A DNA stretch of 64,000 nucleotides, from positions 496,001 to 560,000 of the forward strand of contig SSEB01000003.1 in the NCBI GenBank assembly GCA_008012115.1, in the 5' to 3' direction. The notes under the pieces are model-generated. The model ran no database searches, had not been told where the DNA came from, and saw only the letters and a list, made by a program, of their open reading frames with translations. The DNA is from Nevskiaceae bacterium. Lineage in GTDB: Bacteria; Pseudomonadota; Gammaproteobacteria; Nevskiales; Nevskiaceae. Of this stretch, positions 1 to 64,000 are shown piece after piece (within the stretch, counting starts at the first letter, position 1; every line of letters starts with the position of its first letter). A program made the translations under genes and the position numbers.

Positions 1-683
1 TAGGCCGTGCGGTGCAGCAGCAGCGTGTAGGCGAACGGCACCGGCGTGTTCCGGATACGCTCGCAGCCCGCGGCATCCGCGCACAGGCCGGACAGCGTTT
101 CGTCGATTGCGACGGCGACCTGCGGGTCGATCTGCCCGGCGTGCAGCAGTGCGCCCAGATCGTCTCCCATCCGGGTCAACAGCGCCTGCGTCGTCGTCCC
201 GTGGGCGCCGTCGCGCTCCCGCTCTCCGGGCGTCAGCCAGATCGCCAGATCCGGGCCTGGGTCGGAGCCGCGCAGCTGGTGCCGCAGCGTGTGGGCGAAG
301 GCGATGGCATGGCGGAGGATGCGCGTGCGCGGATCGGTCGCATCGTCGTGACGCGCAGCCGAGGGCAGCCGGGTCAGGGTCTGCAGCTGCCGTGCCAGCG
401 TACGGCTGCGGTGCAGCAGATTGCCCCAGAGCTTGCGTCCTTCCCAGTAGCGGTCGTAGGCCGCGCTGTTGCGAAAGCCCAGGAAGATGGCCAGCGCCAG
501 GCCCATCAGCGAAAACGGCACGGCGGTGAGCGTGACCTGCCAGTTGAAGATGCTGCCGTGCACGAGGGTGACGACGACGGCCAGCGAGGTGCATAGCAGG
601 AGATTCCAGGCGATGCGCGGCAGGACCGAGCCGCGGATGGCGAAAAACATGCGGAGACTGCCTTGCCGGGAAAGCACCATCAT
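1..683 (-). CDS. Bestrophin-like (RFP-TM) anion channel family protein, partial
   Basis: The 5' part of a gene that runs off the left edge; about 227 codons are visible and the frame is open to base 1. Two hydrophobic segments near residues 25-42 and 52-69 are followed by FRNSAAYDRYWEG (70-82). Near the left edge comes CERIRNTPVPFAY, an arrangement typical of the bestrophin/YneE family of membrane proteins. The family forms anion channels in the inner membrane; the substrate here is unknown. I chose the ATG at 683, with GGAG about seven bases upstream; an in-frame ATG follows directly at 680. The family call rests on motif recognition and is fairly secure; the C-terminus is not visible. Confidence 0.82.
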   Translation of the reverse strand, partial: MMVLSRQGSLRMFFAIRGSVLPRIAWNLLLCTSLAVVVTLVHGSIFNWQVTLTAVPFSLMGLALAIFLGFRNSAAYDRYWEGRKLWGNLLHRSRTLARQLQTLTRLPSAARHDDATDPRTRILRHAIAFAHTLRHQLRGSDPGPDLAIWLTPGERERDGAHGTTTQALLTRMGDDLGALLHAGQIDPQVAVAIDETLSGLCADAAGCERIRNTPVPFAYTLLLHRTA

Positions 684-804
684 GGGAGCGGCTCCGTCGG
701 GGTGAAGGATGGGATGCGTCGCAGCCGTGATTTTTGCAAAAAAGGGCGCGGCTTGCGCCGCGGCCGGGTCAGGCCGGCAGCGGCGTTGTGTATGCTCGCG
801 GCGT

Positions 805-1806
805 ATGAAGTCGCCCATCGCCGTCGATCTGTCCACCGCGCTGGCTGACGCCCGCGCCGGCGGCGTCGGCCCCTCGCTTTTCGCGTCGCAGTCGAGCCTA
901 CTGCTGGATGCCGCCGTGCCATTGCCGCCGGAGCAGGCGTCGGAGCTGGCCCACTGGCTGCGGCAGCGACCCTGTCCGGTGATTGCGCTGGCGCCGGACG
1001 ACGCCGACGATGCCGTGACGCGTGCCGCCGATGTCCGCGTGGCCGGGCTGGTCGAGGCCGGGCCGCTGTTGGCCGGCATCGCGCGCAGCCCCATCGCCGC
1101 GACGGTGCTGGTGCAACTGCTGCGGGCCGGCGAGCGCCTGTCGCCGTCCGATGCGCTGCTCGCCGAGTCGCTGGCCTACTCCACGCTGCAGGCCGGCCCG
1201 GAATTCCGCCGCTGGCTGGAAGAACACCGCGCCGAAACGCCGGCTGCGCACGATGACGACGGCCCGGCGCTGTTGGCAGCGCGCGACGGCGATGTCCTGA
1301 CCCTGCAACTCAACCGCGCCTCCAACCGCAATGCCATGACCGTGGAGATGCGCGATGCGCTGATCGAAGCGCTACAGCTGGTGCTGGCCGACGACAGCAT
1401 TGCCCGCGTGCGGCTTTCCGGGCGCGGCAAATGCTTCTCCACCGGCGGCGATCTCACCGAGTTCGGCAGCGCGCCGGACCCGGCCACCGCGCATCTCGTG
1501 CGCAGCCTGGCCCTGCCCGGGCGCCTGCTCGCGCGCTGCGCGGAGCGGGTCGAGGTGCGCGTGCACGGCGCCTGCGTCGGTTCCGGCATCGAGTTTCCGG
1601 CCTTCGCCGGCCGCATCGTCGCCGCGCCGGATGCGTGGTTCCAGTTGCCGGAACTGCAGTTCGGCCTGATTCCCGGCGCCGGCGGCACCGTCAGCATCGC
1701 GCGCCGGATTGGCCGGCAGCGCGCCGCGTGGCTGATGCTCGGCGGTCAGCGCATCAAGGCGGACCGCGCCCTGGCCTGGGGCCTGGTGGACGCCGTGCAG
1801 GCGTGA
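805..1806 (+). CDS. Enoyl-CoA hydratase/isomerase family protein
   Basis: A 333-residue protein. The C-terminal half is a crotonase fold: RASNRNAMTVEMRDAL, then the oxyanion-hole segment RGKCFSTGGDLTEF, and further on VGSGIEFPAFAGR and LPELQFGLIPGAGGT. The two glutamates in GSGIE and LPEL match the catalytic pair of crotonase, so hydratase or isomerase activity on an acyl-CoA is plausible. The first 150 or so residues are longer than in a standard hydratase and I do not recognise a separate domain there. The frame is open upstream, but the ATG at 805 gives a sensible start; an upstream start would add an Arg/Ala-rich stretch. The specific substrate is unknown. Confidence 0.8.
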   Translation: MKSPIAVDLSTALADARAGGVGPSLFASQSSLLLDAAVPLPPEQASELAHWLRQRPCPVIALAPDDADDAVTRAADVRVAGLVEAGPLLAGIARSPIAATVLVQLLRAGERLSPSDALLAESLAYSTLQAGPEFRRWLEEHRAETPAAHDDDGPALLAARDGDVLTLQLNRASNRNAMTVEMRDALIEALQLVLADDSIARVRLSGRGKCFSTGGDLTEFGSAPDPATAHLVRSLALPGRLLARCAERVEVRVHGACVGSGIEFPAFAGRIVAAPDAWFQLPELQFGLIPGAGGTVSIARRIGRQRAAWLMLGGQRIKADRALAWGLVDAVQA

Positions 1807-1822
1807 CCGCGTGGCCGGCCCT

Positions 1823-2206
1823 TCAGCCCCAGAGACGTTCGCGTGGCGAGCCGGAGCGCCGCACGGCGCGGATGGCGGCCGCGTTGGGGCAGAACACGTA
1901 GTGCTCGCTGCGCTGGGCGGTCTCGCGGTCGCAGATCGCGGCGGCGGTGCAGCGCTCGCAGCGCGCCATCTGGCGCCAGACATCGGCCGGCGGCTGCGCC
2001 GCGACGTAGGCTTCCAGGTCCAGGCCCAGGCTTTCCACCAGGCGCTGCAGCCGCGTGCCGCGGATGCGGGCCAGCACGTGCCGTCGCCGCCAGTTCTGCA
2101 CGCGCGGCAGGTCGAGGAAGCTCAGCACTGCCAGTGCGCTGAGCGACAAAACGAAGGCGACCAGCACCGAGGCGCTGAGAAGCATCGGGATCAACTGGCT
2201 GCTCAT
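1823..2206 (-). CDS. DUF6455-like small membrane-anchored protein
   Basis: A 127-residue protein with one N-terminal transmembrane helix (about residues 6-28, rich in Leu, Val and Ala), an arginine-rich linker, and a C-terminal region with CERC, a further Cys (AICDRE) and FCPN. That short cysteine pattern resembles the DUF6455 family, whose function is unknown. The cysteines might bind a metal, but this is only a guess. The ATG at 2206 follows a GAGGTG ribosome site and starts just before the membrane helix. It lies tail to tail with the preceding hydratase-like gene, 16 bases apart. Confidence 0.6.
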   Translation of the reverse strand: MSSQLIPMLLSASVLVAFVLSLSALAVLSFLDLPRVQNWRRRHVLARIRGTRLQRLVESLGLDLEAYVAAQPPADVWRQMARCERCTAAAICDRETAQRSEHYVFCPNAAAIRAVRRSGSPRERLWG

Positions 2207-2322
2207 GGTGCACCTCGCGCCGCGTGCCGCCGGATGGTCGGCGCCTCGATTGCATCGCCGCGGCGGCCCGGCCGCATTGACCTGGATCATGGCGCCCTGA
2301 AACGTGGGGGCGCGGCGGCCGC

Positions 2323-2889
2323 ATGAACTTCCTGGCCCACCTCTGGCTCGCCGATCGCAGCGCCACCTCGATGGCGGGCGCGGTGCTGGGCGACGTGGTG
2401 CGCGGGGCCGACCTGTCGATGTATCCGCCGGACATCGCCGCCGGCATCCGTCTGCACCGGCGCATCGACGCGGCCACGGATCGGCATCCGCAGGTGGTGG
2501 CGGCGCGGGTCGGCTTCGCGTCCGGGCAGCGCCGCTACGCCGGCATCGTGCTCGACCTGGTCTGCGACCACCTGCTGGCGCGCGACTGGCCAGCGCACGC
2601 CGGCGAACCGCTATCGGCGTTCTGCCAGCGCGCGGCGGGCGAGGTCGCCGCGGCCGGCGTCTGGTTCACGCAGGCCGGCGCACGGGCGCCGGAGGCCGCC
2701 GGCTTTGCGCGGCTGCTGCAGTCCTATGCCGCGCCGGCGGGCATCGATCACGCGGTGCGTCGCGTCGCCAGCCGCTTGCGGCAACCGCAGGGTCTGGTCG
2801 ATGCGGCTGCGGACTGGCCCTCGGTGGCATCGTCGTTTCGCGCCGCGCTGCCGGAGCTTCTGCGCGATCTCGCGGCGCTGACGCCCTAG
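2323..2889 (+). CDS. acpH: ACP phosphodiesterase (AcpH/DUF479 family)
   Basis: A 188-residue protein beginning MNFLAHLWLA, with LGDVVRG, IRLHRRIDA and RRYAGIVLDLVCDHLLA in the order typical of acyl-carrier-protein phosphodiesterase. The enzyme removes the 4'-phosphopantetheine group from holo-ACP in the cytoplasm. The His and Asp residues in GIRLHRRIDAATDRHP and VLDLVCDHL are the family's metal-binding candidates. Length agrees with the family. The gene is followed after 26 bases by the first of the window's palindromic repeat elements, which may separate it from the acyl-CoA dehydrogenase gene. Confidence 0.85.
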   Translation: MNFLAHLWLADRSATSMAGAVLGDVVRGADLSMYPPDIAAGIRLHRRIDAATDRHPQVVAARVGFASGQRRYAGIVLDLVCDHLLARDWPAHAGEPLSAFCQRAAGEVAAAGVWFTQAGARAPEAAGFARLLQSYAAPAGIDHAVRRVASRLRQPQGLVDAAADWPSVASSFRAALPELLRDLAALTP

Positions 2890-2915
2890 CGCGAGGCGGC
2901 AAAAAGCGCCCGGCC

Positions 2916-3035
2916 GGCGCCACCCGCTGTGGCCGAAAAGCGTTCCGGAGTTGTGACTAAATATTTATCAAATTTAAAAAAGATAAACATTTAATAACAT
3001 CTTTCCCAGGCGGAAAGCCGGGAGCGGGTGGCGCC
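2916..3035 (+). repeat. Palindromic intergenic element, copy 1
   Basis: A 120-bp imperfect palindrome between acpH and the acyl-CoA dehydrogenase gene. The outer arms are perfect over 13 bp: GGCGCCACCCGCT at 2916-2928 and AGCGGGTGGCGCC at 3023-3035. Inside, 2950-2969 pairs with 2982-3001 at 16 of 20 positions around a 12-base AT loop. The conserved right box AATAACATCTTTCCCAGGC lies at 2993-3011, and GCGTTCC sits at 2939-2945 on the left side. Orientation is plus, defined by the TTTCCCAGG box on the right. Confidence 0.85.
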
Positions 3036-3157
3036 GACGAAGGCCCCGGGCGGCGCGTCTCACCACATCGGACGAAGCGTGGCCGGGGGCGCTGCCTACA
3101 ATGGCGTGAGTCAGGCTCACCAGCGGGCCGTTCCATTCCAGTTCACGGGTATTGCGC

Positions 3158-4357
3158 ATGTCCAACGCCGACCGCCTCAGCGTCTCCCAACTCTTTTCCG
3201 GTCTCTCCAACCAGGAGCAGGAAATTCTCGACACCGCCGACCGCTTCGCGCAGGCCGAGATGTATCCGCTGTCGCAGAAGATGGACGACGAGGAATGGTG
3301 GCCCAAGGACATCTTCCCCAAGATCGGCGCCACCGGCTATTTCGGCATCACCGCGCCGGAGTCGCTGGGCGGCTCGGGCATGGACATCTTCACCTCGGGT
3401 CTGATCCTGCAGGCCTTCGGCCGCTGGAACCACGCCCTGGCCCTGAGCTGGGTCGCGCACGAGAACCTGTGCCTGCACAACATCCTGCGCAACGCCAACG
3501 AGGCGCAGAAGAAGAAGTATGTGCCGGGGATGTGCAAGGGCACGCTGATCGGCGCGCTGGGCCTGACCGAGCCGGGTGCCGGTTCCGATGCGCTGGGCTC
3601 GATGCGCACCACCGCGCGCCGCGAGGGCGGCCATTACGTGCTCAACGGCCGCAAGATCTACATCACCAACGGCCCGGTGGCCGACGTGCTGCTGGTCTAC
3701 GCCAAGACCGACAAGGACAAGGGCGCCCAGGGCATCAGCGCCTTCATCGTCGAGAAGGATTTCCCCGGCTTCAAGGTCGCTCAGAAGCTGACCAAGATGG
3801 GCTTCCGCGGCTCGCAGACCGCCGAGCTGGTGTTCGACGAATGCCGCGTGCCGGCCGAGAACCTGGTCGGTGTCGAGGATCGCGGCGGCAAGGTGGTGAT
3901 GAGCGGCCTCGATCTCGAGCGCGCCATGATCTCGCCGATCTGCCTGGGCATCGCCGAACGCGCCTTGCAGCTCTCCATCGACTACGCCCGGCAGCGCAAG
4001 CAGTTCGGCCGGCCGATCGCCGACTTCCAGATGGTGCAGTCGATGCTCGCCGAGATGTACGTGTGGGTGGAAAGCATGCGCCTGTTCACCTACCAGACCC
4101 TGCGCGCCGCCAACGCGATCGGCGAGGAGGAAGGCGGCCGCGGCGACATCCACAAGATCACCGCCGCCGGCGTGATGTACGTCGCCGAGACCATGAACAA
4201 GGTGCTGAACCACGGCGTGCAGGTGCATGGCGGCAGCGGCTACATCTGGGAGAGCGAGATCAACCGCCTGTACCGTTCGATCAAGCTGCTCGAGATCGGC
4301 GCCGGCACCACGGAAGTGCGCAAGATGATCATCAGCAAGGAACTGCTCAGCGGCTGA
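3158..4357 (+). CDS. Acyl-CoA dehydrogenase, isovaleryl-CoA-dehydrogenase-like
   Basis: A 399-residue FAD enzyme of the acyl-CoA dehydrogenase family, forming an alpha,beta double bond in an acyl-CoA. Visible signatures are GLTEPGAGSDALG, ITNGPVADVLLVYAKTD, RKQFGRPIADFQMVQ and the C-terminal QVHGGSGYIWE. The usual C-terminal catalytic Glu position reads GAGTTEV, with Ala where short-chain enzymes have Glu. A Glu sits in LDLERAM at about residue 254, as in isovaleryl-CoA dehydrogenases, so a branched-chain or terpenoid acyl-CoA is a reasonable substrate guess. I used the ATG at 3158; a TTG two codons upstream is also possible. It is followed after 11 bases by an SDR gene, probably in one transcript. 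Confidence 0.85.
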   Translation: MSNADRLSVSQLFSGLSNQEQEILDTADRFAQAEMYPLSQKMDDEEWWPKDIFPKIGATGYFGITAPESLGGSGMDIFTSGLILQAFGRWNHALALSWVAHENLCLHNILRNANEAQKKKYVPGMCKGTLIGALGLTEPGAGSDALGSMRTTARREGGHYVLNGRKIYITNGPVADVLLVYAKTDKDKGAQGISAFIVEKDFPGFKVAQKLTKMGFRGSQTAELVFDECRVPAENLVGVEDRGGKVVMSGLDLERAMISPICLGIAERALQLSIDYARQRKQFGRPIADFQMVQSMLAEMYVWVESMRLFTYQTLRAANAIGEEEGGRGDIHKITAAGVMYVAETMNKVLNHGVQVHGGSGYIWESEINRLYRSIKLLEIGAGTTEVRKMIISKELLSG

Positions 4358-4368
4358 TCCCGGCGACC

Positions 4369-5226
4369 ATGAACGTCGAACAACTGAATTCGCCCGAGCA
4401 TCTCTGGACCGCCGACACGGTCTACCGTCCCGACCTGTTCAAGGGCAAGGTGGCCCTGGTCTCCGGCGGCGGCAGCGGCATCGGCCGCGCGGTGGCGCTG
4501 CTGTTCGCGCGGCTCGGCGCGACGGTGGTGATCTGCGGCCGCACCCTGGAAAAGCTGGAGAAGGTGGTGGCGTTCGCGCAGTCCAAGGGCGCGGACATGA
4601 CGGCGATGACCGTCAACGTGCGCGAATCGGACGCCGTGGACGCGTTGTTCAAGAGCTTTCATGAAAAATTCGGCCGGCTCGACCATGTCGTCAACAATGC
4701 CGGCGGCCAGTTCCCGCAGCATGCCATCGATTACGCGCCCAAGGGCTGGATGGCGGTGATCAACAACAACCTCAACGGCACCTGGTTCATGATGCAGCGC
4801 GCCGCACAGTACTGGCGCGAGCACCAGACGCCGGGCTCGATCGTCAACGTCGTGGTCGTCACCGAGCGCGGCATGCCCGGCGTGGCGCACACGGTGGCGG
4901 CGCGCGCCGGCATCGTCGGCGCCTCGCGCACGGTGGCGGTGGAGTGGGCGCCGCTGGGCATCCGCGTCAACTGCGTGGCGCCGGGCCTGACCGCGACCGA
5001 GGGCCTCGAGGTCTACCCGCCCGAAGCGCAGAAAGAGTTCCCGCTGGCCAATCCGCTGAAGCGGCCGGGCACGCCGATGGAGATCGCCGAGGCCTGCATC
5101 TATCTCAGCGCGCCTTCCGGCAGCTTCGTTACCGGCGAGGTGCTGACGGTCGACGGCGGCGGCAAGCTCTGGGGCGAGCTGTGGACGGCCGGGCGGCCGG
5201 ACTGGTACGCGCTGCCGCGCAGCTGA
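4369..5226 (+). CDS. SDR family oxidoreductase, 2,4-dienoyl-CoA-reductase-like
   Basis: A 285-residue short-chain dehydrogenase fold with the dinucleotide-binding SGGGSGIGRAVA near residues 31-42, NNAGG, and a C-terminal TGEVLTVDGGG. The catalytic YxxxK motif is not there: the aligned segment reads TVAARAG, giving Thr and Arg. Loss of the Tyr is a feature of 2,4-dienoyl-CoA reductases, and the following APGLTATEG segment also recalls that group. With the acyl-CoA dehydrogenase gene 11 bases upstream, a role in beta-oxidation of unsaturated or branched acyl-CoAs is likely. An acyl-CoA reductase from a terpenoid pathway is the main alternative. Confidence 0.75.
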   Translation: MNVEQLNSPEHLWTADTVYRPDLFKGKVALVSGGGSGIGRAVALLFARLGATVVICGRTLEKLEKVVAFAQSKGADMTAMTVNVRESDAVDALFKSFHEKFGRLDHVVNNAGGQFPQHAIDYAPKGWMAVINNNLNGTWFMMQRAAQYWREHQTPGSIVNVVVVTERGMPGVAHTVAARAGIVGASRTVAVEWAPLGIRVNCVAPGLTATEGLEVYPPEAQKEFPLANPLKRPGTPMEIAEACIYLSAPSGSFVTGEVLTVDGGGKLWGELWTAGRPDWYALPRS

Positions 5227-5272
5227 GATGGAAAACTGCGGGCTGCACGACAAAACTCGTCTGGCCGGCGTA

Positions 5273-5301
5273 TTGCCGATTGTCCTGCCCTGACATAGGC
5301 T
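5273..5301 (+). promoter_or_regulatory. Possible sigma-70-type promoter
   Basis: TTGCCG at 5273-5278 and TAGGCT at 5296-5301 are separated by 17 bases, 40 bases before the LolA-like gene. The match to the consensus is partial, and the upstream SDR could also supply read-through. Confidence 0.3.
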
Positions 5302-5341
5302 CAATCCACGAAGCGGCCGTTCGATGCCGATGGGGAAGACC

Positions 5342-6121
5342 ATGATGAAACATCTCGGATTGTTGCTGCCCTTGGCGATGGCGCTGCCGGCCTTCGCCGG
5401 CGACCCCGCGTTCGACAAGGCCTATCGCTGCATGCGCGCCACGGTGCCGAGCACCCTGCGCGTGCAGGATATCCAGTTCGATTCCACCGACCGCGCCGGC
5501 GGCACGCGCATGCTGCGCGGCAAGGTCTACGCCACGGTGGAGAAGGGCCTTGCACGCGTCTCCATCCGCATCACCGCGCCGGCCAATGTCGCGGGGGCCG
5601 CCTACCTGGTGCGCGAGCGTGGCGCCGGCCAGGAGGACGACATGTTCGTCTACCTGCCCAGCGTCGGCCGCGTGCGACACGTCACCGGCGCCTTCGCCAA
5701 CGGCTCGCTGCTGGGCACCGATTTCAGCTACGCCGAGACCAAGCTGATCCAGAACGCCTTCAGCGGCGCCGACGGCAAGCTGGAAGCGCCGGAGACCCTC
5801 GACGGTCGCGCGCTGCAGGTGTTCAGCCTGCTGCCCAAGTCGCCCAAGACCTCGGCCTACAGCCGCGTGCGCGTGCACATGGACGACAAGACCTGCGTGC
5901 CGCTCAAGGCCGATTTCTACCAGGGCGAGACGCTGCGCAAGCAACTCGCCGCGCCGGTGACGGCGCTCAAGCCCAGCGGCAAATACTGGTTCCTGTCGGA
6001 GATCGACATGCGCGACCTGGTCGAGGGCAGCCACACCACCATCCGCATCGGTGCGGCGGCCGAGGCGACCGGCATCAGCAAGGGCCTGTTCGATCCCAAC
6101 AGTTTCTACCAGGGCAACTGA
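5342..6121 (+). CDS. Outer membrane lipoprotein-sorting-like (LolA-like fold) exported protein
   Basis: A 259-residue protein with a clear Sec signal peptide (MMKHLGLLLPLAMALPAFA, cleaved before GDPAF). The body resembles the LolA-like family often called outer membrane lipoprotein-sorting protein: RMLRGKVYATVEKG, then FVYLPSVGRVRHV, DFSYAE and a C-terminal TTIRI. Such proteins sit in the periplasm and are often found with RND/MMPL lipid transporters, but none is adjacent here. A lipid- or sterol-binding shuttle role is inference from the fold. The ATG at 5342 lies three bases after GGGGAAG; the next codon is also ATG. Confidence 0.75.
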   Translation: MMKHLGLLLPLAMALPAFAGDPAFDKAYRCMRATVPSTLRVQDIQFDSTDRAGGTRMLRGKVYATVEKGLARVSIRITAPANVAGAAYLVRERGAGQEDDMFVYLPSVGRVRHVTGAFANGSLLGTDFSYAETKLIQNAFSGADGKLEAPETLDGRALQVFSLLPKSPKTSAYSRVRVHMDDKTCVPLKADFYQGETLRKQLAAPVTALKPSGKYWFLSEIDMRDLVEGSHTTIRIGAAAEATGISKGLFDPNSFYQGN

Positions 6122-6156
6122 GTCGCCTTTTACGGCGACATGAGGCCCGCAGCGCG

Positions 6157-6864
6157 CTAGAGCAGGACGTACTGGCTGGTGGGCATCACGTCGATGGTGC
6201 CCATGTCGATGAAGCGATGGACGCTGTCCATCATGATCTTGAGGTTCGCCTCGAACTTCGCCTTGTCGCCCGGTGCGTCGAAGAACGTCAGCGGATCGGT
6301 CAGCGCCGCCAGCGGGAAGCACTCCTCCACCATCGCGTCCAGCGGCGGCGCACCCGCGGTGAGTGGCCGCACCACCACGTTCTGCGCGTACTCGAACGTC
6401 GATTGCGTATCGATGGCGATCTGCGTGTGCGAGTTGTGCCAGACGTCGAGCCACTGGCCGTAACTGAGCCGCGCCGGCTTGCGCAGCAGCGCGATCTGCG
6501 CAAAACCTTCGGTGCGCTGGCCCGGTTGCGGCGGATGCTGGCGGTTGCGCAGGGGACGCGATTCGGTCACCAGATAGGCCGCGTGGCGCGCCGTGGCCGC
6601 GGCGATGGCGGCATCCACCGGCTGGCGCAGAGGCGCGATGGCACTGTCCACCCAGACCTGCAGCACGGCATCGGGCGGCGGATCGAGGAAGGTCTGCCGC
6701 AGGCCGCTGCCGGCAGCGACCGCGGCATCGGCCACGTTCAGCTGCAGGCCGCGCAGCGTGGGCAGCGCCCGGAGTCGCGCCGCGAGGTCGCCGCGCAGGC
6801 GCGCGGCGAAGGGATCGACGTCCTCTTTGGGATCGCGCCAGACCAGGTAGACGACTTTTTCCAT
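6157..6864 (-). CDS. EthD domain-containing protein
   Basis: A 235-residue protein with a ferredoxin-like EthD/dimeric alpha-beta barrel pattern. The N-terminal MEKVVYLVWRDP strand, the central LLRKPARLSYGQWLDVWHNSHTQ and the later NVVVRPL are typical: the Trp-His-Asn-His segment is the conserved part of EthD proteins. EthD proteins accompany oxidative degradation clusters and their exact chemistry is mostly unknown. It is the last gene of a minus-strand operon, 7 bases after the SDR gene, so it probably acts on the same pathway intermediate. Confidence 0.75.
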   Translation of the reverse strand: MEKVVYLVWRDPKEDVDPFAARLRGDLAARLRALPTLRGLQLNVADAAVAAGSGLRQTFLDPPPDAVLQVWVDSAIAPLRQPVDAAIAAATARHAAYLVTESRPLRNRQHPPQPGQRTEGFAQIALLRKPARLSYGQWLDVWHNSHTQIAIDTQSTFEYAQNVVVRPLTAGAPPLDAMVEECFPLAALTDPLTFFDAPGDKAKFEANLKIMMDSVHRFIDMGTIDVMPTSQYVLL

Positions 6865-6871
6865 GGCCGGC

Positions 6872-7663
6872 TCAGGGCATGTAGGCGCCGCCGTTGGCGT
6901 CCAGCGCCGCGCCGGTGACGGCGCTGGCGTAGTCGGACACCAGGAACAGCGCCGCGCGAGCGCACTCGTCGTCGGTGGGGATGCGGCCCAGCGGAATGCT
7001 GGCGGCGACCTGCGCCTTCTGCTGCTCCACCGGAATCTTGTGTTCCTGCGCGATCCACTGCATGTAGCCTTCCACCGGCGCGCCCCACATCCAGCCCATG
7101 TGGATGCTGTTGACGCGGATGTTGTCCTTGCCCACTTCCTTGGCCAGGTACTTGGCGGAGTTGGCCAGCGCCGCCTTCGATGCGGCGTAGCCGGCCTCGC
7201 CCAGCGGCGGCACCTGGCGCGCGGCCATGGTGTTGATCATGACGATGGCGCCGGCCTTCTGCTTCTGCATCTGCGGCAGCACGGCCTGCGTCAGCTTGAG
7301 CGTGCCGATCAGGTTGGTGCCCAGCACCGCGTGCCAGTCGTCGAGCTTGGCGGTGGAGACGTAGTCCATGTCGCCGTGGATGAAGGCGCTGTTGACCAGC
7401 GCGTCGATGCGGCCGAAGGTCTGGAGGGTTGCCGCGACCAGGGCGTCGCACTGCGCCCGGTCACCGATGTCGGTGACTTTCTTCAGCACCTTGCAGGCCG
7501 GGTTGACGGCCTTGACGCGCGCCTCGGCGTCGTCGAGCTTGGCGGCGCTGCGCGCCGCGGCGACCACGCCGGCCGCGCCCTCGCGCGCGGCTTCGACCGC
7601 GAGCTTGACGCCCAGGCCCGGGCCGATGCCGGACACGATGACAATCTTGTCGTTGAGTAGCAC
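6872..7663 (-). CDS. SDR family NAD(P)-dependent oxidoreductase
   Basis: A 263-residue classical short-chain dehydrogenase. The cofactor site reads VSGIGPGLGVKLA, the active site is GYAASKAALA (YxxxK intact), and VNSIHMGWMWG and TGAALDANGG follow. The GTG at 7663 is the best start because GGGGAG stands about seven bases upstream and it opens directly into the first strand (LLNDKIVIVSG). The frame also continues upstream through the sulfotransferase region, but that is an out-of-frame shadow. Member of the four-gene operon with the sulfotransferase and EthD genes; substrate unknown. Confidence 0.85.
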   Translation of the reverse strand: MLLNDKIVIVSGIGPGLGVKLAVEAAREGAAGVVAAARSAAKLDDAEARVKAVNPACKVLKKVTDIGDRAQCDALVAATLQTFGRIDALVNSAFIHGDMDYVSTAKLDDWHAVLGTNLIGTLKLTQAVLPQMQKQKAGAIVMINTMAARQVPPLGEAGYAASKAALANSAKYLAKEVGKDNIRVNSIHMGWMWGAPVEGYMQWIAQEHKIPVEQQKAQVAASIPLGRIPTDDECARAALFLVSDYASAVTGAALDANGGAYMP

Positions 7664-7707
7664 TGCGTTCTCCCCGGGAGATGGTGTTGATATCGTGATC
7701 GCGCGGC

Positions 7708-8871
7708 TCAGGCCGCTTCGATGTATTGCTGGCGATAGTCGGCGAAGTCGCGCTTGAGCTGCGCCTCGCTCAGGCCGAAGTCGGCGGCGTGGTAGTCGTG
7801 GGCCTCGCGCTTGTCGCGGCGATTGATCTCCATCCAGGCCTGCATCGCGCGCTCGGCCTCGGGCGTCAGCGTCATGCCGGTGTGGGCGTAGATCGCTTTC
7901 ACCACCTCGAAGGGCTTTTTCACCGTGTCGATGAAGCGCACGTCGAAGAACGGCGCGGGATTCTTGTCGCGCACGGCCATCGTGTGGTGGAAGGCGCGCG
8001 CCATCAGGTCGTTCCACTCGCGGCCCGCCGCAGTGGCGTCCGCCTCGGCGCTGTAGATGCGCCACAGCGTGTCGATGAAGCTGGCGATGGAGGGAATGGT
8101 GTCCACCGGATCGCGGTGGGTCTGGATCACCTGGGCGCCCGGAAACTCGCGCAGCAGCAGGGCCATGCGCAGCAGATGATGCGGCGCCTTCAGCACCCAG
8201 CGCTGCGCGACGATGCCGCGCTGGCGTTTCTGCCATTGCAGGAACTTCAGCACGCGCTGGAGGTAGTCGTAAGCCGGCTTTTCGTCGCTGCCGTGCAGCC
8301 AGTTCATGTAGCCGGGCACGTGGGCATAGGCGTTGAACGCGGCCATGAAGGAATGCTCCATCAGCATCACTTCCTCGTCGGCCTGATCGGCGTCCATCGG
8401 GTGGATCGCCATCAGCTTGGGCATGGCGTCGACCATCACCCTCACTTCGCCGCGGGCGCGCTCGATGCGCTCGACCGGATTCTTGAGGTCTTCTCCGGGG
8501 AACGGCACCGGGTAGCGCGACTCCCACCAGTGCATCGAGTACAGATTCGGATCGCAGGACAGCACGCGCTGCAGCAGCGTGGTGCCGGTGCGCGGCAGGC
8601 CGACGATGACGATGGGCGGCGCGATGACCTCGTGATCGATCTCCGGATGCAGGCGGAAGAACTCCTCGATACGCAGGCGGTTGACCAGCAGCTCGACGAA
8701 CTTGTGTTCGAGCAGGCCACGGCCGAAATCGGACAGCTTGGCCTCGCGATTCAACGAGTCGCACAGCACCGCCAGCGCCTGGCGATAGCTGAGGTCGCCG
8801 AAATTCTTCAGGCCGCCGGCCTGCGCCAGCGCGGCGGCTTCCAGTGCCTGGGGTTCCAGTGCGTGACTCAT
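7708..8871 (-). CDS. Sulfotransferase family protein (PAPS-dependent)
   Basis: A 387-residue protein with the PAPS-binding 5' loop IVIVGLPRTGTTLLQRVL near residues 84-100 and the 3'-phosphate loop THRDPVDTIPSIASF further on, both hallmarks of sulfotransferases. It should transfer a sulfuryl group from PAPS to a hydroxyl of a small molecule. Its start ATG overlaps the stop of the preceding DUF1214 gene as ATGA, so the two are translationally coupled. In a neighbourhood rich in steroid-type enzymes a sterol-like acceptor is possible, but this is inference. Bacterial members of this family are often annotated without known substrate. Confidence 0.85.
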   Translation of the reverse strand: MSHALEPQALEAAALAQAGGLKNFGDLSYRQALAVLCDSLNREAKLSDFGRGLLEHKFVELLVNRLRIEEFFRLHPEIDHEVIAPPIVIVGLPRTGTTLLQRVLSCDPNLYSMHWWESRYPVPFPGEDLKNPVERIERARGEVRVMVDAMPKLMAIHPMDADQADEEVMLMEHSFMAAFNAYAHVPGYMNWLHGSDEKPAYDYLQRVLKFLQWQKRQRGIVAQRWVLKAPHHLLRMALLLREFPGAQVIQTHRDPVDTIPSIASFIDTLWRIYSAEADATAAGREWNDLMARAFHHTMAVRDKNPAPFFDVRFIDTVKKPFEVVKAIYAHTGMTLTPEAERAMQAWMEINRRDKREAHDYHAADFGLSEAQLKRDFADYRQQYIEAA

Positions 8872-9992
8872 CGGGTGGTTTCCTTGCTCAGGTCGGCGAA
8901 TTTGACGACGCGCGTCTGCGGATGAACGTGTTCTTTGGCGCCGACCCAGCGGAAACACATCGTGCCGCGGTGATGGCCGGCGGTTTCCAGCCAGTTGGCG
9001 TGGCCGGGGTCGCGATGCGCGATCACCAGCGTCACGCCGCCGTCGGCATCGCGCCGGGCGGAGTGCTGGTTGTGGCAGATGCGATGGAAGCGGTAGTCCA
9101 GCGATTCCATCCACCAGTTGTTGATCTGCAGGTTCCAGAAGCGGCACTCGGGGATACGCGGCACGTGCACCACCAGCGCCTCGTCGTCGGCCAGTTGCCA
9201 GGCCGAGTGGTAGTAGAAGATGTTGGGATCGCCGCCGGCGGCGCGAAACGGCGCCTGGTCCTGCGGCGGCAGCGCATTGACGTGGGGCAGGAAGCCCTGT
9301 GCCCAGTTGGCGAACAGCGTCGCGGTGCCGTCGACGAAGCGCGCGGCGTTGGCCAGACCCTTGTGCAGGCGCTCGGCGTTGAGCGGTGCGGGCGAGGCGT
9401 CCCGCTGCAGGCGCTCGATGCGCAGCTGCGCCGGCCGCTCGACGGCGCGATCGAGAAAGGTCTGGCGCACGATCACCGCATTGCTCGCGGACTCGATGCG
9501 CAGCCAGTTTTTCTTCTTGCCCTCCTGCGCCGCCGGTTCGCGCTGGCTCAGCAGCACCTCGAAGCGGCCCTCGGCATCGAGGTGCAGATCCTGGCCGTCG
9601 ATGAAGCCGGTCGGCGTCAGCGTGCCGTCGGTTTCATAGCCGCCCTTCTGCGTGCCGATGGAGAGGTAGGACACGCTGCCGCGCGTGCCGCGGATCACGT
9701 AGTCGTGCGCGCCGCTGATGCGTGCGAAGGCGTAGAGATTGTCCGGGTTGTCGGCGCCGATCTTGCCGGTCTCGTGCGAGGGCAGGAAGAAGCCCGGGAA
9801 CTCCGGGTCGGCGAATTCCAGGTGCATCTCCAGGCCGATGCGCAGCAGGCGCGTCAGATAGCGCCAGCCTTCGGCGCGATCCACCTCGTCCGCCGCCGCC
9901 TCCGGGCGCAGCACCTGGCGGCCGGCGCGCTTGAGCGCGTCGCAGAAATCGTCCCACGCCTGTCCCGAGAGGACCTCGTCCCTGGCTGTCAT
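8868..9992 (-). CDS. DUF1214 domain-containing protein
   Basis: A 374-residue protein with no signal peptide. The C-terminal third carries the DUF1214 pattern: VVHVPRIPECRFWNLQINN, WMESLDYRFHRICHNQHSA, then VTLVIAHRDPGHANWLETAGH and MCFRWVGA. The function of this domain is not established; it is common in lipid- and steroid-catabolic clusters. I start it at the ATG at 9992, which follows GGAGG, not at the far upstream in-frame codon at 10169 that would reach into the repeat element. First gene of a minus-strand operon (DUF1214, sulfotransferase, SDR, EthD). Confidence 0.8.
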   Translation of the reverse strand: MTARDEVLSGQAWDDFCDALKRAGRQVLRPEAAADEVDRAEGWRYLTRLLRIGLEMHLEFADPEFPGFFLPSHETGKIGADNPDNLYAFARISGAHDYVIRGTRGSVSYLSIGTQKGGYETDGTLTPTGFIDGQDLHLDAEGRFEVLLSQREPAAQEGKKKNWLRIESASNAVIVRQTFLDRAVERPAQLRIERLQRDASPAPLNAERLHKGLANAARFVDGTATLFANWAQGFLPHVNALPPQDQAPFRAAGGDPNIFYYHSAWQLADDEALVVHVPRIPECRFWNLQINNWWMESLDYRFHRICHNQHSARRDADGGVTLVIAHRDPGHANWLETAGHHRGTMCFRWVGAKEHVHPQTRVVKFADLSKETTR

Positions 9993-10141
9993 CCGGTGCC
10001 CTCCGCACCCTGTCGCATGGCGGCGGTGCCGGCATGTCGTTCTCATGAAGGACTCGACAGTAGGCCGTCGACGTGGGGCGGGCTTCCCCTGTTTGCAGTA
10101 GTGGCGAAACGCGTTTTTCCGCAGCCAAAAGGGCGCGGAAA

Positions 10142-10259
10142 GCGCCACCCGCTCGACGTTTTTCGCCAATCCAGTAAGTTATATTAAATAATATAATTAA
10201 TTAATTATTATTTAAAATAAAACATTCTGTGCGTGATCAAGCCGCAGAGCGGGTGGCGC
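10142..10259 (+). repeat. Palindromic intergenic element, copy 2
   Basis: A 118-bp element filling the middle of the 339-base gap between the DUF1214 gene and the response regulator, both on the minus strand. The outer arms are perfect: GCGCCACCCGCT at 10142-10153 and AGCGGGTGGCGC at 10248-10259. The core is the most AT-rich of the six (TTATATTAAATAATATAATT region) and nearly self-complementary. This is the most diverged copy: the right box reads AAACATTCTGTGC instead of AACATTTTCCCCAGGC. Nothing else is visible in the gap. Confidence 0.8.
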
Positions 10260-10331
10260 GTCCGCGAGCGGTGCAGACGCCAAATGAAACGCCGGCAGCG
10301 TTGCCGGCGTGCTGCGGCGTTACGGCAGTGC

Positions 10332-11267
10332 TCAGGCGCGCCGCACCCAGGAGCGCAGCGAGCGGATGCGGTCGAGGAACTTGTTGGCGGGTGCGGCGGC
10401 GGGCTGCGGCTTCTGCTCCACCTCGTAGCGCTTGTGCAGCTCGGGGCTGTGCGCCAGGCGCTCGTGGTGCTTGAGCGCCGAGTTGACCGTGATCTTGGTC
10501 TGGTTCTCGTTCATCGGCTTGGTGATGAAGCGGTAGATCTGGCCCTGGTTGATCAGCTCGATGGCCTGGCCGGCGTCGGCACGGTCGGTGAGGATCACCG
10601 ACACCAGCTCGGGGTGATGCTGCTTGAGCGTGCCGATCAGGCTCACCACCGGATTGTCCTGCACGCGCGTGTCGGAGATCACCACGCCGATGCGCTCGCG
10701 CTCCATCAGGAACACCGCATCGTCCATGGTGGTGGCGCCGAACACACGGTAGTCGTCGCCGAGGATCGCCTGCACGCGCGGCGGAATCGCCGGATCGTCG
10801 TCCATCACCAGCACGCCCGGCGCCGGGCCCGCCGGCTTGGCCGGGGCGGTGCCGGCCGCGCTGCTGGCGGCCATGCTGGTGCGCGCCGCGGCCACGGCGC
10901 GCGAGACCGTCAGCGACAGATCCTCGTTGGACCAGGGCTTGTTGACGAAGCGGAAAATCTCGCCCTCGTTGATCGAGCCGATGATCGCGTTGAGGTCGGA
11001 GTAGCCGGTGAGCAGGATGCGCATGGCATGCGGATTGAGTTCGCGCGCGGCACGCAGCAGCTCAATGCCGGTCATGCCGGGCATGCGCTGGTCGCTGACG
11101 ATCACGTCCACCGGCTGCATCTTCAGCAGCTCCAGCGCTTTCTGTCCGCTCTCCGCAAAGAAGACTTCGTAGTGTCCGCGGAACAGCATGCGCATGGTGG
11201 TCAGGACGCGCGGCTCGTCGTCGACGAACAGCACGCGGGCCTTCGCAGGTTCTGCGTGGGGGTTCAT
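10332..11267 (-). CDS. Tandem-receiver response regulator (two REC domains, no output domain)
   Basis: A 311-residue protein made of two CheY-like receiver domains joined by an Ala/Pro-rich linker (about residues 130-150). The first has FVDDEP, the phospho-acceptor Asp in VSDQRMPGMTG, and VNKPW. The second has VMDDDP, VISDTRV and ITKPM, so both retain acidic pocket, acceptor Asp and Lys. There is no DNA-binding or enzymatic output domain, so it probably acts by protein contact or as a phosphate relay. The histidine kinase gene ends 25 bases upstream, giving a cognate pair. GGAGAG lies about eight bases before the ATG. Confidence 0.85.
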   Translation of the reverse strand: MNPHAEPAKARVLFVDDEPRVLTTMRMLFRGHYEVFFAESGQKALELLKMQPVDVIVSDQRMPGMTGIELLRAARELNPHAMRILLTGYSDLNAIIGSINEGEIFRFVNKPWSNEDLSLTVSRAVAAARTSMAASSAAGTAPAKPAGPAPGVLVMDDDPAIPPRVQAILGDDYRVFGATTMDDAVFLMERERIGVVISDTRVQDNPVVSLIGTLKQHHPELVSVILTDRADAGQAIELINQGQIYRFITKPMNENQTKITVNSALKHHERLAHSPELHKRYEVEQKPQPAAAPANKFLDRIRSLRSWVRRA

Positions 11268-11292
11268 TGCATCGCTCTCCTCAGGCGCTTTT

Positions 11293-13122
11293 TCAGGCTG
11301 CCGCCGTCGCCGGCGTGGGCACTGCGCTGTTGTCGGATATGTGTTTCTGGCGCAGCGGCAAGTGGATCACGAACTCGCTGCCGGCACCGGGTGCCGAGTG
11401 TACTTCAATGCGGCCGCCGTGTTCCTCGATGATGCGGTAGACGATCGACAGGCCCAGACCCGTGCCCTTGCCGACCGGCTTGGTGGTGAAGAACGGCTCG
11501 AAGATGTGGTTGCGCACGTCCTCGCTCATGCCGCAGCCGGTGTCGCGGATGCGGATGGCGACGCCGGCGGATTCGGTGGCGGTGCGGATGAACACCTGGC
11601 CCTCGCCCTCGATGGCCTGCGCGGCATTGGTGAACAGGTTGAGGAACACCTGGTTGATCTGCGACGGCGAGCATTCGATCTCCGGCAGCTCGCCGAACTC
11701 GCGCACCACCTCGACCCGGTGCTTGAGCTGGTTGTGCGCGATCTTGAGCGCGGACTCGATGCCGTCGTTGACCTTGAACAGGTCGGTGCGCGAGCGGTCG
11801 ACACGCGAGAAATCCTTGAGCGTCGACACCAGGTCGGCGATCTGCACCAGGCCGTGGTCGGTGTCCTGCAGCAGGCCGTCGAGATCGCCCATGACCTCGC
11901 CCGGGTTGACCGACTGGCGGCGCTCGTCGGCCTCGCCCAGGGCGGCGGCGACTTCCTCGTCGCTGGCGTTCTCCGAGGTCAGCAGGTTCAGCGCGCGATC
12001 CTGCGCGCTGCACAGGTCGCGGATGTCGGCCAGCGTCTTGCGCACGATCTCGGCGTTGCTGCGGGCATAGCCCAGCGGCGTGTTGATCTCGTGGGCGACG
12101 CCGGCCACCATCTGGCCCAGCGACGCCATCTTCTCGGACTGGATCAGCTGCGTCTGCGAGGCGCGCAGGTCCTTGAGCGCGGTGGAGAGGTCGCGGGTGC
12201 GGGCTTCGACCTGTTCCTCCAGGTGCTCGTTGGCGTGCGAGAGTTCGGCGTTGGCCTTGTCCAGTTCGCCGTAGCTGCGACGCAGGCGCAGACCCAGCCA
12301 GGCCAGCACCAGCAGCAGCACGGCGGCGTAGGCGGCGAGCAGGACGCGGTACTGGTTGGCGACGGCAACCTGTCCCTGATACCAGGCGGTGTAGGCCTGC
12401 TCGACGGCCTGCAGCTGCGGGCCGGTGGGACGGCCGATGAAGTCCTTGAGCTTGTCGACCAGGTCGGCCTTGTCGGTGAGGATTTCCTCGCCGACGCCGC
12501 TGAGGCTCTGCAGCGCGTCCTTGTAGGCCTGCGACTGGCTGTCGCCGAGCCGGGTGAGCCCGTCCAGCAGGTCGCGCACGGTCTGGGCATTGGTGGGCGT
12601 GGGCGTGACGCCGTTGCTGAGCAGCTCGGTCTTGATCTGCGTCAGCGTGTCGCGCACCTGCGCCTGCTGCGCTGGCGCGGTGGCCGCGACCAGGGCGTCG
12701 CTCAGGCCCTGTACTGCATCGAGATTGTTGACCAGGCGCTGGTTGAGCAGGGTGTTGCGCGCCTCGAAGTCGAAGCCCAGTTCGAACTTGGCCTCGATGG
12801 TGTCGAGGAAGGTGTCGAGCTTCTTGTCGAGGTCCGGCGTCAGGCCGCGCAATGCATGCGGTCCCTTGTCGATGGCGTCGAGATCGGTGCCGAGCTGCTG
12901 GGTGATCTTGGTGCGGTCCGCCGCCGAGTTGGCCAGCGAGCTGGCGCGCGTCTGCGTGAACATGCGGTTGAGTTCGATATCGAGATTGTCGATCGCGCGC
13001 AGGTCGGCGAGGCGCGTGCGATGCAGGTCGGCATCGACGCTCTGGGTCATCTTCAACAGGAAGGCCAGCACGCCGATGGCGATGCCGGCGGCCACGGCCG
13101 GCAGCAGTTGTCGCAGTTTCAT
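11293..13122 (-). CDS. Membrane-bound sensor histidine kinase
   Basis: A 609-residue kinase. A transmembrane helix at about 5-24 and a second near 257-278 ([19 protein letters not shown]) enclose a roughly 230-residue, almost entirely helical periplasmic sensor; this recalls the DAHL type of all-helical ligand domain, but I cannot confirm that. A coiled coil leads to the dimerisation domain with [15 protein letters not shown] (phospho-acceptor His344). The ATPase domain has [34 protein letters not shown]. It should autophosphorylate on an unknown periplasmic signal and pass phosphate to the adjacent tandem-receiver protein. Confidence 0.85.
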
Positions 13123-13335
13123 GTCCCTGATCTCCCCCTGGGCTACGCATATCGGGCGTTGCGGGAGGCGGCTCGGGTCCGCTCTGGTTTCCGGCAACAG
13201 TGCGGATTTAAGGCTGCGGCCGTCAAGCCCGCATCGTCTGTCTGGAGCAGATGGCCGGTTCTCAGCCAAACGGAGGATTCGGGCCGCACACGCCTGCGTT
13301 CAACTGCTGGCCAGACCGATGGAGCGAAACCGAAC

Positions 13336-13833
13336 ATGCAGAACGACAAGATCGAGCAGCGCCTGCGCGCCCTGGAAAGCGCGGAAGCCATCCGCAGCCT
13401 GAAGGCGCGTTACTTCTTCGCCTGCGACCGCAAGGACCCCGCGACCATGCGCGACTGCTTCGTCGACGGCCCCGTGCACATCGACTACGGCGTCATCGGC
13501 ACCTTCGACAACGCCGACACCCTGGTGCAGCTCTACACGCAGATGGCCTGCCATCCGCACATGGTCGAGATGCACCACGGCGCCAATCCGCAGATCGAGG
13601 TGATCGACGACACCCGCGCGCAGGGCACGTGGAGCCTGCACTACTGCCTGATCAACACGCAGCAGAACAGCTTCACCCAGCTGGGCGGCTACTACGAAGA
13701 CGAATACCGCCGCACGCCATCCGGCTGGAAAATCAGCCGCACGCGTTTCGTCGCGACCTCGACGCTGGCGCTGGATCTTTCCGCCGGCGACGCCAAGGTG
13801 TTGTTCGCCGGCAGCAAGCCGCCTGCGGCCTGA
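13336..13833 (+). CDS. SnoaL-like / nuclear transport factor 2 family protein
   Basis: A 165-residue protein of the cone-shaped NTF2/SnoaL-like fold. The N-terminal helix AEAIRSLKARYFFACDRKD is typical of the polyketide-cyclase/hydroxysteroid-isomerase-like subgroup, followed by CFVDGPVHIDYG and the strand GTWSLHYCLINTQ. Members are small dehydratases, isomerases or ligand-binding proteins; with steroid-type genes nearby, an isomerase role is possible but unproven. The ATG at 13336 opens directly into the first helix. The 180 bases after it hold no gene I can see and lead to the DUF1329-DUF1302 pair. Confidence 0.75.
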   Translation: MQNDKIEQRLRALESAEAIRSLKARYFFACDRKDPATMRDCFVDGPVHIDYGVIGTFDNADTLVQLYTQMACHPHMVEMHHGANPQIEVIDDTRAQGTWSLHYCLINTQQNSFTQLGGYYEDEYRRTPSGWKISRTRFVATSTLALDLSAGDAKVLFAGSKPPAA

Positions 13834-14014
13834 CGTGTGCTGCACTGCGGCTCCTCTGATCGGATGAGGCAGCGCGCGGCGCGCGGACGTTACAAGATCG
13901 CACCGCGACGGCGCGCTGCGCCGTCACCAGGATTCGAGGCAGGACCACCTGCCCGATGCGAGCCGGCGCCATACGGAATCGCCGGCGGCAGAACGATGCG
14001 ATCGGGGAGATTCG

Positions 14015-15388
14015 ATGCGTTTCATGACGACGGCGGGAGCCTGCGCGTTGCTCGCAGGCTGGGCGGCAATCATCCAGGGGGCCGAGGCCAAGGGCACGGC
14101 GGCCGAGGCGGCGCAGCTCGACGGCCCCAAGTACACCTGCACCGGCGCCGAGCGTGCCGGCAGCGCTGACGGGGTGGCCGCCTACACCGGCCAGTGGCTC
14201 GACAGCTGGCCGGGCATGAAGAGCGCCACCGGCTACGATCCCGGTCCTTACGCTGACGAGAAGCCGCTGTTCGTGATCACTGCGGACAACATGGCGCAGT
14301 ACGCGGCGCATCTCACCGCCGGCCAGAAGGAGCTGCTCAAGCGCTATCCCAAGACCTATCGCATGAAGGTCTATCCCAGTCATCGCGATTTCCGCATGCC
14401 GGACTGGGCCTGTCAGGTGGTGAAGAAGAATGCGGTGGAGGCCGAGGTGGTTCACGACGGTCTCGGCGTCAACGGCACCACCGGGGCGCATCCCTTCCCG
14501 TTTCCCAAGAACGGCACCGAGGCGATCTGGAACATCATCCTGCCGTACCGCGTGTGGAACGATGCCTGCATCGACGACATCGCCGATGTCTACGGCAACG
14601 GCAACATTGCCTGGGGCCGGCAGCGTTTCTCGACACTCAGCGTGTTCGCCAATCCCAAGGTGCGCGGTTCCACGCAGGGGCCGATCAACTCGTACTTCCT
14701 CAACGAGTCGCTGCTGCCGCCGCGCGACAAGGGCAGCATCGCCGTCGGCATCCAGCCCAACGATTTCTCCGCCGCCAGCACCCAGGCCTGGCAGTACATC
14801 CCCGGCACCCGCCGCGTACGCCAGGCGCCCGACGTCTGCTGCGACTACCCGGTGCCGCCGGCCGGCCTGCGCACCGTGGATGACGATTACATCTTCAACG
14901 GCCCGCCGCGCCGCTACACCTGGAAGCTGATCGGCAAGAAAGAGATCTACATCCCCTGGAACAACTTCCGCGTCAACGATCCGGCGGTGAAGTACAAGGA
15001 CCTGATCACACCCAACACGATCAATCCCGAGTACGTGCGTTACGAGCTGCATCGCGTCTGGGTGGTCGAGGCCGACCTGCGCGAGGGTTATCGGCACATC
15101 TACAAGAAGCGCGAGATCTACGCCGACGAGGACACCTGGCTGGCGGTCTGGGGCGACCAGTACGACAACCGCGACCAGCTGTGGCGCATCTCCTTCGTCA
15201 ACTATCGCTATGCGCCCAATGCCCAGGCCTACCATCGCGGCGCCAGCATCTACCACGACCTCAACACCGGCGGCTACGAGGCGGGCTACCTGGTGAACGA
15301 AGCCGGCGAGAACTGGTGGAAGATCAATGATCCGTCGCTGACGCCGGAGATGTTCAGTCCGAAGAGCGCGGCCATGGGTGGCCACTGA
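14015..15388 (+). CDS. DUF1329 domain-containing exported protein (first paralogue)
   Basis: A 457-residue exported protein with a signal peptide (cleavage near IIQGAEAKG). DUF1329 landmarks are WLDSWPGM, AYPSHRDF-type segment VYPSHRDFRMPDWAC, YIPGTRRVRQAPD, GLRTVDDDYIFNGPP, YELHRVWVVEA and WLVNEAG-like GYLVNEAGENWWK. DUF1329 proteins are periplasmic or outer-membrane-associated and nearly always pair with DUF1302 outer membrane proteins; the fold is related to LolA. The DUF1302 gene follows directly, so they are co-transcribed. A role in handling a hydrophobic substrate or lipid is inferred from context. It is closely similar to the protein at 42643-44022 and more distant from that at 59542-60900. 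Confidence 0.85.
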   Translation: MRFMTTAGACALLAGWAAIIQGAEAKGTAAEAAQLDGPKYTCTGAERAGSADGVAAYTGQWLDSWPGMKSATGYDPGPYADEKPLFVITADNMAQYAAHLTAGQKELLKRYPKTYRMKVYPSHRDFRMPDWACQVVKKNAVEAEVVHDGLGVNGTTGAHPFPFPKNGTEAIWNIILPYRVWNDACIDDIADVYGNGNIAWGRQRFSTLSVFANPKVRGSTQGPINSYFLNESLLPPRDKGSIAVGIQPNDFSAASTQAWQYIPGTRRVRQAPDVCCDYPVPPAGLRTVDDDYIFNGPPRRYTWKLIGKKEIYIPWNNFRVNDPAVKYKDLITPNTINPEYVRYELHRVWVVEADLREGYRHIYKKREIYADEDTWLAVWGDQYDNRDQLWRISFVNYRYAPNAQAYHRGASIYHDLNTGGYEAGYLVNEAGENWWKINDPSLTPEMFSPKSAAMGGH

Positions 15389-15432
15389 TGCGCCGTCACC
15401 GTGGGGACGGTGGCGTCAACCGGGGGAAGGGG

Positions 15433-17310
15433 ATGAGGCATTGGGGAAGAGGGCGGGGAAGCCGGCTGGCGCTGGGGGCGGCGCTGGCCGGTGTTTCCGC
15501 GATGGCGCAGGCCGGCGGCTCGCTCGAGCTGTGGGGCGTGAAGGCCGACTACGAACTGCAGGCGACCTATGCCGCGGCAATGCGCGTGGAGAAGCCGAGC
15601 GACGGCATCCTCAACGCGCCGGTCAGCGCCAAGCTGCCGATCCCGGATTTCCTCAAGCTGCCGGGCGGCATCAATTCCGACGATGGCGACCGCAACTTCA
15701 AGGCCGGCTCGCTGATCAACAACCGCGCTTCGCTGCTCGGCGAGGTGCTGTTCAAGCACGACGGCTACGGCGTGCTGCTGCGCGGTGACGCCTTCTACGA
15801 CAACGTCTATCACCGCTACAACGACAACGATTCGCCGGACACCACCAACAAGACCGGCCGCGTCGACGAGTTCACGCGACAGGCGCGCCACATCGACGGC
15901 GGCCGCGCCCGGCTGCTCGATGCCTACGCCTTCGGCACCTTCGATCTCGGCGATGCCATCGCCGTCAATCTGCGCGCCGGCCAGCAGGTGGTGGCCTGGG
16001 GCGAGAGCCTGTTCTTCTCCGGCATCTCGCTGGCGCAAGGCCCGGCGGACGGTTCCGCCGCCAACGTCCCGGGCGCGGATGTGAAAAGCATCCTGCTGCC
16101 GGTCAGCCAGATCAGTCTCACCGTCGGCCTCGGCGATGACTGGACACTGCTGGGCCAGTACAAGCTGGCGTACAAGGCCACCGAAGTGAACCCCGTGGGC
16201 GAGTACTACTCGGTGTCCGATGTGGTCGGGCCCGGCGCGCAGTTCGCCTACGGCATCAAGAACCCGTTCTATCTCGACACGCTGTCTGCCGCGCACCTGC
16301 CCAATGATCTGCTGCCGGCCTTGCAGACGGTGGCGGGGCTGCTCAACGTGCCGCCGTCGAGCATTCCCTCGACGCTGCCGGCCGGGCTCGCCAATCTGCC
16401 GCAGGCGCAGATTCCCACCACCGGGCAGGCGGCGCTGGGCGCGCCCAAGTACATCAACGTGCCGTACGCGGGCGAGATCAAGCCCAGCGCCCACGGCCAG
16501 TACGGACTGGGCGTGAAGTACCAGGTGACGCAGCAGACCGAGGTGGGGCTGTACCACCTGCGCTATCACAGCACGCTGCCGGCGCCGGTGTTCAGTTACG
16601 GCGGCGCGCCACTGACGCAGGCACAGGGTGCGATCCCGGCGATCACCACCACCGACATCGGCCTGAAATCGCCGACGAGCTACACCATCCATCACTTCGA
16701 CGGCATCCACATGACCGCGGCGAGTTTCTCCACCACGCTGCTCGGTGCCAGCGTCGCCGGCGAGCTGGTGTATCGCGACGGCATCGAGGCGCTGGTCGAT
16801 GTCAACGCCGGCGTGCTCGGCCCGATCCCGACGCCCACGCGCGCGCGCATGTCGCAGGCCGACCTCAACGCGATCTACCTGATCAACCCCGGTTACTTCT
16901 GGGACGGCATCACCCTGGTCGGCGATGTCGGCTACATCCACGTCAACGGCGTCGATCCGGTCAGTGGCCCCGACCCGGCGGTGACGTCGACCAAGCTGAG
17001 TTACTCGAAGAACGCCACGGCGGCGGCGATGCTGGCGACGATGGATATCCGCAACATCTTCCAGGGCTGGGATCTGTCGATCCCGCTGACCTTCCAGACG
17101 GTGATCAACGGACACTCCTCGCTGCTCGGCGGCTTCGGCAGCCTGGCCGGCAGGAACGATCGCCACGGCAGCCTCGGCGTCACCTTCACGCGCTATCAGC
17201 GCCTGTCGTTCAACCTCAGCTACAACGCCTACTTCGGTCCGGCGGATTACACCGACCGGCCGCTGGCGGACCGCGACAACGTGTCGGTCGCGATCAAGTA
17301 CGGATTCTGA
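15433..17310 (+). CDS. DUF1302 outer membrane protein (first copy)
   Basis: A 625-residue exported protein. The signal peptide ends at AMAQA before GGSLELWG. The body has the DUF1302 pattern: long alternating strands, SLINNRASLLGEVLFKHDGY, and VVAWGESLFFSG, and ends in the aromatic KYGF of an outer-membrane beta-barrel. DUF1302 proteins are probable outer membrane channels for hydrophobic compounds; that role is inference. An ATG overlapping the DUF1329 stop (15388) is in frame, but I prefer the ATG at 15433, which follows GGGGGAAGGGG and starts directly at the signal peptide. Confidence 0.8.
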   Translation: MRHWGRGRGSRLALGAALAGVSAMAQAGGSLELWGVKADYELQATYAAAMRVEKPSDGILNAPVSAKLPIPDFLKLPGGINSDDGDRNFKAGSLINNRASLLGEVLFKHDGYGVLLRGDAFYDNVYHRYNDNDSPDTTNKTGRVDEFTRQARHIDGGRARLLDAYAFGTFDLGDAIAVNLRAGQQVVAWGESLFFSGISLAQGPADGSAANVPGADVKSILLPVSQISLTVGLGDDWTLLGQYKLAYKATEVNPVGEYYSVSDVVGPGAQFAYGIKNPFYLDTLSAAHLPNDLLPALQTVAGLLNVPPSSIPSTLPAGLANLPQAQIPTTGQAALGAPKYINVPYAGEIKPSAHGQYGLGVKYQVTQQTEVGLYHLRYHSTLPAPVFSYGGAPLTQAQGAIPAITTTDIGLKSPTSYTIHHFDGIHMTAASFSTTLLGASVAGELVYRDGIEALVDVNAGVLGPIPTPTRARMSQADLNAIYLINPGYFWDGITLVGDVGYIHVNGVDPVSGPDPAVTSTKLSYSKNATAAAMLATMDIRNIFQGWDLSIPLTFQTVINGHSSLLGGFGSLAGRNDRHGSLGVTFTRYQRLSFNLSYNAYFGPADYTDRPLADRDNVSVAIKYGF

Positions 17311-17332
17311 GCGACGAAGCGTCCACAGCCCG

Positions 17333-17348
17333 CCATACGCCCGTATGG
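17333..17348. promoter_or_regulatory. Perfect inverted repeat upstream of crotonase gene
   Basis: CCATACG at 17333-17339 and CGTATGG at 17342-17348 form a perfect seven-base palindrome with a two-base spacer, 61 bases before the crotonase start. This is the size of a dimeric repressor site; no cognate regulator is evident. Confidence 0.35.
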
Positions 17349-17409
17349 TGACGCGGTGCGGCCCGCTTCCTAGAGTCGGGCGCCATCTCAGGTCGATGGA
17401 GTCAGGCTC

Positions 17410-18117
17410 ATGGAAAACCCGGTTGCCTACGCGTTCCAGGATGGCGTCGCCACCATCACGATGGATGATGGCAAGGCCAATGCGGTGTCCAGTGCGATGC
17501 AGGAGGCGTTGAACGCCGCGCTCGAAGAGGCGCTGGCCGACAAGGCGGTGGTGGTGCTGGGCGGCCGCGCGGGCACGTTCTGCGCCGGCTTTCACCTGCC
17601 GACCCTGATGGCCGGCGGACCGGATGCCGTGAAGATGCTCGCCGGCGGCTTCGAGCTGGCGCGTCGCATCCTGACGTTTCCCCGGCCGGTGGTCATCGCC
17701 TGCAGCGGCCACGCGCTGGCGATGGGCGCGTTCCTGCTGCTCAGCGGCGATTTCAGCGTCGGCGCGGCGGGCGCGTTCAAGATCGGCGCCAACGAAGTCG
17801 CCATCGGCCTGAGCATGCCCCATGCCGCCGTCGAGATCTGTCGCGCGCGCCTGGCGCCGGCGCACTTCCTGCGCGCGATGATGACGTCGGAAATCTATCG
17901 TCCCGAGGAGGCCGTGGCGGCGGGCTTTCTCGATCGCGTGGTGCCGGAGGCCGAGGTGCTGTCCGAGGCCCGGGCGGTGGCGGCGCGCTTTACCCAGCTC
18001 AACATGAATGCGTATCGCGAAACCAAGCAACGCGTGCGCGCGCCGTTGCTGGCGGCGCTGAACGGCGCCATGGAGGCGGACCAGGCCGTGTTCCGGCAGT
18101 TGTGCAAGGTCGCCTGA
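17410..18117 (+). CDS. Crotonase/enoyl-CoA hydratase family protein
   Basis: A 235-residue crotonase-fold protein: DDGKANAVSSAMQEAL, RAGTFCAGFHLP (oxyanion hole), SGHALAMGAFLLLSGD and ANEVAIGLSMP. Of the two catalytic glutamates of crotonase, only the second is matched (ANEV); the first position in GHALAMGAF holds no Glu. Hydratase activity is therefore uncertain, and an isomerase, thioesterase or other crotonase reaction is possible. It follows the DUF1329-DUF1302 pair after about 100 bases and ends at a strong bidirectional terminator. Confidence 0.8.
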   Translation: MENPVAYAFQDGVATITMDDGKANAVSSAMQEALNAALEEALADKAVVVLGGRAGTFCAGFHLPTLMAGGPDAVKMLAGGFELARRILTFPRPVVIACSGHALAMGAFLLLSGDFSVGAAGAFKIGANEVAIGLSMPHAAVEICRARLAPAHFLRAMMTSEIYRPEEAVAAGFLDRVVPEAEVLSEARAVAARFTQLNMNAYRETKQRVRAPLLAALNGAMEADQAVFRQLCKVA

Positions 18118-18136
18118 GGCGTGCGGCCTGACCGAC

Positions 18137-18165
18137 AAAAAAGCCGGCGACGCGCCGGCTTTTTT
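18137..18165. terminator. Bidirectional intrinsic terminator
   Basis: AAAAAAGCCGGCG at 18137-18149 and CGCCGGCTTTTTT at 18153-18165 form a perfect stem with a three-base loop and T-runs on both strands. It sits between the converging crotonase and YqhA-like genes and should stop transcription in both directions. Confidence 0.92.
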
Positions 18166-18175
18166 CGTGCAGGGC

Positions 18176-18772
18176 TCAGTGTTCCGCGCCCGGCCGGCCC
18201 ATCATCGCGGTGGCCTGCATCAGGCGGTCGGTCCAGGAGATGCCGATGGCCGAGATGATGAAGGTCAGATGGATGATGGTCTGCCACATCACGCCGGTGG
18301 CCGTGCTGCTGGCGCAGCGCGCGCCGGGCAGGGCGTCGGCGCAGAGCGGCAGCGCACCCAGTCCGCCGGCTTCGATGAAGGTCTTGAGCAGGTGGATGGA
18401 GGAGATGCCGATGATCGCCATCGCCAGCTTCACCTTCAGCACCGAGGCGTTGACGTGGCTCAGCCATTCCGGCTGGTCGGGATGGCTCTCCAGACCCAGG
18501 CGCGAGACGAAGGTCTCGTAGCCGCCGACGATCACCATCACCAGCAGGTTGGAGATCATCACCACGTCGATCAGGCCGAGCACGATCAGCATCACGTCCT
18601 GCTCGTTGAGCTCGAAGGCGCCGTGGATCAGATGCCACAGTTCCTTGACGAACAGCACCACGTAGACGCCCTGCGCCACGATCAGGCCCAGGTAGAGCGG
18701 CAGCTGCAGCCAGCGCGAGGAGAAGATCAGGGCGGGCAGGGGCTGCAGCGGCGTCGGTTGTTGAGGCGACAT
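18176..18772 (-). CDS. YqhA/TIGR00645 family inner membrane protein
   Basis: A 198-residue protein with four hydrophobic segments: LYLGLIVAQGVYVVLF, MLIVLGLIDVVMISNLLVMVIVGG, VKLAMAIIGISSIHLL and a C-terminal IIHLTFIISAIGISW. The order and the motifs VGGYETFVSRLG and KVKLAMAIIGISSIHLLKTF match the conserved YqhA (UPF0114) family. Its function is unknown. The ATG at 18772 precedes a short proline-rich leader; an upstream in-frame codon at 18862 would reach into the repeat element and is less likely. Confidence 0.85.
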   Translation of the reverse strand: MSPQQPTPLQPLPALIFSSRWLQLPLYLGLIVAQGVYVVLFVKELWHLIHGAFELNEQDVMLIVLGLIDVVMISNLLVMVIVGGYETFVSRLGLESHPDQPEWLSHVNASVLKVKLAMAIIGISSIHLLKTFIEAGGLGALPLCADALPGARCASSTATGVMWQTIIHLTFIISAIGISWTDRLMQATAMMGRPGAEH

Positions 18773-18858
18773 GAGAGGTCCAGGCGGAGAGGGCGTAAAG
18801 ATTTTATCAAGACCGCCGCCGCGCCTCGGCGTTCCGCCGTTTTGTGCCGCGAATATCG

Positions 18859-18970
18859 TCACCCGCTGTCGAGGGTCGGCCGTTTCCAGATGTTATTAAA
18901 TATTAATAAAATTTAAAAACGATAAATATTTAATAACATTTTCCCCAGGCCTGTGACCGACAGCGGGTGG
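18859..18970 (+). repeat. Palindromic intergenic element, copy 3
   Basis: A 112-bp element in the 311-base gap between the divergent yqhA-like and FMN-reductase genes. Outer arms CACCCGCTGTCG (18860-18871) and CGACAGCGGGTG (18958-18969) are perfect. The inner AT arms 18890-18907 and 18922-18939 pair at 17 of 18 positions around a 14-base loop, the best inner stem of the family. The right box AATAACATTTTCCCCAGGC at 18932-18950 matches the family. Nothing else is visible in the gap. Confidence 0.87.
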
Positions 18971-19083
18971 TGCCCGGCAGCGGCGCGACGGCGGCAGAAT
19001 AAGCTCAGCATCCCTTGGTCTTGGGAAAGTCGGTGGCCCGCGCTACGCTGAGACCCCTCCTCAGATCATTGGACGAATCGCGC

Positions 19084-19644
19084 ATGACCACCCGCAACGT
19101 CGCCGTTTTCATCGGCAGCCTTCGCAAGGATTCCTTCAACCGCAAGCTGGCGCAGGCGCTGGCGGCGGTGGCGCCGGCGTCGCTGAAATTCCGGATCATC
19201 GAAATCGGCGACCTGCCGCTGTACAACCAGGATCTCGAAGGCGACGCGACACCGGCGGCGTGGACCGCGTTCCGCCAGCAGGTGAAGGCGGCCGACGCGG
19301 TGCTGTTCGTCACCGCCGAGTACAACCGCTCGGTGCCGGCCGCGCTCAAGAACGCGCTCGACGTCGGCTCGCGTCCCTACGGTCACAGCGTGTGGAGCGG
19401 CAAGCCGGGTGCGGTGATCAGTTCCTCGATCGGCGCCATCGGCGGCTTCGGCGCCAACCATCATCTGCGGCAGTCGCTGGTGTTCCTCGACGTGCCGACG
19501 CTGCAGCAGCCGGAGGCCTACATCGGCGCCGCCGACAAGCTGTTCGACGCCAGCGGCAAGCTGATCAACGAAGGCACGGCCGCCTTCCTCAAGAAATACG
19601 CGGAAGCCTTCGCCGCCTGGATCGAGGCCAACATCCGCCGCTGA
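19084..19644 (+). CDS. NADPH-dependent FMN reductase family protein
   Basis: A 186-residue flavodoxin-like protein. The phosphate-binding loop IGSLRKDSFNRKLA near residues 10-23 and the later TAEYNRSVPAALKNALDVGSR are typical of the NADPH-dependent FMN reductase/ChrR-like group. It probably reduces flavin or quinone-like electron acceptors in the cytoplasm. The ATG at 19084 fits the family's N-terminus; the frame is open 23 codons further but without family sequence. It converges on the RluA-family gene, six bases apart. Confidence 0.85.
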   Translation: MTTRNVAVFIGSLRKDSFNRKLAQALAAVAPASLKFRIIEIGDLPLYNQDLEGDATPAAWTAFRQQVKAADAVLFVTAEYNRSVPAALKNALDVGSRPYGHSVWSGKPGAVISSSIGAIGGFGANHHLRQSLVFLDVPTLQQPEAYIGAADKLFDASGKLINEGTAAFLKKYAEAFAAWIEANIRR

Positions 19645-19650
19645 GCCGTG

Positions 19651-20535
19651 TCAGAGGGTGCGCGCGCTGCGGAACACGCGGCGCGCGCCGTTCAGCGGAT
19701 CATCGAAGGCGAGCTCGCGCGCCAGCAGTTGCAGCGGCCGCGTGTAATCGCCGTCCTCCACCGCGACCAGCGCCGGGTATAGCGGATCGTTGACAATGGG
19801 CGCGCCCAGCGCCGCCAGGTGCACGCGCAACTGGTGCTTGCGGCCGGTGACCGGCCGCAGGCGATAGAGGTCCAGCGCGCCGCGCCGCTCGATCACGTCG
19901 ATGTGGGTCTCGCTATTGGGGGTGCCTGCGATCTCGCGCATGCGGAAGAACGGTTCGCCCTCCGCCAGCCGGCTGCGGCGCACCAGCGGAAACGCGAGTT
20001 GCGGCAGCTGCGGCGCCAGCGCCTCGTAGGTCTTGTCCACGGCGCGTTGCGCGAACAGTTGCTGGTAGCGCCCGCGCGTGCGCGGATTCTTGGAGAACGC
20101 GACCACGCCGGCGGTATCGCGGTCGATGCGGTGCAGCGGCACGAGATCGTCGAGCCCGCCGCGGCGCTTCAAACGCACCAGCAGGGTCTGCTGCACGTAG
20201 CGTCCTGCCGGCAGCACCGGCAGGAAGTGCGGCTTGTCGGCCACCAGCAGTTCGTCATCCTCGTGCAGGATCGCCGCCTCGAAGGGAATCTCCGGCTCCG
20301 GCGGCAGCTCGCGGTAGTAGTGCACTTCCAGCCCCTCGGCATAGGGCGTGGCGGGGCCGATGGGTGTGCCGTCGGCATCACGCACCAGGCCGCGCTCCAT
20401 GCGCGACAGCCAGGCGGCCGGGCCGATGTCGGGAAAACGCGCATCGAGGAATTCCAGCACCGTCGCCCAGGGCCCACGCGGCAGGCGGATGCGGCTGGCG
20501 CCGACGCCATCGCGCACCGGCAGAGGCGTGCGCAC
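19651..20535 (-). CDS. RluA-family pseudouridine synthase
   Basis: A 294-residue protein with the catalytic motif PLHRIDRDTAGV, in which Asp138 is the nucleophile, plus DKTYEALAP and the C-terminal RPVTGRKHQLRVHLAALGAPI of the RluA family. It isomerises specific uridines in rRNA or tRNA. The N-terminal 60 residues resemble a short S4-like region. Which RNA site it modifies cannot be read from the sequence. It shares a strand with the 2OG-Fe dioxygenase gene, whose stop lies five bases before this start. Confidence 0.87.
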   Translation of the reverse strand: MRTPLPVRDGVGASRIRLPRGPWATVLEFLDARFPDIGPAAWLSRMERGLVRDADGTPIGPATPYAEGLEVHYYRELPPEPEIPFEAAILHEDDELLVADKPHFLPVLPAGRYVQQTLLVRLKRRGGLDDLVPLHRIDRDTAGVVAFSKNPRTRGRYQQLFAQRAVDKTYEALAPQLPQLAFPLVRRSRLAEGEPFFRMREIAGTPNSETHIDVIERRGALDLYRLRPVTGRKHQLRVHLAALGAPIVNDPLYPALVAVEDGDYTRPLQLLARELAFDDPLNGARRVFRSARTL

Positions 20536-20539
20536 GCGC

Positions 20540-21244
20540 CTACTCGCGGCGGAAGGTGACGACCAGCACGTCGCGGTACGCCGGCTGCGCCGGGTCCAGC
20601 GCTTCGACGGCGGTGACGCCGTGGAACACGCGGTGGTCGTCGAGCAGGGTGGCGTCGAACGGCTGCGTCAGCGTGAAGCTGCCCAGCGGTCGGCCATCCG
20701 GCGTGTGGATGGTGGTGGTGCCGCTGGCGATGTTGTGGCGGCGGATCAGCAGCACCAGCACGTAGTCGACACCGTCGCGATGCAGCCCTTCCGGCGTCGG
20801 CAGGCCCCGCTGGCCGGCGCGGGCCTCGATGCGGAACTGGTGCACCTCCACCTGCCAGCGCGTCACCTGCGGCGCCAGGGCGCCAAACGTTGCGGCGCAG
20901 AGGCGCAGGACGGTGTGCAGGCTGTGGCTGTCGCCGACGGCGGCGGTGACCGGCTCGAACCAGCGCTCGATGCCGCCGTTGAGCGGGTTGTAGTCGCGGC
21001 TCTGGTAGTGCGGCTGATGCGGCAGACGCTCGATGGCATCAGCGGCCACGGCGTAGACCGCGTGGCGGCGCCGGCGGTAACGGCCACCGTCGGCCATGTA
21101 GGTGTCGGTGTGGAGGTCGCTCCAGCTGTCGGCGAAGGCCGGCCAGTCGTCCATCGGGCCGAACGCCGCCAGCGCGCCACGCAGGATGTCCGCCGGCACG
21201 AAGACATGGCCGTCTTGTGCGATGGACGCCTGCAGTCGTTTCAT
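20540..21244 (-). CDS. 2OG-Fe(II) dioxygenase family protein
   Basis: A 234-residue protein. The motif LHRDGVDYVLVLLIRRHNI carries the His-x-Asp iron ligands, and LLDDHRVFHGVTAV the distal His; TFRRE at the end matches the family that hydroxylates amino acids or related small molecules. The N-terminal DSWSDLHTDTYMADGGRYRRRRHAVY is the conserved substrate-side segment. Substrate unknown. The ATG at 21244 is preferred to an in-frame codon ten residues upstream. It is coupled to the RluA gene by close spacing. Confidence 0.8.
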   Translation of the reverse strand: MKRLQASIAQDGHVFVPADILRGALAAFGPMDDWPAFADSWSDLHTDTYMADGGRYRRRRHAVYAVAADAIERLPHQPHYQSRDYNPLNGGIERWFEPVTAAVGDSHSLHTVLRLCAATFGALAPQVTRWQVEVHQFRIEARAGQRGLPTPEGLHRDGVDYVLVLLIRRHNIASGTTTIHTPDGRPLGSFTLTQPFDATLLDDHRVFHGVTAVEALDPAQPAYRDVLVVTFRRE

Positions 21245-21352
21245 CCCGCCAGTATGGGGCCAAGGGCGGGTCACGGGTAGAGCCGGCCCTTCGCTGCGGC
21301 GGCCGGGCGATTCGGGCTATGCTCCGGGCGCCATCCCGCACAGGAGCTTGCC

Positions 21353-21601
21353 ATGCATCTCATCGGCACCATTCTGATTGGCTTCTTCATCGGCCTGCTC
21401 GCCAAGTGGCTGCATCCGGGCAAGGAGAACATGGGGTTCATCCTCACGGTGCTGCTGGGCATCGGCGGTTCCTTCCTCGCCACTTATGCCGGCCAGATGC
21501 TGGGCCTGTACCAGCCGGGGCAGGGCGCGGGATTCATCGGCGCCGTGATCGGCGCCATCATCCTGCTGGCGATTTACGGCGCCGTCGCCAAGAAAAGCTG
21601 A
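21353..21601 (+). CDS. GlsB/YeaQ/YmgE family stress-response membrane protein
   Basis: An 82-residue protein that is almost entirely three hydrophobic helices with glycine-rich turns: IGTILIGFFIGLLAKWLHPG, FILTVLLGIGGSFLATYAGQ and GFIGAVIGAIILLAIYG. This is the standard length and pattern of transglycosylase-associated (GlsB/YeaQ) inner membrane proteins induced under stress. Molecular function is unknown. A good ribosome site (CAGGAGC) precedes the ATG. Confidence 0.9.
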   Translation: MHLIGTILIGFFIGLLAKWLHPGKENMGFILTVLLGIGGSFLATYAGQMLGLYQPGQGAGFIGAVIGAIILLAIYGAVAKKS

Positions 21602-21764
21602 GCAGCGGCGCCCGGGGCTGTTCCGCGCCGCCGAACGGCGCTAGGCTAGGCGCCGCCGCCCTGCGCTGTCGAACGCCGACCCGCAGGTCTCTCTCCCGCG
21701 GGTTGCGGCGTGTTCATGGCAGTGCCGGGCGCGGTTTTGGCCTGGCCCATCGAGGAGTAGCGCC

Positions 21765-22214
21765 ATGAACAATGTCGACACCATCAACATGCTCAACCGC
21801 CTGATCGTCGTCGCCAAGGACGGCGAAAGCAGCCTGCGCGTGGCGGCGGAGGAAGCCTATCACCCGGCGTTGAAGAACGCGCTGTACGCCTATTCGAACT
21901 TCTTCGGCGACGCCGCCCTCGAGATGCAGGAGGCGGTGCAGGATCTCGGCGGCGCGCCGCGCGCCCTCGGCACCTTCGGCAACACGTTGCACCGCACCTG
22001 GATGCACCTGAAGGCCGCCGCGCTGGCGCATGACGAGGCGACCATCCTCGACAGCGTCGAGGCCGACGAGGCCGCGGTCGAGGACGGCCTGGCGCGTGCC
22101 ATCAACGAGGACACGCCGCCGCCGATCCACGATCTGCTGGAGCGCCGCTACGAGGCGGCGCTGAAACTGCACGGCGAAGTTCGCGAACTGCGGTCGCAGC
22201 TGCAAACGCACTGA
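21765..22214 (+). CDS. PA2169-type four-helix-bundle protein (DUF2383)
   Basis: A 149-residue all-helical acidic protein. The N-terminus DTINMLNRLIVVAKDGESSLRVAAEEA and the later GTFGNTLHRTWMHLKAA are the conserved segments of the DUF2383 ferritin-like four-helix group. Function is unknown; such genes often lie near stress membrane proteins such as the GlsB-like gene 160 bases upstream. GAGGAG stands a few bases before the ATG. The gene ends 18 bases from the converging SDR gene. Confidence 0.8.
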   Translation: MNNVDTINMLNRLIVVAKDGESSLRVAAEEAYHPALKNALYAYSNFFGDAALEMQEAVQDLGGAPRALGTFGNTLHRTWMHLKAAALAHDEATILDSVEADEAAVEDGLARAINEDTPPPIHDLLERRYEAALKLHGEVRELRSQLQTH

Positions 22215-22232
22215 GCGGCGCGCGTCGCCCGC

Positions 22233-23162
22233 TCAGAGATAGCGGACGCCGGTGAGCTTTTCCGACAGCGCCCAGAGCGCGCCGGCGGTGGCGGCGTCGT
22301 GCGCGGCGGGACGCGCGTCCACCACGGTGGGATAGCCGCGGAACTGCATGAACCAGCCGTCCGGGCCGATGTAGTCGCCGGCCTTCACGCGCGGGTCGCC
22401 CGCGGCGTACAGCGTCGGCAGTGCGCCCATGTCCGCGGGTTGCGCAATCAGCACGTTGGCCAGGCGCATGGCCAGCTGCTGCAGGAGCGGCGTGCCGTCG
22501 CGGTCGCCGAAGCCGATGTTGGTGGCCGAGAAGCCGGGATGCGCGGCGACACTGATCGCGCTCAGGCCGTGACGGCTCAGGCGGCGTTGCAACTCGTAGT
22601 GGAACAGCAGGTTGGCGAGCTTGCTCTTGGCGTAGGCGTCGGCCTTGTTGTAAGGCTTGCGCTCCCAGTTGAGATCGTCGAGGTCGATGCCGCGCGTGAA
22701 GCGGTGCGCGATGCTGGCGACGTGCACCACGCGCGCGCCGGGCGTGGTGGCCAGCCGTTCCAGCAGCAGGCCGGTCAGCGCGAAGTGGCCGAGGTGATTG
22801 GTGCCGATCTGCATCTCGAAGCCGTCGCGCGTCTTGCGGTAGGGCAGATGCATCACGCCGGCGTTGTTGCAGAGGATGTCGAGCCGCGGATGGCGCGCGA
22901 TGAATGCGGTGGCAAAAGCGCGGATGGCGGCGAGGTCGGCGAGATCCAGCGCCATGGTTTCGGCGCGGCCGGCGGGTGCGCGCTGGCGCACCGCGTCCAG
23001 CGCCGAGGCGGCACGCGCCGGGTCGCGGCAGGCCATGACCACGGTGGCGCCGCGTGCGGCGAGGCCGGCGGCGGTCTCCAGCCCGAGCCCGCTGTTGGCG
23101 CCGGTGACGACGGCGACCTTGCCGGACAGGTCCGGCAGCTGCGCGGGGCTCCAGCGGGCCAT
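22233..23162 (-). CDS. SDR family oxidoreductase (retinol-dehydrogenase-like)
   Basis: A 309-residue short-chain dehydrogenase of the longer RDH/WWOX-like type: VVTGANSGLGLETAAGLA, LDILCNNAGVM, GTNHLGHFALTG, and the active site AYAKSKLANLL. It should reduce or oxidise a hydroxyl/keto group on a lipophilic molecule with NAD(P). The ATG at 23162 is the natural start. The ferredoxin gene ends 14 bases upstream, and the Rieske oxygenase gene precedes that, so the three probably form one operon acting on a steroid-like ring. Confidence 0.85.
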   Translation of the reverse strand: MARWSPAQLPDLSGKVAVVTGANSGLGLETAAGLAARGATVVMACRDPARAASALDAVRQRAPAGRAETMALDLADLAAIRAFATAFIARHPRLDILCNNAGVMHLPYRKTRDGFEMQIGTNHLGHFALTGLLLERLATTPGARVVHVASIAHRFTRGIDLDDLNWERKPYNKADAYAKSKLANLLFHYELQRRLSRHGLSAISVAAHPGFSATNIGFGDRDGTPLLQQLAMRLANVLIAQPADMGALPTLYAAGDPRVKAGDYIGPDGWFMQFRGYPTVVDARPAAHDAATAGALWALSEKLTGVRYL

Positions 23163-23176
23163 GCGACGGCGCTCCC

Positions 23177-23500
23177 TCAGGCCGCGGGGGCGATTTCGAC
23201 CTCGATGCCCGAGAGTTCCTCGGTCATCGGGATCTGGCAGGACAGGCGCGAGCCAGGACGCAGTTCGACGAAGTCGCCCAGCGCTTCCAGCATCATCTGC
23301 TCGTCCTCGCCCTTGGGCGGCAGGCGCGCGGCCCAGGCGTCGGCGATATAGACGTGGCAGGTGCCGCAGGACATGGCGCCGCCGCAGGTGCCTTCGACGC
23401 CGCAACCGGCGTTGCGCAGCACTTCCATCAGCGGCAGGGCGCCGTTCGCATCGAGCGTGCGTTCGCTGCCGTCCCGGCCCTTCACGCGTACATCGGCCAT
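23177..23500 (-). CDS. 2Fe-2S ferredoxin (adrenodoxin type)
   Basis: A 107-residue ferredoxin with the cluster ligands in GTCGGAMSCGTC (Cys-x5-Cys-x2-Cys) and the fourth in RLSCQIP, as in adrenodoxin/putidaredoxin-type proteins. It carries single electrons from a reductase to an oxygenase. The immediately upstream Rieske oxygenase is the obvious partner. No reductase gene is nearby, so one must be supplied elsewhere. The GAGTGAAAAC before the ATG at 23500 is a weak ribosome site. Confidence 0.9.
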   Translation of the reverse strand: MADVRVKGRDGSERTLDANGALPLMEVLRNAGCGVEGTCGGAMSCGTCHVYIADAWAARLPPKGEDEQMMLEALGDFVELRPGSRLSCQIPMTEELSGIEVEIAPAA

Positions 23501-23579
23501 GTTTTCACTCCGCCTCAGATCAGTGCGCCCGTGACGCGGTGGCGGCACGGGCGCGGGTGACAGCCAGCATGCAGCGCGC

Positions 23580-24608
23580 TTACAGCTTGGACAAGTCCGC
23601 GTTGACGTAGAACTGCGAGAACCACTTGCGGAACGGGAAGATCGGGCCGTCGCCGTCGCAGAGCAGCGGATTCGGGCGGTAGCGCTTGTTGTTCCAGACG
23701 ATGAAGTCGACGCTCTCGAAGCCGGCGCTCTCCTCGCCCTCGGCGGCGCCGATCATGTGGTCGATCTGCTTCTTGGTGAACGCCAGCTCGGGGCTGCCCG
23801 CCGGGAAATCGACGTGGCGGAACGACATGTTCATCTGCGTCTTGTCGTGGGTCAGCGGCACCGAGTACGAGATCATGGTGGCGGTGATGGCCTTGCCGCT
23901 CACCGGATCGGTCTGGGTGAAGCGCATGACGTTGAGGCCGCCGGCGTAGGTGTGACCGACGATATAGCCCTTGCCGATGTTGAGCACCATCTTGGCGCCG
24001 TCGTAGGTGGCTTCGACCGGCGGGATCATCGGCGCGTTGTGCAGGAACTTGAGGTGCGCGACATCGACGCCGTTCTCGGCGATCTCCTGGATGCAGGTGT
24101 TGGCGGTCCAGCTGCCGCGGCGGTTGCCGGCGTAGCCGGTCTTGTCCTCGAGCTCCGGGATGTACGGCAGCTCCCAGGTCGGCGCCTCGCACAGCGGGTG
24201 GTACCACGACCAGATCATGCCGTACTTCTCGACCGTGGGCAGGGTGCGCAGGATCGGCGCCTTCTTGGTGATCGGCGGCATCACCTTGGCGTAGGGGATG
24301 CTCTTGCACCAGCCCTGGGTGTCGTATTCCCAGTGGTGGAAGGGACAGCGCACGTTGTCGCCGCAGACCTTGCCGCCATGGCCGATGTGCGCGCCCAGGT
24401 GCGGGCAGTACGGGTCGGTGACGCCGACCTTCTCGCCGCTCTCGCTGCGGAACAGCACCCACTCCTGGTCGAAGACGTTGATGTTGCGCATCTCGCCGGG
24501 CTTGAGGTTTTCGGAGTAGTCGATGAAGTACCAGCCGACCGGGACCGGGAACGGTGCGCGTTGCAGGGTCTGCGATTCCAGCAGCTGCTTGAGATTGATG
24601 ACGCCCAT
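23580..24608 (-). CDS. Rieske non-heme iron oxygenase, KshA/cholesterol-desaturase-like
   Basis: A 342-residue oxygenase. The Rieske site is CPHLGAHIGHGG then CGDNVRCPFHHW, giving Cys68, His70, Cys88 and His91 as the 2Fe-2S ligands. The mononuclear iron site is GVDVAHLKFLHN with His185 and His190 and a bridging Asp182. The length and GWYFIDYSENL start fit the 3-ketosteroid 9-alpha-hydroxylase and sterol 7-desaturase branch rather than ring-hydroxylating dioxygenases with small subunits. A very strong ribosome site (GGAGGAG) precedes the ATG. The ferredoxin and SDR downstream support a steroid-type monooxygenase; the exact reaction is not determined. Confidence 0.85.
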   Translation of the reverse strand: MGVINLKQLLESQTLQRAPFPVPVGWYFIDYSENLKPGEMRNINVFDQEWVLFRSESGEKVGVTDPYCPHLGAHIGHGGKVCGDNVRCPFHHWEYDTQGWCKSIPYAKVMPPITKKAPILRTLPTVEKYGMIWSWYHPLCEAPTWELPYIPELEDKTGYAGNRRGSWTANTCIQEIAENGVDVAHLKFLHNAPMIPPVEATYDGAKMVLNIGKGYIVGHTYAGGLNVMRFTQTDPVSGKAITATMISYSVPLTHDKTQMNMSFRHVDFPAGSPELAFTKKQIDHMIGAAEGEESAGFESVDFIVWNNKRYRPNPLLCDGDGPIFPFRKWFSQFYVNADLSKL

Positions 24609-24804
24609 TTCGACTTCTCCTCCTGTGACCTTGCCCATGCGTCGCCCGATGCCGGCCGGCATGGGCAGTTAGGCCCGCATGGTGCGCCGGAAGCCGGCCC
24701 GAAATCCTCGTCCATTAGGGGGATGGCCGCGCAGGCGCCGCCGCGCGGTCCGCGCCCTCGGGGCTGCTACCTTATTGAGGCCATCCGCTTACCGCGAGTT
24801 CCGT

Positions 24805-25596
24805 ATGGAGTTGACGAGCCCCGCCCAGTGGTACGGCGCCGCGTTCTGGCTGATCCTGGGATTATGCCCGCTGGTGTTCGGCGGCCTGCTGCTGTTGCCG
24901 GCGTCTTACGGCCGTCACAAGAAGGACAAGCCGCACTGGCTGTGGGGTCCGGGAATCCCGACGCGCTGGGCCTGGGTGATCATGGAGGCGCCGTCATCGC
25001 TGGGTTTCGCCGTGATCTACCTGTGGGGTCCGCACCGCTTCGAACCGGCGCCGCTGGTGCTGTTCCTGATGTGGCAGAGCCATTATTTCCAGCGCAGCTT
25101 CATTTTCCCGTTCCTGATCAAGACGCGGCCCGGCGATACCACGCCGGTGTCGATTCCGGTGATGGCGGTGAGCAGCAACCTGGTGATCTCGTTCCTCAAC
25201 GCCGCGATCCTGTCCTGGGACGGCATCGGTCGCGGCTATGCCACGGCCTGGCTGTGGGATCCGCGCTTCATCGTCGGCGCCATCGTGTTCGTGATCGGCT
25301 ACCGCACCAACCGCAAGGCCGACGCGATGCTGGCGGCGCTGCGCAAGCCCGGCGAGACCGGCTACAAGATTCCGCGCGGCTGGCTCTACGACAAGATCAG
25401 TTGCCCCAACTACTTCGGCGAGTTCCTGGTGTGGACCGGCTGGGCCATCGCCACCTGGTCGCCGGGTGGCGTCGCTTTCCTGCTGTGGACGCTGGCCAAC
25501 CTGCTGCCGCGCGCGCTGCAGAACCACCGCTGGTATCACCAGAAATTTCCCGACTACCCGCCGCAGCGCAAGGCGGTGATTCCGTACCTGCTGTAG
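24805..25596 (+). CDS. 3-oxo-5-alpha-steroid 4-dehydrogenase (5-alpha-reductase) family membrane protein
   Basis: A 263-residue membrane protein with several hydrophobic helices. The C-terminal NYFGEFLVWTGWA and the ending WYHQKFPDYPPQRKAVIPYLL are the conserved NADPH-binding end of the steroid 5-alpha-reductase family; RGWLYDKISCPNYFGE is also typical. It reduces a C4-C5 double bond of 3-oxo-delta4-steroids or a similar enone, in the inner membrane. The ATG at 24805 precedes the first helix; upstream in-frame sequence is Arg-rich and unlikely to be translated. Divergent from the Rieske gene, 196 bases apart. Confidence 0.82.
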   Translation: MELTSPAQWYGAAFWLILGLCPLVFGGLLLLPASYGRHKKDKPHWLWGPGIPTRWAWVIMEAPSSLGFAVIYLWGPHRFEPAPLVLFLMWQSHYFQRSFIFPFLIKTRPGDTTPVSIPVMAVSSNLVISFLNAAILSWDGIGRGYATAWLWDPRFIVGAIVFVIGYRTNRKADAMLAALRKPGETGYKIPRGWLYDKISCPNYFGEFLVWTGWAIATWSPGGVAFLLWTLANLLPRALQNHRWYHQKFPDYPPQRKAVIPYLL

Positions 25597-25605
25597 CGCC
25601 GCCGG

Positions 25606-28197
25606 TCAGAAGATTTTCGTCAGCAGCGGAAACACGTCGGTGATGACATAACCCTTGAGATGGCTGGGCATCGTGGTGCCGCTGGGGATCGTCAGCGTCA
25701 CGGTGTCCGGATTGCCGGCGGCATCGGCCGTCACCGCGAGGTTGGTCTGGTAATCGATGGCGACCGGCACGCCGCTGTCGGCGTCCGCCAGCAGGATGGA
25801 CAGCGCGTGCCGGGCCTTGGGGTAGGGCGCGCCGACGGCCATCCTGGCCACCGCGCTGCCTGCAGAAACGGCCGACGGTGCGGTGTAGGTGAAGCTGGCC
25901 ACGCCGACCTGGGCCGGCCGCTGGTTGGCGCTGCCGGCAGCCGGATACGGTTTCGTCAGGTAGGTGCCGGCAACGGGCAGGTGCTGCCGGTTGTTGCAGA
26001 GCTTGAACAGGTTCAGCAGCGGACCGTAGGTCGGAACGTCCGGGCAGAACACGTCGACGTGGATCGCCGGCTGCTGCATCACCATGTCCGTGCCCAGGCG
26101 TCCGGACACCTGGAACAGCTTCATCGGCACGGTGCCGAAGCTGAACGTCAGCGCCAGCGCGTTGTTCGCCAGGATCAGGTCGTTGTGACGATAGCGTCCG
26201 TACAGCGGGAAGCGGAACTCGAACTTGCCGGTGGCATTGATCTGCGGAAAGCCGTTGGCATCGCGCAGCGCACCCACGATCCAGAGCAGGACATTGCCGC
26301 TGTCGCGGGTGTCCGGCGCGGTCTTGTCGAGCGTCCCCACCACCCAGTCGTAGGAGTCGAAGCCGATCTGGTTGATGCTGGGAATGAACGCGGGCAGCGG
26401 CACCGCCAGCCGCGCCAGGTTGAACGCGCTGACCGAGTCGGTGCCGACAGTCAGCGGCAGCGCAGGACCCGGCGGCAGTGTGTGGAACCGGTAGCCGGCG
26501 GTGACGGTGCCCGGCGCCGCGGTGCCGGCGGTATAGGGCGCGGAGACCGTAACGCTGTAGTCGCTGTCGGGGGCCAGGAAATCGCTGAGCGCGATGTGCA
26601 TGAAATGGCCGTCGCCGGAAACGTCCGCGGTGAACGGCACGGCCGGCGTGATGCTGACCAGGCTTTCCGCAGTGGTCGGCAGGGCGTTGACCAGGCGGCC
26701 GTCCTGGGTCGTGCCGCCCTGGCGCAGCACGTAGCGCGTGGTCAGCAGCGCCGCCCCGGCCAGGTCGCCCTCGGTGCCATCCTGCTGCGTGCTGCCGCCG
26801 GGCGAGACGTAGTACACGGTGTTGACGTCGTCCGGAAAGGTCTGCCCCGGGTCCCGGTCGCAGCGCGCGTCGGTTGCGTGCAGGCAGTAGTCGTAGGGCA
26901 CGTACCAGAGCTGGCCGTGCTCGCCGCCGATGGCGATGCCGGTGGTGCCCAGCGCCGGCGAGGAATTCAGATCGTTGCGGTCGCGCAGCACCGGATCGCT
27001 GTGGGGCGTGGTGTCGAAGCTCCAGCGGCGCTTGCCGTTGTCGGCATTGATCGCATACAGCTTGCCGTCGGAGGAGCCGACGTAGACGATCTGGCGCTGC
27101 TCGCCGTCCGGCGCTTCGCCGACCGCCGGCGAGGAGCGGATGGCGTCGCCGGTGTCGTAGCGCCAGAGCAGGGCGCCAGACGGATTCAGGCAGTACACCG
27201 AGCCGTCGGTCGAGGCGAGGATGATGCGCTGGGTGACGCCCTGGCGGTCGTCGATCAGCGCGGTGCCGGCGTAGATGTGGTCGCCGGTCATGTAGGTCCA
27301 CTTCTGCAGGCCGGTGGCGGGGTCGAGCGCGTAGAGCTGGCCGTCGAACGACGAGGCGTAGACCGTGCCGTCGGAGCCGATCGACGGCGGCGAGGTCGCG
27401 AACGCCGCGATCACCTTCGCCCATTTCTGCGCGCCGGTTTTGTCCAGCGCGAAGAAGTTGTTCTGGGGATCCAGCGAGGCCCAGTAGGTGGTGCCGTCGT
27501 CGGCCTCCGCCGCCACGCCCCACACGGAATTGCCGACCGTGTGCGACCACTTGATGCTGCCGTCCTGCGGATTCAGCGCGTAGGCGGCACCGCCGGTGTT
27601 GCCGGCGTAGAGGGTGCCGTCCTTGCCCTGGACCACGTGGCCTTCCCACCAGTTGACCAGCTGGGTGGCGCCGGCGGTGTTGTTGGCCTTGGTCTTCCAG
27701 ACCGGATCGCCGCTGGTCCTGAGGCGGTAGAGGTACTCGTCGCCGGAGCCGAAGGTGACCGTCTCGGCGCCGCTGCGCGGATCGATCGCCAGCGTCGCCG
27801 CCGAGTCGATGATCTCGCCGGTCTCGAATTTCCAGGCGAGCGCACCGTTCGCCCGCAGCGCGTAGAAGAAGCGGTCGCCGCTGCCGACGTAGATCGTGCC
27901 GTCGCCGCCGATCACCGGCGGCGAGAAAATGCCCTTGCCGGTCTGATAGAACCACGGCCGGTCGCCGGCGTACGCCGCGCGCACCGGCGAGCGGCCGGTG
28001 TTGCGACGGTCGTGACGGAACTCCGGCCAGGGCGCGTTCTTCGGCGCCGGATAGTCGTAACCGTAATTGGCGCTGCCGACGGGCAGGGAGCCGTCAGGCG
28101 GGACGGGCGCGCTCTTGCTGCAGGCGGCGAGGCCGCCGCAGGCGATGAGCGAGGCGGCGAGTGTCAGCGCAGCGATGCGCGCAGGCGACGGGATCAT
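25606..28197 (-). CDS. PQQ-like beta-propeller repeat lipoprotein
   Basis: An 863-residue lipoprotein: signal peptide with lipobox GLAAC at about residues 21-25. The N-terminal half is a beta-propeller with repeated blades such as DGTIYVGSGDRFFYALRANG, DGTLYAGNTGGAAYALNP and GKLYAINADNGKRRWSF, of the PQQ/BamB-like type. The C-terminal half (from about 430) is strand-rich and I recognise no family; it may be a carbohydrate- or lipid-binding appendage. No catalytic PQQ ligands are evident, so it is more likely a binding or scaffold protein of the outer membrane. It ends nine bases from the converging reductase gene. Confidence 0.7.
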   Translation of the reverse strand: MIPSPARIAALTLAASLIACGGLAACSKSAPVPPDGSLPVGSANYGYDYPAPKNAPWPEFRHDRRNTGRSPVRAAYAGDRPWFYQTGKGIFSPPVIGGDGTIYVGSGDRFFYALRANGALAWKFETGEIIDSAATLAIDPRSGAETVTFGSGDEYLYRLRTSGDPVWKTKANNTAGATQLVNWWEGHVVQGKDGTLYAGNTGGAAYALNPQDGSIKWSHTVGNSVWGVAAEADDGTTYWASLDPQNNFFALDKTGAQKWAKVIAAFATSPPSIGSDGTVYASSFDGQLYALDPATGLQKWTYMTGDHIYAGTALIDDRQGVTQRIILASTDGSVYCLNPSGALLWRYDTGDAIRSSPAVGEAPDGEQRQIVYVGSSDGKLYAINADNGKRRWSFDTTPHSDPVLRDRNDLNSSPALGTTGIAIGGEHGQLWYVPYDYCLHATDARCDRDPGQTFPDDVNTVYYVSPGGSTQQDGTEGDLAGAALLTTRYVLRQGGTTQDGRLVNALPTTAESLVSITPAVPFTADVSGDGHFMHIALSDFLAPDSDYSVTVSAPYTAGTAAPGTVTAGYRFHTLPPGPALPLTVGTDSVSAFNLARLAVPLPAFIPSINQIGFDSYDWVVGTLDKTAPDTRDSGNVLLWIVGALRDANGFPQINATGKFEFRFPLYGRYRHNDLILANNALALTFSFGTVPMKLFQVSGRLGTDMVMQQPAIHVDVFCPDVPTYGPLLNLFKLCNNRQHLPVAGTYLTKPYPAAGSANQRPAQVGVASFTYTAPSAVSAGSAVARMAVGAPYPKARHALSILLADADSGVPVAIDYQTNLAVTADAAGNPDTVTLTIPSGTTMPSHLKGYVITDVFPLLTKIF

Positions 28198-28253
28198 GGG
28201 GATAGCCAGGTTGTGGAGCGCCGGCGCCAGTGCGCGAAACGCGATGGCCTATT

Positions 28254-28269
28254 CTGAACGCAAGTTCAG
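28254..28269. promoter_or_regulatory. Inverted repeat upstream of the lipoprotein gene
   Basis: CTGAAC at 28254-28259 and GTTCAG at 28264-28269 form a perfect six-base palindrome with a GCAA spacer, 57 bases upstream of the lipoprotein start. It could be a repressor site. It is not a canonical LexA box, which needs CTGT and ACAG. Confidence 0.3.
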
Positions 28270-28377
28270 GTGGGAGGTGCATGGTAGAAACGCACCCATC
28301 CGCAGCCGCTCGCGCCGGTCGCATGTCGGTTGCCGCGATACCGTGTCCACCCACCCGGCGGCGGGACAGCAGAACGG

Positions 28378-28489
28378 TCACCCGCTCCCGACGATGGCGT
28401 TCCCGGCATTGTTTTTTATTATCTATAGAAAATTCAATCAATAAATAATAAATAACATTTTCCCTGGGCAAATCGTCGGTAGCGGGTGG
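28378..28489 (+). repeat. Palindromic intergenic element, copy 4
   Basis: A 112-bp element in the 440-base gap between the divergent lipoprotein and desaturase genes. Outer arms CACCCGCTCCCGACGAT (28379-28395) and ATCGTCGGTAGCGGGTG (28472-28488) pair at all but one of 17 positions. Inner AT arms 28410-28426 and 28441-28457 pair at 15 of 17. The right box AATAACATTTTCCCTGGGC differs slightly from the other copies. Apart from this element and the palindrome at 28254 I see nothing in the gap. Confidence 0.87.
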
Positions 28490-28637
28490 CGGGTTTCGCC
28501 TCGCCGAAGCGCTCGCGGCGCGTCGATGGGGCCTCGGGTCGCGGCCTTCCGCAAGGCGCAGGTCCTCGATGCGCAGGTCGCTGCTGTCGCAAAGCGAGGC
28601 GGTGCTTTAAGGTGCGCGAAAGTGGGGGGAGAGACGC

Positions 28638-30251
28638 ATGAAAAGAACCGGCAGGCGCTACCGCCCGGGCCGCGCGGCGGAACATTACGACGTGATCGTC
28701 ATCGGCTCCGGCATTGGCGGGCTGGCCTGCGCCGCATTGCTGAGCAAGCTCGGCCGCAAGGTCTGCGTGCTGGAGCAGCACTACACCGCCGGTGGCTTCA
28801 CGCACTCCTACGAGCGCGAGGGTTACGAGTGGGATGTCGGTGTGCACTACGTCGGCGAGGTGCACAAGCCGCATGCGCCGCTGCGCCGTATCTTCGACGT
28901 GATCTCCGACGGCCGCATCCAGTGGGCGCCGATGGACGCGGTCTACGACCGCATCATCATCGGCGAGCGGCATTACGACTTCGTCGCCGGCCGCGACAAT
29001 CTGATGGCCGATCTCAAGCGCTGGTTTCCCCAGGAGACTGCGGCGATCGACGCCTACTTCGCGCTGGTCCAGCGCGTCAGCGGCAGCATGAAGGATTTCT
29101 TCTCCGGCCAGGCCATGCCGCGCGCGATGGCCAGCGTCTACAACAGCGTGCGCAAGCTGCGCGTGCCCAAGGAATGCCTCCAGACCACGCGCCAGGTGCT
29201 GGAGTCGCTGACGCAGAACCAGGAACTGATCGCGGTGCTGACGGGGCAGTGGGGCGACTACGGCCTGGTGCCGCGCGATGCCGCCTTCCTGATGCACGCG
29301 GCGCTGGTGAAGCATTATTTCGCCGGCGGCAATTACCCGGTGGGCGGCTCCTGGAAAATCGCCGAGGGCATCATCCCGACGATCCGCGCCGCCGGCGGCG
29401 AGGTGTTCACCTACGCCCGCGTCAAGCAGCTGCTGATCGAGAACGGTCGCGCCACCGGCGTGTCGATGGAGGACGGCAGCACCGTCCGCGCCGCGTCGGT
29501 GGTCAGCAATGCCGGCGCGCGTCTCACCTTCGGGCAACTGCTGCCCGCGGCCGAACGCGAACGCCACGGCTATCCCGCCAAGCTGGACAAGGTCAGCGCC
29601 TCCATCGGCCATCTCTGCCTGTATGCCGGGTTCAAGGGCGACGCCAGGGAACTCGGCCTGCCGCGCACCAATCTCTGGGTGTATCCCAACGCCGATCACG
29701 AGGGCAATTACGAGAAATTCCTCGCCGACCCGAAGGGGCCGATGGCGATGATGTACATCTCGTTCCCGTCGGCCAAGGACCCGGAATGGGACCAGCACTA
29801 TCCCGGCAAGAGCACGGTGGAAGTCATCACCCTGGCCAAGTACGAATGGTTCGAGCAATGGGCCGACCAGACCTGGAACCAGCGCGGCGAGGAGTATGAG
29901 GCGCTGAAACAGCATTTCATGACGCAGATGCTGGAAGGCCTGTTCCGGCAGATGCCGCAGCTGCGCGACAGGCTCGACTACTGCGAGCTGTCGACGCCGC
30001 TCTCCACGCAGTGGTTCAACATGTACGACCGCGGCGAGCTCTATGGCCTCGACCACGATCCGCAGCGCTTCGAGCAGAAGTGGCTGCACACCATCACGCC
30101 GATCAAGGGCCTGTATCTCACGGGGCAGGACGTGGTGACCGCCGGCGTCGGCGGCGCGCTGATGGGCGGCGTGATGACGACGGCGGCGATGATGGGCGCC
30201 AAGTCGATGCAGGTGTTCAAGCTGCTCAAGACCTGGCAGCCGCCGGCCTGA
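28638..30251 (+). CDS. Phytoene desaturase / retinol saturase-like FAD oxidoreductase
   Basis: A 537-residue flavoprotein. The FAD-binding VIVIGSGIGGLACAALLSKLG lies near residues 19-39, followed by VLEQHYTAGGFTHSYEREGYEWDVGVHYVG. The C-terminal GLYLTGQDVVTAGVGGALMGG completes the dinucleotide fold. This is the carotenoid isomerase/desaturase and retinol saturase family, acting on polyene or isoprenoid-like lipids; the substrate here is unknown. No signal peptide is evident. The GGGGGGAGAG site precedes the ATG at 28638. Its 3' end lies 48 bases before repeat copy 5. Confidence 0.82.
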   Translation: MKRTGRRYRPGRAAEHYDVIVIGSGIGGLACAALLSKLGRKVCVLEQHYTAGGFTHSYEREGYEWDVGVHYVGEVHKPHAPLRRIFDVISDGRIQWAPMDAVYDRIIIGERHYDFVAGRDNLMADLKRWFPQETAAIDAYFALVQRVSGSMKDFFSGQAMPRAMASVYNSVRKLRVPKECLQTTRQVLESLTQNQELIAVLTGQWGDYGLVPRDAAFLMHAALVKHYFAGGNYPVGGSWKIAEGIIPTIRAAGGEVFTYARVKQLLIENGRATGVSMEDGSTVRAASVVSNAGARLTFGQLLPAAERERHGYPAKLDKVSASIGHLCLYAGFKGDARELGLPRTNLWVYPNADHEGNYEKFLADPKGPMAMMYISFPSAKDPEWDQHYPGKSTVEVITLAKYEWFEQWADQTWNQRGEEYEALKQHFMTQMLEGLFRQMPQLRDRLDYCELSTPLSTQWFNMYDRGELYGLDHDPQRFEQKWLHTITPIKGLYLTGQDVVTAGVGGALMGGVMTTAAMMGAKSMQVFKLLKTWQPPA

Positions 30252-30299
30252 AGAGCGCATCGCCGGCGTCGAGGCCGCGTCTCAGGGGCTGCGAAAACG

Positions 30300-30413
30300 G
30301 CCACCCGCTGTTGCCGTCGGGCTGACTGATATCGTTATAAAATATTAACTGATTTTTAAATTAATCAATATAAATAAACAATTTCCCCAGGGAAAACGGC
30401 TACAGCGGGTGGC
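30300..30413 (+). repeat. Palindromic intergenic element, copy 5
   Basis: A 114-bp element between the convergent desaturase-like and SDR genes. The outer arms GCCACCCGCTGTTGCCGT (30300-30317) and ACGGCTACAGCGGGTGGC (30396-30413) pair over 18 bases with one mismatch, the longest outer stem of the family. The AT core has only partial inner pairing. TTTCCCCAGGGAAA at 30382-30395 adds a small local hairpin. Located 12 bases from the SDR stop, so a role at transcript 3' ends is conceivable here. Confidence 0.87.
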
Positions 30414-30425
30414 GGCTTCCGCGCC

Positions 30426-31382
30426 TCAGAAAGCGCGGTCCGGCTCCACCCAGTCCGCCGTGTCCTGCCACAAGCGCGCCGAGACGGCGGCGTCGCGGCT
30501 GTCGGCGCTGGGCTCGGCGACGCGGCAGGCGCGGTAATAGCGTCCGCCCTCGGCGTCCGCGGCGCTGGCGCAGTGCAGGCTGGTCTGCGCGCCTTCCTCC
30601 GGCGTCAGCAGGAAGAACGCCTCCACAGGCGCGAAGGCGCGCCGCAGTCTCTCGACTGCGGGATTGCCGGCCAGCCCGCCGTCGGCGATGTGGGTGTAGA
30701 CCGCGCCCGGATGCAGGCAGTAGGCCTGCACGCCGTGATGGTGCGCATAGCGGCGCTGCAGCTCGAACGTGGCGTGCACCAGCGCCAGCTTGGAGTTGCC
30801 GTAGGCGACCCAGGAGTTGTAGCGCGGCTGCGGCGCGAACAGGCCGGCGTTGCTGCCCTTGACGTGCAACTGCGAGACGACGTTGACCACGCGCGCGCCG
30901 CCGGCGCGCTGCAGCAGCGGCAGCAGACGGTGCGTGAGATGCATCGTGCCCAGATAATTGGTGCGCCAGTGGATCTCGTGGCCGTCGGCGGTCAACTGCG
31001 GCGCCTGCCACTGCGACAGCAGGTCGAGGTGCACGCCGGCATTGTTGACCAGCAGCTCCAGCGCATCGTGGCGCTCGCGATAGCGCGCGACGAAATGCTC
31101 GACCGAATCCCGCTCGCACAGGTCCAGCGCCAGGGCCTCGACGCGGCCGTGGCCGGGCACCGACGCGAGCTGCTGGCGCAGCTGCGCGGCGGCGGTCTCG
31201 GGTGCGCGGCGCGTGCTGACGACCACGTCCGCGCCCCAGGCGGCGAGCAGGCGTGCGGTCTCGAAGCCCAGCGAGCCGGGCGTGGCGCCGGTGACGATGG
31301 CGCGCTGGCCGCGCAGGTCCACGCGCTGCGCACGCGGCGCGCGCACCAGCCAGGACCGCAGGGTGTCGTACAGGAAAGACAT
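30426..31382 (-). CDS. SDR family oxidoreductase
   Basis: A 318-residue short-chain dehydrogenase of the longer RDH-like type. The nucleotide loop TGATPGSLGFETA has one extra residue compared with the usual TGxxxGxG. LELLVNNAGVH and AYGNSKLALVHA (YxxxK) are intact. Substrate unknown. It lies 11 bases after the VOC gene on the same strand, at the 3' end of the meta-cleavage operon, so it may be co-transcribed with it. Confidence 0.8.
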   Translation of the reverse strand: MSFLYDTLRSWLVRAPRAQRVDLRGQRAIVTGATPGSLGFETARLLAAWGADVVVSTRRAPETAAAQLRQQLASVPGHGRVEALALDLCERDSVEHFVARYRERHDALELLVNNAGVHLDLLSQWQAPQLTADGHEIHWRTNYLGTMHLTHRLLPLLQRAGGARVVNVVSQLHVKGSNAGLFAPQPRYNSWVAYGNSKLALVHATFELQRRYAHHHGVQAYCLHPGAVYTHIADGGLAGNPAVERLRRAFAPVEAFFLLTPEEGAQTSLHCASAADAEGGRYYRACRVAEPSADSRDAAVSARLWQDTADWVEPDRAF

Positions 31383-31393
31383 CGCGGCGCGGC

Positions 31394-31927
31394 TCAGGCT
31401 TCGAAATCGAAAACCGTCACCGGTGTGCTGCGACCGTCCCAGTCGCGGGCGGCCTGCAGGCCGCTGGCGAAGCCTTCGAGCACCGCCGGCACCGCCTCGA
31501 TCAATTCATAGAGCGGGCCGGGCGCCGCCGGGTCTTCGAAGTAGACCACGCGCACCAGACCGTTGCCGGCCTCGAATACCGGCGCCAGGCCGCGGGCGCG
31601 CGCCTCGGCGGCGCTGCGTTCGATGTCGGCCGCGTGCCAGGCGATGTGGTGCATGCCGCTGCGTGGACGGCCGTCCTCGAACTGGTAGGGCGAGGGGCTG
31701 CGGCTCACCGGCTGGATCAGCTCGATCTGCACCTCGCCCTGGTAGGACAGGCCCACGTGCAGCTTCACCGCGGTGTCCTGCCCGCGACAGCGGCCGCGCA
31801 TCACGGTGTTGCGGAACACCGTCCAGGGACCGACGCCGTGCAGCGCGGTCCAGCGCGCGATGGCCGCGTCGAGATCGTCGACGACGTAGGCGATCTGCCG
31901 GATCGGGCCCCAGGCTTGCGGGTTCAC
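31394..31927 (-). CDS. VOC (glyoxalase/dioxygenase-like) family protein
   Basis: A 177-residue single protein of the vicinal-oxygen-chelate fold: IRQIAYVVDDLDAAIARW at the start, then VQIELIQPVSRSPSPYQFED, and GMHHIAWHAADIERSAAEARARG in the second module. Too short to be a two-domain extradiol dioxygenase. Metal ligands would be His (HHIAW) and Glu (YELIEA). Many members in catabolic clusters are epimerases or of unknown activity. The GTG at 31927 has GGAG eight bases upstream; a TTG at 31948 that overlaps the aldolase stop is an alternative start. Confidence 0.7.
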   Translation of the reverse strand: MNPQAWGPIRQIAYVVDDLDAAIARWTALHGVGPWTVFRNTVMRGRCRGQDTAVKLHVGLSYQGEVQIELIQPVSRSPSPYQFEDGRPRSGMHHIAWHAADIERSAAEARARGLAPVFEAGNGLVRVVYFEDPAAPGPLYELIEAVPAVLEGFASGLQAARDWDGRSTPVTVFDFEA

Positions 31928-31944
31928 GGGGCGCGCTCCGTGGC

Positions 31945-33003
31945 TCAAGCGGCGCTGGTCTTGAGCAGGCCGCGCTCGCGCGCCATGGTGAGCGCAGTGT
32001 CTTCGATCATGTCTTCCTGGCCGCCGATCATCTTCTTGCGCCCCAGCTCCACCAGGATGTCGCGCGCCGGGATGCCGTACTTCTTGCTGGCGCGGTCGGC
32101 ATGCAGCAGGAAGGTGGAATACACGCCGGCGAAGCCGAGGGTGAGCGAGGAGCGGTCCACGCGCACGATGTGATCCATCATCGGAAAGATCACGTCCTGC
32201 GTCAGGTCCATCAGCTTGAACAGGTCGCAGCCGGTGTCGATGCCCATGCGGTCGCAGACCGCGACGAACACTTCCAGCGGCGTGTTGCCGGCGCCGGCGC
32301 CGAGCCCGCCGACCGAGGCGTCGATGCGGCTGGCGCCTTCCTCGATCGCCGCGATGGAGTTGGCGATGCCCATGCCGAGGTTGTGGTGGCCGTGGAAACC
32401 GATCTCGGTTTCCGGCTTGAGCACCTCGCGCAGCGCGCGCACGCGCTCGATCACGTCATTGGGCAGCATGTAACCGGCGGAGTCGGTGATGTAGATGGTC
32501 TGCGCGCCGTAGGATTCCATCAGCTTGCCCTGCGTGGCGAGGCCCTTGGGATCATTGAGGTGCGCCATCATCAGAAAACCGGTCGCATCCATGCCGAGCT
32601 TGCGCGCATAGGCGATGTGCTGCGGACTGGTGTCGGCTTCGGTGCAGTGCGTCGCGACGTGCACGCTGCGTACGCCATGATCGTAGGCGCTCTGCAGTTC
32701 CTTCATCGTGCCGAGGCCGGGGATCAGCAGGCAGGAGATGCGGGCCTTCTTCATCTTCGGCACCACCGCGTCCCAGTATTCCTCGTTGCTGTGCATGGCG
32801 AAGCCATGCTGCAGCGAGTTGCCGCCGAGACCGGCGCCATGCGAGACCTGGATCAGCGGCACGCCGGCATCATCGAGCTTCGTCGCCACCTCGATCATCT
32901 GCGCCGTGGAAATCTGCTCGCGCTTGGCGTGCATGCCATCGCGCAGGGCCATGTCGTGCACCAGGACCTTGCGGTCTTTCAGATTCCTGAGTTCGTTGGC
33001 CAT
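31945..33003 (-). CDS. 4-hydroxy-2-oxovalerate aldolase
   Basis: A 352-residue DmpG/HsaF/MhpE-type aldolase that splits 4-hydroxy-2-oxoacids to pyruvate and an aldehyde. Visible are [19 protein letters not shown] (metal Asp), [26 protein letters not shown], and [14 protein letters not shown] with the metal-binding His pair. The family forms a channel complex with an acylating dehydrogenase, and that partner gene ends 2 bases upstream (33006). Last definite step of the meta-cleavage set. Whether it serves steroid (hsaF) or phenylpropionate-type (mhpE) degradation cannot be read from it alone. Confidence 0.92.
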
Positions 33004-33005
33004 GG

Positions 33006-33923
33006 TTATGCAGCCTCTTTGATTGCTTTGAGTTGATAACGACCGGCGAGGATTTCCGTGGCGAACATCTCGGCGGTGCGCGCGGCGGCGGCGGTCATGA
33101 TGTCGAGATTGCCGGCGTAGGTCGGCAGGTAGTCGCCGAGACCCGCGACTTCCATGAACACGCCGACCTTCTTGCCGTCGAACACCGGGCCGTTGACCAG
33201 GCGATAGCCGGGCACGTACTTCTGCACTTCGGCCAGCATCTGGTGCACGGACTCGCGGATGCGATCCTGATCCGGCGCGTCGTCGCACAGGCAGTAGATG
33301 GTGTTGCGCATGATCATCGGCGGATCGGCGGGATTGATGATGACCAGCGCCTTGCCCGTGCGCGAGCCGCCGACGGCGCAGACCGCGCTGGAGGTGGTGT
33401 AGGTGAATTCGTCGAGGTTGGCGCGCGTGCCGGGACCGATGGACTTCGACGACACCGTGGCGATGATCTCGGCGTAGCTCACCGGCTGGATGCGCGACAC
33501 CGCGTTGACCATCGGGATCGTCGCCTGCCCGGCGCAGGAGATCATGTTGACGTTCATCGCCTGCGCCTTGGCGTGCTGGTCGAGGTTCACCGGCGGCACG
33601 CACAGGCCGCCGATGGCGGCGGGCGTGAGGTCCACCATCAGCACGCCGAGCGCGTTGAGCTTGTCGGAGTTGGATTTGTGGACATAGGCGGAGGTGGCGT
33701 CGAAGGCGATCTGCACTTCATCGGCCAGCACGTGCGGCAGCAGGCCGTCGACGCCCTGGTCGGTGGTTTTCAGCCCCATGTCGCGGGCGCGGATCAAGCC
33801 CTCGGACTTCGGATCGATGCCGACCATCCACACCGGGTCCAGCACCGGGCTGCGCTTGAGCTTGTAGATCAGGTCGGTGCCGATGTTTCCGGGTCCGATG
33901 ATGGCGCATTTGATTTTTTTCAT
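33006..33923 (-). CDS. Acetaldehyde dehydrogenase (acylating)
   Basis: A 305-residue CoA-acylating aldehyde dehydrogenase of the DmpF/HsaG/MhpF type. The NAD loop [15 protein letters not shown] is at the N-terminus, the catalytic Cys130 lies in [15 protein letters not shown], and [16 protein letters not shown] is a conserved substrate segment. It oxidises the aldehyde from the aldolase to acetyl- or propionyl-CoA by channelling. Two bases separate it from the aldolase gene. The ATG at 33923 is preceded by GAGAGTCAC, a weak ribosome site. Confidence 0.93.
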
Positions 33924-33934
33924 GTGACTCTCAA

Positions 33935-34732
33935 TCAGGCTTCGAAGGAAATCGAAGCGTTGCCGATGCCCTGCAAGGTCATCTCGAAACGGTCGCCTGG
34001 CACCGCCGGCAGCAGCGGCGCCAGCGAGCCGGAGAGGATGACCTCGCCAGCGAGAAAGGGGATGCCAAAGCGGCCGAGCGTGTTGGCCAGCCAGGCGACC
34101 GCGGTGGCCGGGTGACCCTGTACCGCGGCGCCGATCCCGTCGGCGACATGCGTGCCGTTCTTGCTGATCTGCATCTTCACCGCCGCGAGGTCCAGCGCAC
34201 GCGGCGCAACACGATCCTTGCCGAGCACGAATACGCCGCAGGAGGCGTTGTCGGCGACGGTGTCCTGGATCTTGATCTTCCAGTCCTGGATGCGGCTGTC
34301 GACGATCTCGAAACAGGGCACGACGTAATCGGTGGCGTCGAGCACCTGCTGTTCGGTGACGCCGGGACCTTTCAGGTCCTTCTTCAGCACGAAGGCGATC
34401 TCGCCCTCGGCGCGCGGCTGGATCAGGCGGGCCTGGCTCAGCGACACGCTGCTGCCGTCGGCCACCGCCATCGCGTCGGTGAGGAAACCGAAGTCCGGCT
34501 GGTGCACGCCGAGCATGTCCTGCACCGGCTTGCTGGTGACGCCGATCTTCTTGCCGATGACGCGTTCGCCCTCGGCGGTGCGGCGCTCGAGGAAGCGCAG
34601 CGAGATGTTGTAGGCGTCGTCGAGGGTGATGCCGGCTTCGCGGCTGGTCAGCGGCGCCAGCGTCGAACGTGAGCGCAGCGCGGCGAACAGTTCGTCGCCG
34701 AGGAATCTTATTTTTTCTGCGTTCAAATTCAT
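33935..34732 (-). CDS. 2-hydroxypenta-2,4-dienoate hydratase family protein
   Basis: A 265-residue hydratase of the MhpD/HsaE family (fumarylacetoacetate-hydrolase fold): [47 protein letters not shown] and [17 protein letters not shown]. It hydrates a 2-hydroxyalkadienoate from ring cleavage to a 4-hydroxy-2-oxoacid, the substrate of the downstream aldolase. The ATG at 34732 is preceded by GGAAGG with tight spacing; the previous codon is also ATG. The frame continues upstream through palindromic DNA, giving repeated PWMAG words that I take to be untranslated. Confidence 0.9.
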
Positions 34733-34751
34733 CATCCTTCCGTTTAGTCCT

Positions 34752-34862
34752 GCCATCCATGGCGAGACATTACTGATTTGTTGAAACCCCGGCCCAGCCA
34801 TCCATGGCTGGGCGTTCGGTCTTGCCAACGATGCCATTGAGGCATCGTTGAAGCGCAAGACC
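34752..34862 (-). other. Intercistronic palindrome cluster in the meta-cleavage operon
   Basis: This region sits between the hydrolase stop and the hydratase start. Directly after the hydrolase stop, GGTCTTGC (34818-34825) pairs with GCAAGACC (34855-34862), and CAACGATGCC (34826-34835) pairs with GGCATCGTTG (34841-34850): an 18-bp hairpin with one four-base bulge. CCCAGCCAT and ATGGCTGGG at 34793-34812 form a second hairpin. The 12-base palindrome GCCATCCATGGC occurs twice (34752-34763, 34797-34808). No T-run follows, so this is not a simple terminator; mRNA processing or stabilisation is likelier. Confidence 0.6.
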
Positions 34863-35693
34863 TCACCCGTTCCTCAAAAAATCGAGGACGGTGCGATTGA
34901 ACAGTTCGCGGTGCTCCATCATCACCCAGTGACCGCAGTTCGGCACCAGCACCATGCGGCAGTTGGGGATGCCCTTGGCCAGCCGCAGGATGCCGTTCTC
35001 CGGCATCATGTTTTCATTGATGCCCCACAGCGCCAGCGTCGGTGCCTTGATCTCGGGCAGGCGCGCGGTCATGTTCGGCACCTTCATGGTCTTCATGACC
35101 TGCGGGTTCTGCAGCTTCATCAGCGCCAGACGCTCGGCCACCAGTGCGTCGTCCACGATGGTTGGATCGACCACGAAGGCCTTGATGAAGAAGGCCTTCA
35201 TGGTCTCGTGCGTGAACGGCTTGCCGGTGGCCAAGTGCGCGAACAGCGCGGACATGCCCGGCATCGCCTGGTAGTCCGGCATGTCGCTGACGCCGCCCGG
35301 CGCCATCAGCACCAGCCGTTCGACGTTCATCGGATGCGCCAGCGCGAAGCCCAGCGCCACCGCGCCACCCAGGGAGTTGCCCACCAGCGTGTATTTCGTC
35401 ACGCCGATCTGGTCCAGGGTCTGCTTCACGCACTCGATGAAGAAGTCGAGCGGGTATTCGACGTTGTCCGGCTTGTCGGAGTAACCGAAACCAATCAGGT
35501 CCGGCAGGATCACGCGATAGCCGGCTTTCACCAGCTCGGGATAATTGCCCTTGAAGTTGCTGTAGCCACAGGCCCCGGAGCCGGAGCCGTGCAGGAACAC
35601 CACCACCGGCCCGCTGCCCTCATCGAGGTAGTGGATGCGGTAGCCGTTGGGCAGCTGGGCATATCGGCCTTCCGGAACGGGTTTGCTGGACAT
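34863..35693 (-). CDS. Alpha/beta hydrolase, meta-cleavage-product hydrolase-like
   Basis: A 276-residue hydrolase resembling HsaD/BphD/MhpC. FLHGSGSGACGYSNF gives the oxyanion hole, VGNSLGGAVALGFA the nucleophile Ser, and NCGHWVMMEH the catalytic His. The usual acid position (WGxxD) reads ALWGINENMMPENG, with Asn or Glu where Asp is normal. It should hydrolyse the C-C bond of a ring-cleavage product. First gene of the operon hydrolase, hydratase, acylating dehydrogenase, aldolase. I chose the ATG of MSSKPVPEG at 35693; upstream in-frame ATGs would overlap an odd proline-rich leader. Confidence 0.87.
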   Translation of the reverse strand: MSSKPVPEGRYAQLPNGYRIHYLDEGSGPVVVFLHGSGSGACGYSNFKGNYPELVKAGYRVILPDLIGFGYSDKPDNVEYPLDFFIECVKQTLDQIGVTKYTLVGNSLGGAVALGFALAHPMNVERLVLMAPGGVSDMPDYQAMPGMSALFAHLATGKPFTHETMKAFFIKAFVVDPTIVDDALVAERLALMKLQNPQVMKTMKVPNMTARLPEIKAPTLALWGINENMMPENGILRLAKGIPNCRMVLVPNCGHWVMMEHRELFNRTVLDFLRNG

Positions 35694-35782
35694 GATGGGC
35701 TCGCGGACGAACGGACACGGCCACGCCGGCAGCCCCGGCGCGGGAACAGCCGCCATGTTCACGCCAGCGGCTGTCGATGGCT

Positions 35783-35839
35783 TCACCCTTTTGGGTGAGC
35801 GCTCGCCGGCGATGACTTAACGTCATCGCCGGCGAGCGC
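35783..35839. promoter_or_regulatory. Double hairpin in the hydrolase-SDR divergent intergenic region
   Basis: GCGCTCGCCGGCGATGAC (35799-35816) and GTCATCGCCGGCGAGCGC (35822-35839) form a perfect 18-bp stem with a TTAAC loop. Directly before it, TCACCC and GGGTGA (35783-35798) form a six-base stem with a TTTT loop. They lie in the 338-base gap between the divergent hydrolase operon and SDR gene, 90-146 bases from the hydrolase start. Possible roles are an operator, a 5'-leader structure or an insulator. Nothing else is visible in the gap. Confidence 0.6.
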
Positions 35840-36031
35840 GAACGCCCGGGCCCGATGCCTGGGCCGGGGTCGAAGCGGAGGCGCGAGGCTGCGCCAGGGA
35901 TGGCAGGACCGCGACATCGACGTGGCCCGTGGCGGGCGATGACGAGTGTCACCGCCGACTCCCACAGAGGGATGAGGTTGGCGGCGTGGCGGGCGCGCTA
36001 GAGTGGCGGTATCGATTCGAGGGGAGCCGGC

Positions 36032-36799
36032 ATGGCGCAATCATCGAAAGTCATCCTCGTCACCGGCGGCGCCAAGGGCGTCGGTCGCGGTATCAGCGAG
36101 GCGTTCCTGGCGGCGGGCGACCGCGTCATCACCTGCGGGCGCGAGGCGCCGTCGGCGTTGCCGGCCGCGGGCGGCAATACCGCGGAGTTCATCGCCTGCG
36201 ACGTGCGCGATGCGGCGGCGGTGGATGCCCTGTTCGCGCAGATCGCGCAGCGCCACGGCCGGCTGGATGTGCTGGTCAACAACGCCGGCGGCGCGCCGTT
36301 CGCCCTGGCGGCCAAGGCCTCGCCGCGTTTCCACGAGAAGATTTTTGCCCTCAACCTGCTGGCGCCGCTGCATCTGGCGCAGAAGGCCAACGCCCTGATG
36401 CAGGCGCAGGCGGAAGGCGGCAGCATCATCTTCATCGGCAGCGTGTCGGCGCTGCGACCCTCGCCGGGAACGGCGGCCTATGGCGCCGCCAAGGCGGCCG
36501 TCCTCAGCCTGGTGCAGTCGCTGGCGGTGGAATGGGCGCCGAAGGTCCGCGTGACCGCCGTGAGCCCGGGGCCGGTGCTCACCGAGCAGAGCGACCTGCA
36601 CTATGGCGATGCCGACGGCGTCACCGCCGTGGCGAAAACCATTCCGATGCAACGCCTGGCCAGTCCCGCCGACATCGGCAATGCCTGCGTCTGGCTCGCT
36701 TCGCCGGCGGCGGCGTATGTCTCCGGCACCAACCTGGCCCTGCACGGTGGCGGCGAGCGGCCCGCGTTTCTCGACGCGGCCACCGCCAACAAGTCCTGA
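36032..36799 (+). CDS. SDR family oxidoreductase
   Basis: A 255-residue classical short-chain dehydrogenase: ILVTGGAKGVGRGISEAFL, DVLVNNAGG, GSVSALRPSPGTAAYGAAKAAVLS with intact YxxxK, then VTAVSPGPVLTEQ and SGTNLALHGGG. Reads like an NAD-dependent beta-hydroxyacyl or hydroxysteroid type, substrate unknown. It is the first gene of a plus-strand pair: the AraC-type regulator GTG start follows only six bases after its stop, so the two are co-transcribed. Confidence 0.85.
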   Translation: MAQSSKVILVTGGAKGVGRGISEAFLAAGDRVITCGREAPSALPAAGGNTAEFIACDVRDAAAVDALFAQIAQRHGRLDVLVNNAGGAPFALAAKASPRFHEKIFALNLLAPLHLAQKANALMQAQAEGGSIIFIGSVSALRPSPGTAAYGAAKAAVLSLVQSLAVEWAPKVRVTAVSPGPVLTEQSDLHYGDADGVTAVAKTIPMQRLASPADIGNACVWLASPAAAYVSGTNLALHGGGERPAFLDAATANKS

Positions 36800-36805
36800 G
36801 GGCGC

Positions 36806-37840
36806 GTGGCGAGCGCCGCCACATCCGACGATCCGCGTTTCGACGAGGCGAATATCGCCGCCTCGACCCTGGCCGGGCTGGTCGAATACGGCCGCGAGCA
36901 AGGGCGCGATCCGGCGCGCTGGTTCGCCGGCCGTCATCTGACCCCGGAAGACTGCGCCGACCCCGATGCGCGGCTGTCGTTCCGCGAGGTCGCGCACATC
37001 GTGCGCGCCGCATTGCGTGATTTCCCGAAAGCATGGCCGCTGGGGCTGGCGGTCGGCAGCCGCGTCACCCTGCCGGCGATGGGGGCGCTGGGCTTCTCGC
37101 TGATGTCCTCGCCCGATCTCGCCGCGGCCGCCAATCTGGGCGCGCGCTATCACCCGGTCAGCGGCAGTCTGATGGATGTGAGCTGCCGCATGGCGCAGGG
37201 CGAGTTCCTGCTGCAGGCGCATGAGCGTTTCGAGTTGCCGGACTTGCGCCGTTTCCTCTGCGAAAAATTCTTTGCCAGCGCGCTGGCCGCCACACGTGCC
37301 CTGGCGGGTGAAGCTTACGCGCCGCTGCGGCTGGAGCTGGCCTATCCGGCGCCGCCGGGCGCCGAGGCCTATCGCCGCCTGTTCCGCTGCCCGGTGCAGT
37401 TCTCGGCGACGCGGCATTGTCTGGCGAGCGATCCCGCCGTGCTGCGCAAGCGCATCGCCACGGGCAGCGTCAGCGGCCAGACCGAGGCCCTGCGTCTGTG
37501 CGAGGCGCGCATGCCGCGGCCACCAGCGGCGCCCGACGAGCTGGCCTCCCTGCAGGCCTGGTTGCGCCAGCGTCTGGGCACCGCGCCGCGCGCCACCGAG
37601 GCGGCGCAGGCCCTGGGCTGCAGCGAGCGCACGCTGCGCCGACGGCTGTCGCAGGCCGGCATCAGCTTCCGTCTCCTGCACGACCGCCTGCGCGCGGAAC
37701 GGGCGCAGAAGCGGCTGGGCGACGCGCGGGTCTCGGTCGGCGAGGTCGCCGGCGAGCTTGGCTTCAGCGACGAGCGCGAATTCCGCCGCGCCTACAAACG
37801 CTGGACCGGCCACACGCCCAGCGCCGCGCGCCGACGCTGA
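36806..37840 (+). CDS. AraC family transcriptional regulator
   Basis: A 344-residue regulator. The C-terminal domain is AraC-type: APRATEAAQALGCSERTLRRRLSQAGISF then VGEVAGELGFSDEREFRRAYKRWTGHTPSAARR. The N-terminal 200 residues resemble the effector-binding part of the ArgR/OruR-like subgroup. Start is GTG at 36806 with GAGGG upstream. Likely targets are the co-transcribed SDR, the divergent meta-cleavage operon or the downstream sulfatase, but no site could be assigned. The 180 bases after it contain no gene and lead to the sulfatase. Confidence 0.82.
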   Translation: MASAATSDDPRFDEANIAASTLAGLVEYGREQGRDPARWFAGRHLTPEDCADPDARLSFREVAHIVRAALRDFPKAWPLGLAVGSRVTLPAMGALGFSLMSSPDLAAAANLGARYHPVSGSLMDVSCRMAQGEFLLQAHERFELPDLRRFLCEKFFASALAATRALAGEAYAPLRLELAYPAPPGAEAYRRLFRCPVQFSATRHCLASDPAVLRKRIATGSVSGQTEALRLCEARMPRPPAAPDELASLQAWLRQRLGTAPRATEAAQALGCSERTLRRRLSQAGISFRLLHDRLRAERAQKRLGDARVSVGEVAGELGFSDEREFRRAYKRWTGHTPSAARRR

Positions 37841-38022
37841 CGGCGGCGGTGCGGGGTGCCGGCCCGGCGCAAGGCCCGTGGCCGGAATGCCCCCGGCTCG
37901 CCGGATCGCCCCTCCCGGCTTGCGAAAGCGCCGCGCTAGCCTGGATGCTGCCGAAAATGGTCTGAGCTCAGAACGCCGCCGGCATTGCACTGGCGGCTAC
38001 ACTGCGAGAAAGGAGAATCGTG

Positions 38023-39873
38023 ATGAAGGGTGACAAAGGGAACCGCCACCGGCGTGGCGGCGTGATGGCGTTGGCCGCGCTCGGCGCCATGCTGCTGGCC
38101 GCCTGCAGCCGCTCGTCCCCGGCGCCCGTCGGCGTGGCGGGTGCGACGCACGGTCGCCCCAACGTGCTGGTGATCCTGGTCGATGACCTTGGCTATTCCG
38201 ATCTCTCCGCCTTCGGCAGCGAGATCGCCACGCCCAACATCGACGCGCTGGTGCACGAAGGCCGCGTGCTGACCAATTTTCATACCACGCCGTTATGCGC
38301 CACCTCGCGCGCGGAGTTGCTCACCGGCGTCGATCATCACCTCGTCGGCGTCGGCACCCTGGCGGAGAGCAGTTCCTTCTACCCCGGCAACGACGAGTAC
38401 AAGGGCGATCTCAACGACGGTGCGCCGACCGTGGCGGCCCTGCTGCACGACGCCGGCTATCACACCTACATGGCCGGAAAGTGGCACCTGGGTGGCAACG
38501 GCCCCAAGGCGGTCGGCTTCGAGCAGTCATTCTCCCTGGACTACAGCGCCGCCTTCGGCAGCAACTTCAAGCCGAGCAGCGCGCACCCGGAGTCCTCGGC
38601 CAAGACCTACTACGAGAACGGCACGGCGGCGACGTTGCCGGATGATTTCTTCTCGTCCGACTATTTCGCCAGCAAGCTGACGCAGTACATCGGCCGTGAC
38701 CATGGCGACGGCAAGCCGTTCTTCGCCTACCTCGCCTTCCAGGCCGTGCACTTCCCGCTGCAGGCGCCGGATTCCTATCTCGATCTCTACAAGGGCAAGT
38801 ACGACGCCGGCTACGAGGCCATCCGCAGCGCGCGCATCCAGCGCATGAAGAGCCTCGGCCTGATTCCGCAGGATCTCGATCCCAATCCCGGCGACGAGGC
38901 CCCGATGATCCGCTTCGGCCAGCCCGGTGTGCTCATCAACCAGCCGTGGGACGCTCTTTCCGCGTCGGATCGGCAGAGCGAGGCGCGCATCATGGAAGTG
39001 TTCGCCGGCATGCTCACCAATCTCGACGACAACGTCGGCCGCGTCATCGCTTATCTCAAGCAGATCGGCGAGTACGACAACACCCTGGTGATCTTCACCT
39101 CGGACAACGGCGCCGACGGCATGGGCTTCGGCTTCATTCCCTACACCGACCTCGGCAACCCCGCCAGCGTGCTGAGCATCGACAATTCGCTGGCCAACTA
39201 CGGCCGTCCGAGCTCCTTCATCTTCCGCAGCACGCGCTGGGCGGAGGCGGGCACCGCGCCGTTCCGGCTGTTCAAGGGCTTCACCGCCGAGGGCGGCATC
39301 TCGGTGCCGGCCATCGTGCGCCTGCCGCACCAGTCCAGCGCCCAGCCGCAGAGCGCGGCGCTGTCGACGCTGCGCGACCTGGTGCCGACCATCCTCGCTT
39401 ACACCGGCACAGCGGCACCGGGCGCCACCTACCAGGGCAAGGCCATCGCGCCGCTGGAAGGCGCCTCGCTGCAGCCGCTGCTGCAGGGTCAGCCCGGCGC
39501 CGTGCACGGACCGGACGAAGTGCTCGCCGACGAGGTCAACGACATCCGCGTGGTGCGCAAGGGGCCGTGGAAGCTGACGCAGATCCGCAACTACATGCTG
39601 CCCTCGGCGGCGGAGTTCCTGAACCACGACTGGCAGCTCTACGCCATCGACAGTGACCGCGGCGAGACCACCGACGTGGCGGCGCAGCACCCGGACGTGG
39701 TCAGCGCGCTGACGGCGGAGTGGAACGCCTACGCGCAGCGCGTCGGCTACGTCGCGCCGCTGCTGCCGCCGCAGTTGCCGGTGCCGCTGCCGACCTCGAT
39801 CGTCGGCCAGCTGGCGGCGCAACTGCCGGCACCGCTGCTGAATCAATACCTGCAACAGGTGCCGTCGCCGTGA
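38023..39873 (+). CDS. Sulfatase (formylglycine-dependent) lipoprotein
   Basis: A 616-residue type I sulfatase. The N-terminus is a signal peptide with lipobox LLAAC, so it is anchored in the envelope. PNVLVILVDDLGYSDLS gives the metal-binding Asp pair, and PLCATSRAELLTG holds the residue to be converted to formylglycine (Cys92); FTSDNGADG and KWHLGG complete the site. The key motif reads CATSR, with Thr where Pro, Ala or Ser is usual. AGGAG is well spaced for the ATG at 38023; a GTG one codon earlier is less likely. The dedicated maturase gene overlaps its stop. Confidence 0.87.
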   Translation: MKGDKGNRHRRGGVMALAALGAMLLAACSRSSPAPVGVAGATHGRPNVLVILVDDLGYSDLSAFGSEIATPNIDALVHEGRVLTNFHTTPLCATSRAELLTGVDHHLVGVGTLAESSSFYPGNDEYKGDLNDGAPTVAALLHDAGYHTYMAGKWHLGGNGPKAVGFEQSFSLDYSAAFGSNFKPSSAHPESSAKTYYENGTAATLPDDFFSSDYFASKLTQYIGRDHGDGKPFFAYLAFQAVHFPLQAPDSYLDLYKGKYDAGYEAIRSARIQRMKSLGLIPQDLDPNPGDEAPMIRFGQPGVLINQPWDALSASDRQSEARIMEVFAGMLTNLDDNVGRVIAYLKQIGEYDNTLVIFTSDNGADGMGFGFIPYTDLGNPASVLSIDNSLANYGRPSSFIFRSTRWAEAGTAPFRLFKGFTAEGGISVPAIVRLPHQSSAQPQSAALSTLRDLVPTILAYTGTAAPGATYQGKAIAPLEGASLQPLLQGQPGAVHGPDEVLADEVNDIRVVRKGPWKLTQIRNYMLPSAAEFLNHDWQLYAIDSDRGETTDVAAQHPDVVSALTAEWNAYAQRVGYVAPLLPPQLPVPLPTSIVGQLAAQLPAPLLNQYLQQVPSP

Positions 39874-40889
39874 ACCTCCACGGCCCCAGCGTGCGCATCG
39901 GCCTGCTGGCAGCGACGCTGCTTGGTGTCGCCTTCGCCGCCGCCTGGTCGCTGAAGGATCAGCGACCGCCGCCGGCGCACGCCGCGCTGGGCGACCGCAC
40001 GCAGTGCGCGGCCTACAGCGGCCTGCCGCCCGGCTGGGGCCAGGACGCGCACGCCGGCATGGTGCATCTGCGCGGCGGTGCCTATGAACTGGGCAGCACG
40101 CGCGGCTATGCCGAGGAGCGGCCGCCGCAGACGCGGCGCGTCGAGCCGTTCTGGATCGACCGCACCGAGGTCAGCAACGCGCAGTTCGCCGCCTTCGTCG
40201 CCGCCACCGGCTATGTCACCGAGGCGGAGAAGGGCGAGGGCGCCGCCGTGTTCCGCGCACCCGAGGGCAACGACGCCACCACGGCCGAAGGCAGCTGGTG
40301 GCACCTGGTCAAGGGCGCGGACTGGCGCCATCCCGAGGGGCCGGGCAGCAGCATCGAGGGCCGCGGCCACGAGCCGGTGGTCGACGTCAGCTACGCCGAT
40401 GCCCTGGCCTACGCCCACTGGCTGGGCCGCGAGCTGCCCAGCGAAACGCAGTGGGAGTACGCCGCCAAGGCCGGGCGCAACAACGAGTCGGCGGATCGCG
40501 CGCTGCGCGACGCGCAGGGCCGTCCGCTGGCCAACTTCTGGCAGGGCCTGTTTCCCTACCAGGACACCGGCGACGACGGTTTCCCCGGTCGCGCGCCGGT
40601 GGGTTGTTTCCCGGCCAATCCCTTCGGCCTGCACGACATGGTCGGCAATGTCTGGGAGTGGACCACCGACACCTACGCGGCACACGGCGAGGACGAGGCG
40701 ACGCGCGGTGCCGGCGAGGCGGTGTCGGTGGCGCCCATGCGCAGCGGCGCCGAGCGCAAGGTGATCAAGGGCGGCTCGTATCTCTGCGCCGCCAACTACT
40801 GCGTGCGCGCCCGCGCCGCCTCGCGTCAGCCGGAGGAGATCGACCTGCCGGCCTCGCACCTGGGCTTCCGCACCGTCGCGAAGTCCTGA
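39870..40889 (+). CDS. Formylglycine-generating enzyme (sulfatase maturase)
   Basis: A 339-residue FGE/SUMF1-type protein starting with GTG that overlaps the sulfatase stop as GTGA. One N-terminal hydrophobic segment (IGLLAATLLGVAFAAAW) suggests a membrane anchor or signal peptide. The FGE domain has FWIDRTEVSNAQFAAFVAATGY, LPSETQWEYAAKAGRN, GNVWEWTTD and KGGSYLCAANYCVRARAASR. The last segment has the redox cysteines Cys306 and Cys311 in the spacing of human FGE. It should convert the cysteine of the adjacent sulfatase to formylglycine using oxygen. Confidence 0.87.
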   Translation: MNLHGPSVRIGLLAATLLGVAFAAAWSLKDQRPPPAHAALGDRTQCAAYSGLPPGWGQDAHAGMVHLRGGAYELGSTRGYAEERPPQTRRVEPFWIDRTEVSNAQFAAFVAATGYVTEAEKGEGAAVFRAPEGNDATTAEGSWWHLVKGADWRHPEGPGSSIEGRGHEPVVDVSYADALAYAHWLGRELPSETQWEYAAKAGRNNESADRALRDAQGRPLANFWQGLFPYQDTGDDGFPGRAPVGCFPANPFGLHDMVGNVWEWTTDTYAAHGEDEATRGAGEAVSVAPMRSGAERKVIKGGSYLCAANYCVRARAASRQPEEIDLPASHLGFRTVAKS

Positions 40890-40994
40890 GACCACCTGCG
40901 GTATCGTCATGCCGGCGCCCAGCGGGGATTCCCTGCGGTCACCGGCCGGCATGGCGGTAGCGGCATCTCCTGCATCCGGACGACCGCGACAGCG

Positions 40995-41108
40995 GCCACC
41001 CGCTGTATGCTGCGGACGCTGGAGAGATGTTATAAAAAATAGATCAAATAAAAATTCGTTAAATAATAAATAACCATTCTCCCAGGCAAACATGCAAGAG
41101 CGGGTGGC
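40995..41108 (+). repeat. Palindromic intergenic element, copy 6
   Basis: A 114-bp element in the 281-base gap between the FGE and GH5 genes, both plus strand. Outer arms GCCACCCGCT (40995-41004) and AGCGGGTGGC (41099-41108) are perfect over ten bases. GTTAT (41029-41033) and ATAAC (41070-41074) begin the inner AT stem, which is weaker than in copies 1-4. The right box TAACCATTCTCCCAGGC at 41071-41087 fits the family. It is the last copy seen in the window. Confidence 0.83.
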
Positions 41109-41170
41109 GGGTTTTTGGCCACCGGGACAGGAATGCGGCGCCTCGACGCCGCCGCGACGGAGGAGAGCAG

Positions 41171-42640
41171 ATGCGCAAGAGCCTGGCCTGCGGGCTGATG
41201 CTGGTGGCGGTGTGGCTGCTGGGCGCCTGTGCGCGCAGCGATCAGGCGCCGGCGACCGGCAGCGGCACGGTGTCGCAGCTGCGCCAGAGTGGCCGCTGGA
41301 TCGTCGACGAACAGAACCGCACGGTGCTGCTGCACGGCGTCAACGCGGTGTGGAAGCTCAAGCCCTATGCGCCGCCCGACAGCGCCGCCGGCTTCACCGC
41401 CGCCGACGCCGACTGGCTGCGCGACCACGGCTTCAACAGCGTGCGTCTCGGCGTGCTGTTTGCCGGTGTGATGCCGCAGCAGGGCAAGATCGACACCGCC
41501 TATCTCGACCAGATCGACCGCGTGGTGCAGCTGCTGGCCAGTCGCGGTATCTACGTGCTGTTCGATTTTCACCAGGACATCTACAACGAGAAGCTTGGCG
41601 GCGAAGGCTTCCCCGACTGGGCGGTGGTCGACGACGGCGTGCCGGTGATTCCCGGCGTGCCGTTTCCGGCCGGCTACTTCCTGCCGGCGGCCGGCGTGGT
41701 GTTCGACAACTTCTGGAACAACACCGGCAATCTCTGGGATCACTACCGCGATGCCTGGACCGCCGTGGCGCAGCGCTGGCACGCGCAGGATCACCACGGC
41801 GGCTACGACCTGATGAACGAGCCCTTCCCCGGCACGCAATGGGCCACCTGCGCCAACCCGGTGGGCTGCCCGCTGTTCGACACGCAGAAACTGCAGCCGA
41901 TGATGGATCACGCGCGTGCCGGCATCCGCGGCGTCGACAAGGACAACATCGTGTTCTACGAACCCAATTTCCTGCTCAACGGCGGCGCCGACAGCTGGCT
42001 CGGCACCACGCCGTTCAACGACGCCAACATCGGCCTGTCCTGGCACAAGTACTGCGTGCTCGGCCTGGCGCTGCACTCGCAGGGTTTCACCAACATCCCG
42101 CTGTGCCCGCAGCTGCACCAGGTGGTCAACATCGCCGCGCAGAACGCGATGACCAAGATGGGCAGCACCTCGCTGATCACCGAATTCGGCGCCAGCGACG
42201 ATCTGCCGGATCTCACCGATGTCACCACGCAGGCCGACACGCTGCTCACCGGCTGGCAGTACTGGTCGTACAAGAACTGGGGCGATCCCACCACCGAGAG
42301 CCAGACCTCCGGAGGCCAGGGCCTGTTCGCCAAGGACGACGATCTCTCCACGGTGAAACTCGACAAGCTCAAGATTCTCGAGCGCACCTATCCGCGCGCC
42401 ACCGCCGGCACGCCGGAGGCGCTGAGCTTCGATCCCGCCAGCGGCGCGTTCAGCTATCGCTACATCCCGGCCGGCAGCGGCGAGACGGACATCTACGTGC
42501 CGGTTGCGCTGCACTACCCGAACGGCTACGCCGTGACGGTGAGCGGTGCCAGCGTCACCTCCGCGCCGAATGCAACGCGGCTCACCCTGCGCAACACGCC
42601 GGGCGCCACCGAAGTCCGCGTGAACGTGCAGGGCCGCTGA
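41171..42640 (+). CDS. Glycoside hydrolase family 5 lipoprotein (endoglycoceramidase-like)
   Basis: A 489-residue lipoprotein (lipobox LLGAC) of the GH5 clan. LLHGVNAVWKLKPY, FNSVRLGVLFAGVMP and LFDFHQDIYNEKLG lead to the acid/base Glu in GGYDLMNEPFPG and the nucleophile Glu in SLITEFGASDD. The ending resembles the beta-sandwich C-terminal domain of endoglycoceramidases and steryl-glucosidases. It probably cleaves a glycolipid or sterol glycoside at the cell envelope; the substrate is not determined. The following DUF1329 gene starts three bases after the stop. Confidence 0.8.
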   Translation: MRKSLACGLMLVAVWLLGACARSDQAPATGSGTVSQLRQSGRWIVDEQNRTVLLHGVNAVWKLKPYAPPDSAAGFTAADADWLRDHGFNSVRLGVLFAGVMPQQGKIDTAYLDQIDRVVQLLASRGIYVLFDFHQDIYNEKLGGEGFPDWAVVDDGVPVIPGVPFPAGYFLPAAGVVFDNFWNNTGNLWDHYRDAWTAVAQRWHAQDHHGGYDLMNEPFPGTQWATCANPVGCPLFDTQKLQPMMDHARAGIRGVDKDNIVFYEPNFLLNGGADSWLGTTPFNDANIGLSWHKYCVLGLALHSQGFTNIPLCPQLHQVVNIAAQNAMTKMGSTSLITEFGASDDLPDLTDVTTQADTLLTGWQYWSYKNWGDPTTESQTSGGQGLFAKDDDLSTVKLDKLKILERTYPRATAGTPEALSFDPASGAFSYRYIPAGSGETDIYVPVALHYPNGYAVTVSGASVTSAPNATRLTLRNTPGATEVRVNVQGR

Positions 42641-42642
42641 GG

Positions 42643-44022
42643 ATGACGCTGAGGATTGGCCTGCGAAGAGCGGCGCTGCCCGCGGCGGCGCTGATGGCGC
42701 TGGCGGTATGCAGCGTCAACGCCAAGGCGCCGGAGGCGCAGGTGCGCGAGCTCGATGGGGCGCGACTCACCTGCATCGGCGCCGAGCGCGCCGGCAGCGC
42801 CAGCGGTGTCGCCGCCTATACCGGCAAATGGCTCGACGGCTGGCCGGGCCTGCGCGATGCGCAGGGCTACGATCCTGGCCCTTACGCGGCGGAGCATCCG
42901 CTGTACACCGTCACTGCCGACAACCAGGCGAAGTACGCCGACCAGCTCGGCGACGGCCAGAAGGCGCTGCTGCGCAAACAGCCCAAGGCCTTCCGCATGC
43001 CGGTGTACGCCAGCCACCGCGACTTCCGCCTGCCGGACTGGGCCTGCGCGGCGGTGAAGCAGAACGCGGCGAGCGCGCAACTGGTGCATGACGGCCTCGG
43101 CACACAGGCGGTGACCGGCGCCATCGCCTTCCCGTTCCCGCAGAGCGGGCTGGAGGCGATCTGGAACGTCATTCTCGGGCACGGCCCCTGGAACGAGACC
43201 GCGACGATCGACATCGCCGACGTGTTTCCCGGCGGGCGCATCGCCTGGGGCAAGCAGCGCTACATGACGCTCAGTCCCTACGCCGATCCCGCCAGGCGCC
43301 GCTCGACCCAGGACACCGTCGCCGCGTATTTCTGGGATCAGACCCTGCTGCCGGAGCGCGACAAGGGCGCCATCGGCGTCGGCTTTCAGCCCACCGATTT
43401 CAAGGACGGCAGCACGCACGTCTGGGCCTACAACCCCGGCATCCGGCGTGTGCGTCAGGCTGCGGACATCAACTTCGACTACCCGACGCCACCCTCCGGC
43501 CTGCGCACGGTGGACGACGACCTGCTGTTCAACGGCTCACCGGAGCGCTACAGCTGGAAGCTGCTGGGCAAGCGCGAGATGCTGATTCCCTACCACGCCT
43601 TCCGGGTCAACGATCCCGCGATCCCCTACAAGGACCTGCTGACCGAAGGCAGCCTCAACCCCGACGTGATGCGCTACGAGCTGCATCGCGTGTGGGTGAT
43701 CGAAGGCACGCTCAAGCCGGGGCTGCGCCATGTCTACGGCCGCCGCGTGCTGTATGTCGACGAGGACACCTGGCATGCGGTGTGGGCCGACAACTACGAC
43801 GTGCGTGGCCAGCTCTGGCGCACGTCCTTCATCGTCTACCGCTATGCGCCGGATGCGCAGGCCTGGCATCGCGGCGTGTCGGTGTTTCACGACCTGCTCA
43901 GCGGCGCCTACGAAGCCGGCTATCTCGTCAACGAGGCGGGCCGGGACTGGTGGCGGCTCAACCGCAGCGACATGAACGCGCAGATGTTCAGTCCCGACGC
44001 CGCGACGCGGCAAGGTCACTGA
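42643..44022 (+). CDS. DUF1329 domain-containing exported protein (second paralogue)
   Basis: A 459-residue exported protein (signal peptide ending near CSVNAKA). It has the same landmarks as the first DUF1329 protein: KWLDGWPGL, VYASHRDFRLPDWACA, YNPGIRRVRQAAD, GLRTVDDDLLFNGSP, YELHRVWVIEG and GYLVNEAGRDWW. The two are clearly paralogous and closer to each other than to the third copy. No DUF1302 partner is adjacent; instead it follows the GH5 gene in one operon, which suggests it helps to handle the lipid aglycone. The long in-frame stretch upstream of the ATG is a frame shadow of the GH5 gene. Confidence 0.83.
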   Translation: MTLRIGLRRAALPAAALMALAVCSVNAKAPEAQVRELDGARLTCIGAERAGSASGVAAYTGKWLDGWPGLRDAQGYDPGPYAAEHPLYTVTADNQAKYADQLGDGQKALLRKQPKAFRMPVYASHRDFRLPDWACAAVKQNAASAQLVHDGLGTQAVTGAIAFPFPQSGLEAIWNVILGHGPWNETATIDIADVFPGGRIAWGKQRYMTLSPYADPARRRSTQDTVAAYFWDQTLLPERDKGAIGVGFQPTDFKDGSTHVWAYNPGIRRVRQAADINFDYPTPPSGLRTVDDDLLFNGSPERYSWKLLGKREMLIPYHAFRVNDPAIPYKDLLTEGSLNPDVMRYELHRVWVIEGTLKPGLRHVYGRRVLYVDEDTWHAVWADNYDVRGQLWRTSFIVYRYAPDAQAWHRGVSVFHDLLSGAYEAGYLVNEAGRDWWRLNRSDMNAQMFSPDAATRQGH

Positions 44023-44036
44023 GCGGCGCGCCGGCA

Positions 44037-44059
44037 CCGCGGCCCATTTCAGGCCGCGG
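44037..44059. terminator. Possible GC-rich hairpin terminator between convergent genes
   Basis: CCGCGGCC (44037-44044) pairs with GGCCGCGG (44052-44059) around a seven-base loop that includes the stop codon of the minus-strand dehydrogenase gene. There is no T-run, so intrinsic termination would be weak. Confidence 0.35.
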
Positions 44060-45215
44060 CGATGGCGATGCCCTGGCGGCGCGGGTCGATCAGGATTTTG
44101 GCGTGGCGTTCGGCGTCACCGAGCGCGCTGAAGGCGCCGTCCACGCCCTCGAGCCCGACCGTGCCGGTGACCAGCGGATCGCCGTTGACCTTGCCTTCCG
44201 CCAGCAGGTGCAGCGCGTCGCGATACTCCAGCGGCGTGTAGCCGAGCACGAAGCGCAGCTCGATCTCCTTGTTGATCGCCATCGACGGCTCGATCTGGTC
44301 GGCCTGCATGCACACGCCAACCACGATCACGCGCGAGGTCAGCGGCGCGCCGTCGAGGATGGTCTGCAGGATGCCGGGCACACCCACGCACTCGAAAATC
44401 ACCGGTCGCTTCGGCTGCAGGCCCAGCGCCTCGGCCAGTCGCCAGCTGTGCCACCAGGGCACCGGCAGCTTGCCGAGCTTTTCGCGCGTGCCGACGCCCA
44501 GCTCCAGCATCTGCGGCAGGCTGCCGACGAAGCCGTAGCGTGCGCCGTCCTGGTACGGCGAGGACTCGCGCGGATCGATCACGACGTCGGCGCCGCAGCG
44601 GCGCGCCAGGGCGCGACGGCCGGGCGAGAAGTCGCTGGCGACGATGGCCTTCATGCCCATGGCCTTGAGGATGCAGATCACGGCGAGACCGACCGGGCCG
44701 CAGCCGATGACGATGGCGACCTCGCCCTTCCTGATCTCGCTGCGCCGCACTGCGTGCAGGGCTACGGCCATCGGCTCGGTGAGCGCGGCACGATCCGGCG
44801 CCAGCCCGTTGGGGATCGGCACCATCAGCGCCTCCTGCACCAGCACCTGCTCGGCGTAGGCGCCGGGCGCATGGGCCGACAGCCCCAGGGCATCGACGTG
44901 TTCGCCGTTGCGGATCAGCGGCACGGCGCAGACGGCGGTGCCGGCCTTGAGCTTGCGCTGCGTGCCGGGGCCGTAGTCGGCGATCTCGCCGCAGAACTCG
45001 TGGCCGAACACCAGCGCGTCGTCGGCGCCGGCCACGCGGTCGTAGCCCACGCGTCGCGTCAGCGTGCGCATGTGGTCGCAGTGCTGGCGCATGTGCAGGT
45101 CCGAGCCGCAGATGCCGCAGCGCAGGACATTGAGCAGGACCTGGCCCTTGGCGGGCTTGGGCGCGGGCAGGGTATCGACGCGCAGCGTCGCGTTCTGGCA
45201 GATCACGGCTTTCAT
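44049..45215 (-). CDS. Zinc-binding MDR family dehydrogenase
   Basis: A 388-residue medium-chain dehydrogenase/reductase. GICGSDLHMRQH and VFGHEFCGEIADYG supply the catalytic zinc ligands; VIGCGPVGLAVICILKAMG is the NAD loop. The four-cysteine structural zinc lobe usual for alcohol dehydrogenases is missing: the segment after GHEFCGEI has only one Cys, in GTAVCAVPLIRNGEHVDALG. A region around residues 220-250 (SSPYQDGARYGFVGSLPQM) is an unusual insertion. It likely oxidises an alcohol; the substrate is unknown. Divergent from the next gene, 116 bases apart. Confidence 0.82.
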   Translation of the reverse strand: MKAVICQNATLRVDTLPAPKPAKGQVLLNVLRCGICGSDLHMRQHCDHMRTLTRRVGYDRVAGADDALVFGHEFCGEIADYGPGTQRKLKAGTAVCAVPLIRNGEHVDALGLSAHAPGAYAEQVLVQEALMVPIPNGLAPDRAALTEPMAVALHAVRRSEIRKGEVAIVIGCGPVGLAVICILKAMGMKAIVASDFSPGRRALARRCGADVVIDPRESSPYQDGARYGFVGSLPQMLELGVGTREKLGKLPVPWWHSWRLAEALGLQPKRPVIFECVGVPGILQTILDGAPLTSRVIVVGVCMQADQIEPSMAINKEIELRFVLGYTPLEYRDALHLLAEGKVNGDPLVTGTVGLEGVDGAFSALGDAERHAKILIDPRRQGIAIAAA

Positions 45216-45331
45216 GGACGGGCTCACAGGGCAGGGCGGGACAGTCCGCATCATAACCGCCGTTGCCGACGCATTCCGGCCTCGCCCATCCCTGCCGTAC
45301 CATCGCGCTTCCGATTCCGCAGGAGCCCGAC

Positions 45332-46291
45332 ATGAAAGCCGCCCTCGTTCACGCTTACGACCAGCCGCCGCGATTCGGCGAGATCGACGCGCCCGTGGCG
45401 CAGGCCGGCGAAGTGCTGGTGAGCACACGCGCCGCAGCGCTCAGCCAGCTGGTGCGGGCGCAGGCATCCGGCAAGCACTACAGCAGCGGCAAGACGCTGC
45501 CGATGGTGCCGGGCGCGGACGGCGTCGGCACACTCGCGGACGGGCGTCGCGTCTACTTTGCGTTTCCACGCGCGCCCATCGGCGCCATGGCTGAGACGGT
45601 GGCGGTGAAAGCAGAGCAGTGCATCGAGGTGCCGGCGGCTGTGGACGATGTCACCGCCGCCGCCATCGCCAATCCCGGCATGTCGTCGTGGGCGGCGCTG
45701 ACGCATCGCGCACGGCTGCAGCGCGGTGAGTCGGTGCTGGTGCTCGGCGCCGCCGGCGCCTCGGGCCGGCTCGCCATCCAGATTGCCAAGCACCTGGGTG
45801 CCGGCCGCGTCGTGGCAACGGCGCGCAACCGCGCGCTGGAAGCGGAGCTGCGCGCGCTGGGCGCCGACGCCTTCGTCCCGCTCGATCAAGCTGCCGATGA
45901 CCTCGCGGCCGCATTTCGCGCGCAGATCCATGCGCCGGGCGTCGACGTGGTGCTGGACTATCTCTGGGGCGCGCCGGCGGAGAATTTCCTCAACGCCGCC
46001 GCCGGTCACGGCAGCGGCGCGGCGGCGCGACGTATCCGCTACGTCAATATCGGTTCGATGGCCGGTGCGTCGATTCCGCTCGCCGCCGGCCCATTGCGCA
46101 GCTCGGGCCTGGAACTGATGGGCAGCGGCCTTGGCAGCGTCTCGCATGCCGACTTGGTGAAGGTGGTCGGCGACTTGCTGCGTGCGGTGATCCCGGCGCA
46201 GCTGAAGGTCGATGCCGTGGCGATGCCGGTGCGCGAGGTCGAGACGGCCTGGGCCAGCAAGACCGCGCAGCGGATCGTGCTGACCTTCTGA
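45332..46291 (+). CDS. Quinone oxidoreductase-like MDR family protein
   Basis: A 319-residue zinc-independent member of the MDR superfamily. The start MKAALVHAYDQPPRFGEID, the LSQLVRAQASGKHYS segment and VLVLGAAGASGRLAIQIAKHLGAGRVVATARN (NADPH loop) are typical of quinone oxidoreductases and enoyl reductases. No zinc ligands are present. It probably reduces an enone or quinone-like substrate with NADPH. AGGAG stands eight bases before the ATG. It is the last gene of the compositionally GC-rich first part of the window. Confidence 0.8.
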   Translation: MKAALVHAYDQPPRFGEIDAPVAQAGEVLVSTRAAALSQLVRAQASGKHYSSGKTLPMVPGADGVGTLADGRRVYFAFPRAPIGAMAETVAVKAEQCIEVPAAVDDVTAAAIANPGMSSWAALTHRARLQRGESVLVLGAAGASGRLAIQIAKHLGAGRVVATARNRALEAELRALGADAFVPLDQAADDLAAAFRAQIHAPGVDVVLDYLWGAPAENFLNAAAGHGSGAAARRIRYVNIGSMAGASIPLAAGPLRSSGLELMGSGLGSVSHADLVKVVGDLLRAVIPAQLKVDAVAMPVREVETAWASKTAQRIVLTF

Positions 46292-46572
46292 CGCACCGTT
46301 AACGCTCCTGATGGACGCGGCTTGCTGTGAACAGCGTGTCGTTGGCGTAGCGGGCGCAATCCGAGAGAAGCCGCAGCAGCATACTGGCGCTTCCTCCGGC
46401 GCGAGCGGCACGGCTGGGAATCGCGTGCGGTCTGCCCCATGACATATCTGTGAAGCCGTGCCGGCGCGGTCAGCGGGGCCTCGATGATGCCTCGCGCATC
46501 ACATTGCAGCAGGTGCTGTGCCGGTCACTGGTGCAGCCCCTGCAATTCCGGAGTCAACGCAAACCATCGGCT
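46292..46572. other. Gene-free 281-base gap and compositional boundary
   Basis: The region between two convergent gene ends holds no coding signal, repeat element or intrinsic terminator that I can see. Downstream of it, codon use becomes less GC-biased, so it may mark a junction. No integrase, tRNA or attachment-site duplication is visible. Confidence 0.45.
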
Positions 46573-47496
46573 TCAGACCGTAGCATCGAAAGAACCGCCG
46601 TGAACTCGGCTCGTGCCGTGCATGCGGATGAAGGCCCCGATCTTGTGGACGGCCTGGTTCGATGCGTCTAGCAGCCGGTAGTGCAACTGAAACACATGCC
46701 ACAGGCCGTCGAAGACCTGAAGTTCACAAGGCACCGATGCATCACGGGCGCGTTCGTGCAGACGCAACGCGTCGGACGCAAGAATTTCCTCGGTGCCGAC
46801 TTGAATCAGCATCGGCGGCAAGCCGGCAAGACCGGCAAACAAGGGGGACACAGCGGGATCGCGCAGTGCCACTTCACCGCGATAAACCTCAGCGGCCCAG
46901 CGCAACCAGTCGGCCGACAGCATGGGGTCACGACCGGCGTGTGTGCTAATCGATTCGCCGCTGAGGCTCATGTCGGTCCAGGGTGACAGCAGAACGAGCG
47001 ATGCCGGCATTGGCAGGCCCGCTGCTCGTATGGCGAGGGCCAGTTCGAGTGCCAGATTGCCGCCGGCCGAGTCGCCAACAAGGCTTAAGCCATCAGGATC
47101 CTGCCCCTGTTCGAGCAGGCTCCGATAAACCGCCAGGGCATCGTTCAGCGCAGCCGGGTGCGGATGCTCGGGCGCCAAGCGGTAGTCGGGCGACCAGACC
47201 TGCGCCTGGGCCGCTTCGCCGACCGCAGCCGCCAGTTTGCGGTGGCTGCCATAACCGCCCGTGACGTAGGCCCCGCCGTGCAGATACAAGACCGTGCGGA
47301 GCGGCGTGTCGCCGGCCGGCTGGATTTTCATCACCGGCACGTCCGCGCAGCGCGTCTGCTGGTAGGTCGCGCCTTTCGGCCCCATCAGGCTCAGGCCCAT
47401 CAGGCTGCCCCAGAAACGCTGCAGCGTGACGGGTACACGTGGCGACAGCGCCGGCTTTACCAGTAGGCGAACCACCCAAAACATCAACCGCCGCAT
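46573..47496 (-). CDS. Alpha/beta hydrolase (hormone-sensitive-lipase family)
   Basis: A 307-residue esterase of the HSL type. YLHGGAYVTGG gives the oxyanion hole and VGDSAGGNLALELA the nucleophile Ser. The acid is probably the Asp of EEILASDALRLHERA and the His the one in DGLWHVFQLHYR. It should hydrolyse a short-chain or sterol-type ester. Last gene of the eleven-gene operon; it starts three bases after the flavin monooxygenase stop. A lactone product of the monooxygenase would be an obvious substrate, but that is inference. Confidence 0.85.
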   Translation of the reverse strand: MRRLMFWVVRLLVKPALSPRVPVTLQRFWGSLMGLSLMGPKGATYQQTRCADVPVMKIQPAGDTPLRTVLYLHGGAYVTGGYGSHRKLAAAVGEAAQAQVWSPDYRLAPEHPHPAALNDALAVYRSLLEQGQDPDGLSLVGDSAGGNLALELALAIRAAGLPMPASLVLLSPWTDMSLSGESISTHAGRDPMLSADWLRWAAEVYRGEVALRDPAVSPLFAGLAGLPPMLIQVGTEEILASDALRLHERARDASVPCELQVFDGLWHVFQLHYRLLDASNQAVHKIGAFIRMHGTSRVHGGSFDATV

Positions 47497-47499
47497 GGC

Positions 47500-49026
47500 T
47501 CAAGCCGCTCTGGAGGATGCGGCCTCAGGGGTGGCGCTTGGCGCCGGCTGCAATTCGTAGTCCTGCAGGTCCAGCTTGCCGGTCAGCAGACGGAAGCTGA
47601 AGGTGAATCCCGGCCAGTTGCTGACGACCTTGCCCGACTCATTGATGTACCAGGAATTGCAGCCCTGCACCCAGACGCTGCTCTGCAGACGCTTCTGGAT
47701 GGCCTCGCCGAACGCTTTCTGGCGACTGGCTTTCACGTTCATGTAGTGCAGCCCAGGATCCAGCAGCAAACGCACGCACTGCAGGATGTAACGCATCTGC
47801 GATTCCAGCATGAAGATGATGGAGCTGTGCGCCAGATTGGTGTTGGGTCCGTACATGATGAACAGGTTCGGGAAGCCGGACACATTCATGCCTTTGTAGG
47901 CCTCGGCGCCATCCTTCCAAGCCTCGTTCAGATCAAGGCCGTTGAGACCGGTGATCTTCATCGGCGCCAGGAAATCGGTGGCCTTGAAACCGGTGCCATA
48001 AATGATGGCGTCTATCTTGTGTTCCTTGCCGTCGGCCGTCACTACGCCATCCTTGGTAACGCGCTCGATGGCATCGGTCACGATATCGACGTGGTCTTCG
48101 TTCATGGCTGGAAACCAGTCGTTGGAGATCAGCAGGCGCTTGCATCCGATCTTGTAATCCGGTGTCAGTTTCTTGCGCTTTGCATGGTCCTTCACATGCT
48201 GGCGCATGTTGATTTTGCTCAGCAGGGCCCATAGCTCCAGAATGAAACCATAACGGGTAAAGGCCAGCGCTCGGGACTCGTTTTTCCAGTAGATGTACGT
48301 GCGATACAGCCGGTCAACGATTGGAATGCTCTCGAACAGCCACTGCTCGAAGCCGGTAAACGGCCGGTCAGGTTTCGGTATCACCCAGGCACCGGAGCGC
48401 TGAAACAGTTTCAGTTGTTTCACCTTGGGCACGATCTGCGGCACAAACTGGATCGCGCTGGCGCCGGTGCCGACCACAGCGACGGATTTGCCCGTCGGAT
48501 CGAAATCGTGATCCCAGCGGGCCGAGTGGAACACCGTGCCCTTGAAATCCTCCATGCCCTTGATCCGCGGATAGGCTGGCTGATTCAACTGCCCGGTGGC
48601 AGTGATCAGCACACGGGCTTTCAACGTCATGCCGGTTTTGGTTTTGATGACCCACTGACCCGCGGCTTTGTCGAACGCAGCCGTTTCCACCTCGGTATTG
48701 AACTGGATGTGGTCATGCAAGTGATACTTGGCGACGCAGCTTTCCATGTAGGAACGGATTTCCGGCTGCAGCCCGAACTTGCGCGTCCAGTCGCTCTTGG
48801 GCTCGAAGGAATAGGAATAAAGATGCGATGGCACATCGCAGGCCGCGCCTGGGTAGGTGTTGTCCCGCCAGGTGCCGCCGACGCTGGCCGCCTTCTCCAG
48901 AATGGTGAAGGCATCGATGCCGGCCTTCTTCAACTGGATGCCCATGCCCAGACCGCCGAAGCCAGCGCCGATGATCACGATGTGCGGCGTGGTGGATGGT
49001 GCCGCCGTGTTCTGCTGTCGGCTCAT
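47500..49026 (-). CDS. Flavin-containing Baeyer-Villiger-type monooxygenase
   Basis: A 508-residue FAD/NADPH enzyme. IVIIGAGFGGLGMGIQLKKAG binds FAD; the fingerprint FKGTVFHSARWDHD near residues 160-173 matches the type I Baeyer-Villiger motif (FxGxxxHxxxWP/D), and VVGTGASAIQFVPQI is the NADPH loop. IDAIIYGTGFKATDF and GPNTNLAHSS are also typical. It should insert an oxygen next to a ketone, giving an ester or lactone. It sits between the GMC flavoprotein gene (four-base overlap) and the hydrolase. A ketosteroid or cyclic terpenoid ketone is a plausible substrate. Confidence 0.88.
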   Translation of the reverse strand: MSRQQNTAAPSTTPHIVIIGAGFGGLGMGIQLKKAGIDAFTILEKAASVGGTWRDNTYPGAACDVPSHLYSYSFEPKSDWTRKFGLQPEIRSYMESCVAKYHLHDHIQFNTEVETAAFDKAAGQWVIKTKTGMTLKARVLITATGQLNQPAYPRIKGMEDFKGTVFHSARWDHDFDPTGKSVAVVGTGASAIQFVPQIVPKVKQLKLFQRSGAWVIPKPDRPFTGFEQWLFESIPIVDRLYRTYIYWKNESRALAFTRYGFILELWALLSKINMRQHVKDHAKRKKLTPDYKIGCKRLLISNDWFPAMNEDHVDIVTDAIERVTKDGVVTADGKEHKIDAIIYGTGFKATDFLAPMKITGLNGLDLNEAWKDGAEAYKGMNVSGFPNLFIMYGPNTNLAHSSIIFMLESQMRYILQCVRLLLDPGLHYMNVKASRQKAFGEAIQKRLQSSVWVQGCNSWYINESGKVVSNWPGFTFSFRLLTGKLDLQDYELQPAPSATPEAASSRAA

Positions 49027-50669
49027 GGCTGGGCCCTCTGTGAATTGCGTTCGGTCTGCCCGGGTTCGCGGGCCTCGATAAAGCTCATCGCCCGCTCTGT
49101 CAGCGCGGCGATGGTCAGGCTCGGATTCACACCGAGATTGGCGCCCAGCATGGAGCCATCGCAGACCCAGGCGTTCTCGTAGCCGAACAGCCGGTTCTGG
49201 CGGTCGATCACACCCTGTTCAGGGCTGTCGGCCATTGCGCAACCGCCCATGCAGTGCGCCGTCATCGGGATGTTCAGCATGATCTCGGAGATCGTACTGG
49301 CCGCCATGCCGCCCAGCAGCTTGGCGCTGGCTTCCGCAAACGCGTTGGCCTGTGGAATGTAGGTGGGGATGCGCGGCCCGTGCGTCTGCAACGTTCTGGA
49401 AAACGGCCACCACCAGCGGCGCTGGTAGCGCATGTCCAGATGACCGTCCAGCGTTTGCATGCACAAGAAGATGATGGTTTCCTTGGCCCAACCGAAGGGA
49501 TTGCAGGCGCGCAAGGTTCGGACCGGCTGGGTCAGCAGCAAGCGCATCAGCGTCATCAACCAGACCAGAATGCGTGCAGGGCCGGGCTTGCCGTTGGTCA
49601 GCGGCGTGCACATCAGGCTCATCATGTCGTGGCCGGCGCCGTAGCGGGTGGCTTCGATGTGCGTATGCTCGTCCAGATAAATGCCCGAACCAATGGCAAC
49701 CCCGCGCGAGAAATCCTCACCGCCCGGAACGCGCACACCGATCATCGATTCCGCGTTGGTGCGCACCCGCTTGCCAAGTTCGTCGGAGATGCGCGGCATG
49801 GAACCGTTCTGCTTCAGCTTGAACAACAAGTCCTGAGTACCCAGTGAGCTCGCGGCGAACACCACGCGGCGCGCGGTGAAACGACGCCGGCGCTTGGCGA
49901 ACAGCGATAGCGAATCCTCGGTGAACACTTCATAGCCCTGCGAGCCCGTGCCGTCCCCCAGCGGCTTCACATCCACCACGCGGTTACGTTCGTGCACTTT
50001 GGCGCCCAGGCGCTCGGCCAGGTACAGGTAGTTTTTATCCAGCGTGTTTTTGGCGCCGTGTACGCATCCCGTCATGCAACTGCCGCAGCCGGTGCAGCTG
50101 GTGCGCTCCGGCCCACGGCCATCGAAGTAAGGATCGGGATAGCGACGCCCGCCTTTCTGATCTGCGTCATCGCCGAAAAAGACACCAACTGACGTGGCGT
50201 AGAAACTATCGCCCACGCCCTGTGCCTCGGCCATGCGCTTGAGCGCTGCATCGGCTGCGCCGAGACGCCGATTGGTGGTCACTCCCAGCATGCGTTTGGC
50301 GGTGGCGTAGTGCGCCGGCATCACGCGTTGCCAGTCATCCAGTCCGGCCCAACTGCCGTCGCGCCAGACGCTGTCCTTAGGCACCAGCAAGGTTTGGGCG
50401 TAGGTGATGGAGCCGCCGCCGACGGCATTGCCATGCAGAACCACCACATGCTTGAAAAAGCGCATGCTGAAGAAGCCGCGCAACCCCAATTTCGGACGCC
50501 ACAGGTAATCCCAGACCCGCCAGTTGGACTTCGGAAAGGTTTTTGGCGACCAGCGCCGCCCCATCTCGATCACACCGACCGAATAGCCCTTCTCGGCCAG
50601 GCGCAGCGCCGAGACGCTGCCACCGAAGCCGGAGCCGATGACCAGCGCGTCATAGTCGTACCGCTCCAT
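49023..50669 (-). CDS. GMC/cholesterol-oxidase-like flavoprotein with Cys-rich insert
   Basis: A 548-residue FAD oxidoreductase: YDALVIGSGFGGSVSALRLAEKG at the N-terminus, HGNAVGGGSITYAQTLL, and a C-terminal GCAMADSPEQGVIDRQNRLFGYENAWVCDGSMLGANLGVNPSLTI. The last part matches the cholesterol oxidase/ChoD-like branch. An insert near residues 190-202 reads SCTGCGSCMTGCVHG, four cysteines spaced x2, x2, x3, which could hold an Fe-S cluster. It should oxidise an alcohol, perhaps a 3-hydroxysteroid. ATGA overlap joins it to the monooxygenase gene. Confidence 0.82.
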   Translation of the reverse strand: MERYDYDALVIGSGFGGSVSALRLAEKGYSVGVIEMGRRWSPKTFPKSNWRVWDYLWRPKLGLRGFFSMRFFKHVVVLHGNAVGGGSITYAQTLLVPKDSVWRDGSWAGLDDWQRVMPAHYATAKRMLGVTTNRRLGAADAALKRMAEAQGVGDSFYATSVGVFFGDDADQKGGRRYPDPYFDGRGPERTSCTGCGSCMTGCVHGAKNTLDKNYLYLAERLGAKVHERNRVVDVKPLGDGTGSQGYEVFTEDSLSLFAKRRRRFTARRVVFAASSLGTQDLLFKLKQNGSMPRISDELGKRVRTNAESMIGVRVPGGEDFSRGVAIGSGIYLDEHTHIEATRYGAGHDMMSLMCTPLTNGKPGPARILVWLMTLMRLLLTQPVRTLRACNPFGWAKETIIFLCMQTLDGHLDMRYQRRWWWPFSRTLQTHGPRIPTYIPQANAFAEASAKLLGGMAASTISEIMLNIPMTAHCMGGCAMADSPEQGVIDRQNRLFGYENAWVCDGSMLGANLGVNPSLTIAALTERAMSFIEAREPGQTERNSQRAQP

Positions 50670-50672
50670 GGC

Positions 50673-51389
50673 TCACGCCCGGGCAGGCGTCGACGCCGGC
50701 TGACGCAGCAGCGCCCAGCCGAACAGCAGCATCCACAGCGGGAACACCAGGATGATGATGAGGCCCGTCAGTTCGCTCAGCGTGTCCATGCTCGGGAAGA
50801 ATTCGAATACGAAGAACAGGGCGAAACTCCAGCCGACGATCTTCAACGGAATCAGTACCGAGCGACCCCATCCCGCTCGCGCGAGTTGATTGCCCACCAC
50901 TGTCCCCCAGAAGAGGACGAGGGGCCCCTCGATCCACCACAGGCCCTTCTGGCTGGCGGTGGCAAGTGCCGCCCATATCGTTTCTGCGGCGGCTCGGGTG
51001 GCTTCGTCCCCGCCCTGGTGCAGATGCGCCAGTGGATTCAGGACGGACATTTGGATCGCAGCGCCGCTCACGCCGACGACCACATAGATCGCGATGGCCA
51101 GCGCCGCCATGTCACCCCATGCGCCCGCCTCGTTGCGAAAGCGGTGCCAGAGGTAACCGGCAATGACAATCACCGGCAGGTAGAAGCCCAGGATGTCGGC
51201 CAGCATCGCCCAACGGAACAGATCGCGCGTTTCGGTGGGCAAGGCCAACATGCTCGCGCCGTGCAGCGACATCGCGAAATCATCGCCGAGCAGCACGAAG
51301 TCCAGCGTCACGTGCAGACAGGCGACGATGCCGCCGAGGATTGCTGTCCAGCCGGTCAACCGGACAGCATTTCGGGTGTCGTGACTCAT
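50673..51389 (-). CDS. Polytopic membrane protein of unknown function (238 aa)
   Basis: A 238-residue protein with about six hydrophobic helices, for example AILGGIVACLHVTLDFVLLG, MLADILGFYLPVIVIAGYLW, MAALAIAIYVVVGVSGAAI and the C-terminal LTGLIIILVFPLWMLLFGWALL. I recognise no family with certainty. Its start overlaps the stop of the next membrane protein gene as ATGA, and the GMC gene starts four bases downstream of its stop. Given the cytochrome c and flavoproteins around it, a membrane partner for electron transfer or uptake is a reasonable guess, no more. GGAGAG precedes the ATG. Confidence 0.7.
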   Translation of the reverse strand: MSHDTRNAVRLTGWTAILGGIVACLHVTLDFVLLGDDFAMSLHGASMLALPTETRDLFRWAMLADILGFYLPVIVIAGYLWHRFRNEAGAWGDMAALAIAIYVVVGVSGAAIQMSVLNPLAHLHQGGDEATRAAAETIWAALATASQKGLWWIEGPLVLFWGTVVGNQLARAGWGRSVLIPLKIVGWSFALFFVFEFFPSMDTLSELTGLIIILVFPLWMLLFGWALLRQPASTPARA

Positions 51390-52027
51390 TGTGATCTCTC
51401 CGCGCGCTCCAGCGCGCAATAGGCGTAGTAGTAGCCACAGACCATGTAGGCCCAGACGGCCATCGCGATGGTGAAGAAGTGCGTCCGGTCCGCGTCATCG
51501 CCGGACAGCGGGACCAGGTCGTCCATCACGGCGATGATCAGGGTGGTCACCAGGATCGCCAGCAGGTTCAGGGCATTCCGGGGTTCGCCGACCGCCCACA
51601 AGCGGATCGCCAAATACACGAGAAATGCCGAGAAGATGGTCCCCATCGCCAAATAGAACCAGGGCTTGACCGGCTGCACGACGTCGACGTGCATCAGCGC
51701 AAACGCTCCGGCAAAGCTCAGGGCGAAGATCACGATTTCCGTTAAAACCGAAGGCCGGTAACGATGCGTGATGACCAACGTTCCGATAACGGCAATCACC
51801 GGGAAGCCGAAAGCCCTTGAGAAGGCATCGAGCAGCATCGACGTGTTGAAGCAGAACGTCACCCCGGTCAGCGCGAAGACGAAAAGATTGCTGGCTGAGA
51901 ATCCGATGATCCACCACTCCAGTCCGAGCAGGACATTTCCTTTCTTCAGGAATTTCCAGCCGTAGATGTAGCCGCTCAGGATCAGCGCCAGATCGGACAG
52001 AAGGAATAAAGTTGTTTTGAGTTCCAT
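51386..52027 (-). CDS. Polytopic membrane protein of unknown function (213 aa)
   Basis: A 213-residue protein with about seven hydrophobic helices: LFLLSDLALILSGYIYGW, WWIIGFSASNLFVFALTG, FGFPVIAVIGTLVITHRY, IVIFALSFAGAFALMH, FYLAMGTIFSAFLVYLAIR and ALNLLAILVTTLIIAVMDD. The acidic DDLVPLSGDDADRTHFF loop near the C-terminus stands out. I recognise no family. Four-base overlap with the second membrane gene and a two-base gap to the cytochrome c gene imply a shared function, perhaps as a membrane anchor complex. Confidence 0.7.
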   Translation of the reverse strand: MELKTTLFLLSDLALILSGYIYGWKFLKKGNVLLGLEWWIIGFSASNLFVFALTGVTFCFNTSMLLDAFSRAFGFPVIAVIGTLVITHRYRPSVLTEIVIFALSFAGAFALMHVDVVQPVKPWFYLAMGTIFSAFLVYLAIRLWAVGEPRNALNLLAILVTTLIIAVMDDLVPLSGDDADRTHFFTIAMAVWAYMVCGYYYAYCALERAERSQ

Positions 52028-52029
52028 GG

Positions 52030-52695
52030 CTAGTTACCCGCGGGGCTATGCCCGGCCTGCTCGGGTTTCAGGGTGGCAAGGAATGCGGCAACGGCCTGCC
52101 GGTCGTCCGGCGACAGGGCCGAGGCGAGCTGGTTCATCACGTTGCCGGGACTGGGGCGCGTGCCCGACGAGAAGGCGTTGAGCTGTGCGACCAGATAGTT
52201 GTAGCCCTGGCCCGCGAGACGCGGAATCTGGTCGCGGCCGACCAGTCCCTCGCCGTGACACGCCGCGCAGCCGCCCGCGTCCACGAGCTTTTTGCCTTTC
52301 TCAACGAGTGCCGGCTCTGCCAAAAACCAGGGGTTCTCGGGCGGCGCCTGACGCGAAAAGTAGTCAGCAACCTGTGCGATCTCGGCCTCGCTGAGGGTCA
52401 TGGCGAGCGGCCCCATGTTGGGACTGACGCGTTCGCCGCTGGCCATCTTGTGCAATTGCGCACTCAGATAGGGTGCGGGTTGCGCCATCAGGGACGGATA
52501 GTTCTGATTGCCTTTCGACTCATGGCAGCCGCGGCAAAAATCCGTGAGATGGGGCCATGGACCTTCCGCCTCGTAAGCGGCGGTGTACCGGTCGAGGTCG
52601 CGCATGAGGCGGTAGCCGTCGAGCAGGGCGGGGCCTTGGAACACCAGCAGCAAGGCCACGGCGGTGGCGATGCCCAGCAGGATGATTTTCTTCAT
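52030..52695 (-). CDS. Di-heme cytochrome c (cytochrome c4-like)
   Basis: A 221-residue exported cytochrome with an N-terminal hydrophobic signal anchor (IILLGIATAVALLLVF). Two c-type heme sites are present, DFCRGCHES and GCAACHGEG, each followed by a helix-rich domain with candidate axial Met residues (SPNMGPLAMT and NVMNQLA). It should pass electrons in the periplasm, probably from one of the operon's flavoproteins to a terminal oxidase. It lies between the amine oxidase gene (14-base gap) and the two unknown membrane proteins. Confidence 0.85.
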   Translation of the reverse strand: MKKIILLGIATAVALLLVFQGPALLDGYRLMRDLDRYTAAYEAEGPWPHLTDFCRGCHESKGNQNYPSLMAQPAPYLSAQLHKMASGERVSPNMGPLAMTLSEAEIAQVADYFSRQAPPENPWFLAEPALVEKGKKLVDAGGCAACHGEGLVGRDQIPRLAGQGYNYLVAQLNAFSSGTRPSPGNVMNQLASALSPDDRQAVAAFLATLKPEQAGHSPAGN

Positions 52696-52709
52696 TGTCG
52701 GTCTCCGCC

Positions 52710-54179
52710 TTACACCCGACGCAGCACGTTGAGCGCCTGTAATGCCGCTTGATGACCCGAGCGGACGGCGCCGTCCATGTAGCCGGCCCAGATTTCGGCC
52801 GTCTCCGTGCCTGACCAGATCAGCTTGCCGCAGGGCGGGCGCAAAGCTTCGCCATGTTTGGGCCAGAAGCCCGCTGGAATCGCCGAGACGCACGTGATCG
52901 TCCAGGGATCGGCAAACGCCCAGTCATGCTCGTGAAACGAGACCGGCGTCAGCGCTTCGTGACCCAGGGCCTGAGCGTAAATCTTGGTCAACACCTCATT
53001 CGCCGCCTTTGGCTCGGAGGGAACGCGCGCGTTGGCCAGGAAGGCGTTGATGACACCGATTTCACCGCCGGGTGGCGAGTTGTCATAGGCCCACAGGAGC
53101 TCGCCATTGATCTGGAAGATGTGGCCATTCAATCCTTTGTCGCGCCAGAACGGCCGCTTGTAGACCGTGGCCGTCTTGCGCCCCGGCGAATGTGCGGGCC
53201 AGGCGCGATGCAGGGCCGCGCGTGCAGGTGGCAGTGCCGGCTCGAACTGGATCCGCTGGCACAGCGGCGGACTCAGAGCCATGACGACCTGGCGCGCGCG
53301 CACGTCACCTTGGTCGGTATGCAGCGTGACGACATCCCGATCCCAGCCGGAAATCCGTCGCACCGGGCACGACAGCCGTACCTTGTCGCCGAGTTGATGC
53401 GCCATCCGGATACTCAGGATTTGCGAGCCGCCGACGAAGCGGGTTTCCTGGGCGCTGTTCTTGATGTCCTCGAGCTGCTCGTAGCGGCAGTTCGCGGAAT
53501 TGATCATGGACAGGAAATGCAGCATGCCCATGCTGCCTGGCGTGGCGCCCGTGGTCAGCGTAAAGGTGCTGTTCCACCCCGGCCGGTCTTCAGGCTTGAT
53601 GTCCTGCTTGGCCAGCCAGTTGCCGATGGGGATGTCGAGTTCGGCTAGCCGCTTGGACTTCCAGGGTGCGCCCGAGGGCACATCGCGCGACAGCTCGCTG
53701 AGCTTGGCGGCGATTTTTTCGTCGGTGCCGAAAGTGCCTTTCAGGTCGATCTCCATCCGGCCCTCGTCGCCGAGCACAACGGACTTGCCCTCGTAGAACT
53801 GCGGGAAGGTGCCCACGTTCAGCTCGCGTGCCAGATCTGCGACAGCGGTCTGACCCGGGCCGATCCACTGCCCCCCGGCTTCGGAAATATGCCCGTCGCC
53901 CAGGTCGTGATTCAGGGTGCGTCCGCCGACGCGGTCGCGCGCCTCAAGAACCACGAAGGATTCGCATCCTGCACGGCGCAGGTCGCGTGCAGCCGTGAGA
54001 CCGGACAAGCCCGCGCCGACGATGACAACGTCGAGCGGGTCGGCGGCGTTGCCGGCTGCGCCAGCGCTCGCAGTCGTCGTGCCGAGGCCAATACCACCGA
54101 CGGCGGAGGCGGCAGCGAGTTTGAGCAGGTCCCGACGTTTGGTATCAATGGCGGGGCGGGATAATTTTCCCTTGTTCAT
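52710..54179 (-). CDS. Exported flavin amine oxidase family protein
   Basis: A 489-residue FAD enzyme of the monoamine-oxidase fold. The N-terminus has a twin-arginine leader (DTKRRDLLKLAAASAVGG), so it should be exported folded with FAD. VVIVGAGLSGLTAARDLRRAG is the FAD loop, RVGGRTLNHDL the next family motif, and LIWSGTETAEIWAGYMDGAVRSG the C-terminal FAD motif. The substrate could be an amine, a sterol-like hydrocarbon or an alcohol, as the family is broad. The cytochrome c encoded next is its likely electron acceptor. Confidence 0.85.
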   Translation of the reverse strand: MNKGKLSRPAIDTKRRDLLKLAAASAVGGIGLGTTTASAGAAGNAADPLDVVIVGAGLSGLTAARDLRRAGCESFVVLEARDRVGGRTLNHDLGDGHISEAGGQWIGPGQTAVADLARELNVGTFPQFYEGKSVVLGDEGRMEIDLKGTFGTDEKIAAKLSELSRDVPSGAPWKSKRLAELDIPIGNWLAKQDIKPEDRPGWNSTFTLTTGATPGSMGMLHFLSMINSANCRYEQLEDIKNSAQETRFVGGSQILSIRMAHQLGDKVRLSCPVRRISGWDRDVVTLHTDQGDVRARQVVMALSPPLCQRIQFEPALPPARAALHRAWPAHSPGRKTATVYKRPFWRDKGLNGHIFQINGELLWAYDNSPPGGEIGVINAFLANARVPSEPKAANEVLTKIYAQALGHEALTPVSFHEHDWAFADPWTITCVSAIPAGFWPKHGEALRPPCGKLIWSGTETAEIWAGYMDGAVRSGHQAALQALNVLRRV

Positions 54180-54219
54180 GGATTTTGTCTCCGGAAGGCG
54201 GATGACTGAGGGCAGCCGG

Positions 54220-55194
54220 TCACGGCAACGGACCGATCATGGAGAACAACAGGGGTTTGGCACCGTTGGCGAGGACATCGGTCAGCGGTTCACCCTGCTC
54301 GCGCTGCGCGAGCGTGAATGTCGCACCGTGGTCCTTGCTGCTGAGCACCCCGCCGTCCAGACCCACGATGACGATGGAGCCGTCCGGCATCTGCGCGATA
54401 CCAGTCAGCGACTGCGTCGTGTCCGATGCCACCGCCTGCCAAGTCAGGCCATCGTCGGTGCTGCGATAGATGTGTCCACGCATGCCGCAGACCAGCAGCG
54501 TGCCGTCGGTCAGTGCAAGACCGTTCCACAGCGAGCCCTGATCGCCGGTGTTGAGTCCCTGCCAGGTCTTGCCGCTGTCGGCGGAACGGAACACCGTGCC
54601 CTGCTCGCCGGCAATCAGCCAGGTGCCCTTCAGCGAGATAAACAAGTGAAACAGGTGCCGGTCGCCGTTCTTGTCATCGCCCACGTGTACGTCGGTCCAG
54701 GTCTTTCCACCATCGCTGGTCTCGACGGCCCATCCGTACAGACCGACCGCGAACCCGTGCTCCGCGCTGTCGAAATGCAGCGACATGACGGGCTTCTCGA
54801 CGCCGGGAGTCGAGCGCAGCAGCACCCAGGTTTCACCGCCATCCTTCGTTCCCAGCAACACGCCATCATGCCCGCCGGCATATCCGCGTTGTGCGTCCAC
54901 CAACTGCACGGTCGTCAGCAGCGAGCGGTACGGCACCGTTTTCGCCTGACGAAAATGCACGCCGTCGTCGGAGAGCAGAATCACGCCGTGATCACCGACG
55001 GCCACCGTGCGATTGCCGGCCTTTGTCGCGGCCAGGATGGGTGCCGACGCCACCTTGTCCACGCGGGCGGATGGTCCGAGCGTGGACCATCGCGGCGGCG
55101 TTGCGTGGTCTGTGCTGACCGCTGTTACCGTATCGGCCGCATGCGCCGACGAAGCAATCAACGAGGCCGTAAGCAAGAGTGTCAGTGGCTTCAT
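54220..55194 (-). CDS. YCF48/HCF136-like exported beta-propeller protein
   Basis: A 324-residue exported protein (signal peptide ending SSAHA). The body is a propeller of repeated blades such as VAVGDHGVILLSDDG, GVLLGTKDGGETWVLL, WAVETSDGGKTWTDV and GTVFRSADSGKTWQGL, with the SxDGGxTW signature of YCF48-like/BNR repeats. In bacteria such genes commonly stand next to RND transporters and DUF1302/DUF1329 genes, as here. It probably assembles or stabilises that envelope system. It lies ten bases after the RND gene stop. Confidence 0.83.
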   Translation of the reverse strand: MKPLTLLLTASLIASSAHAADTVTAVSTDHATPPRWSTLGPSARVDKVASAPILAATKAGNRTVAVGDHGVILLSDDGVHFRQAKTVPYRSLLTTVQLVDAQRGYAGGHDGVLLGTKDGGETWVLLRSTPGVEKPVMSLHFDSAEHGFAVGLYGWAVETSDGGKTWTDVHVGDDKNGDRHLFHLFISLKGTWLIAGEQGTVFRSADSGKTWQGLNTGDQGSLWNGLALTDGTLLVCGMRGHIYRSTDDGLTWQAVASDTTQSLTGIAQMPDGSIVIVGLDGGVLSSKDHGATFTLAQREQGEPLTDVLANGAKPLLFSMIGPLP

Positions 55195-55204
55195 CGCCGA
55201 TCTC

Positions 55205-57583
55205 TCAGTGGTGAAGAATCGCCGGCATACGCACCGGACCGCGGCGCGGAATCAGCCGATCCAGGGTCACGGCAAAGGCCGGCAGCAGCGTGATCGCCAT
55301 GACCATGTTCACCAGGAACATGAAAGTCAGCAGTTCGCCCATGTCGGCCTGGAACTTGAGGCTGGAGAACGACCATGTCGCAACGCCCACCGACAGCGTG
55401 AGGGCGGTGAAAATGGTGGCGATACCGGTTTCGGTCAGGGCGTGCTCAAGCGCTTCGGTAATGCCTTCGCCTTCCGCCAGGTGCATCTGCAGGCGGTTGT
55501 AGATGTAGAAGGCATAGTCCACGCCGACGCCGACCGCCAGCACCATCACCGGCAGCGTCGCCACCGTCAGGCCAATCTCCTGCGACTTCATGAACCAGTA
55601 GCCAATGTAGGTGGCCACGGTCAGCGGCAGACAGCAGCACAGCATTGCGCGCCAGTCCCGGTAGGCCAGAAACACCAGGATCAGGATCGCCGCGTAGACG
55701 TAGAGCATCATCGGCAGCTCGCTTTCGGCGAGGACTTCGTTGGTCGCCGCCTGAACGCCGGCGTTGCCGCTGGCAAGCCGGATATTGACGCCGTCCAGAG
55801 AGGTGGCGTTGCGGAATGTCTTCACCGCGGCGACCACGCCCTTGATGGTCGTGGCCTTGTGGTCCGGCAGATACAGGTTTACGCCCTGCACGCGGCAGTC
55901 GCTGGTCGAGAGTCCCGCTATGCGGTTGTCGACGCCCCGAACCTGGGAACCAAGCCCGTGTGGATCGCGCACGATCGTCGCCATCTTCGGGTTGCCTTCG
56001 TTCAAGCCGGCGTTATAGAGCTTGAGCTGTGCGGCCAGCGAATCGGTCGAGACGACGCCGGGCACGGAGGCCATGCGCCAGGTGAAATCATCGATGAACA
56101 GCAACTCGTCGGCCCGACCGCAGACGTCGCCCTTGCGGTCAGGCGTGGCCTCGAATACGACGGTCAACCAGTCAAGGCCGACGTCGAATCGGTCGACGAT
56201 GGCCACGGAGTCCAGGTTATAGCGCGCGTCCGGACGGAGTTCCGGCGCTCCGGCGTGCAGGCTGCCAACGTGACGCCCCTGGCTCTGCCATACCGCCAGG
56301 CCGAAGACGGCGATGCCAAGCAGCGTCACGATCAGCGCGTTGCGCGGCTCGGCAATGCGGGCGAGCATGCGCAGCCAACCGGCCTGTTTCTCGCGGCGTT
56401 CGAGGGCTTCATGCGCGAACTTCGGATCGGACTTCAGGAACGAGGCTGCCACCGGCAGCATCATCAAATTGGTGACGGACTTGAAGGCGACGCCGATCGC
56501 GGCGGTGATCGCCAGTTCGCGGATCATCGGGATCGGGATCAGGGTCAGGGTGATGAAGCTGACGAAGGCAGTGCCCAGCGCCAACACGCCGGGAATCAGC
56601 AGGCCGGAGAAGCTGCGTCGCGCGGCGGTGTAGTTGTCTGCGCCGTGCGCCATTTCGCGCACCATGAAGTTGATCTGCTGAACGCCATGCGAGACACCGA
56701 TGGCAAAGACCAGGAACGGAACCAGGATCGCGAGCGGATCGAGGCCGTAACCGAGCAGTCGCAGCGTTCCGAACTGCCAGACCAGCGAGGTCAGTGAGCA
56801 GAAGATTTTCTGCCAGGTCAGCGCCCAGGAGCGGCAGTACCAGTACACTGCCAGGACGGTCAGAACAAAGGCGATGGCAAAGAACTTCAGCACGTCGCCA
56901 GACCGGTCGGCGATATCGCCGATCTGCTTGGCAAATCCGATGATTTCGATCTCGGTATTTTCGTCTTCGAAAGGTTTGCGGATCTTCTCTTCGAGCAGGT
57001 GGTTGAACGCGACGTAATCGAGCTTGTCGCCGGTGCGCGGATCGACATCCACCAGATCGGCGGTGATCATGGCGCTGGTCTGGTCGCGTGAGACCAGAGA
57101 GCCGACATGGCCGCCCGCCACGACACGGCCGCGGACCTGGGCAATCACATCCGGGCTGAGTTTCTCCGGGACGATATCGCCTCCGGTCACGGGTGCGGCC
57201 TTGAAGCCGTCCTCGGTGATCTCCGTGAAGAACACATTGGGCGTCCACAACGACTTGACGCTCATGCGGTCCACGGCCGGCAGGTAAGTGACGGCTTCCG
57301 TCACCTTGAGCACGCGTGTCAGCGTCTCGGCATTCCAAATGTCGCCTTTGTTCGCATGCACCGCGATCGTCAACCGGTTTGCACCGAACAGTTGGATGCG
57401 GTACTGGTTGAAGGTCTTGATGTACTCGTGGCCTGCGGGCAACTGCTTGTCGAACCCTGCTGACAAGCGGAGTTGGGACGCGAAAAATCCCAGAACCGCC
57501 GTGATCACGGCCATGAGCAACAGAAATTTGACCCGGTTCCCAAACAGCAGGGCTTCGAGTCGCTGGGTCAAGCGATAAAGCAT
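55205..57583 (-). CDS. RND/MMPL superfamily transporter
   Basis: A 792-residue transporter of the HAE3/MMPL type: two halves, each with one helix, a periplasmic loop of about 200 residues, then five helices. The second half has the usual VGVGVDYAFYIYNRL, where the Asp and Tyr belong to the proton path. The first half has AIGVSHGVQQINFM at the equivalent place, with Ser/His instead of Asp. Such proteins move lipids or hopanoid/sterol-like molecules across the envelope. Encoded between DUF1302 and YCF48-like genes with gaps of 2 and 10 bases. Confidence 0.85.
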   Translation of the reverse strand: MLYRLTQRLEALLFGNRVKFLLLMAVITAVLGFFASQLRLSAGFDKQLPAGHEYIKTFNQYRIQLFGANRLTIAVHANKGDIWNAETLTRVLKVTEAVTYLPAVDRMSVKSLWTPNVFFTEITEDGFKAAPVTGGDIVPEKLSPDVIAQVRGRVVAGGHVGSLVSRDQTSAMITADLVDVDPRTGDKLDYVAFNHLLEEKIRKPFEDENTEIEIIGFAKQIGDIADRSGDVLKFFAIAFVLTVLAVYWYCRSWALTWQKIFCSLTSLVWQFGTLRLLGYGLDPLAILVPFLVFAIGVSHGVQQINFMVREMAHGADNYTAARRSFSGLLIPGVLALGTAFVSFITLTLIPIPMIRELAITAAIGVAFKSVTNLMMLPVAASFLKSDPKFAHEALERREKQAGWLRMLARIAEPRNALIVTLLGIAVFGLAVWQSQGRHVGSLHAGAPELRPDARYNLDSVAIVDRFDVGLDWLTVVFEATPDRKGDVCGRADELLFIDDFTWRMASVPGVVSTDSLAAQLKLYNAGLNEGNPKMATIVRDPHGLGSQVRGVDNRIAGLSTSDCRVQGVNLYLPDHKATTIKGVVAAVKTFRNATSLDGVNIRLASGNAGVQAATNEVLAESELPMMLYVYAAILILVFLAYRDWRAMLCCCLPLTVATYIGYWFMKSQEIGLTVATLPVMVLAVGVGVDYAFYIYNRLQMHLAEGEGITEALEHALTETGIATIFTALTLSVGVATWSFSSLKFQADMGELLTFMFLVNMVMAITLLPAFAVTLDRLIPRRGPVRMPAILHH

Positions 57584-57585
57584 GG

Positions 57586-59508
57586 TTAGAGCGCCGTGGT
57601 GATGCTGACCGACATGAAATTGCGGTCACGCAACAGATTGGCCGCGCCGGCGCCCCAGTTCTGGGTGTAATCCAGGCGCATTGTTGTTGCGGGCTTGACC
57701 TTGAAATCAAAATTCAGCCCGAACGTCGCGGAGCCGGCTCCCTGGATGAAGCCGGGCAGGGGCGTCGCCGGGTAGCCATGGATGCCCTGCGACACGGCGA
57801 AGTCCGGCGTCAGAGCAGCGCGCGTGCCGAAGATATTGGGGAAAGTCAGCGATCCGAACAGGACGGCGCCGGCAATGGTCTTCGTCGGTAGTGCGTAATT
57901 GGACGTGGTCGCGTACGGGATTCCCTGGTGGAGCTTCAGTTCGGGGTAGTAGCCGAACGAGGCCTCCGCGATCAGGATGCTTTCCTTGGCGCCAGTGAAA
58001 TTCAGAATCCAGCCCAGAGGACCCGATGGTGAGACGATGTTGAGCCCTGAAAGCTGGAACTGGTAGTTCGCGGTGTCCACCCAGCCGCGGCAGTACGTGC
58101 CGATGGGCTTGTTGACCGTCGTCGGGGTATTCAGATTTGAATTTGAATAGTTGGCGCAGTAGTAGGGACTGCTCGAATCGGAAACCGAGCTTGGATCGAT
58201 GGTGACGCCATCGTGCGGGCGGTACGAAAACTCGGTTCCCAATTGCCAGTCCCCGAGCAGGAAGCTGTAGGACGTGCCGAACAGGTTCCTGCCGGTGCCG
58301 TAGTCGAGGTTGAGCTCCAGGCCCACAGGATTGTTCTTGGTGTTGACGACGGTGTAACTGCCATAAGGAGTCTTGTCGTTGTAGCGTTCGTAAAAGAATC
58401 CGAGCTCGTTGCCGGAGTCCTCGAACTTGTAGCGGAAAGCGGCGCCGCCCTGGCCAGCTTTGGGACGGCGGTCGGCACCCCGGGCAATCACGGTGCCAGT
58501 CCCCAGGATCGGCCCCATCGGGTTGGCATTGGGATCCGCCAGTTCTTCGAACGAGAGTTGGCGGTTGTACGGCATCAGCGTCCGCGGATTGCGGCCGACG
58601 ATGGTCGTACCGTTGTCGCCGATGGTGCCGTTCGGAAACTGCAGCGGCGTGAGGGCCGCATTGATGAGCGATGTGGGAAAGTATATGCCACGCCCGTGCT
58701 TGCCCAGGACGTCCAGCGTCGAGAAGAACGTACCGGGAACATCGAACGTAAACGTGTTCCATCGCCACTGGTAGAACGCCTCGACGCCGAGGTTGTCGGT
58801 GATCGAGGTGTTGATCGAAACAATCTGTGAAGGCAGGAACAGCGTCTTCAGCTGGGTGCCTGCGCTATGCGAGCCCGGAACATAGATCGGGTTGATGGAA
58901 TTGATGCCACCCAGGATAAACAGCGACTCGCCCCAGCTGATGACCTGGTTGCCGACGCGGATTCGCGTGTCGTGACCGAAAACATCCAGATTCTTCGAGA
59001 TGTAGGCGTCGAGCAGCCGTGGATTGCTGACGGCGAGGGATTTGGAGCCCAAGTCGGTGCGCTTGGTTCGTCCGATAGCGGCATCGTAGTTCACGATGCC
59101 GCGAAGCAGTCCGCTCCATCCGTCAGGTCCCCTGACGGCCAAATCGGCAACCCATTGTGTGTTGGCCATGACGGGCTGCCACTGTTTGTAGTTGAGGTCG
59201 CCGTCGTCCTGGTTGAGCCGAAGGGTATCGAGCGAGATGGAGAACTTCGATGGATCGCTTTTCTGCAGCGGCGTAACCTCGCTGCCGACGCAACCGCCGT
59301 TGTCGTTGCCGATGAAGGCGCAATTCGGGTTCGAGGTGCGCAGCGCGGCGCCCACCGATACCAGCGAGTCGAAATTCACGACCCAGTCGCTGTCGAGGTT
59401 CCACCGCGCTGCGTGAGCGCGCGTCATCGGAAGCGCAAGGCCCGCCAGCACCGCAGCCGTCCATAGCGATCCGAAACGTCCGCGCGAAGCAATGTCATGT
59501 CTACGCAT
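57586..59508 (-). CDS. DUF1302 outer membrane protein (second copy)
   Basis: A 640-residue exported protein with a signal peptide ending TRAHA before ARWNLD. DUF1302 landmarks: WVVNFDSLVSVGAALRTS, RLNQDDGDLNYKQWQP, DAYISKNLDVFG, VGNQVISWGESLFILGGIN and a C-terminal end VSITTAL. It is predicted to form an outer-membrane barrel. AGGAGAGGGG precedes the ATG. It shows the WGESLF motif shared with the copy at 15433-17310 but is otherwise well diverged. Two bases separate it from the RND transporter gene. Confidence 0.85.
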   Translation of the reverse strand: MRRHDIASRGRFGSLWTAAVLAGLALPMTRAHAARWNLDSDWVVNFDSLVSVGAALRTSNPNCAFIGNDNGGCVGSEVTPLQKSDPSKFSISLDTLRLNQDDGDLNYKQWQPVMANTQWVADLAVRGPDGWSGLLRGIVNYDAAIGRTKRTDLGSKSLAVSNPRLLDAYISKNLDVFGHDTRIRVGNQVISWGESLFILGGINSINPIYVPGSHSAGTQLKTLFLPSQIVSINTSITDNLGVEAFYQWRWNTFTFDVPGTFFSTLDVLGKHGRGIYFPTSLINAALTPLQFPNGTIGDNGTTIVGRNPRTLMPYNRQLSFEELADPNANPMGPILGTGTVIARGADRRPKAGQGGAAFRYKFEDSGNELGFFYERYNDKTPYGSYTVVNTKNNPVGLELNLDYGTGRNLFGTSYSFLLGDWQLGTEFSYRPHDGVTIDPSSVSDSSSPYYCANYSNSNLNTPTTVNKPIGTYCRGWVDTANYQFQLSGLNIVSPSGPLGWILNFTGAKESILIAEASFGYYPELKLHQGIPYATTSNYALPTKTIAGAVLFGSLTFPNIFGTRAALTPDFAVSQGIHGYPATPLPGFIQGAGSATFGLNFDFKVKPATTMRLDYTQNWGAGAANLLRDRNFMSVSITTAL

Positions 59509-59541
59509 GATCCCCTCTCCTCTACAGGGTAATGTTGGCGG

Positions 59542-60900
59542 TCAGCGCGTCGTGAAGCGACGCAGACCATCAGGATCGAACATGTCCTGTTTGATGCGTC
59601 CCTCCCGAGCGGCCAGCCAATCGGGCTCGGGTTGGCCTGCAAAGACGCGGTCGAAGACGGCGCGCGCGGCCTGGAAGTCGTAGCTCATGTTGGCGGCGGT
59701 GATGCAGGCGGGGATCTCCCACACCATGAACGGCCCGGTTTCCAGCGCACGCCAGACCTTGCCCTGGGTATCGAACATGTCCTCGACCAGGATCTGCCAG
59801 GTGTCCTCATCGATGTAGAAGGTCCGCTTGGGGAACGTGTGCCGCATACCCGATTTAAGCGTCGCCTCGACCACCCACACGCGATGTGCTTCGTAGCGCA
59901 TCAGGTCGCGGTTGAAGAATCTCGGCTTCACCACGTCTTCGGGCTTGTTCTGGGTCGAATTCAGCCGATAAAGGTTGTACGGAACATAGAGTTCTTTCTT
60001 GCCGGCGAGTTTGAAGTCATAACGATCCATCGGGCCGTTGAACATAAAGTACTGGTCAACGACGAGCAGATTCTCGGTGTTGATCTGGGGAGCGTCGTAC
60101 TGGTAGGTGGGGGCGCGCCTGACGCGGCGCATGCTCGAGAAATACAGCCACAGGTCGTTTTCCCGCGCCATGTTGTAGCGTGCCAGCGTCGCATCGCCCG
60201 CGACCGAGGCGGGACCGGTAAAGACGTTGAGGAACAGGTAATCAACCCCGCCGGCATCGGCGACGCCCTTGTTGGTCGGTGACCACATCGGGGACGTGTC
60301 CCATTCTTCCTGGCTCAGCGGCTCGCCGATCTGATCCGACCCCTTCGGCGGGATGTAGGTGGTGAGGTTCACGTGAAAGCCTTCACCTTTCCAGCCCAAT
60401 TGGTGGTTCCACAAGGCTTCGACGCCATTTTTGGGCATCGGGAAGGGGACCGCAGCGCCGAGTGCCTCGCTGAGGTTGTGCCCATCGGCCGCGAGCTTCG
60501 CGGTCTTTGCGTTCTTCTTGGTGCGCTCGTAGTAGAACTCTGGGAAACCGCAGGAGCGATGAGCGGGATAAATATCCATCCGGTAGCCGGGAATGGTCTT
60601 GATCATCTCGACCTGCCCGACGGACAGCTTGTCTTTGTACTTGTCGACGTTCGCGGCGTTGATCGAGAACTGCGGCTTCTCGCTGCCGTACGGGTCGGGC
60701 CGCGGCTGACCTGGTTTCCAACCTGCGGGGGCTTTCATGTCGCCGCCGGTCCAGGCGGGGATGCCACCGCTCGTGTCACCGACTTTCTCTGCGCCCACCG
60801 GCGTGAGTTCTTGTCCAAGCTCCGGCGTTCCCGATCCCGCAGCACCTTCACAGCACAAAACCACCATCGCCCCAAGGGCGAGTTGTCGTAGCAGGTTCAT
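59542..60900 (-). CDS. DUF1329 domain-containing exported protein (third paralogue)
   Basis: A 452-residue exported protein with a signal peptide ending near EGAAGSG. DUF1329 landmarks: LTPVGAEKVGDTSGGIPAW, IYPAHRSCGFPEFYYE, SSMRRVRRAPTYQYD, VVDQYFMFNGPMDRYD, YEAHRVWVVEATLKSG and MSYDFQAARAVFDRVFAG. It belongs to the more common DUF1329 type and differs from the two paralogues in the first part of the window. First gene of the eleven-gene operon, with a strong GGAGGAAGAGG site before the ATG. The 78 bases upstream separate it from the TetR gene and may hold the operon promoter. Confidence 0.87.
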   Translation of the reverse strand: MNLLRQLALGAMVVLCCEGAAGSGTPELGQELTPVGAEKVGDTSGGIPAWTGGDMKAPAGWKPGQPRPDPYGSEKPQFSINAANVDKYKDKLSVGQVEMIKTIPGYRMDIYPAHRSCGFPEFYYERTKKNAKTAKLAADGHNLSEALGAAVPFPMPKNGVEALWNHQLGWKGEGFHVNLTTYIPPKGSDQIGEPLSQEEWDTSPMWSPTNKGVADAGGVDYLFLNVFTGPASVAGDATLARYNMARENDLWLYFSSMRRVRRAPTYQYDAPQINTENLLVVDQYFMFNGPMDRYDFKLAGKKELYVPYNLYRLNSTQNKPEDVVKPRFFNRDLMRYEAHRVWVVEATLKSGMRHTFPKRTFYIDEDTWQILVEDMFDTQGKVWRALETGPFMVWEIPACITAANMSYDFQAARAVFDRVFAGQPEPDWLAAREGRIKQDMFDPDGLRRFTTR

Positions 60901-60978
60901 TGCCTCTTCCTCCGCATGATCTGCACCATTGCCGACGGCATGGCGCTATGTTGAGTGCCCTCGTGTGGGCGCCATTGA

Positions 60979-61758
60979 TTAACTTTTCTGCTCTTGCTGC
61001 ACGGCTGGGGCACGCAAGGTGAGCATCTCCGGCAGTACCGTGCGCAGGTAGGCAAGTACTGCGCATATCGACTCTTCAAACGCCTCGTCATCGATGCGGC
61101 CGTGGAGCGCGTAGGACCTCGACCAAAAGGCGTCGAACACCTCCATGCCGAAGCCGAACTTCAACTCGAGATTTGGGATGTCCGGCATGATGAATACCGC
61201 TCGCAGGGTCTCGACGACGGACCTCGCGACGACGATGTTGCTCTCGACATTCGACAGGCGTCCCTCGCGGTTCAGGATCGGCCCCAGCAGGATCTCCGAT
61301 GCCGCCCGGCTGCCGTTGACCAGGTGCCGCGCGCCGTCGGCAAGGGAACGAACCCACTGCTGCCACGAGGGCTCGCCCCTTTTCGCGAGTTCGGTTGCCA
61401 ATTCATTGATGAAGGCGACCACATCGCGGTTGTTGCGACGGTTCAACTCCAGCCGCACCGCTGCCATGCTGGGGAACAGGTAGTGCACGGAGGCGGGCGA
61501 CATGCCGGCTTTTTTGGCGATGTCGTAAAAGCTGATGTCCTCGATCCGCGCGCTTTCGAGGAGAGCCTGGGCCGCCTCGAGGATTTCGCCGAAGCGGCGC
61601 TGACTGCGCTCCTGTGTGGGGGCGCGGGCAATGCGAGCGACGTTGGCGGAACGCCCTTTTCGCTGCGACGCCTTGGGTCGAACGATCGTTGCCGGTGTTG
61701 TTGGTCTGTCCTTCACGAAGCGCTCCGGGTCCTGTGCGGCGGTGAGCCGCGGCCTCAT
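60979..61758 (-). CDS. TetR/AcrR family transcriptional regulator
   Basis: A 259-residue regulator. The helix-turn-helix (about residues 50-95) contains ILEAAQALLESARIEDISFYDIAKKAGMSPASVHYLFPS, the TetR signature. The C-terminal ligand domain is unassigned. The 45 residues before the HTH are longer than usual and Arg/Lys-rich; a later start at GTG (VKDRPT) is possible. It sits between the operon it precedes on the same strand and the divergent PQQ dehydrogenase gene, so both are natural targets. A perfect palindrome at 61819 is a candidate site. Confidence 0.85.
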   Translation of the reverse strand: MRPRLTAAQDPERFVKDRPTTPATIVRPKASQRKGRSANVARIARAPTQERSQRRFGEILEAAQALLESARIEDISFYDIAKKAGMSPASVHYLFPSMAAVRLELNRRNNRDVVAFINELATELAKRGEPSWQQWVRSLADGARHLVNGSRAASEILLGPILNREGRLSNVESNIVVARSVVETLRAVFIMPDIPNLELKFGFGMEVFDAFWSRSYALHGRIDDEAFEESICAVLAYLRTVLPEMLTLRAPAVQQEQKS

Positions 61759-61818
61759 AGTTCTACAAAATTTTATTTAAGTCAAATTAAATTTCAATAA
61801 AGAACGAGCCACGCCTCA

Positions 61819-61835
61819 TGTTTACTAGGTAAACA
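61819..61835. promoter_or_regulatory. Candidate TetR operator
   Basis: TGTTTAC and GTAAACA flank a three-base spacer in a perfect 17-bp palindrome, between the divergent TetR and PQQ dehydrogenase genes and 33 bases before the candidate -35 box. Size and position suit autoregulation and control of the dehydrogenase. Confidence 0.55.
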
Positions 61836-61867
61836 GTCAAGCCGTTCGCGCTGAAGCGATGTATTAC

Positions 61868-61896
61868 TTGACGTTAATCAGGATTAATTCTACTCT
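61868..61896 (+). promoter_or_regulatory. Candidate promoter of the PQQ dehydrogenase gene with an internal palindrome
   Basis: TTGACG (61868-61873) and TACTCT (61891-61896) are 17 bases apart, 69 bases before the ATG. The spacer contains TTAATC-AG-GATTAA at 61874-61887, a perfect inverted repeat that could be an activator or repressor site. The rest of the 206-base gap toward the TetR gene is AT-rich without a clear second promoter. Confidence 0.45.
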
Positions 61897-61964
61897 CGGC
61901 GTGCCTTATCGCCACGCCCCGCCGCATGCACCCCGCTACCGGCGAGGCTCATGGGAGTCCGTCA

Positions 61965-64000
61965 ATGAAGCTTTCCTTGTTCAAGAACCGCATCAACGTG
62001 CTGTGGCTTTTAGCCGGTATTGCGCTGGCCTCATCGCAGCTGTCCGCCGCCGACGACGGCGCCAATACCGATTGGCCGCTCCTCGGTCGAACCGCGGATA
62101 TGCAGCATGAGAGCCCCCTGCAGCAGATCAACGCTACGAACGTGAAGAACCTGGGGCTGGCGTGGTACGCCGATATGCCTTCGTCCGACGGTCTGGTCGG
62201 CAACCCGATGGTGGTTGACGGCGTCGTCTACCAGAGCGGCCCGGCAGGCCGTGCCTATGCCAACGATCTGCGAACCGGGAAGCTGCTGTGGCAGTACACC
62301 GCCGAAGTGAATCTCGCGCGCATGGGCCGGATGCCCTGGTGGGCCCGACGTTACAACCGGGGTCTTGCCACGCACGGTGACAAGGTCTTCATCACCTCCG
62401 GTGACTGCCGGCTGATCGCGCTTGATCGCAAAACCGGAAAGAAGGTCTGGGAAGTGGAGGCCTGCGATCCCACCGGAGCCGAAGGGATGTACGGCATCAC
62501 CGGTGCGCCACGCTTGGGCAACGGTATGGTGTTCATCGGCAACACCTGCGGCGACACAGGCGTCGGCCGCGGGTATGTCGACGCCTATGACGAGAACACC
62601 GGCGCGCGAAAGTGGCGTTTCTACACCGTTCCCGACGACCCCGCCAAAGGTCCGCAGAAGACGCCTGAACTTGAGGCGGCTGCCAAAACCTGGGGCACGG
62701 ACTGGTACAAGAAATCGCATGGCTGCGGCAGCGTCTGGGAAGCGATCACCTACGACCAGCAACTGAACCAGGTCTATCTCGGAGTCGACGGTCCTTCGCC
62801 GTGGAATCCGGCGATGCGTGCGGCCGACGCCGGTGATGAGCTCTACACGAATGCCGTCGTTGCTCTGGACGCGTCGACCGGAAAATACCTGTGGCACTAC
62901 ACGGTCACGCCGCACGACGGCTGGAACTACAACCCGACCTCGCACCTCATGCTCGCGAATCTGCCCTTGGAGGGCAGTACGCGCCGAGTGGTGATGGCGG
63001 CACCCAAGAATGGCTTCTTCTATGTGCTCGATGCCAAGACCGGCAAGTTCATCTCAGCCAACAACTTCACCCCAGTGAACTGGGCTTCGCGCATCGACGC
63101 CAAGACCGGACGCCCGGTCACGCTGCCCGACGCACGCTATTGGGAACATCCCGGCAAACGAACCGTGGTGCTGCCGGCCAATTCCGGCGCGCACAACTGG
63201 CAGGCGATGGCATTCAATCCCGCAACCGGATTGGTTTACATCCCCGTCGCTTCTGCACCGCAAGCGCTGACCGCTGATCCGAGCGACGTGGTTGGTGGAG
63301 TGCGCTCGGACGACTACATCGGGTTCGGCAAGGATCCGAAGTGGAAGGCCTACGGTGAACTGGTCGCCTGGGATCCTGTGAAGCAACAGGCGCGCTGGCG
63401 CGTCCGCCGCAAGCTGCCGATGAACGGCGGCATGCTGACAACGGCCGGTAACCTTGTTTTCGAAGGGACGGGCGACGGAAAGTTCGAGGCGTATGCTGCC
63501 GATACCGGCAAGCTGCTGTGGTCCTTCAACGTCGGAGGCTCGGTGCTGGCCGCTCCGTCTACGGTGAATATCGACGGCAAGCAGATGGTGCTGGTTTCCG
63601 TAGGCAACGGTGGCTCATCCAATATCGGCGCCTCGCTGGCGCGACTCGCGTCGACGCCCAAGACGCGCACCCAGGCCCGGTTGCTGGCCTTTGCGCTCGA
63701 CGCCAAAGCACCCTTGCCCGAGGCGAAGGCGCCGGAGCTTCCCAAGCCGCCTCTGGCGCGGTTCCCAGAGGATCAGGTGAAAAAAGGCGCAGTGCTCTTC
63801 GACCAGTACACCTGCGTCTACTGTCACGGACATGGCGCGGAGTCCGCCAACGGCGCGATCAAGGATTTGCGCTTTGCAACCGCCGAAACACACCAGCAGT
63901 TCGCTGCCATCGTCTACGGCGCCCGCATCGACAAGGGCATGCCGCCATTCCCGGATATCCCGGCGGATGATCTGAAAGCGATCCAGGCCTACATCATCAA
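61965..64000 (+). CDS. PQQ-dependent dehydrogenase with C-terminal cytochrome c domain, partial
   Basis: Starts at ATG 61965 and stays open to the right edge (678 codons visible). A signal peptide (ending SSQLSA) is followed by an eight-bladed quinoprotein propeller: DWPLLGRTADMQHESPL, RTGKLLWQYTAEV, GYVDAYDENTGARKW, ASTGKYLWHYTVTPHDGWNY and ADTGKLLWSFNVGG. A cytochrome c domain follows with CVYCH (Cys617, Cys620, His621) and MPPFPDIP. The fold is that of periplasmic quinohemoprotein alcohol dehydrogenases. The three residues that normally hold the metal and act as base appear to be Asp197, Gly276 and Asn321 instead of Glu, Asn and Asp. Divergent from TetR. Confidence 0.82.
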   Translation, partial: MKLSLFKNRINVLWLLAGIALASSQLSAADDGANTDWPLLGRTADMQHESPLQQINATNVKNLGLAWYADMPSSDGLVGNPMVVDGVVYQSGPAGRAYANDLRTGKLLWQYTAEVNLARMGRMPWWARRYNRGLATHGDKVFITSGDCRLIALDRKTGKKVWEVEACDPTGAEGMYGITGAPRLGNGMVFIGNTCGDTGVGRGYVDAYDENTGARKWRFYTVPDDPAKGPQKTPELEAAAKTWGTDWYKKSHGCGSVWEAITYDQQLNQVYLGVDGPSPWNPAMRAADAGDELYTNAVVALDASTGKYLWHYTVTPHDGWNYNPTSHLMLANLPLEGSTRRVVMAAPKNGFFYVLDAKTGKFISANNFTPVNWASRIDAKTGRPVTLPDARYWEHPGKRTVVLPANSGAHNWQAMAFNPATGLVYIPVASAPQALTADPSDVVGGVRSDDYIGFGKDPKWKAYGELVAWDPVKQQARWRVRRKLPMNGGMLTTAGNLVFEGTGDGKFEAYAADTGKLLWSFNVGGSVLAAPSTVNIDGKQMVLVSVGNGGSSNIGASLARLASTPKTRTQARLLAFALDAKAPLPEAKAPELPKPPLARFPEDQVKKGAVLFDQYTCVYCHGHGAESANGAIKDLRFATAETHQQFAAIVYGARIDKGMPPFPDIPADDLKAIQAYII

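What the first reader, a model, noticed from the sequence alone, without database searches (positions are those of the whole stretch)
2916..41108. Family of six dispersed palindromic elements of about 110-120 bp
Six intergenic copies (2916-3035, 10142-10259, 18859-18970, 28378-28489, 30300-30413, 40995-41108) share ends CCACCCGCT / AGCGGGTGG (left end TCACCCGCT in copies 3 and 4) around an AT-rich core, in DNA that is otherwise very GC-rich. Each can fold end to end as one hairpin. Five of six share a right box close to AATAACATTTTCCCCAGGC, and copies 1 and 4 share GCGTTCC on the left, with a similar CGTTTCC in copy 3. All lie outside genes and none encodes a protein. I know of no described family that matches. 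Candidates are a MITE-like or REP-like mobile element, a structured RNA, or a binding site for a nucleoid protein.
Basis: seen in the sequence. Interest (0 to 1): 0.85.

Follow-up and report, generated by a model that had tools for sequence, protein, structure and literature searches.

The report
Evenly spaced 110-bp chromosome palindromes
In one unnamed bacterium, hundreds of 110-letter DNA elements with nearly identical mirrored ends, a fixed length and freely varying filler sit between genes, about one every 8.5 thousand letters in the quarter of the genome examined closely, and they are likely docking sites for an unknown protein that would help organise the chromosome.

Summary
The six copies are real and belong to a family of at least 331 elements in this 3.25 Mb genome (about 380 estimated). 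In 852 kb read closely there are 99, 97 of them exactly 110 bp: 11-bp inverted ends CGCCACCCGCT/AGCGGGTGGCG, two 24-bp arms, a 46-bp AT-rich dyad core. Ends, core and length are rigid (3 mismatches in 1358 end positions), while the arms vary freely and do not pair, which argues against structured RNA and for a double-stranded protein site. Spacing is even: mean 8.5 kb, CV 0.48 against about 0.9 for random intergenic placement. The one congener held has a sparse, looser version. At 26 comparable sites 3 are shared and 23 empty, and occupied gaps are longer here: most copies were probably gained here as insertions, with no target duplications and no recent copies in the sample. Best reading: an old MITE-like spread, now apparently immobile, kept by selection as docking sites for an unidentified architectural protein. 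That function is inferred; no protein, contact map or mutant supports it.

The parts
2921..3030 (.). element copy 1 (110 bp, end to end); core 2953-2998; arm motif in right arm 2999-3022; between an ACP phosphodiesterase-family gene and an acyl-CoA dehydrogenase gene, both +
10146..10255 (.). element copy 2; core 10178-10223; arm motif called on the left but poor by eye; between a DUF1214 gene and a response-regulator gene, both -
   Evidence: weakest core score of the six (12.1 bits)
18860..18969 (.). element copy 3; core 18892-18937; arm motif right 18938-18961; between divergent UPF0114 and FMN-reductase genes
28379..28488 (.). element copy 4; core 28411-28456; arm motif right 28457-28480; between divergent PQQ-type beta-propeller and flavin amine-oxidase-family genes
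30302..30411 (.). element copy 5; core 30334-30379; arm motif right 30380-30403; between convergent amine-oxidase-family and short-chain dehydrogenase genes
40997..41106 (.). element copy 6; core 41029-41074; arm motif strong on the right 41075-41098 and weaker on the left; between a sulfatase-modifying-factor-domain gene and the next + gene
2918..2928 (+). example of the 11-bp inverted end CGCCACCCGCT (positions -2 to 8 of the element); mirror AGCGGGTGGCG at the other end, 3023-3033
   Evidence: per-position frequencies of 65 copies; aligned row of copy 1

Best explanation
These six copies belong to a family of at least 331 DNA elements of about 110 bp with nearly invariant inverted ends and an AT-rich dyad core, intergenic and evenly spaced in the 852 kb examined, that likely serve as double-stranded docking sites for an unidentified protein complex and would act as chromosome-domain anchors or barriers. 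Shown: anatomy, fixed length, even spacing, intergenic position biased to gene ends, free variation of the arms, presence of most comparable copies here but not in the congener with gaps longer by up to about one element, and no sign of recent copying in the sample. Inferred: a dimeric protein would read the two 11-bp ends, the same or a second protein would sit on the AT dyad (GTTAT...ATAAC), and the fixed arm length would keep these contacts in register so that about 110 bp is bent or wrapped into one complex. Spaced every 8-9 kb, such complexes would pin loops or block supercoil diffusion, and selection would now hold ends, core and length. The origin would be a MITE-like spread that has stopped.
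For: 331 end-pairs in the genome, 0 for the reversed-pattern control. Length: 97 of 99 copies are 110 bp and 2 are 109 (which allowed 109-111); with lengths 60-199 allowed, 50 of 55 raw pairs in C20 are 110, the rest being one of 109, three that share an end with a 110-bp copy and one copy with a damaged end; 33 of 36 in C1 and 14 of 14 in C19 are 110. Core length is 46 in 86 of 86 half-site hits in C20 and C1 although 44-47 were allowed (3 hits in the reversed controls). Ends: 3 mismatches in 1358 positions over 97 copies (copies were picked with up to 3 end mismatches), while the centre of the arm without the motif carries about 0 bits in 60 oriented copies. Arms do not pair in cis (33% against 35% shuffled). 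The end octamer is not over-represented outside elements (51 against 51.6 expected), so ends are kept as pairs. Spacing: CV 0.478 against null means 0.88-0.93 and a minimum of 0.66 over four nulls of 3000 draws each; 6 gaps under 3 kb against 25-26 expected. Position: in 60 co-directional gaps nearer the upstream stop (38 bp) than the downstream start (73 bp), p=0.001. Insertion history: 23 of 26 comparable sites empty in the congener; gap difference +79 bp with element (n=26) against -4 bp without (n=153), p=1.2e-6.
Against: No binding protein was identified and no contact, ChIP or supercoiling data exist. Spacing is overdispersed, not periodic. The congener lives with few copies and looser ends, so the function cannot be essential across the genus. 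No polarity along contigs is visible. A weak cis-covariation inside the core (z 3.6; 1 of 500 shuffles as high) is not explained by independent half-site binding. Selection is inferred from conservation: copies with badly damaged ends would have been missed by the end-based search, although the AT islands show only two such copies and a one-sided remnant was listed at C1:119694. Only 26% of the genome was analysed copy by copy.
Confidence: 0.45

Rival explanations
1. A MITE-like transposable element with no present function. A transposase, now lost or unseen, spread it in this lineage; target immunity or selection against insertion in genes made the spacing even.
For: Inverted ends; 23 of 26 comparable sites empty in the congener with gaps longer here; intergenic (3 of 99 overlap a gene call) and biased to gene ends and convergent gaps (20 of 35 convergent against 19 of 65 divergent gaps of at least 116 bp as entered in the test, p=0.0096; the gap list gives 18 of 65).
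Against: No target duplication at any of 48 offset/length settings. No two of 97 copies are alike in both arms (best 33 of 48 over both orientations; shuffles, scored in one orientation only, reach 32), yet ends and length are intact, which decay without function does not give. A copy carrying a transposase was not searched for directly.
Confidence: 0.3
2. A transcription insulator or terminator at gene ends that replaced ordinary hairpin terminators as it spread.
For: Position near 3' ends. In the congener some empty sites carry a plain hairpin where this genome has the element, seen by eye at the orthologues of C1:158831, C1:206964 and C1:243578.
Against: No T-run excess on the exit side (10 of 100 against 13 of 98 on the other side). 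Terminator-like hairpins beside convergent gene ends: 6 of 40 with an element against 17 of 56 without, p=0.09; co-directional 9 of 59 against 40 of 206, p=0.57. 19 of 99 copies lie in divergent gaps, where nothing needs terminating.
Confidence: 0.12
3. A structured RNA or a cruciform-forming DNA hairpin.
For: Each of the six window copies folds end to end in energy minimisation; weak core covariation (z 3.6).
Against: Arms, 48 of 110 bp, pair no better than chance; cores pair at 66% of positions on average (39-96%); no helix in mutual information, the highest long-range pairs (0.33 bits) lying under the shuffled maximum of 0.43; no Rfam match.
Confidence: 0.04
4. A REP/RAYT-type element moved by the single Y1 transposase of this genome, which would also explain the lack of target duplications.
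For: One Y1_Tnp match in this genome and one in the congener; HUH transposition makes no target duplication (recalled).
Against: The gene at C20:52430-53185 is not flanked by copies; the nearest starts 1.1 kb away and the next on the other side is 6.9 kb away. Y1_Tnp occurs in 25 of 38 relatives, 23 of which show no element at 1e-5. No GTAG/CGTC-headed 20-40 bp hairpin in the consensus.
Confidence: 0.06

Closest known systems
ERIC and similar bacterial MITEs (Correia, CIR, RUP)
   Same: Short, intergenic, palindromic, with inverted ends, up to hundreds of copies (711 ERIC in Photorhabdus luminescens, PMC10969869, passages read), differing between relatives.
   Different: Here copies share ends, core and exact length, the arms being saturated; spacing is even; no target duplication. 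ERIC's sequence and length are recalled only and were not compared by a call.
REP/BIME sequences of enterobacteria
   Same: Hundreds of dispersed intergenic palindromes; a BIME can impede supercoil diffusion and about 600 BIMEs might delimit domains (PMC6907758, passages read).
   Different: REPs are 20-40 bp palindromes, tagged GTAG or CGTC (PMC3733652, title and abstract start) and tied to RAYT genes; these are single units of about 110 bp, and not beside the RAYT-type gene.
Noc-binding sites of Bacillus subtilis (also MatP, SlmA sites)
   Same: Palindromic protein sites scattered round a chromosome (about 70 NBSs, PMC4331003, passages read); the arm motif TTTCCC-NN-GGGAAA resembles the NBS as I recall it.
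   Different: A far longer composite element, about five times as many, between genes at near-even spacing. The resemblance to NBS is from memory and a Noc protein was not sought.

Membership tests
bacterial MITE (ERIC-like) | terminal inverted repeats and short non-coding body | tested here: met
   11-bp ends, about 110 bp, no gene
bacterial MITE (ERIC-like) | occupied and empty sites between relatives | tested here: met
   3 shared, 23 empty of 26 comparable sites; gap difference +79 against -4 bp. Two of the 23 (C1:128801, C1:178158) hold an AT-rich stretch in the congener that may be a decayed copy
bacterial MITE (ERIC-like) | target site duplication (in young copies) | tested here: not met
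   no signal at any of 48 settings; it wanes with age, so this is weak as a disproof
bacterial MITE (ERIC-like) | copies alike over their whole length | tested here: not met
   arms saturated
bacterial MITE (ERIC-like) | autonomous partner with the same ends | not tested
   no transposase search between element ends was made
REP/BIME | 20-40 bp GTAG/CGTC hairpin | tested here: not met
   consensus of 65 copies; pairs of ACCCGC and GCGGGT with a loop of 0-30 are few (9 in 852 kb, 5 in the inverse control)
REP/BIME | RAYT gene flanked by cognate copies | tested here: not met
structured RNA | compensatory pairing | tested here: not met
   (weak core signal noted); no Rfam hit at gathering scores in the window
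nucleoid or domain-boundary protein site | specific binding by a chromosome-organising protein | not testable with these tools
   no protein identified; the H-NS family was not found in this genome or the congener
nucleoid or domain-boundary protein site | non-random chromosomal distribution | tested here: met
   on 852 kb
intrinsic terminator | GC hairpin followed by T-run on the exit side | tested here: not met

The most novel reading that the evidence does not exclude
A bacterium that has written its own domain grid into DNA: about 380 nucleoprotein anchors of identical geometry, built from a former mobile element, dosed one per 8-9 kb and held by selection on ends, core and exact length only. 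It would be the first sequence-encoded, evenly spaced chromosomal domain-boundary system, and a case of transposon domestication into chromosome architecture within one genus.
Probability: 0.3. Interest if true: 0.92.

Novelty: new variant of a known kind. Interest (0 to 1): 0.72.

Why it matters
What the supercoil-diffusion barriers of bacterial chromosomes are is listed as an open question (PMC6907758, passage). Here is a genome in which candidate barriers can be named base by base, counted, and compared with a congener that has few. Even spacing with rigid geometry and free filler is a pattern I do not recall from any described repeat family and did not meet in the listings of my eight paper searches. 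The pair of species makes the question directly testable by contact mapping and copy deletion.

Tried and rejected
Structured RNA and cruciform: disfavoured because arms do not pair and no helix appears. Chi-type or other independent function of the end octamer: not over-represented outside elements (E. coli Chi recalled). REP-like short hairpins made of the end sequence: few (9 in 852 kb with loops of 0-30, 5 in the inverse control). Polarity of the arm motif: none evident along contigs, and 21 downstream against 14 upstream in co-directional gaps. IHF sites: 1 of 97 exact against 1.4 in shuffles; with one mismatch 43 against 28.6 (max 38), a mild excess that I do not build on. H-NS-like sites with one mismatch: 25 of 97 against 3.4, but the consensus is recalled and the H-NS family was not found in this genome.

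Other genomes. End pairs alone: 7 of 60 other relatives have 1-2 matches; the seven loci read have 24-49% AT between the arms and are chance. Exact architecture: 0 of 57 other family genomes. Core model: 6 matches in the congener, 0 in 39 others. Full-length model at E<=0.1: the congener 94, and weak matches in 7 of 35 others (G019 17, G008 12, G004 4, G012, G018, G020 and G047 one each); at 1e-5 only the congener (27, both strands) and one match in G027 among 84 other order genomes. Only the best 100 or 43 candidates per genome were scored, so counts are not totals. A half-element pattern gave 18 matches in the congener against 13 in its reversed control; by eye 12 of the 18 (11 places) have an AT-rich core. 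In 120-140 kb each of three species of two other genera AT islands are rare (3, 3 and 1), and a core scan gave 1, 1 and 0 hits against 1, 0 and 0 in controls. Two sites outside the 26 (C20:421069 and C20:431302) also looked empty in the congener by eye.

Not used: homologous-protein search, structure prediction. Literature; no listed title or abstract start describes this family. These searches cover open-licence PMC only, and the taxon name was not known.
Full report
OBSERVATION. The six copies are present; from CACCCGCT to AGCGGGTG each is exactly 110 bp. In the genome of the window (G000, 3,246,569 bases in 24 contigs) the pair of ends spanning 96-121 bp occurs 331 times, with 0 for the reversed pattern. 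Of 99 copies found with tolerance in 852,411 bases, 86 have both octamers exact, so about 380 are expected in the genome.

ANATOMY. In 65 copies aligned without gaps: ends CGCCACCCGCT / AGCGGGTGGCG (positions 2-8 and 103-109 invariant in this set, which was selected with at most one mismatch per end), two 24-bp arms, and a 46-bp core from GTT to AAC that is mostly A+T and a consensus dyad. To get away from selection on the ends, cores were also sought by their two half-sites with spacings of 44-47 allowed: every hit in C20 and C1 is 46 bp (86 of 86; 3 hits in reversed controls). Of the AT islands (34 of 40 or more) in the 852 kb, four lack a full element; by eye two of these are elements with a damaged end. 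Some arms carry a motif near TTTTCCCTGGGGAAAAT, whose strict forms occur only inside elements in the 852 kb; with a degenerate model it is on the left only in 34, right only in 26, both in 17, neither in 20 of 97.

WHAT IS CONSERVED. Ends have 3 mismatches in 1358 positions over 97 copies while the centre of the arm without motif has about zero information (60 oriented copies). Length is constant all the same. Arms are not complementary to each other (33% against 35% when re-paired at random). Mutual information shows neighbours in the arm motif but no helix. Inside the core there is a weak cis-complementarity above shuffles (68% against 64%, z 3.6). Rfam has no match in the window. I conclude that the double-stranded element with fixed geometry is under selection; this is an inference from conservation, not a functional test.

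DISTRIBUTION. The copies lie between genes; 3 of 99 overlap a called gene end (my own gene caller, so gene ends are approximate). Contexts: 60 co-directional, 20 convergent, 19 divergent. Convergent gaps of at least 116 bp hold an element more often than divergent ones (20 of 35 against 19 of 65 as tested, p=0.0096; the gap list gives 18 of 65). In co-directional gaps copies are nearer the upstream stop (median 38 bp) than the downstream start (73 bp, p=0.001). Spacing averages 8.1-8.8 kb in the three contigs with CV 0.478 over 96 gaps. Four nulls that place the same number of copies at random in available gaps give means of 0.88-0.93 and never below 0.66 in 3000 draws each; gaps under 3 kb are 6 against 25-26 expected. 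The spacing is overdispersed but not periodic.

RELATIVES. The exact architecture is in 0 of 57 other genomes of the family. A full-length profile finds the only congener held (G001; 54% GC in the stretches read; mostly 67-82% DNA identity in the longer shared matches) with 94 matches at E<=0.1 on both strands among 100 scored, and weak matches in 7 of 35 others. At 1e-5 only the congener and one match in G027 remain among the 84 other genomes of the order. In 31 G001 copies the core is 45 bp in 18, 46 in 10, and shorter in 3, and the ends are looser, near CAC(C/T)CGC(A/T) where recognisable. With a core scan, 780 kb of G001 hold 13 hits (2 in reversed controls), about one per 60 kb.

OCCUPIED AND EMPTY SITES. 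Contig C1 is largely collinear with two G001 contigs. Of 99 copies, 27 have both flanking genes matched on one G001 contig and 26 of these are adjacent there: 3 are occupied in both species (C1:64486, 105714, 145069) and 23 are empty in G001. Two of the 23 (C1:128801 and C1:178158) have an AT-rich stretch in G001 that may be a decayed copy. As control, 153 collinear gaps without an element differ by a median of -4 bp between the species, while the 26 with an element are 79 bp longer in G000 (IQR 15.5-120.5, p=1.2e-6). Three of the five G001 hits in this collinear DNA are the shared ones. So the family is likely older than the split, and most copies here were probably gained as insertions (or, less likely, lost in G001). 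By eye some empty G001 sites carry an ordinary hairpin where G000 has the element.

AGE. No pair of 97 copies is alike in both arms (best 33 of 48 over both orientations; shuffles, scored in one orientation, average 29 and reach 32). There is no target-duplication signal. So the sample shows no sign of recent copying, although the ends are intact; outside it, two copies 1.4 kb apart on C3 share a left arm, probably a local duplication. Intact ends after the arms have saturated is the main reason to think that the elements now do something for the host.

MECHANISM. I commit to docking sites for an architectural protein complex, at 0.45. The dyad core and mirrored ends suggest a symmetric protein; constant arms suggest that ends and core are read together. 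Even dosing at 8-9 kb is what a loop-anchoring or supercoil-blocking site would need, and 10 kb is the low end of reported E. coli domain sizes (10-400 kb, PMC6907758, passages). The main rival, a spent MITE made even by target immunity, explains insertion and spacing but not rigid conservation.

LIMITS. Only 26% of the genome was analysed copy by copy. The null for spacing uses my own gene calls. The profile searches scored only the best candidates per genome. An element carrying a transposase was not searched for. No protein, expression or contact data exist here.

Noticed in passing
whole genomes G000 and G001: No match to the H-NS family (PF00816) in this genome or its congener, while 19 of 38 genomes searched have one; yet the AT core resembles H-NS sites as recalled (25 of 97 within one mismatch against 3.4 by shuffling). 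MvaT-type or other substitutes were not sought.
   Followed up: partly
L128 (G019) and L176 (G027), around 1501: Two species of another genus (g8) have a core-like AT dyad of about 46 bp between what look by eye like the same flanks, without the GC ends. The core may be older than the ends.
   Followed up: no
G001 sites orthologous to C1:158831, 206964, 243578 (L178 and G001 C17): In the congener several empty sites carry a plain GC hairpin where this genome has the element, one of them beginning CACCCGCGC and ending GCGCGGGTG.
   Followed up: partly
window 14134-15242 and 42768-43876: Two related genes 28,634 bp apart (blocks 68-86% identical; called genes 14015-15388 and 42643-44022) with no NCBIfam match.
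   Followed up: partly
window 41107-64000 and on to C20:564160: The longest gap without an element in the C20 stretch, 27 kb, largely a run of minus-strand genes in its window part.
   Followed up: no
window about 61755: An AT-rich island of about 40 bp without the ends or the GTT...AAC core.
   Followed up: no
G000 C3:65967-66075 and C3:67354-67463: Two copies 1.4 kb apart share the same left arm, probably a local duplication; the first is 109 bp.
   Followed up: no
G000 C20:52430-53185 (L220): The only Y1_Tnp (RAYT-type) match of this genome; not flanked by elements.
   Followed up: yes
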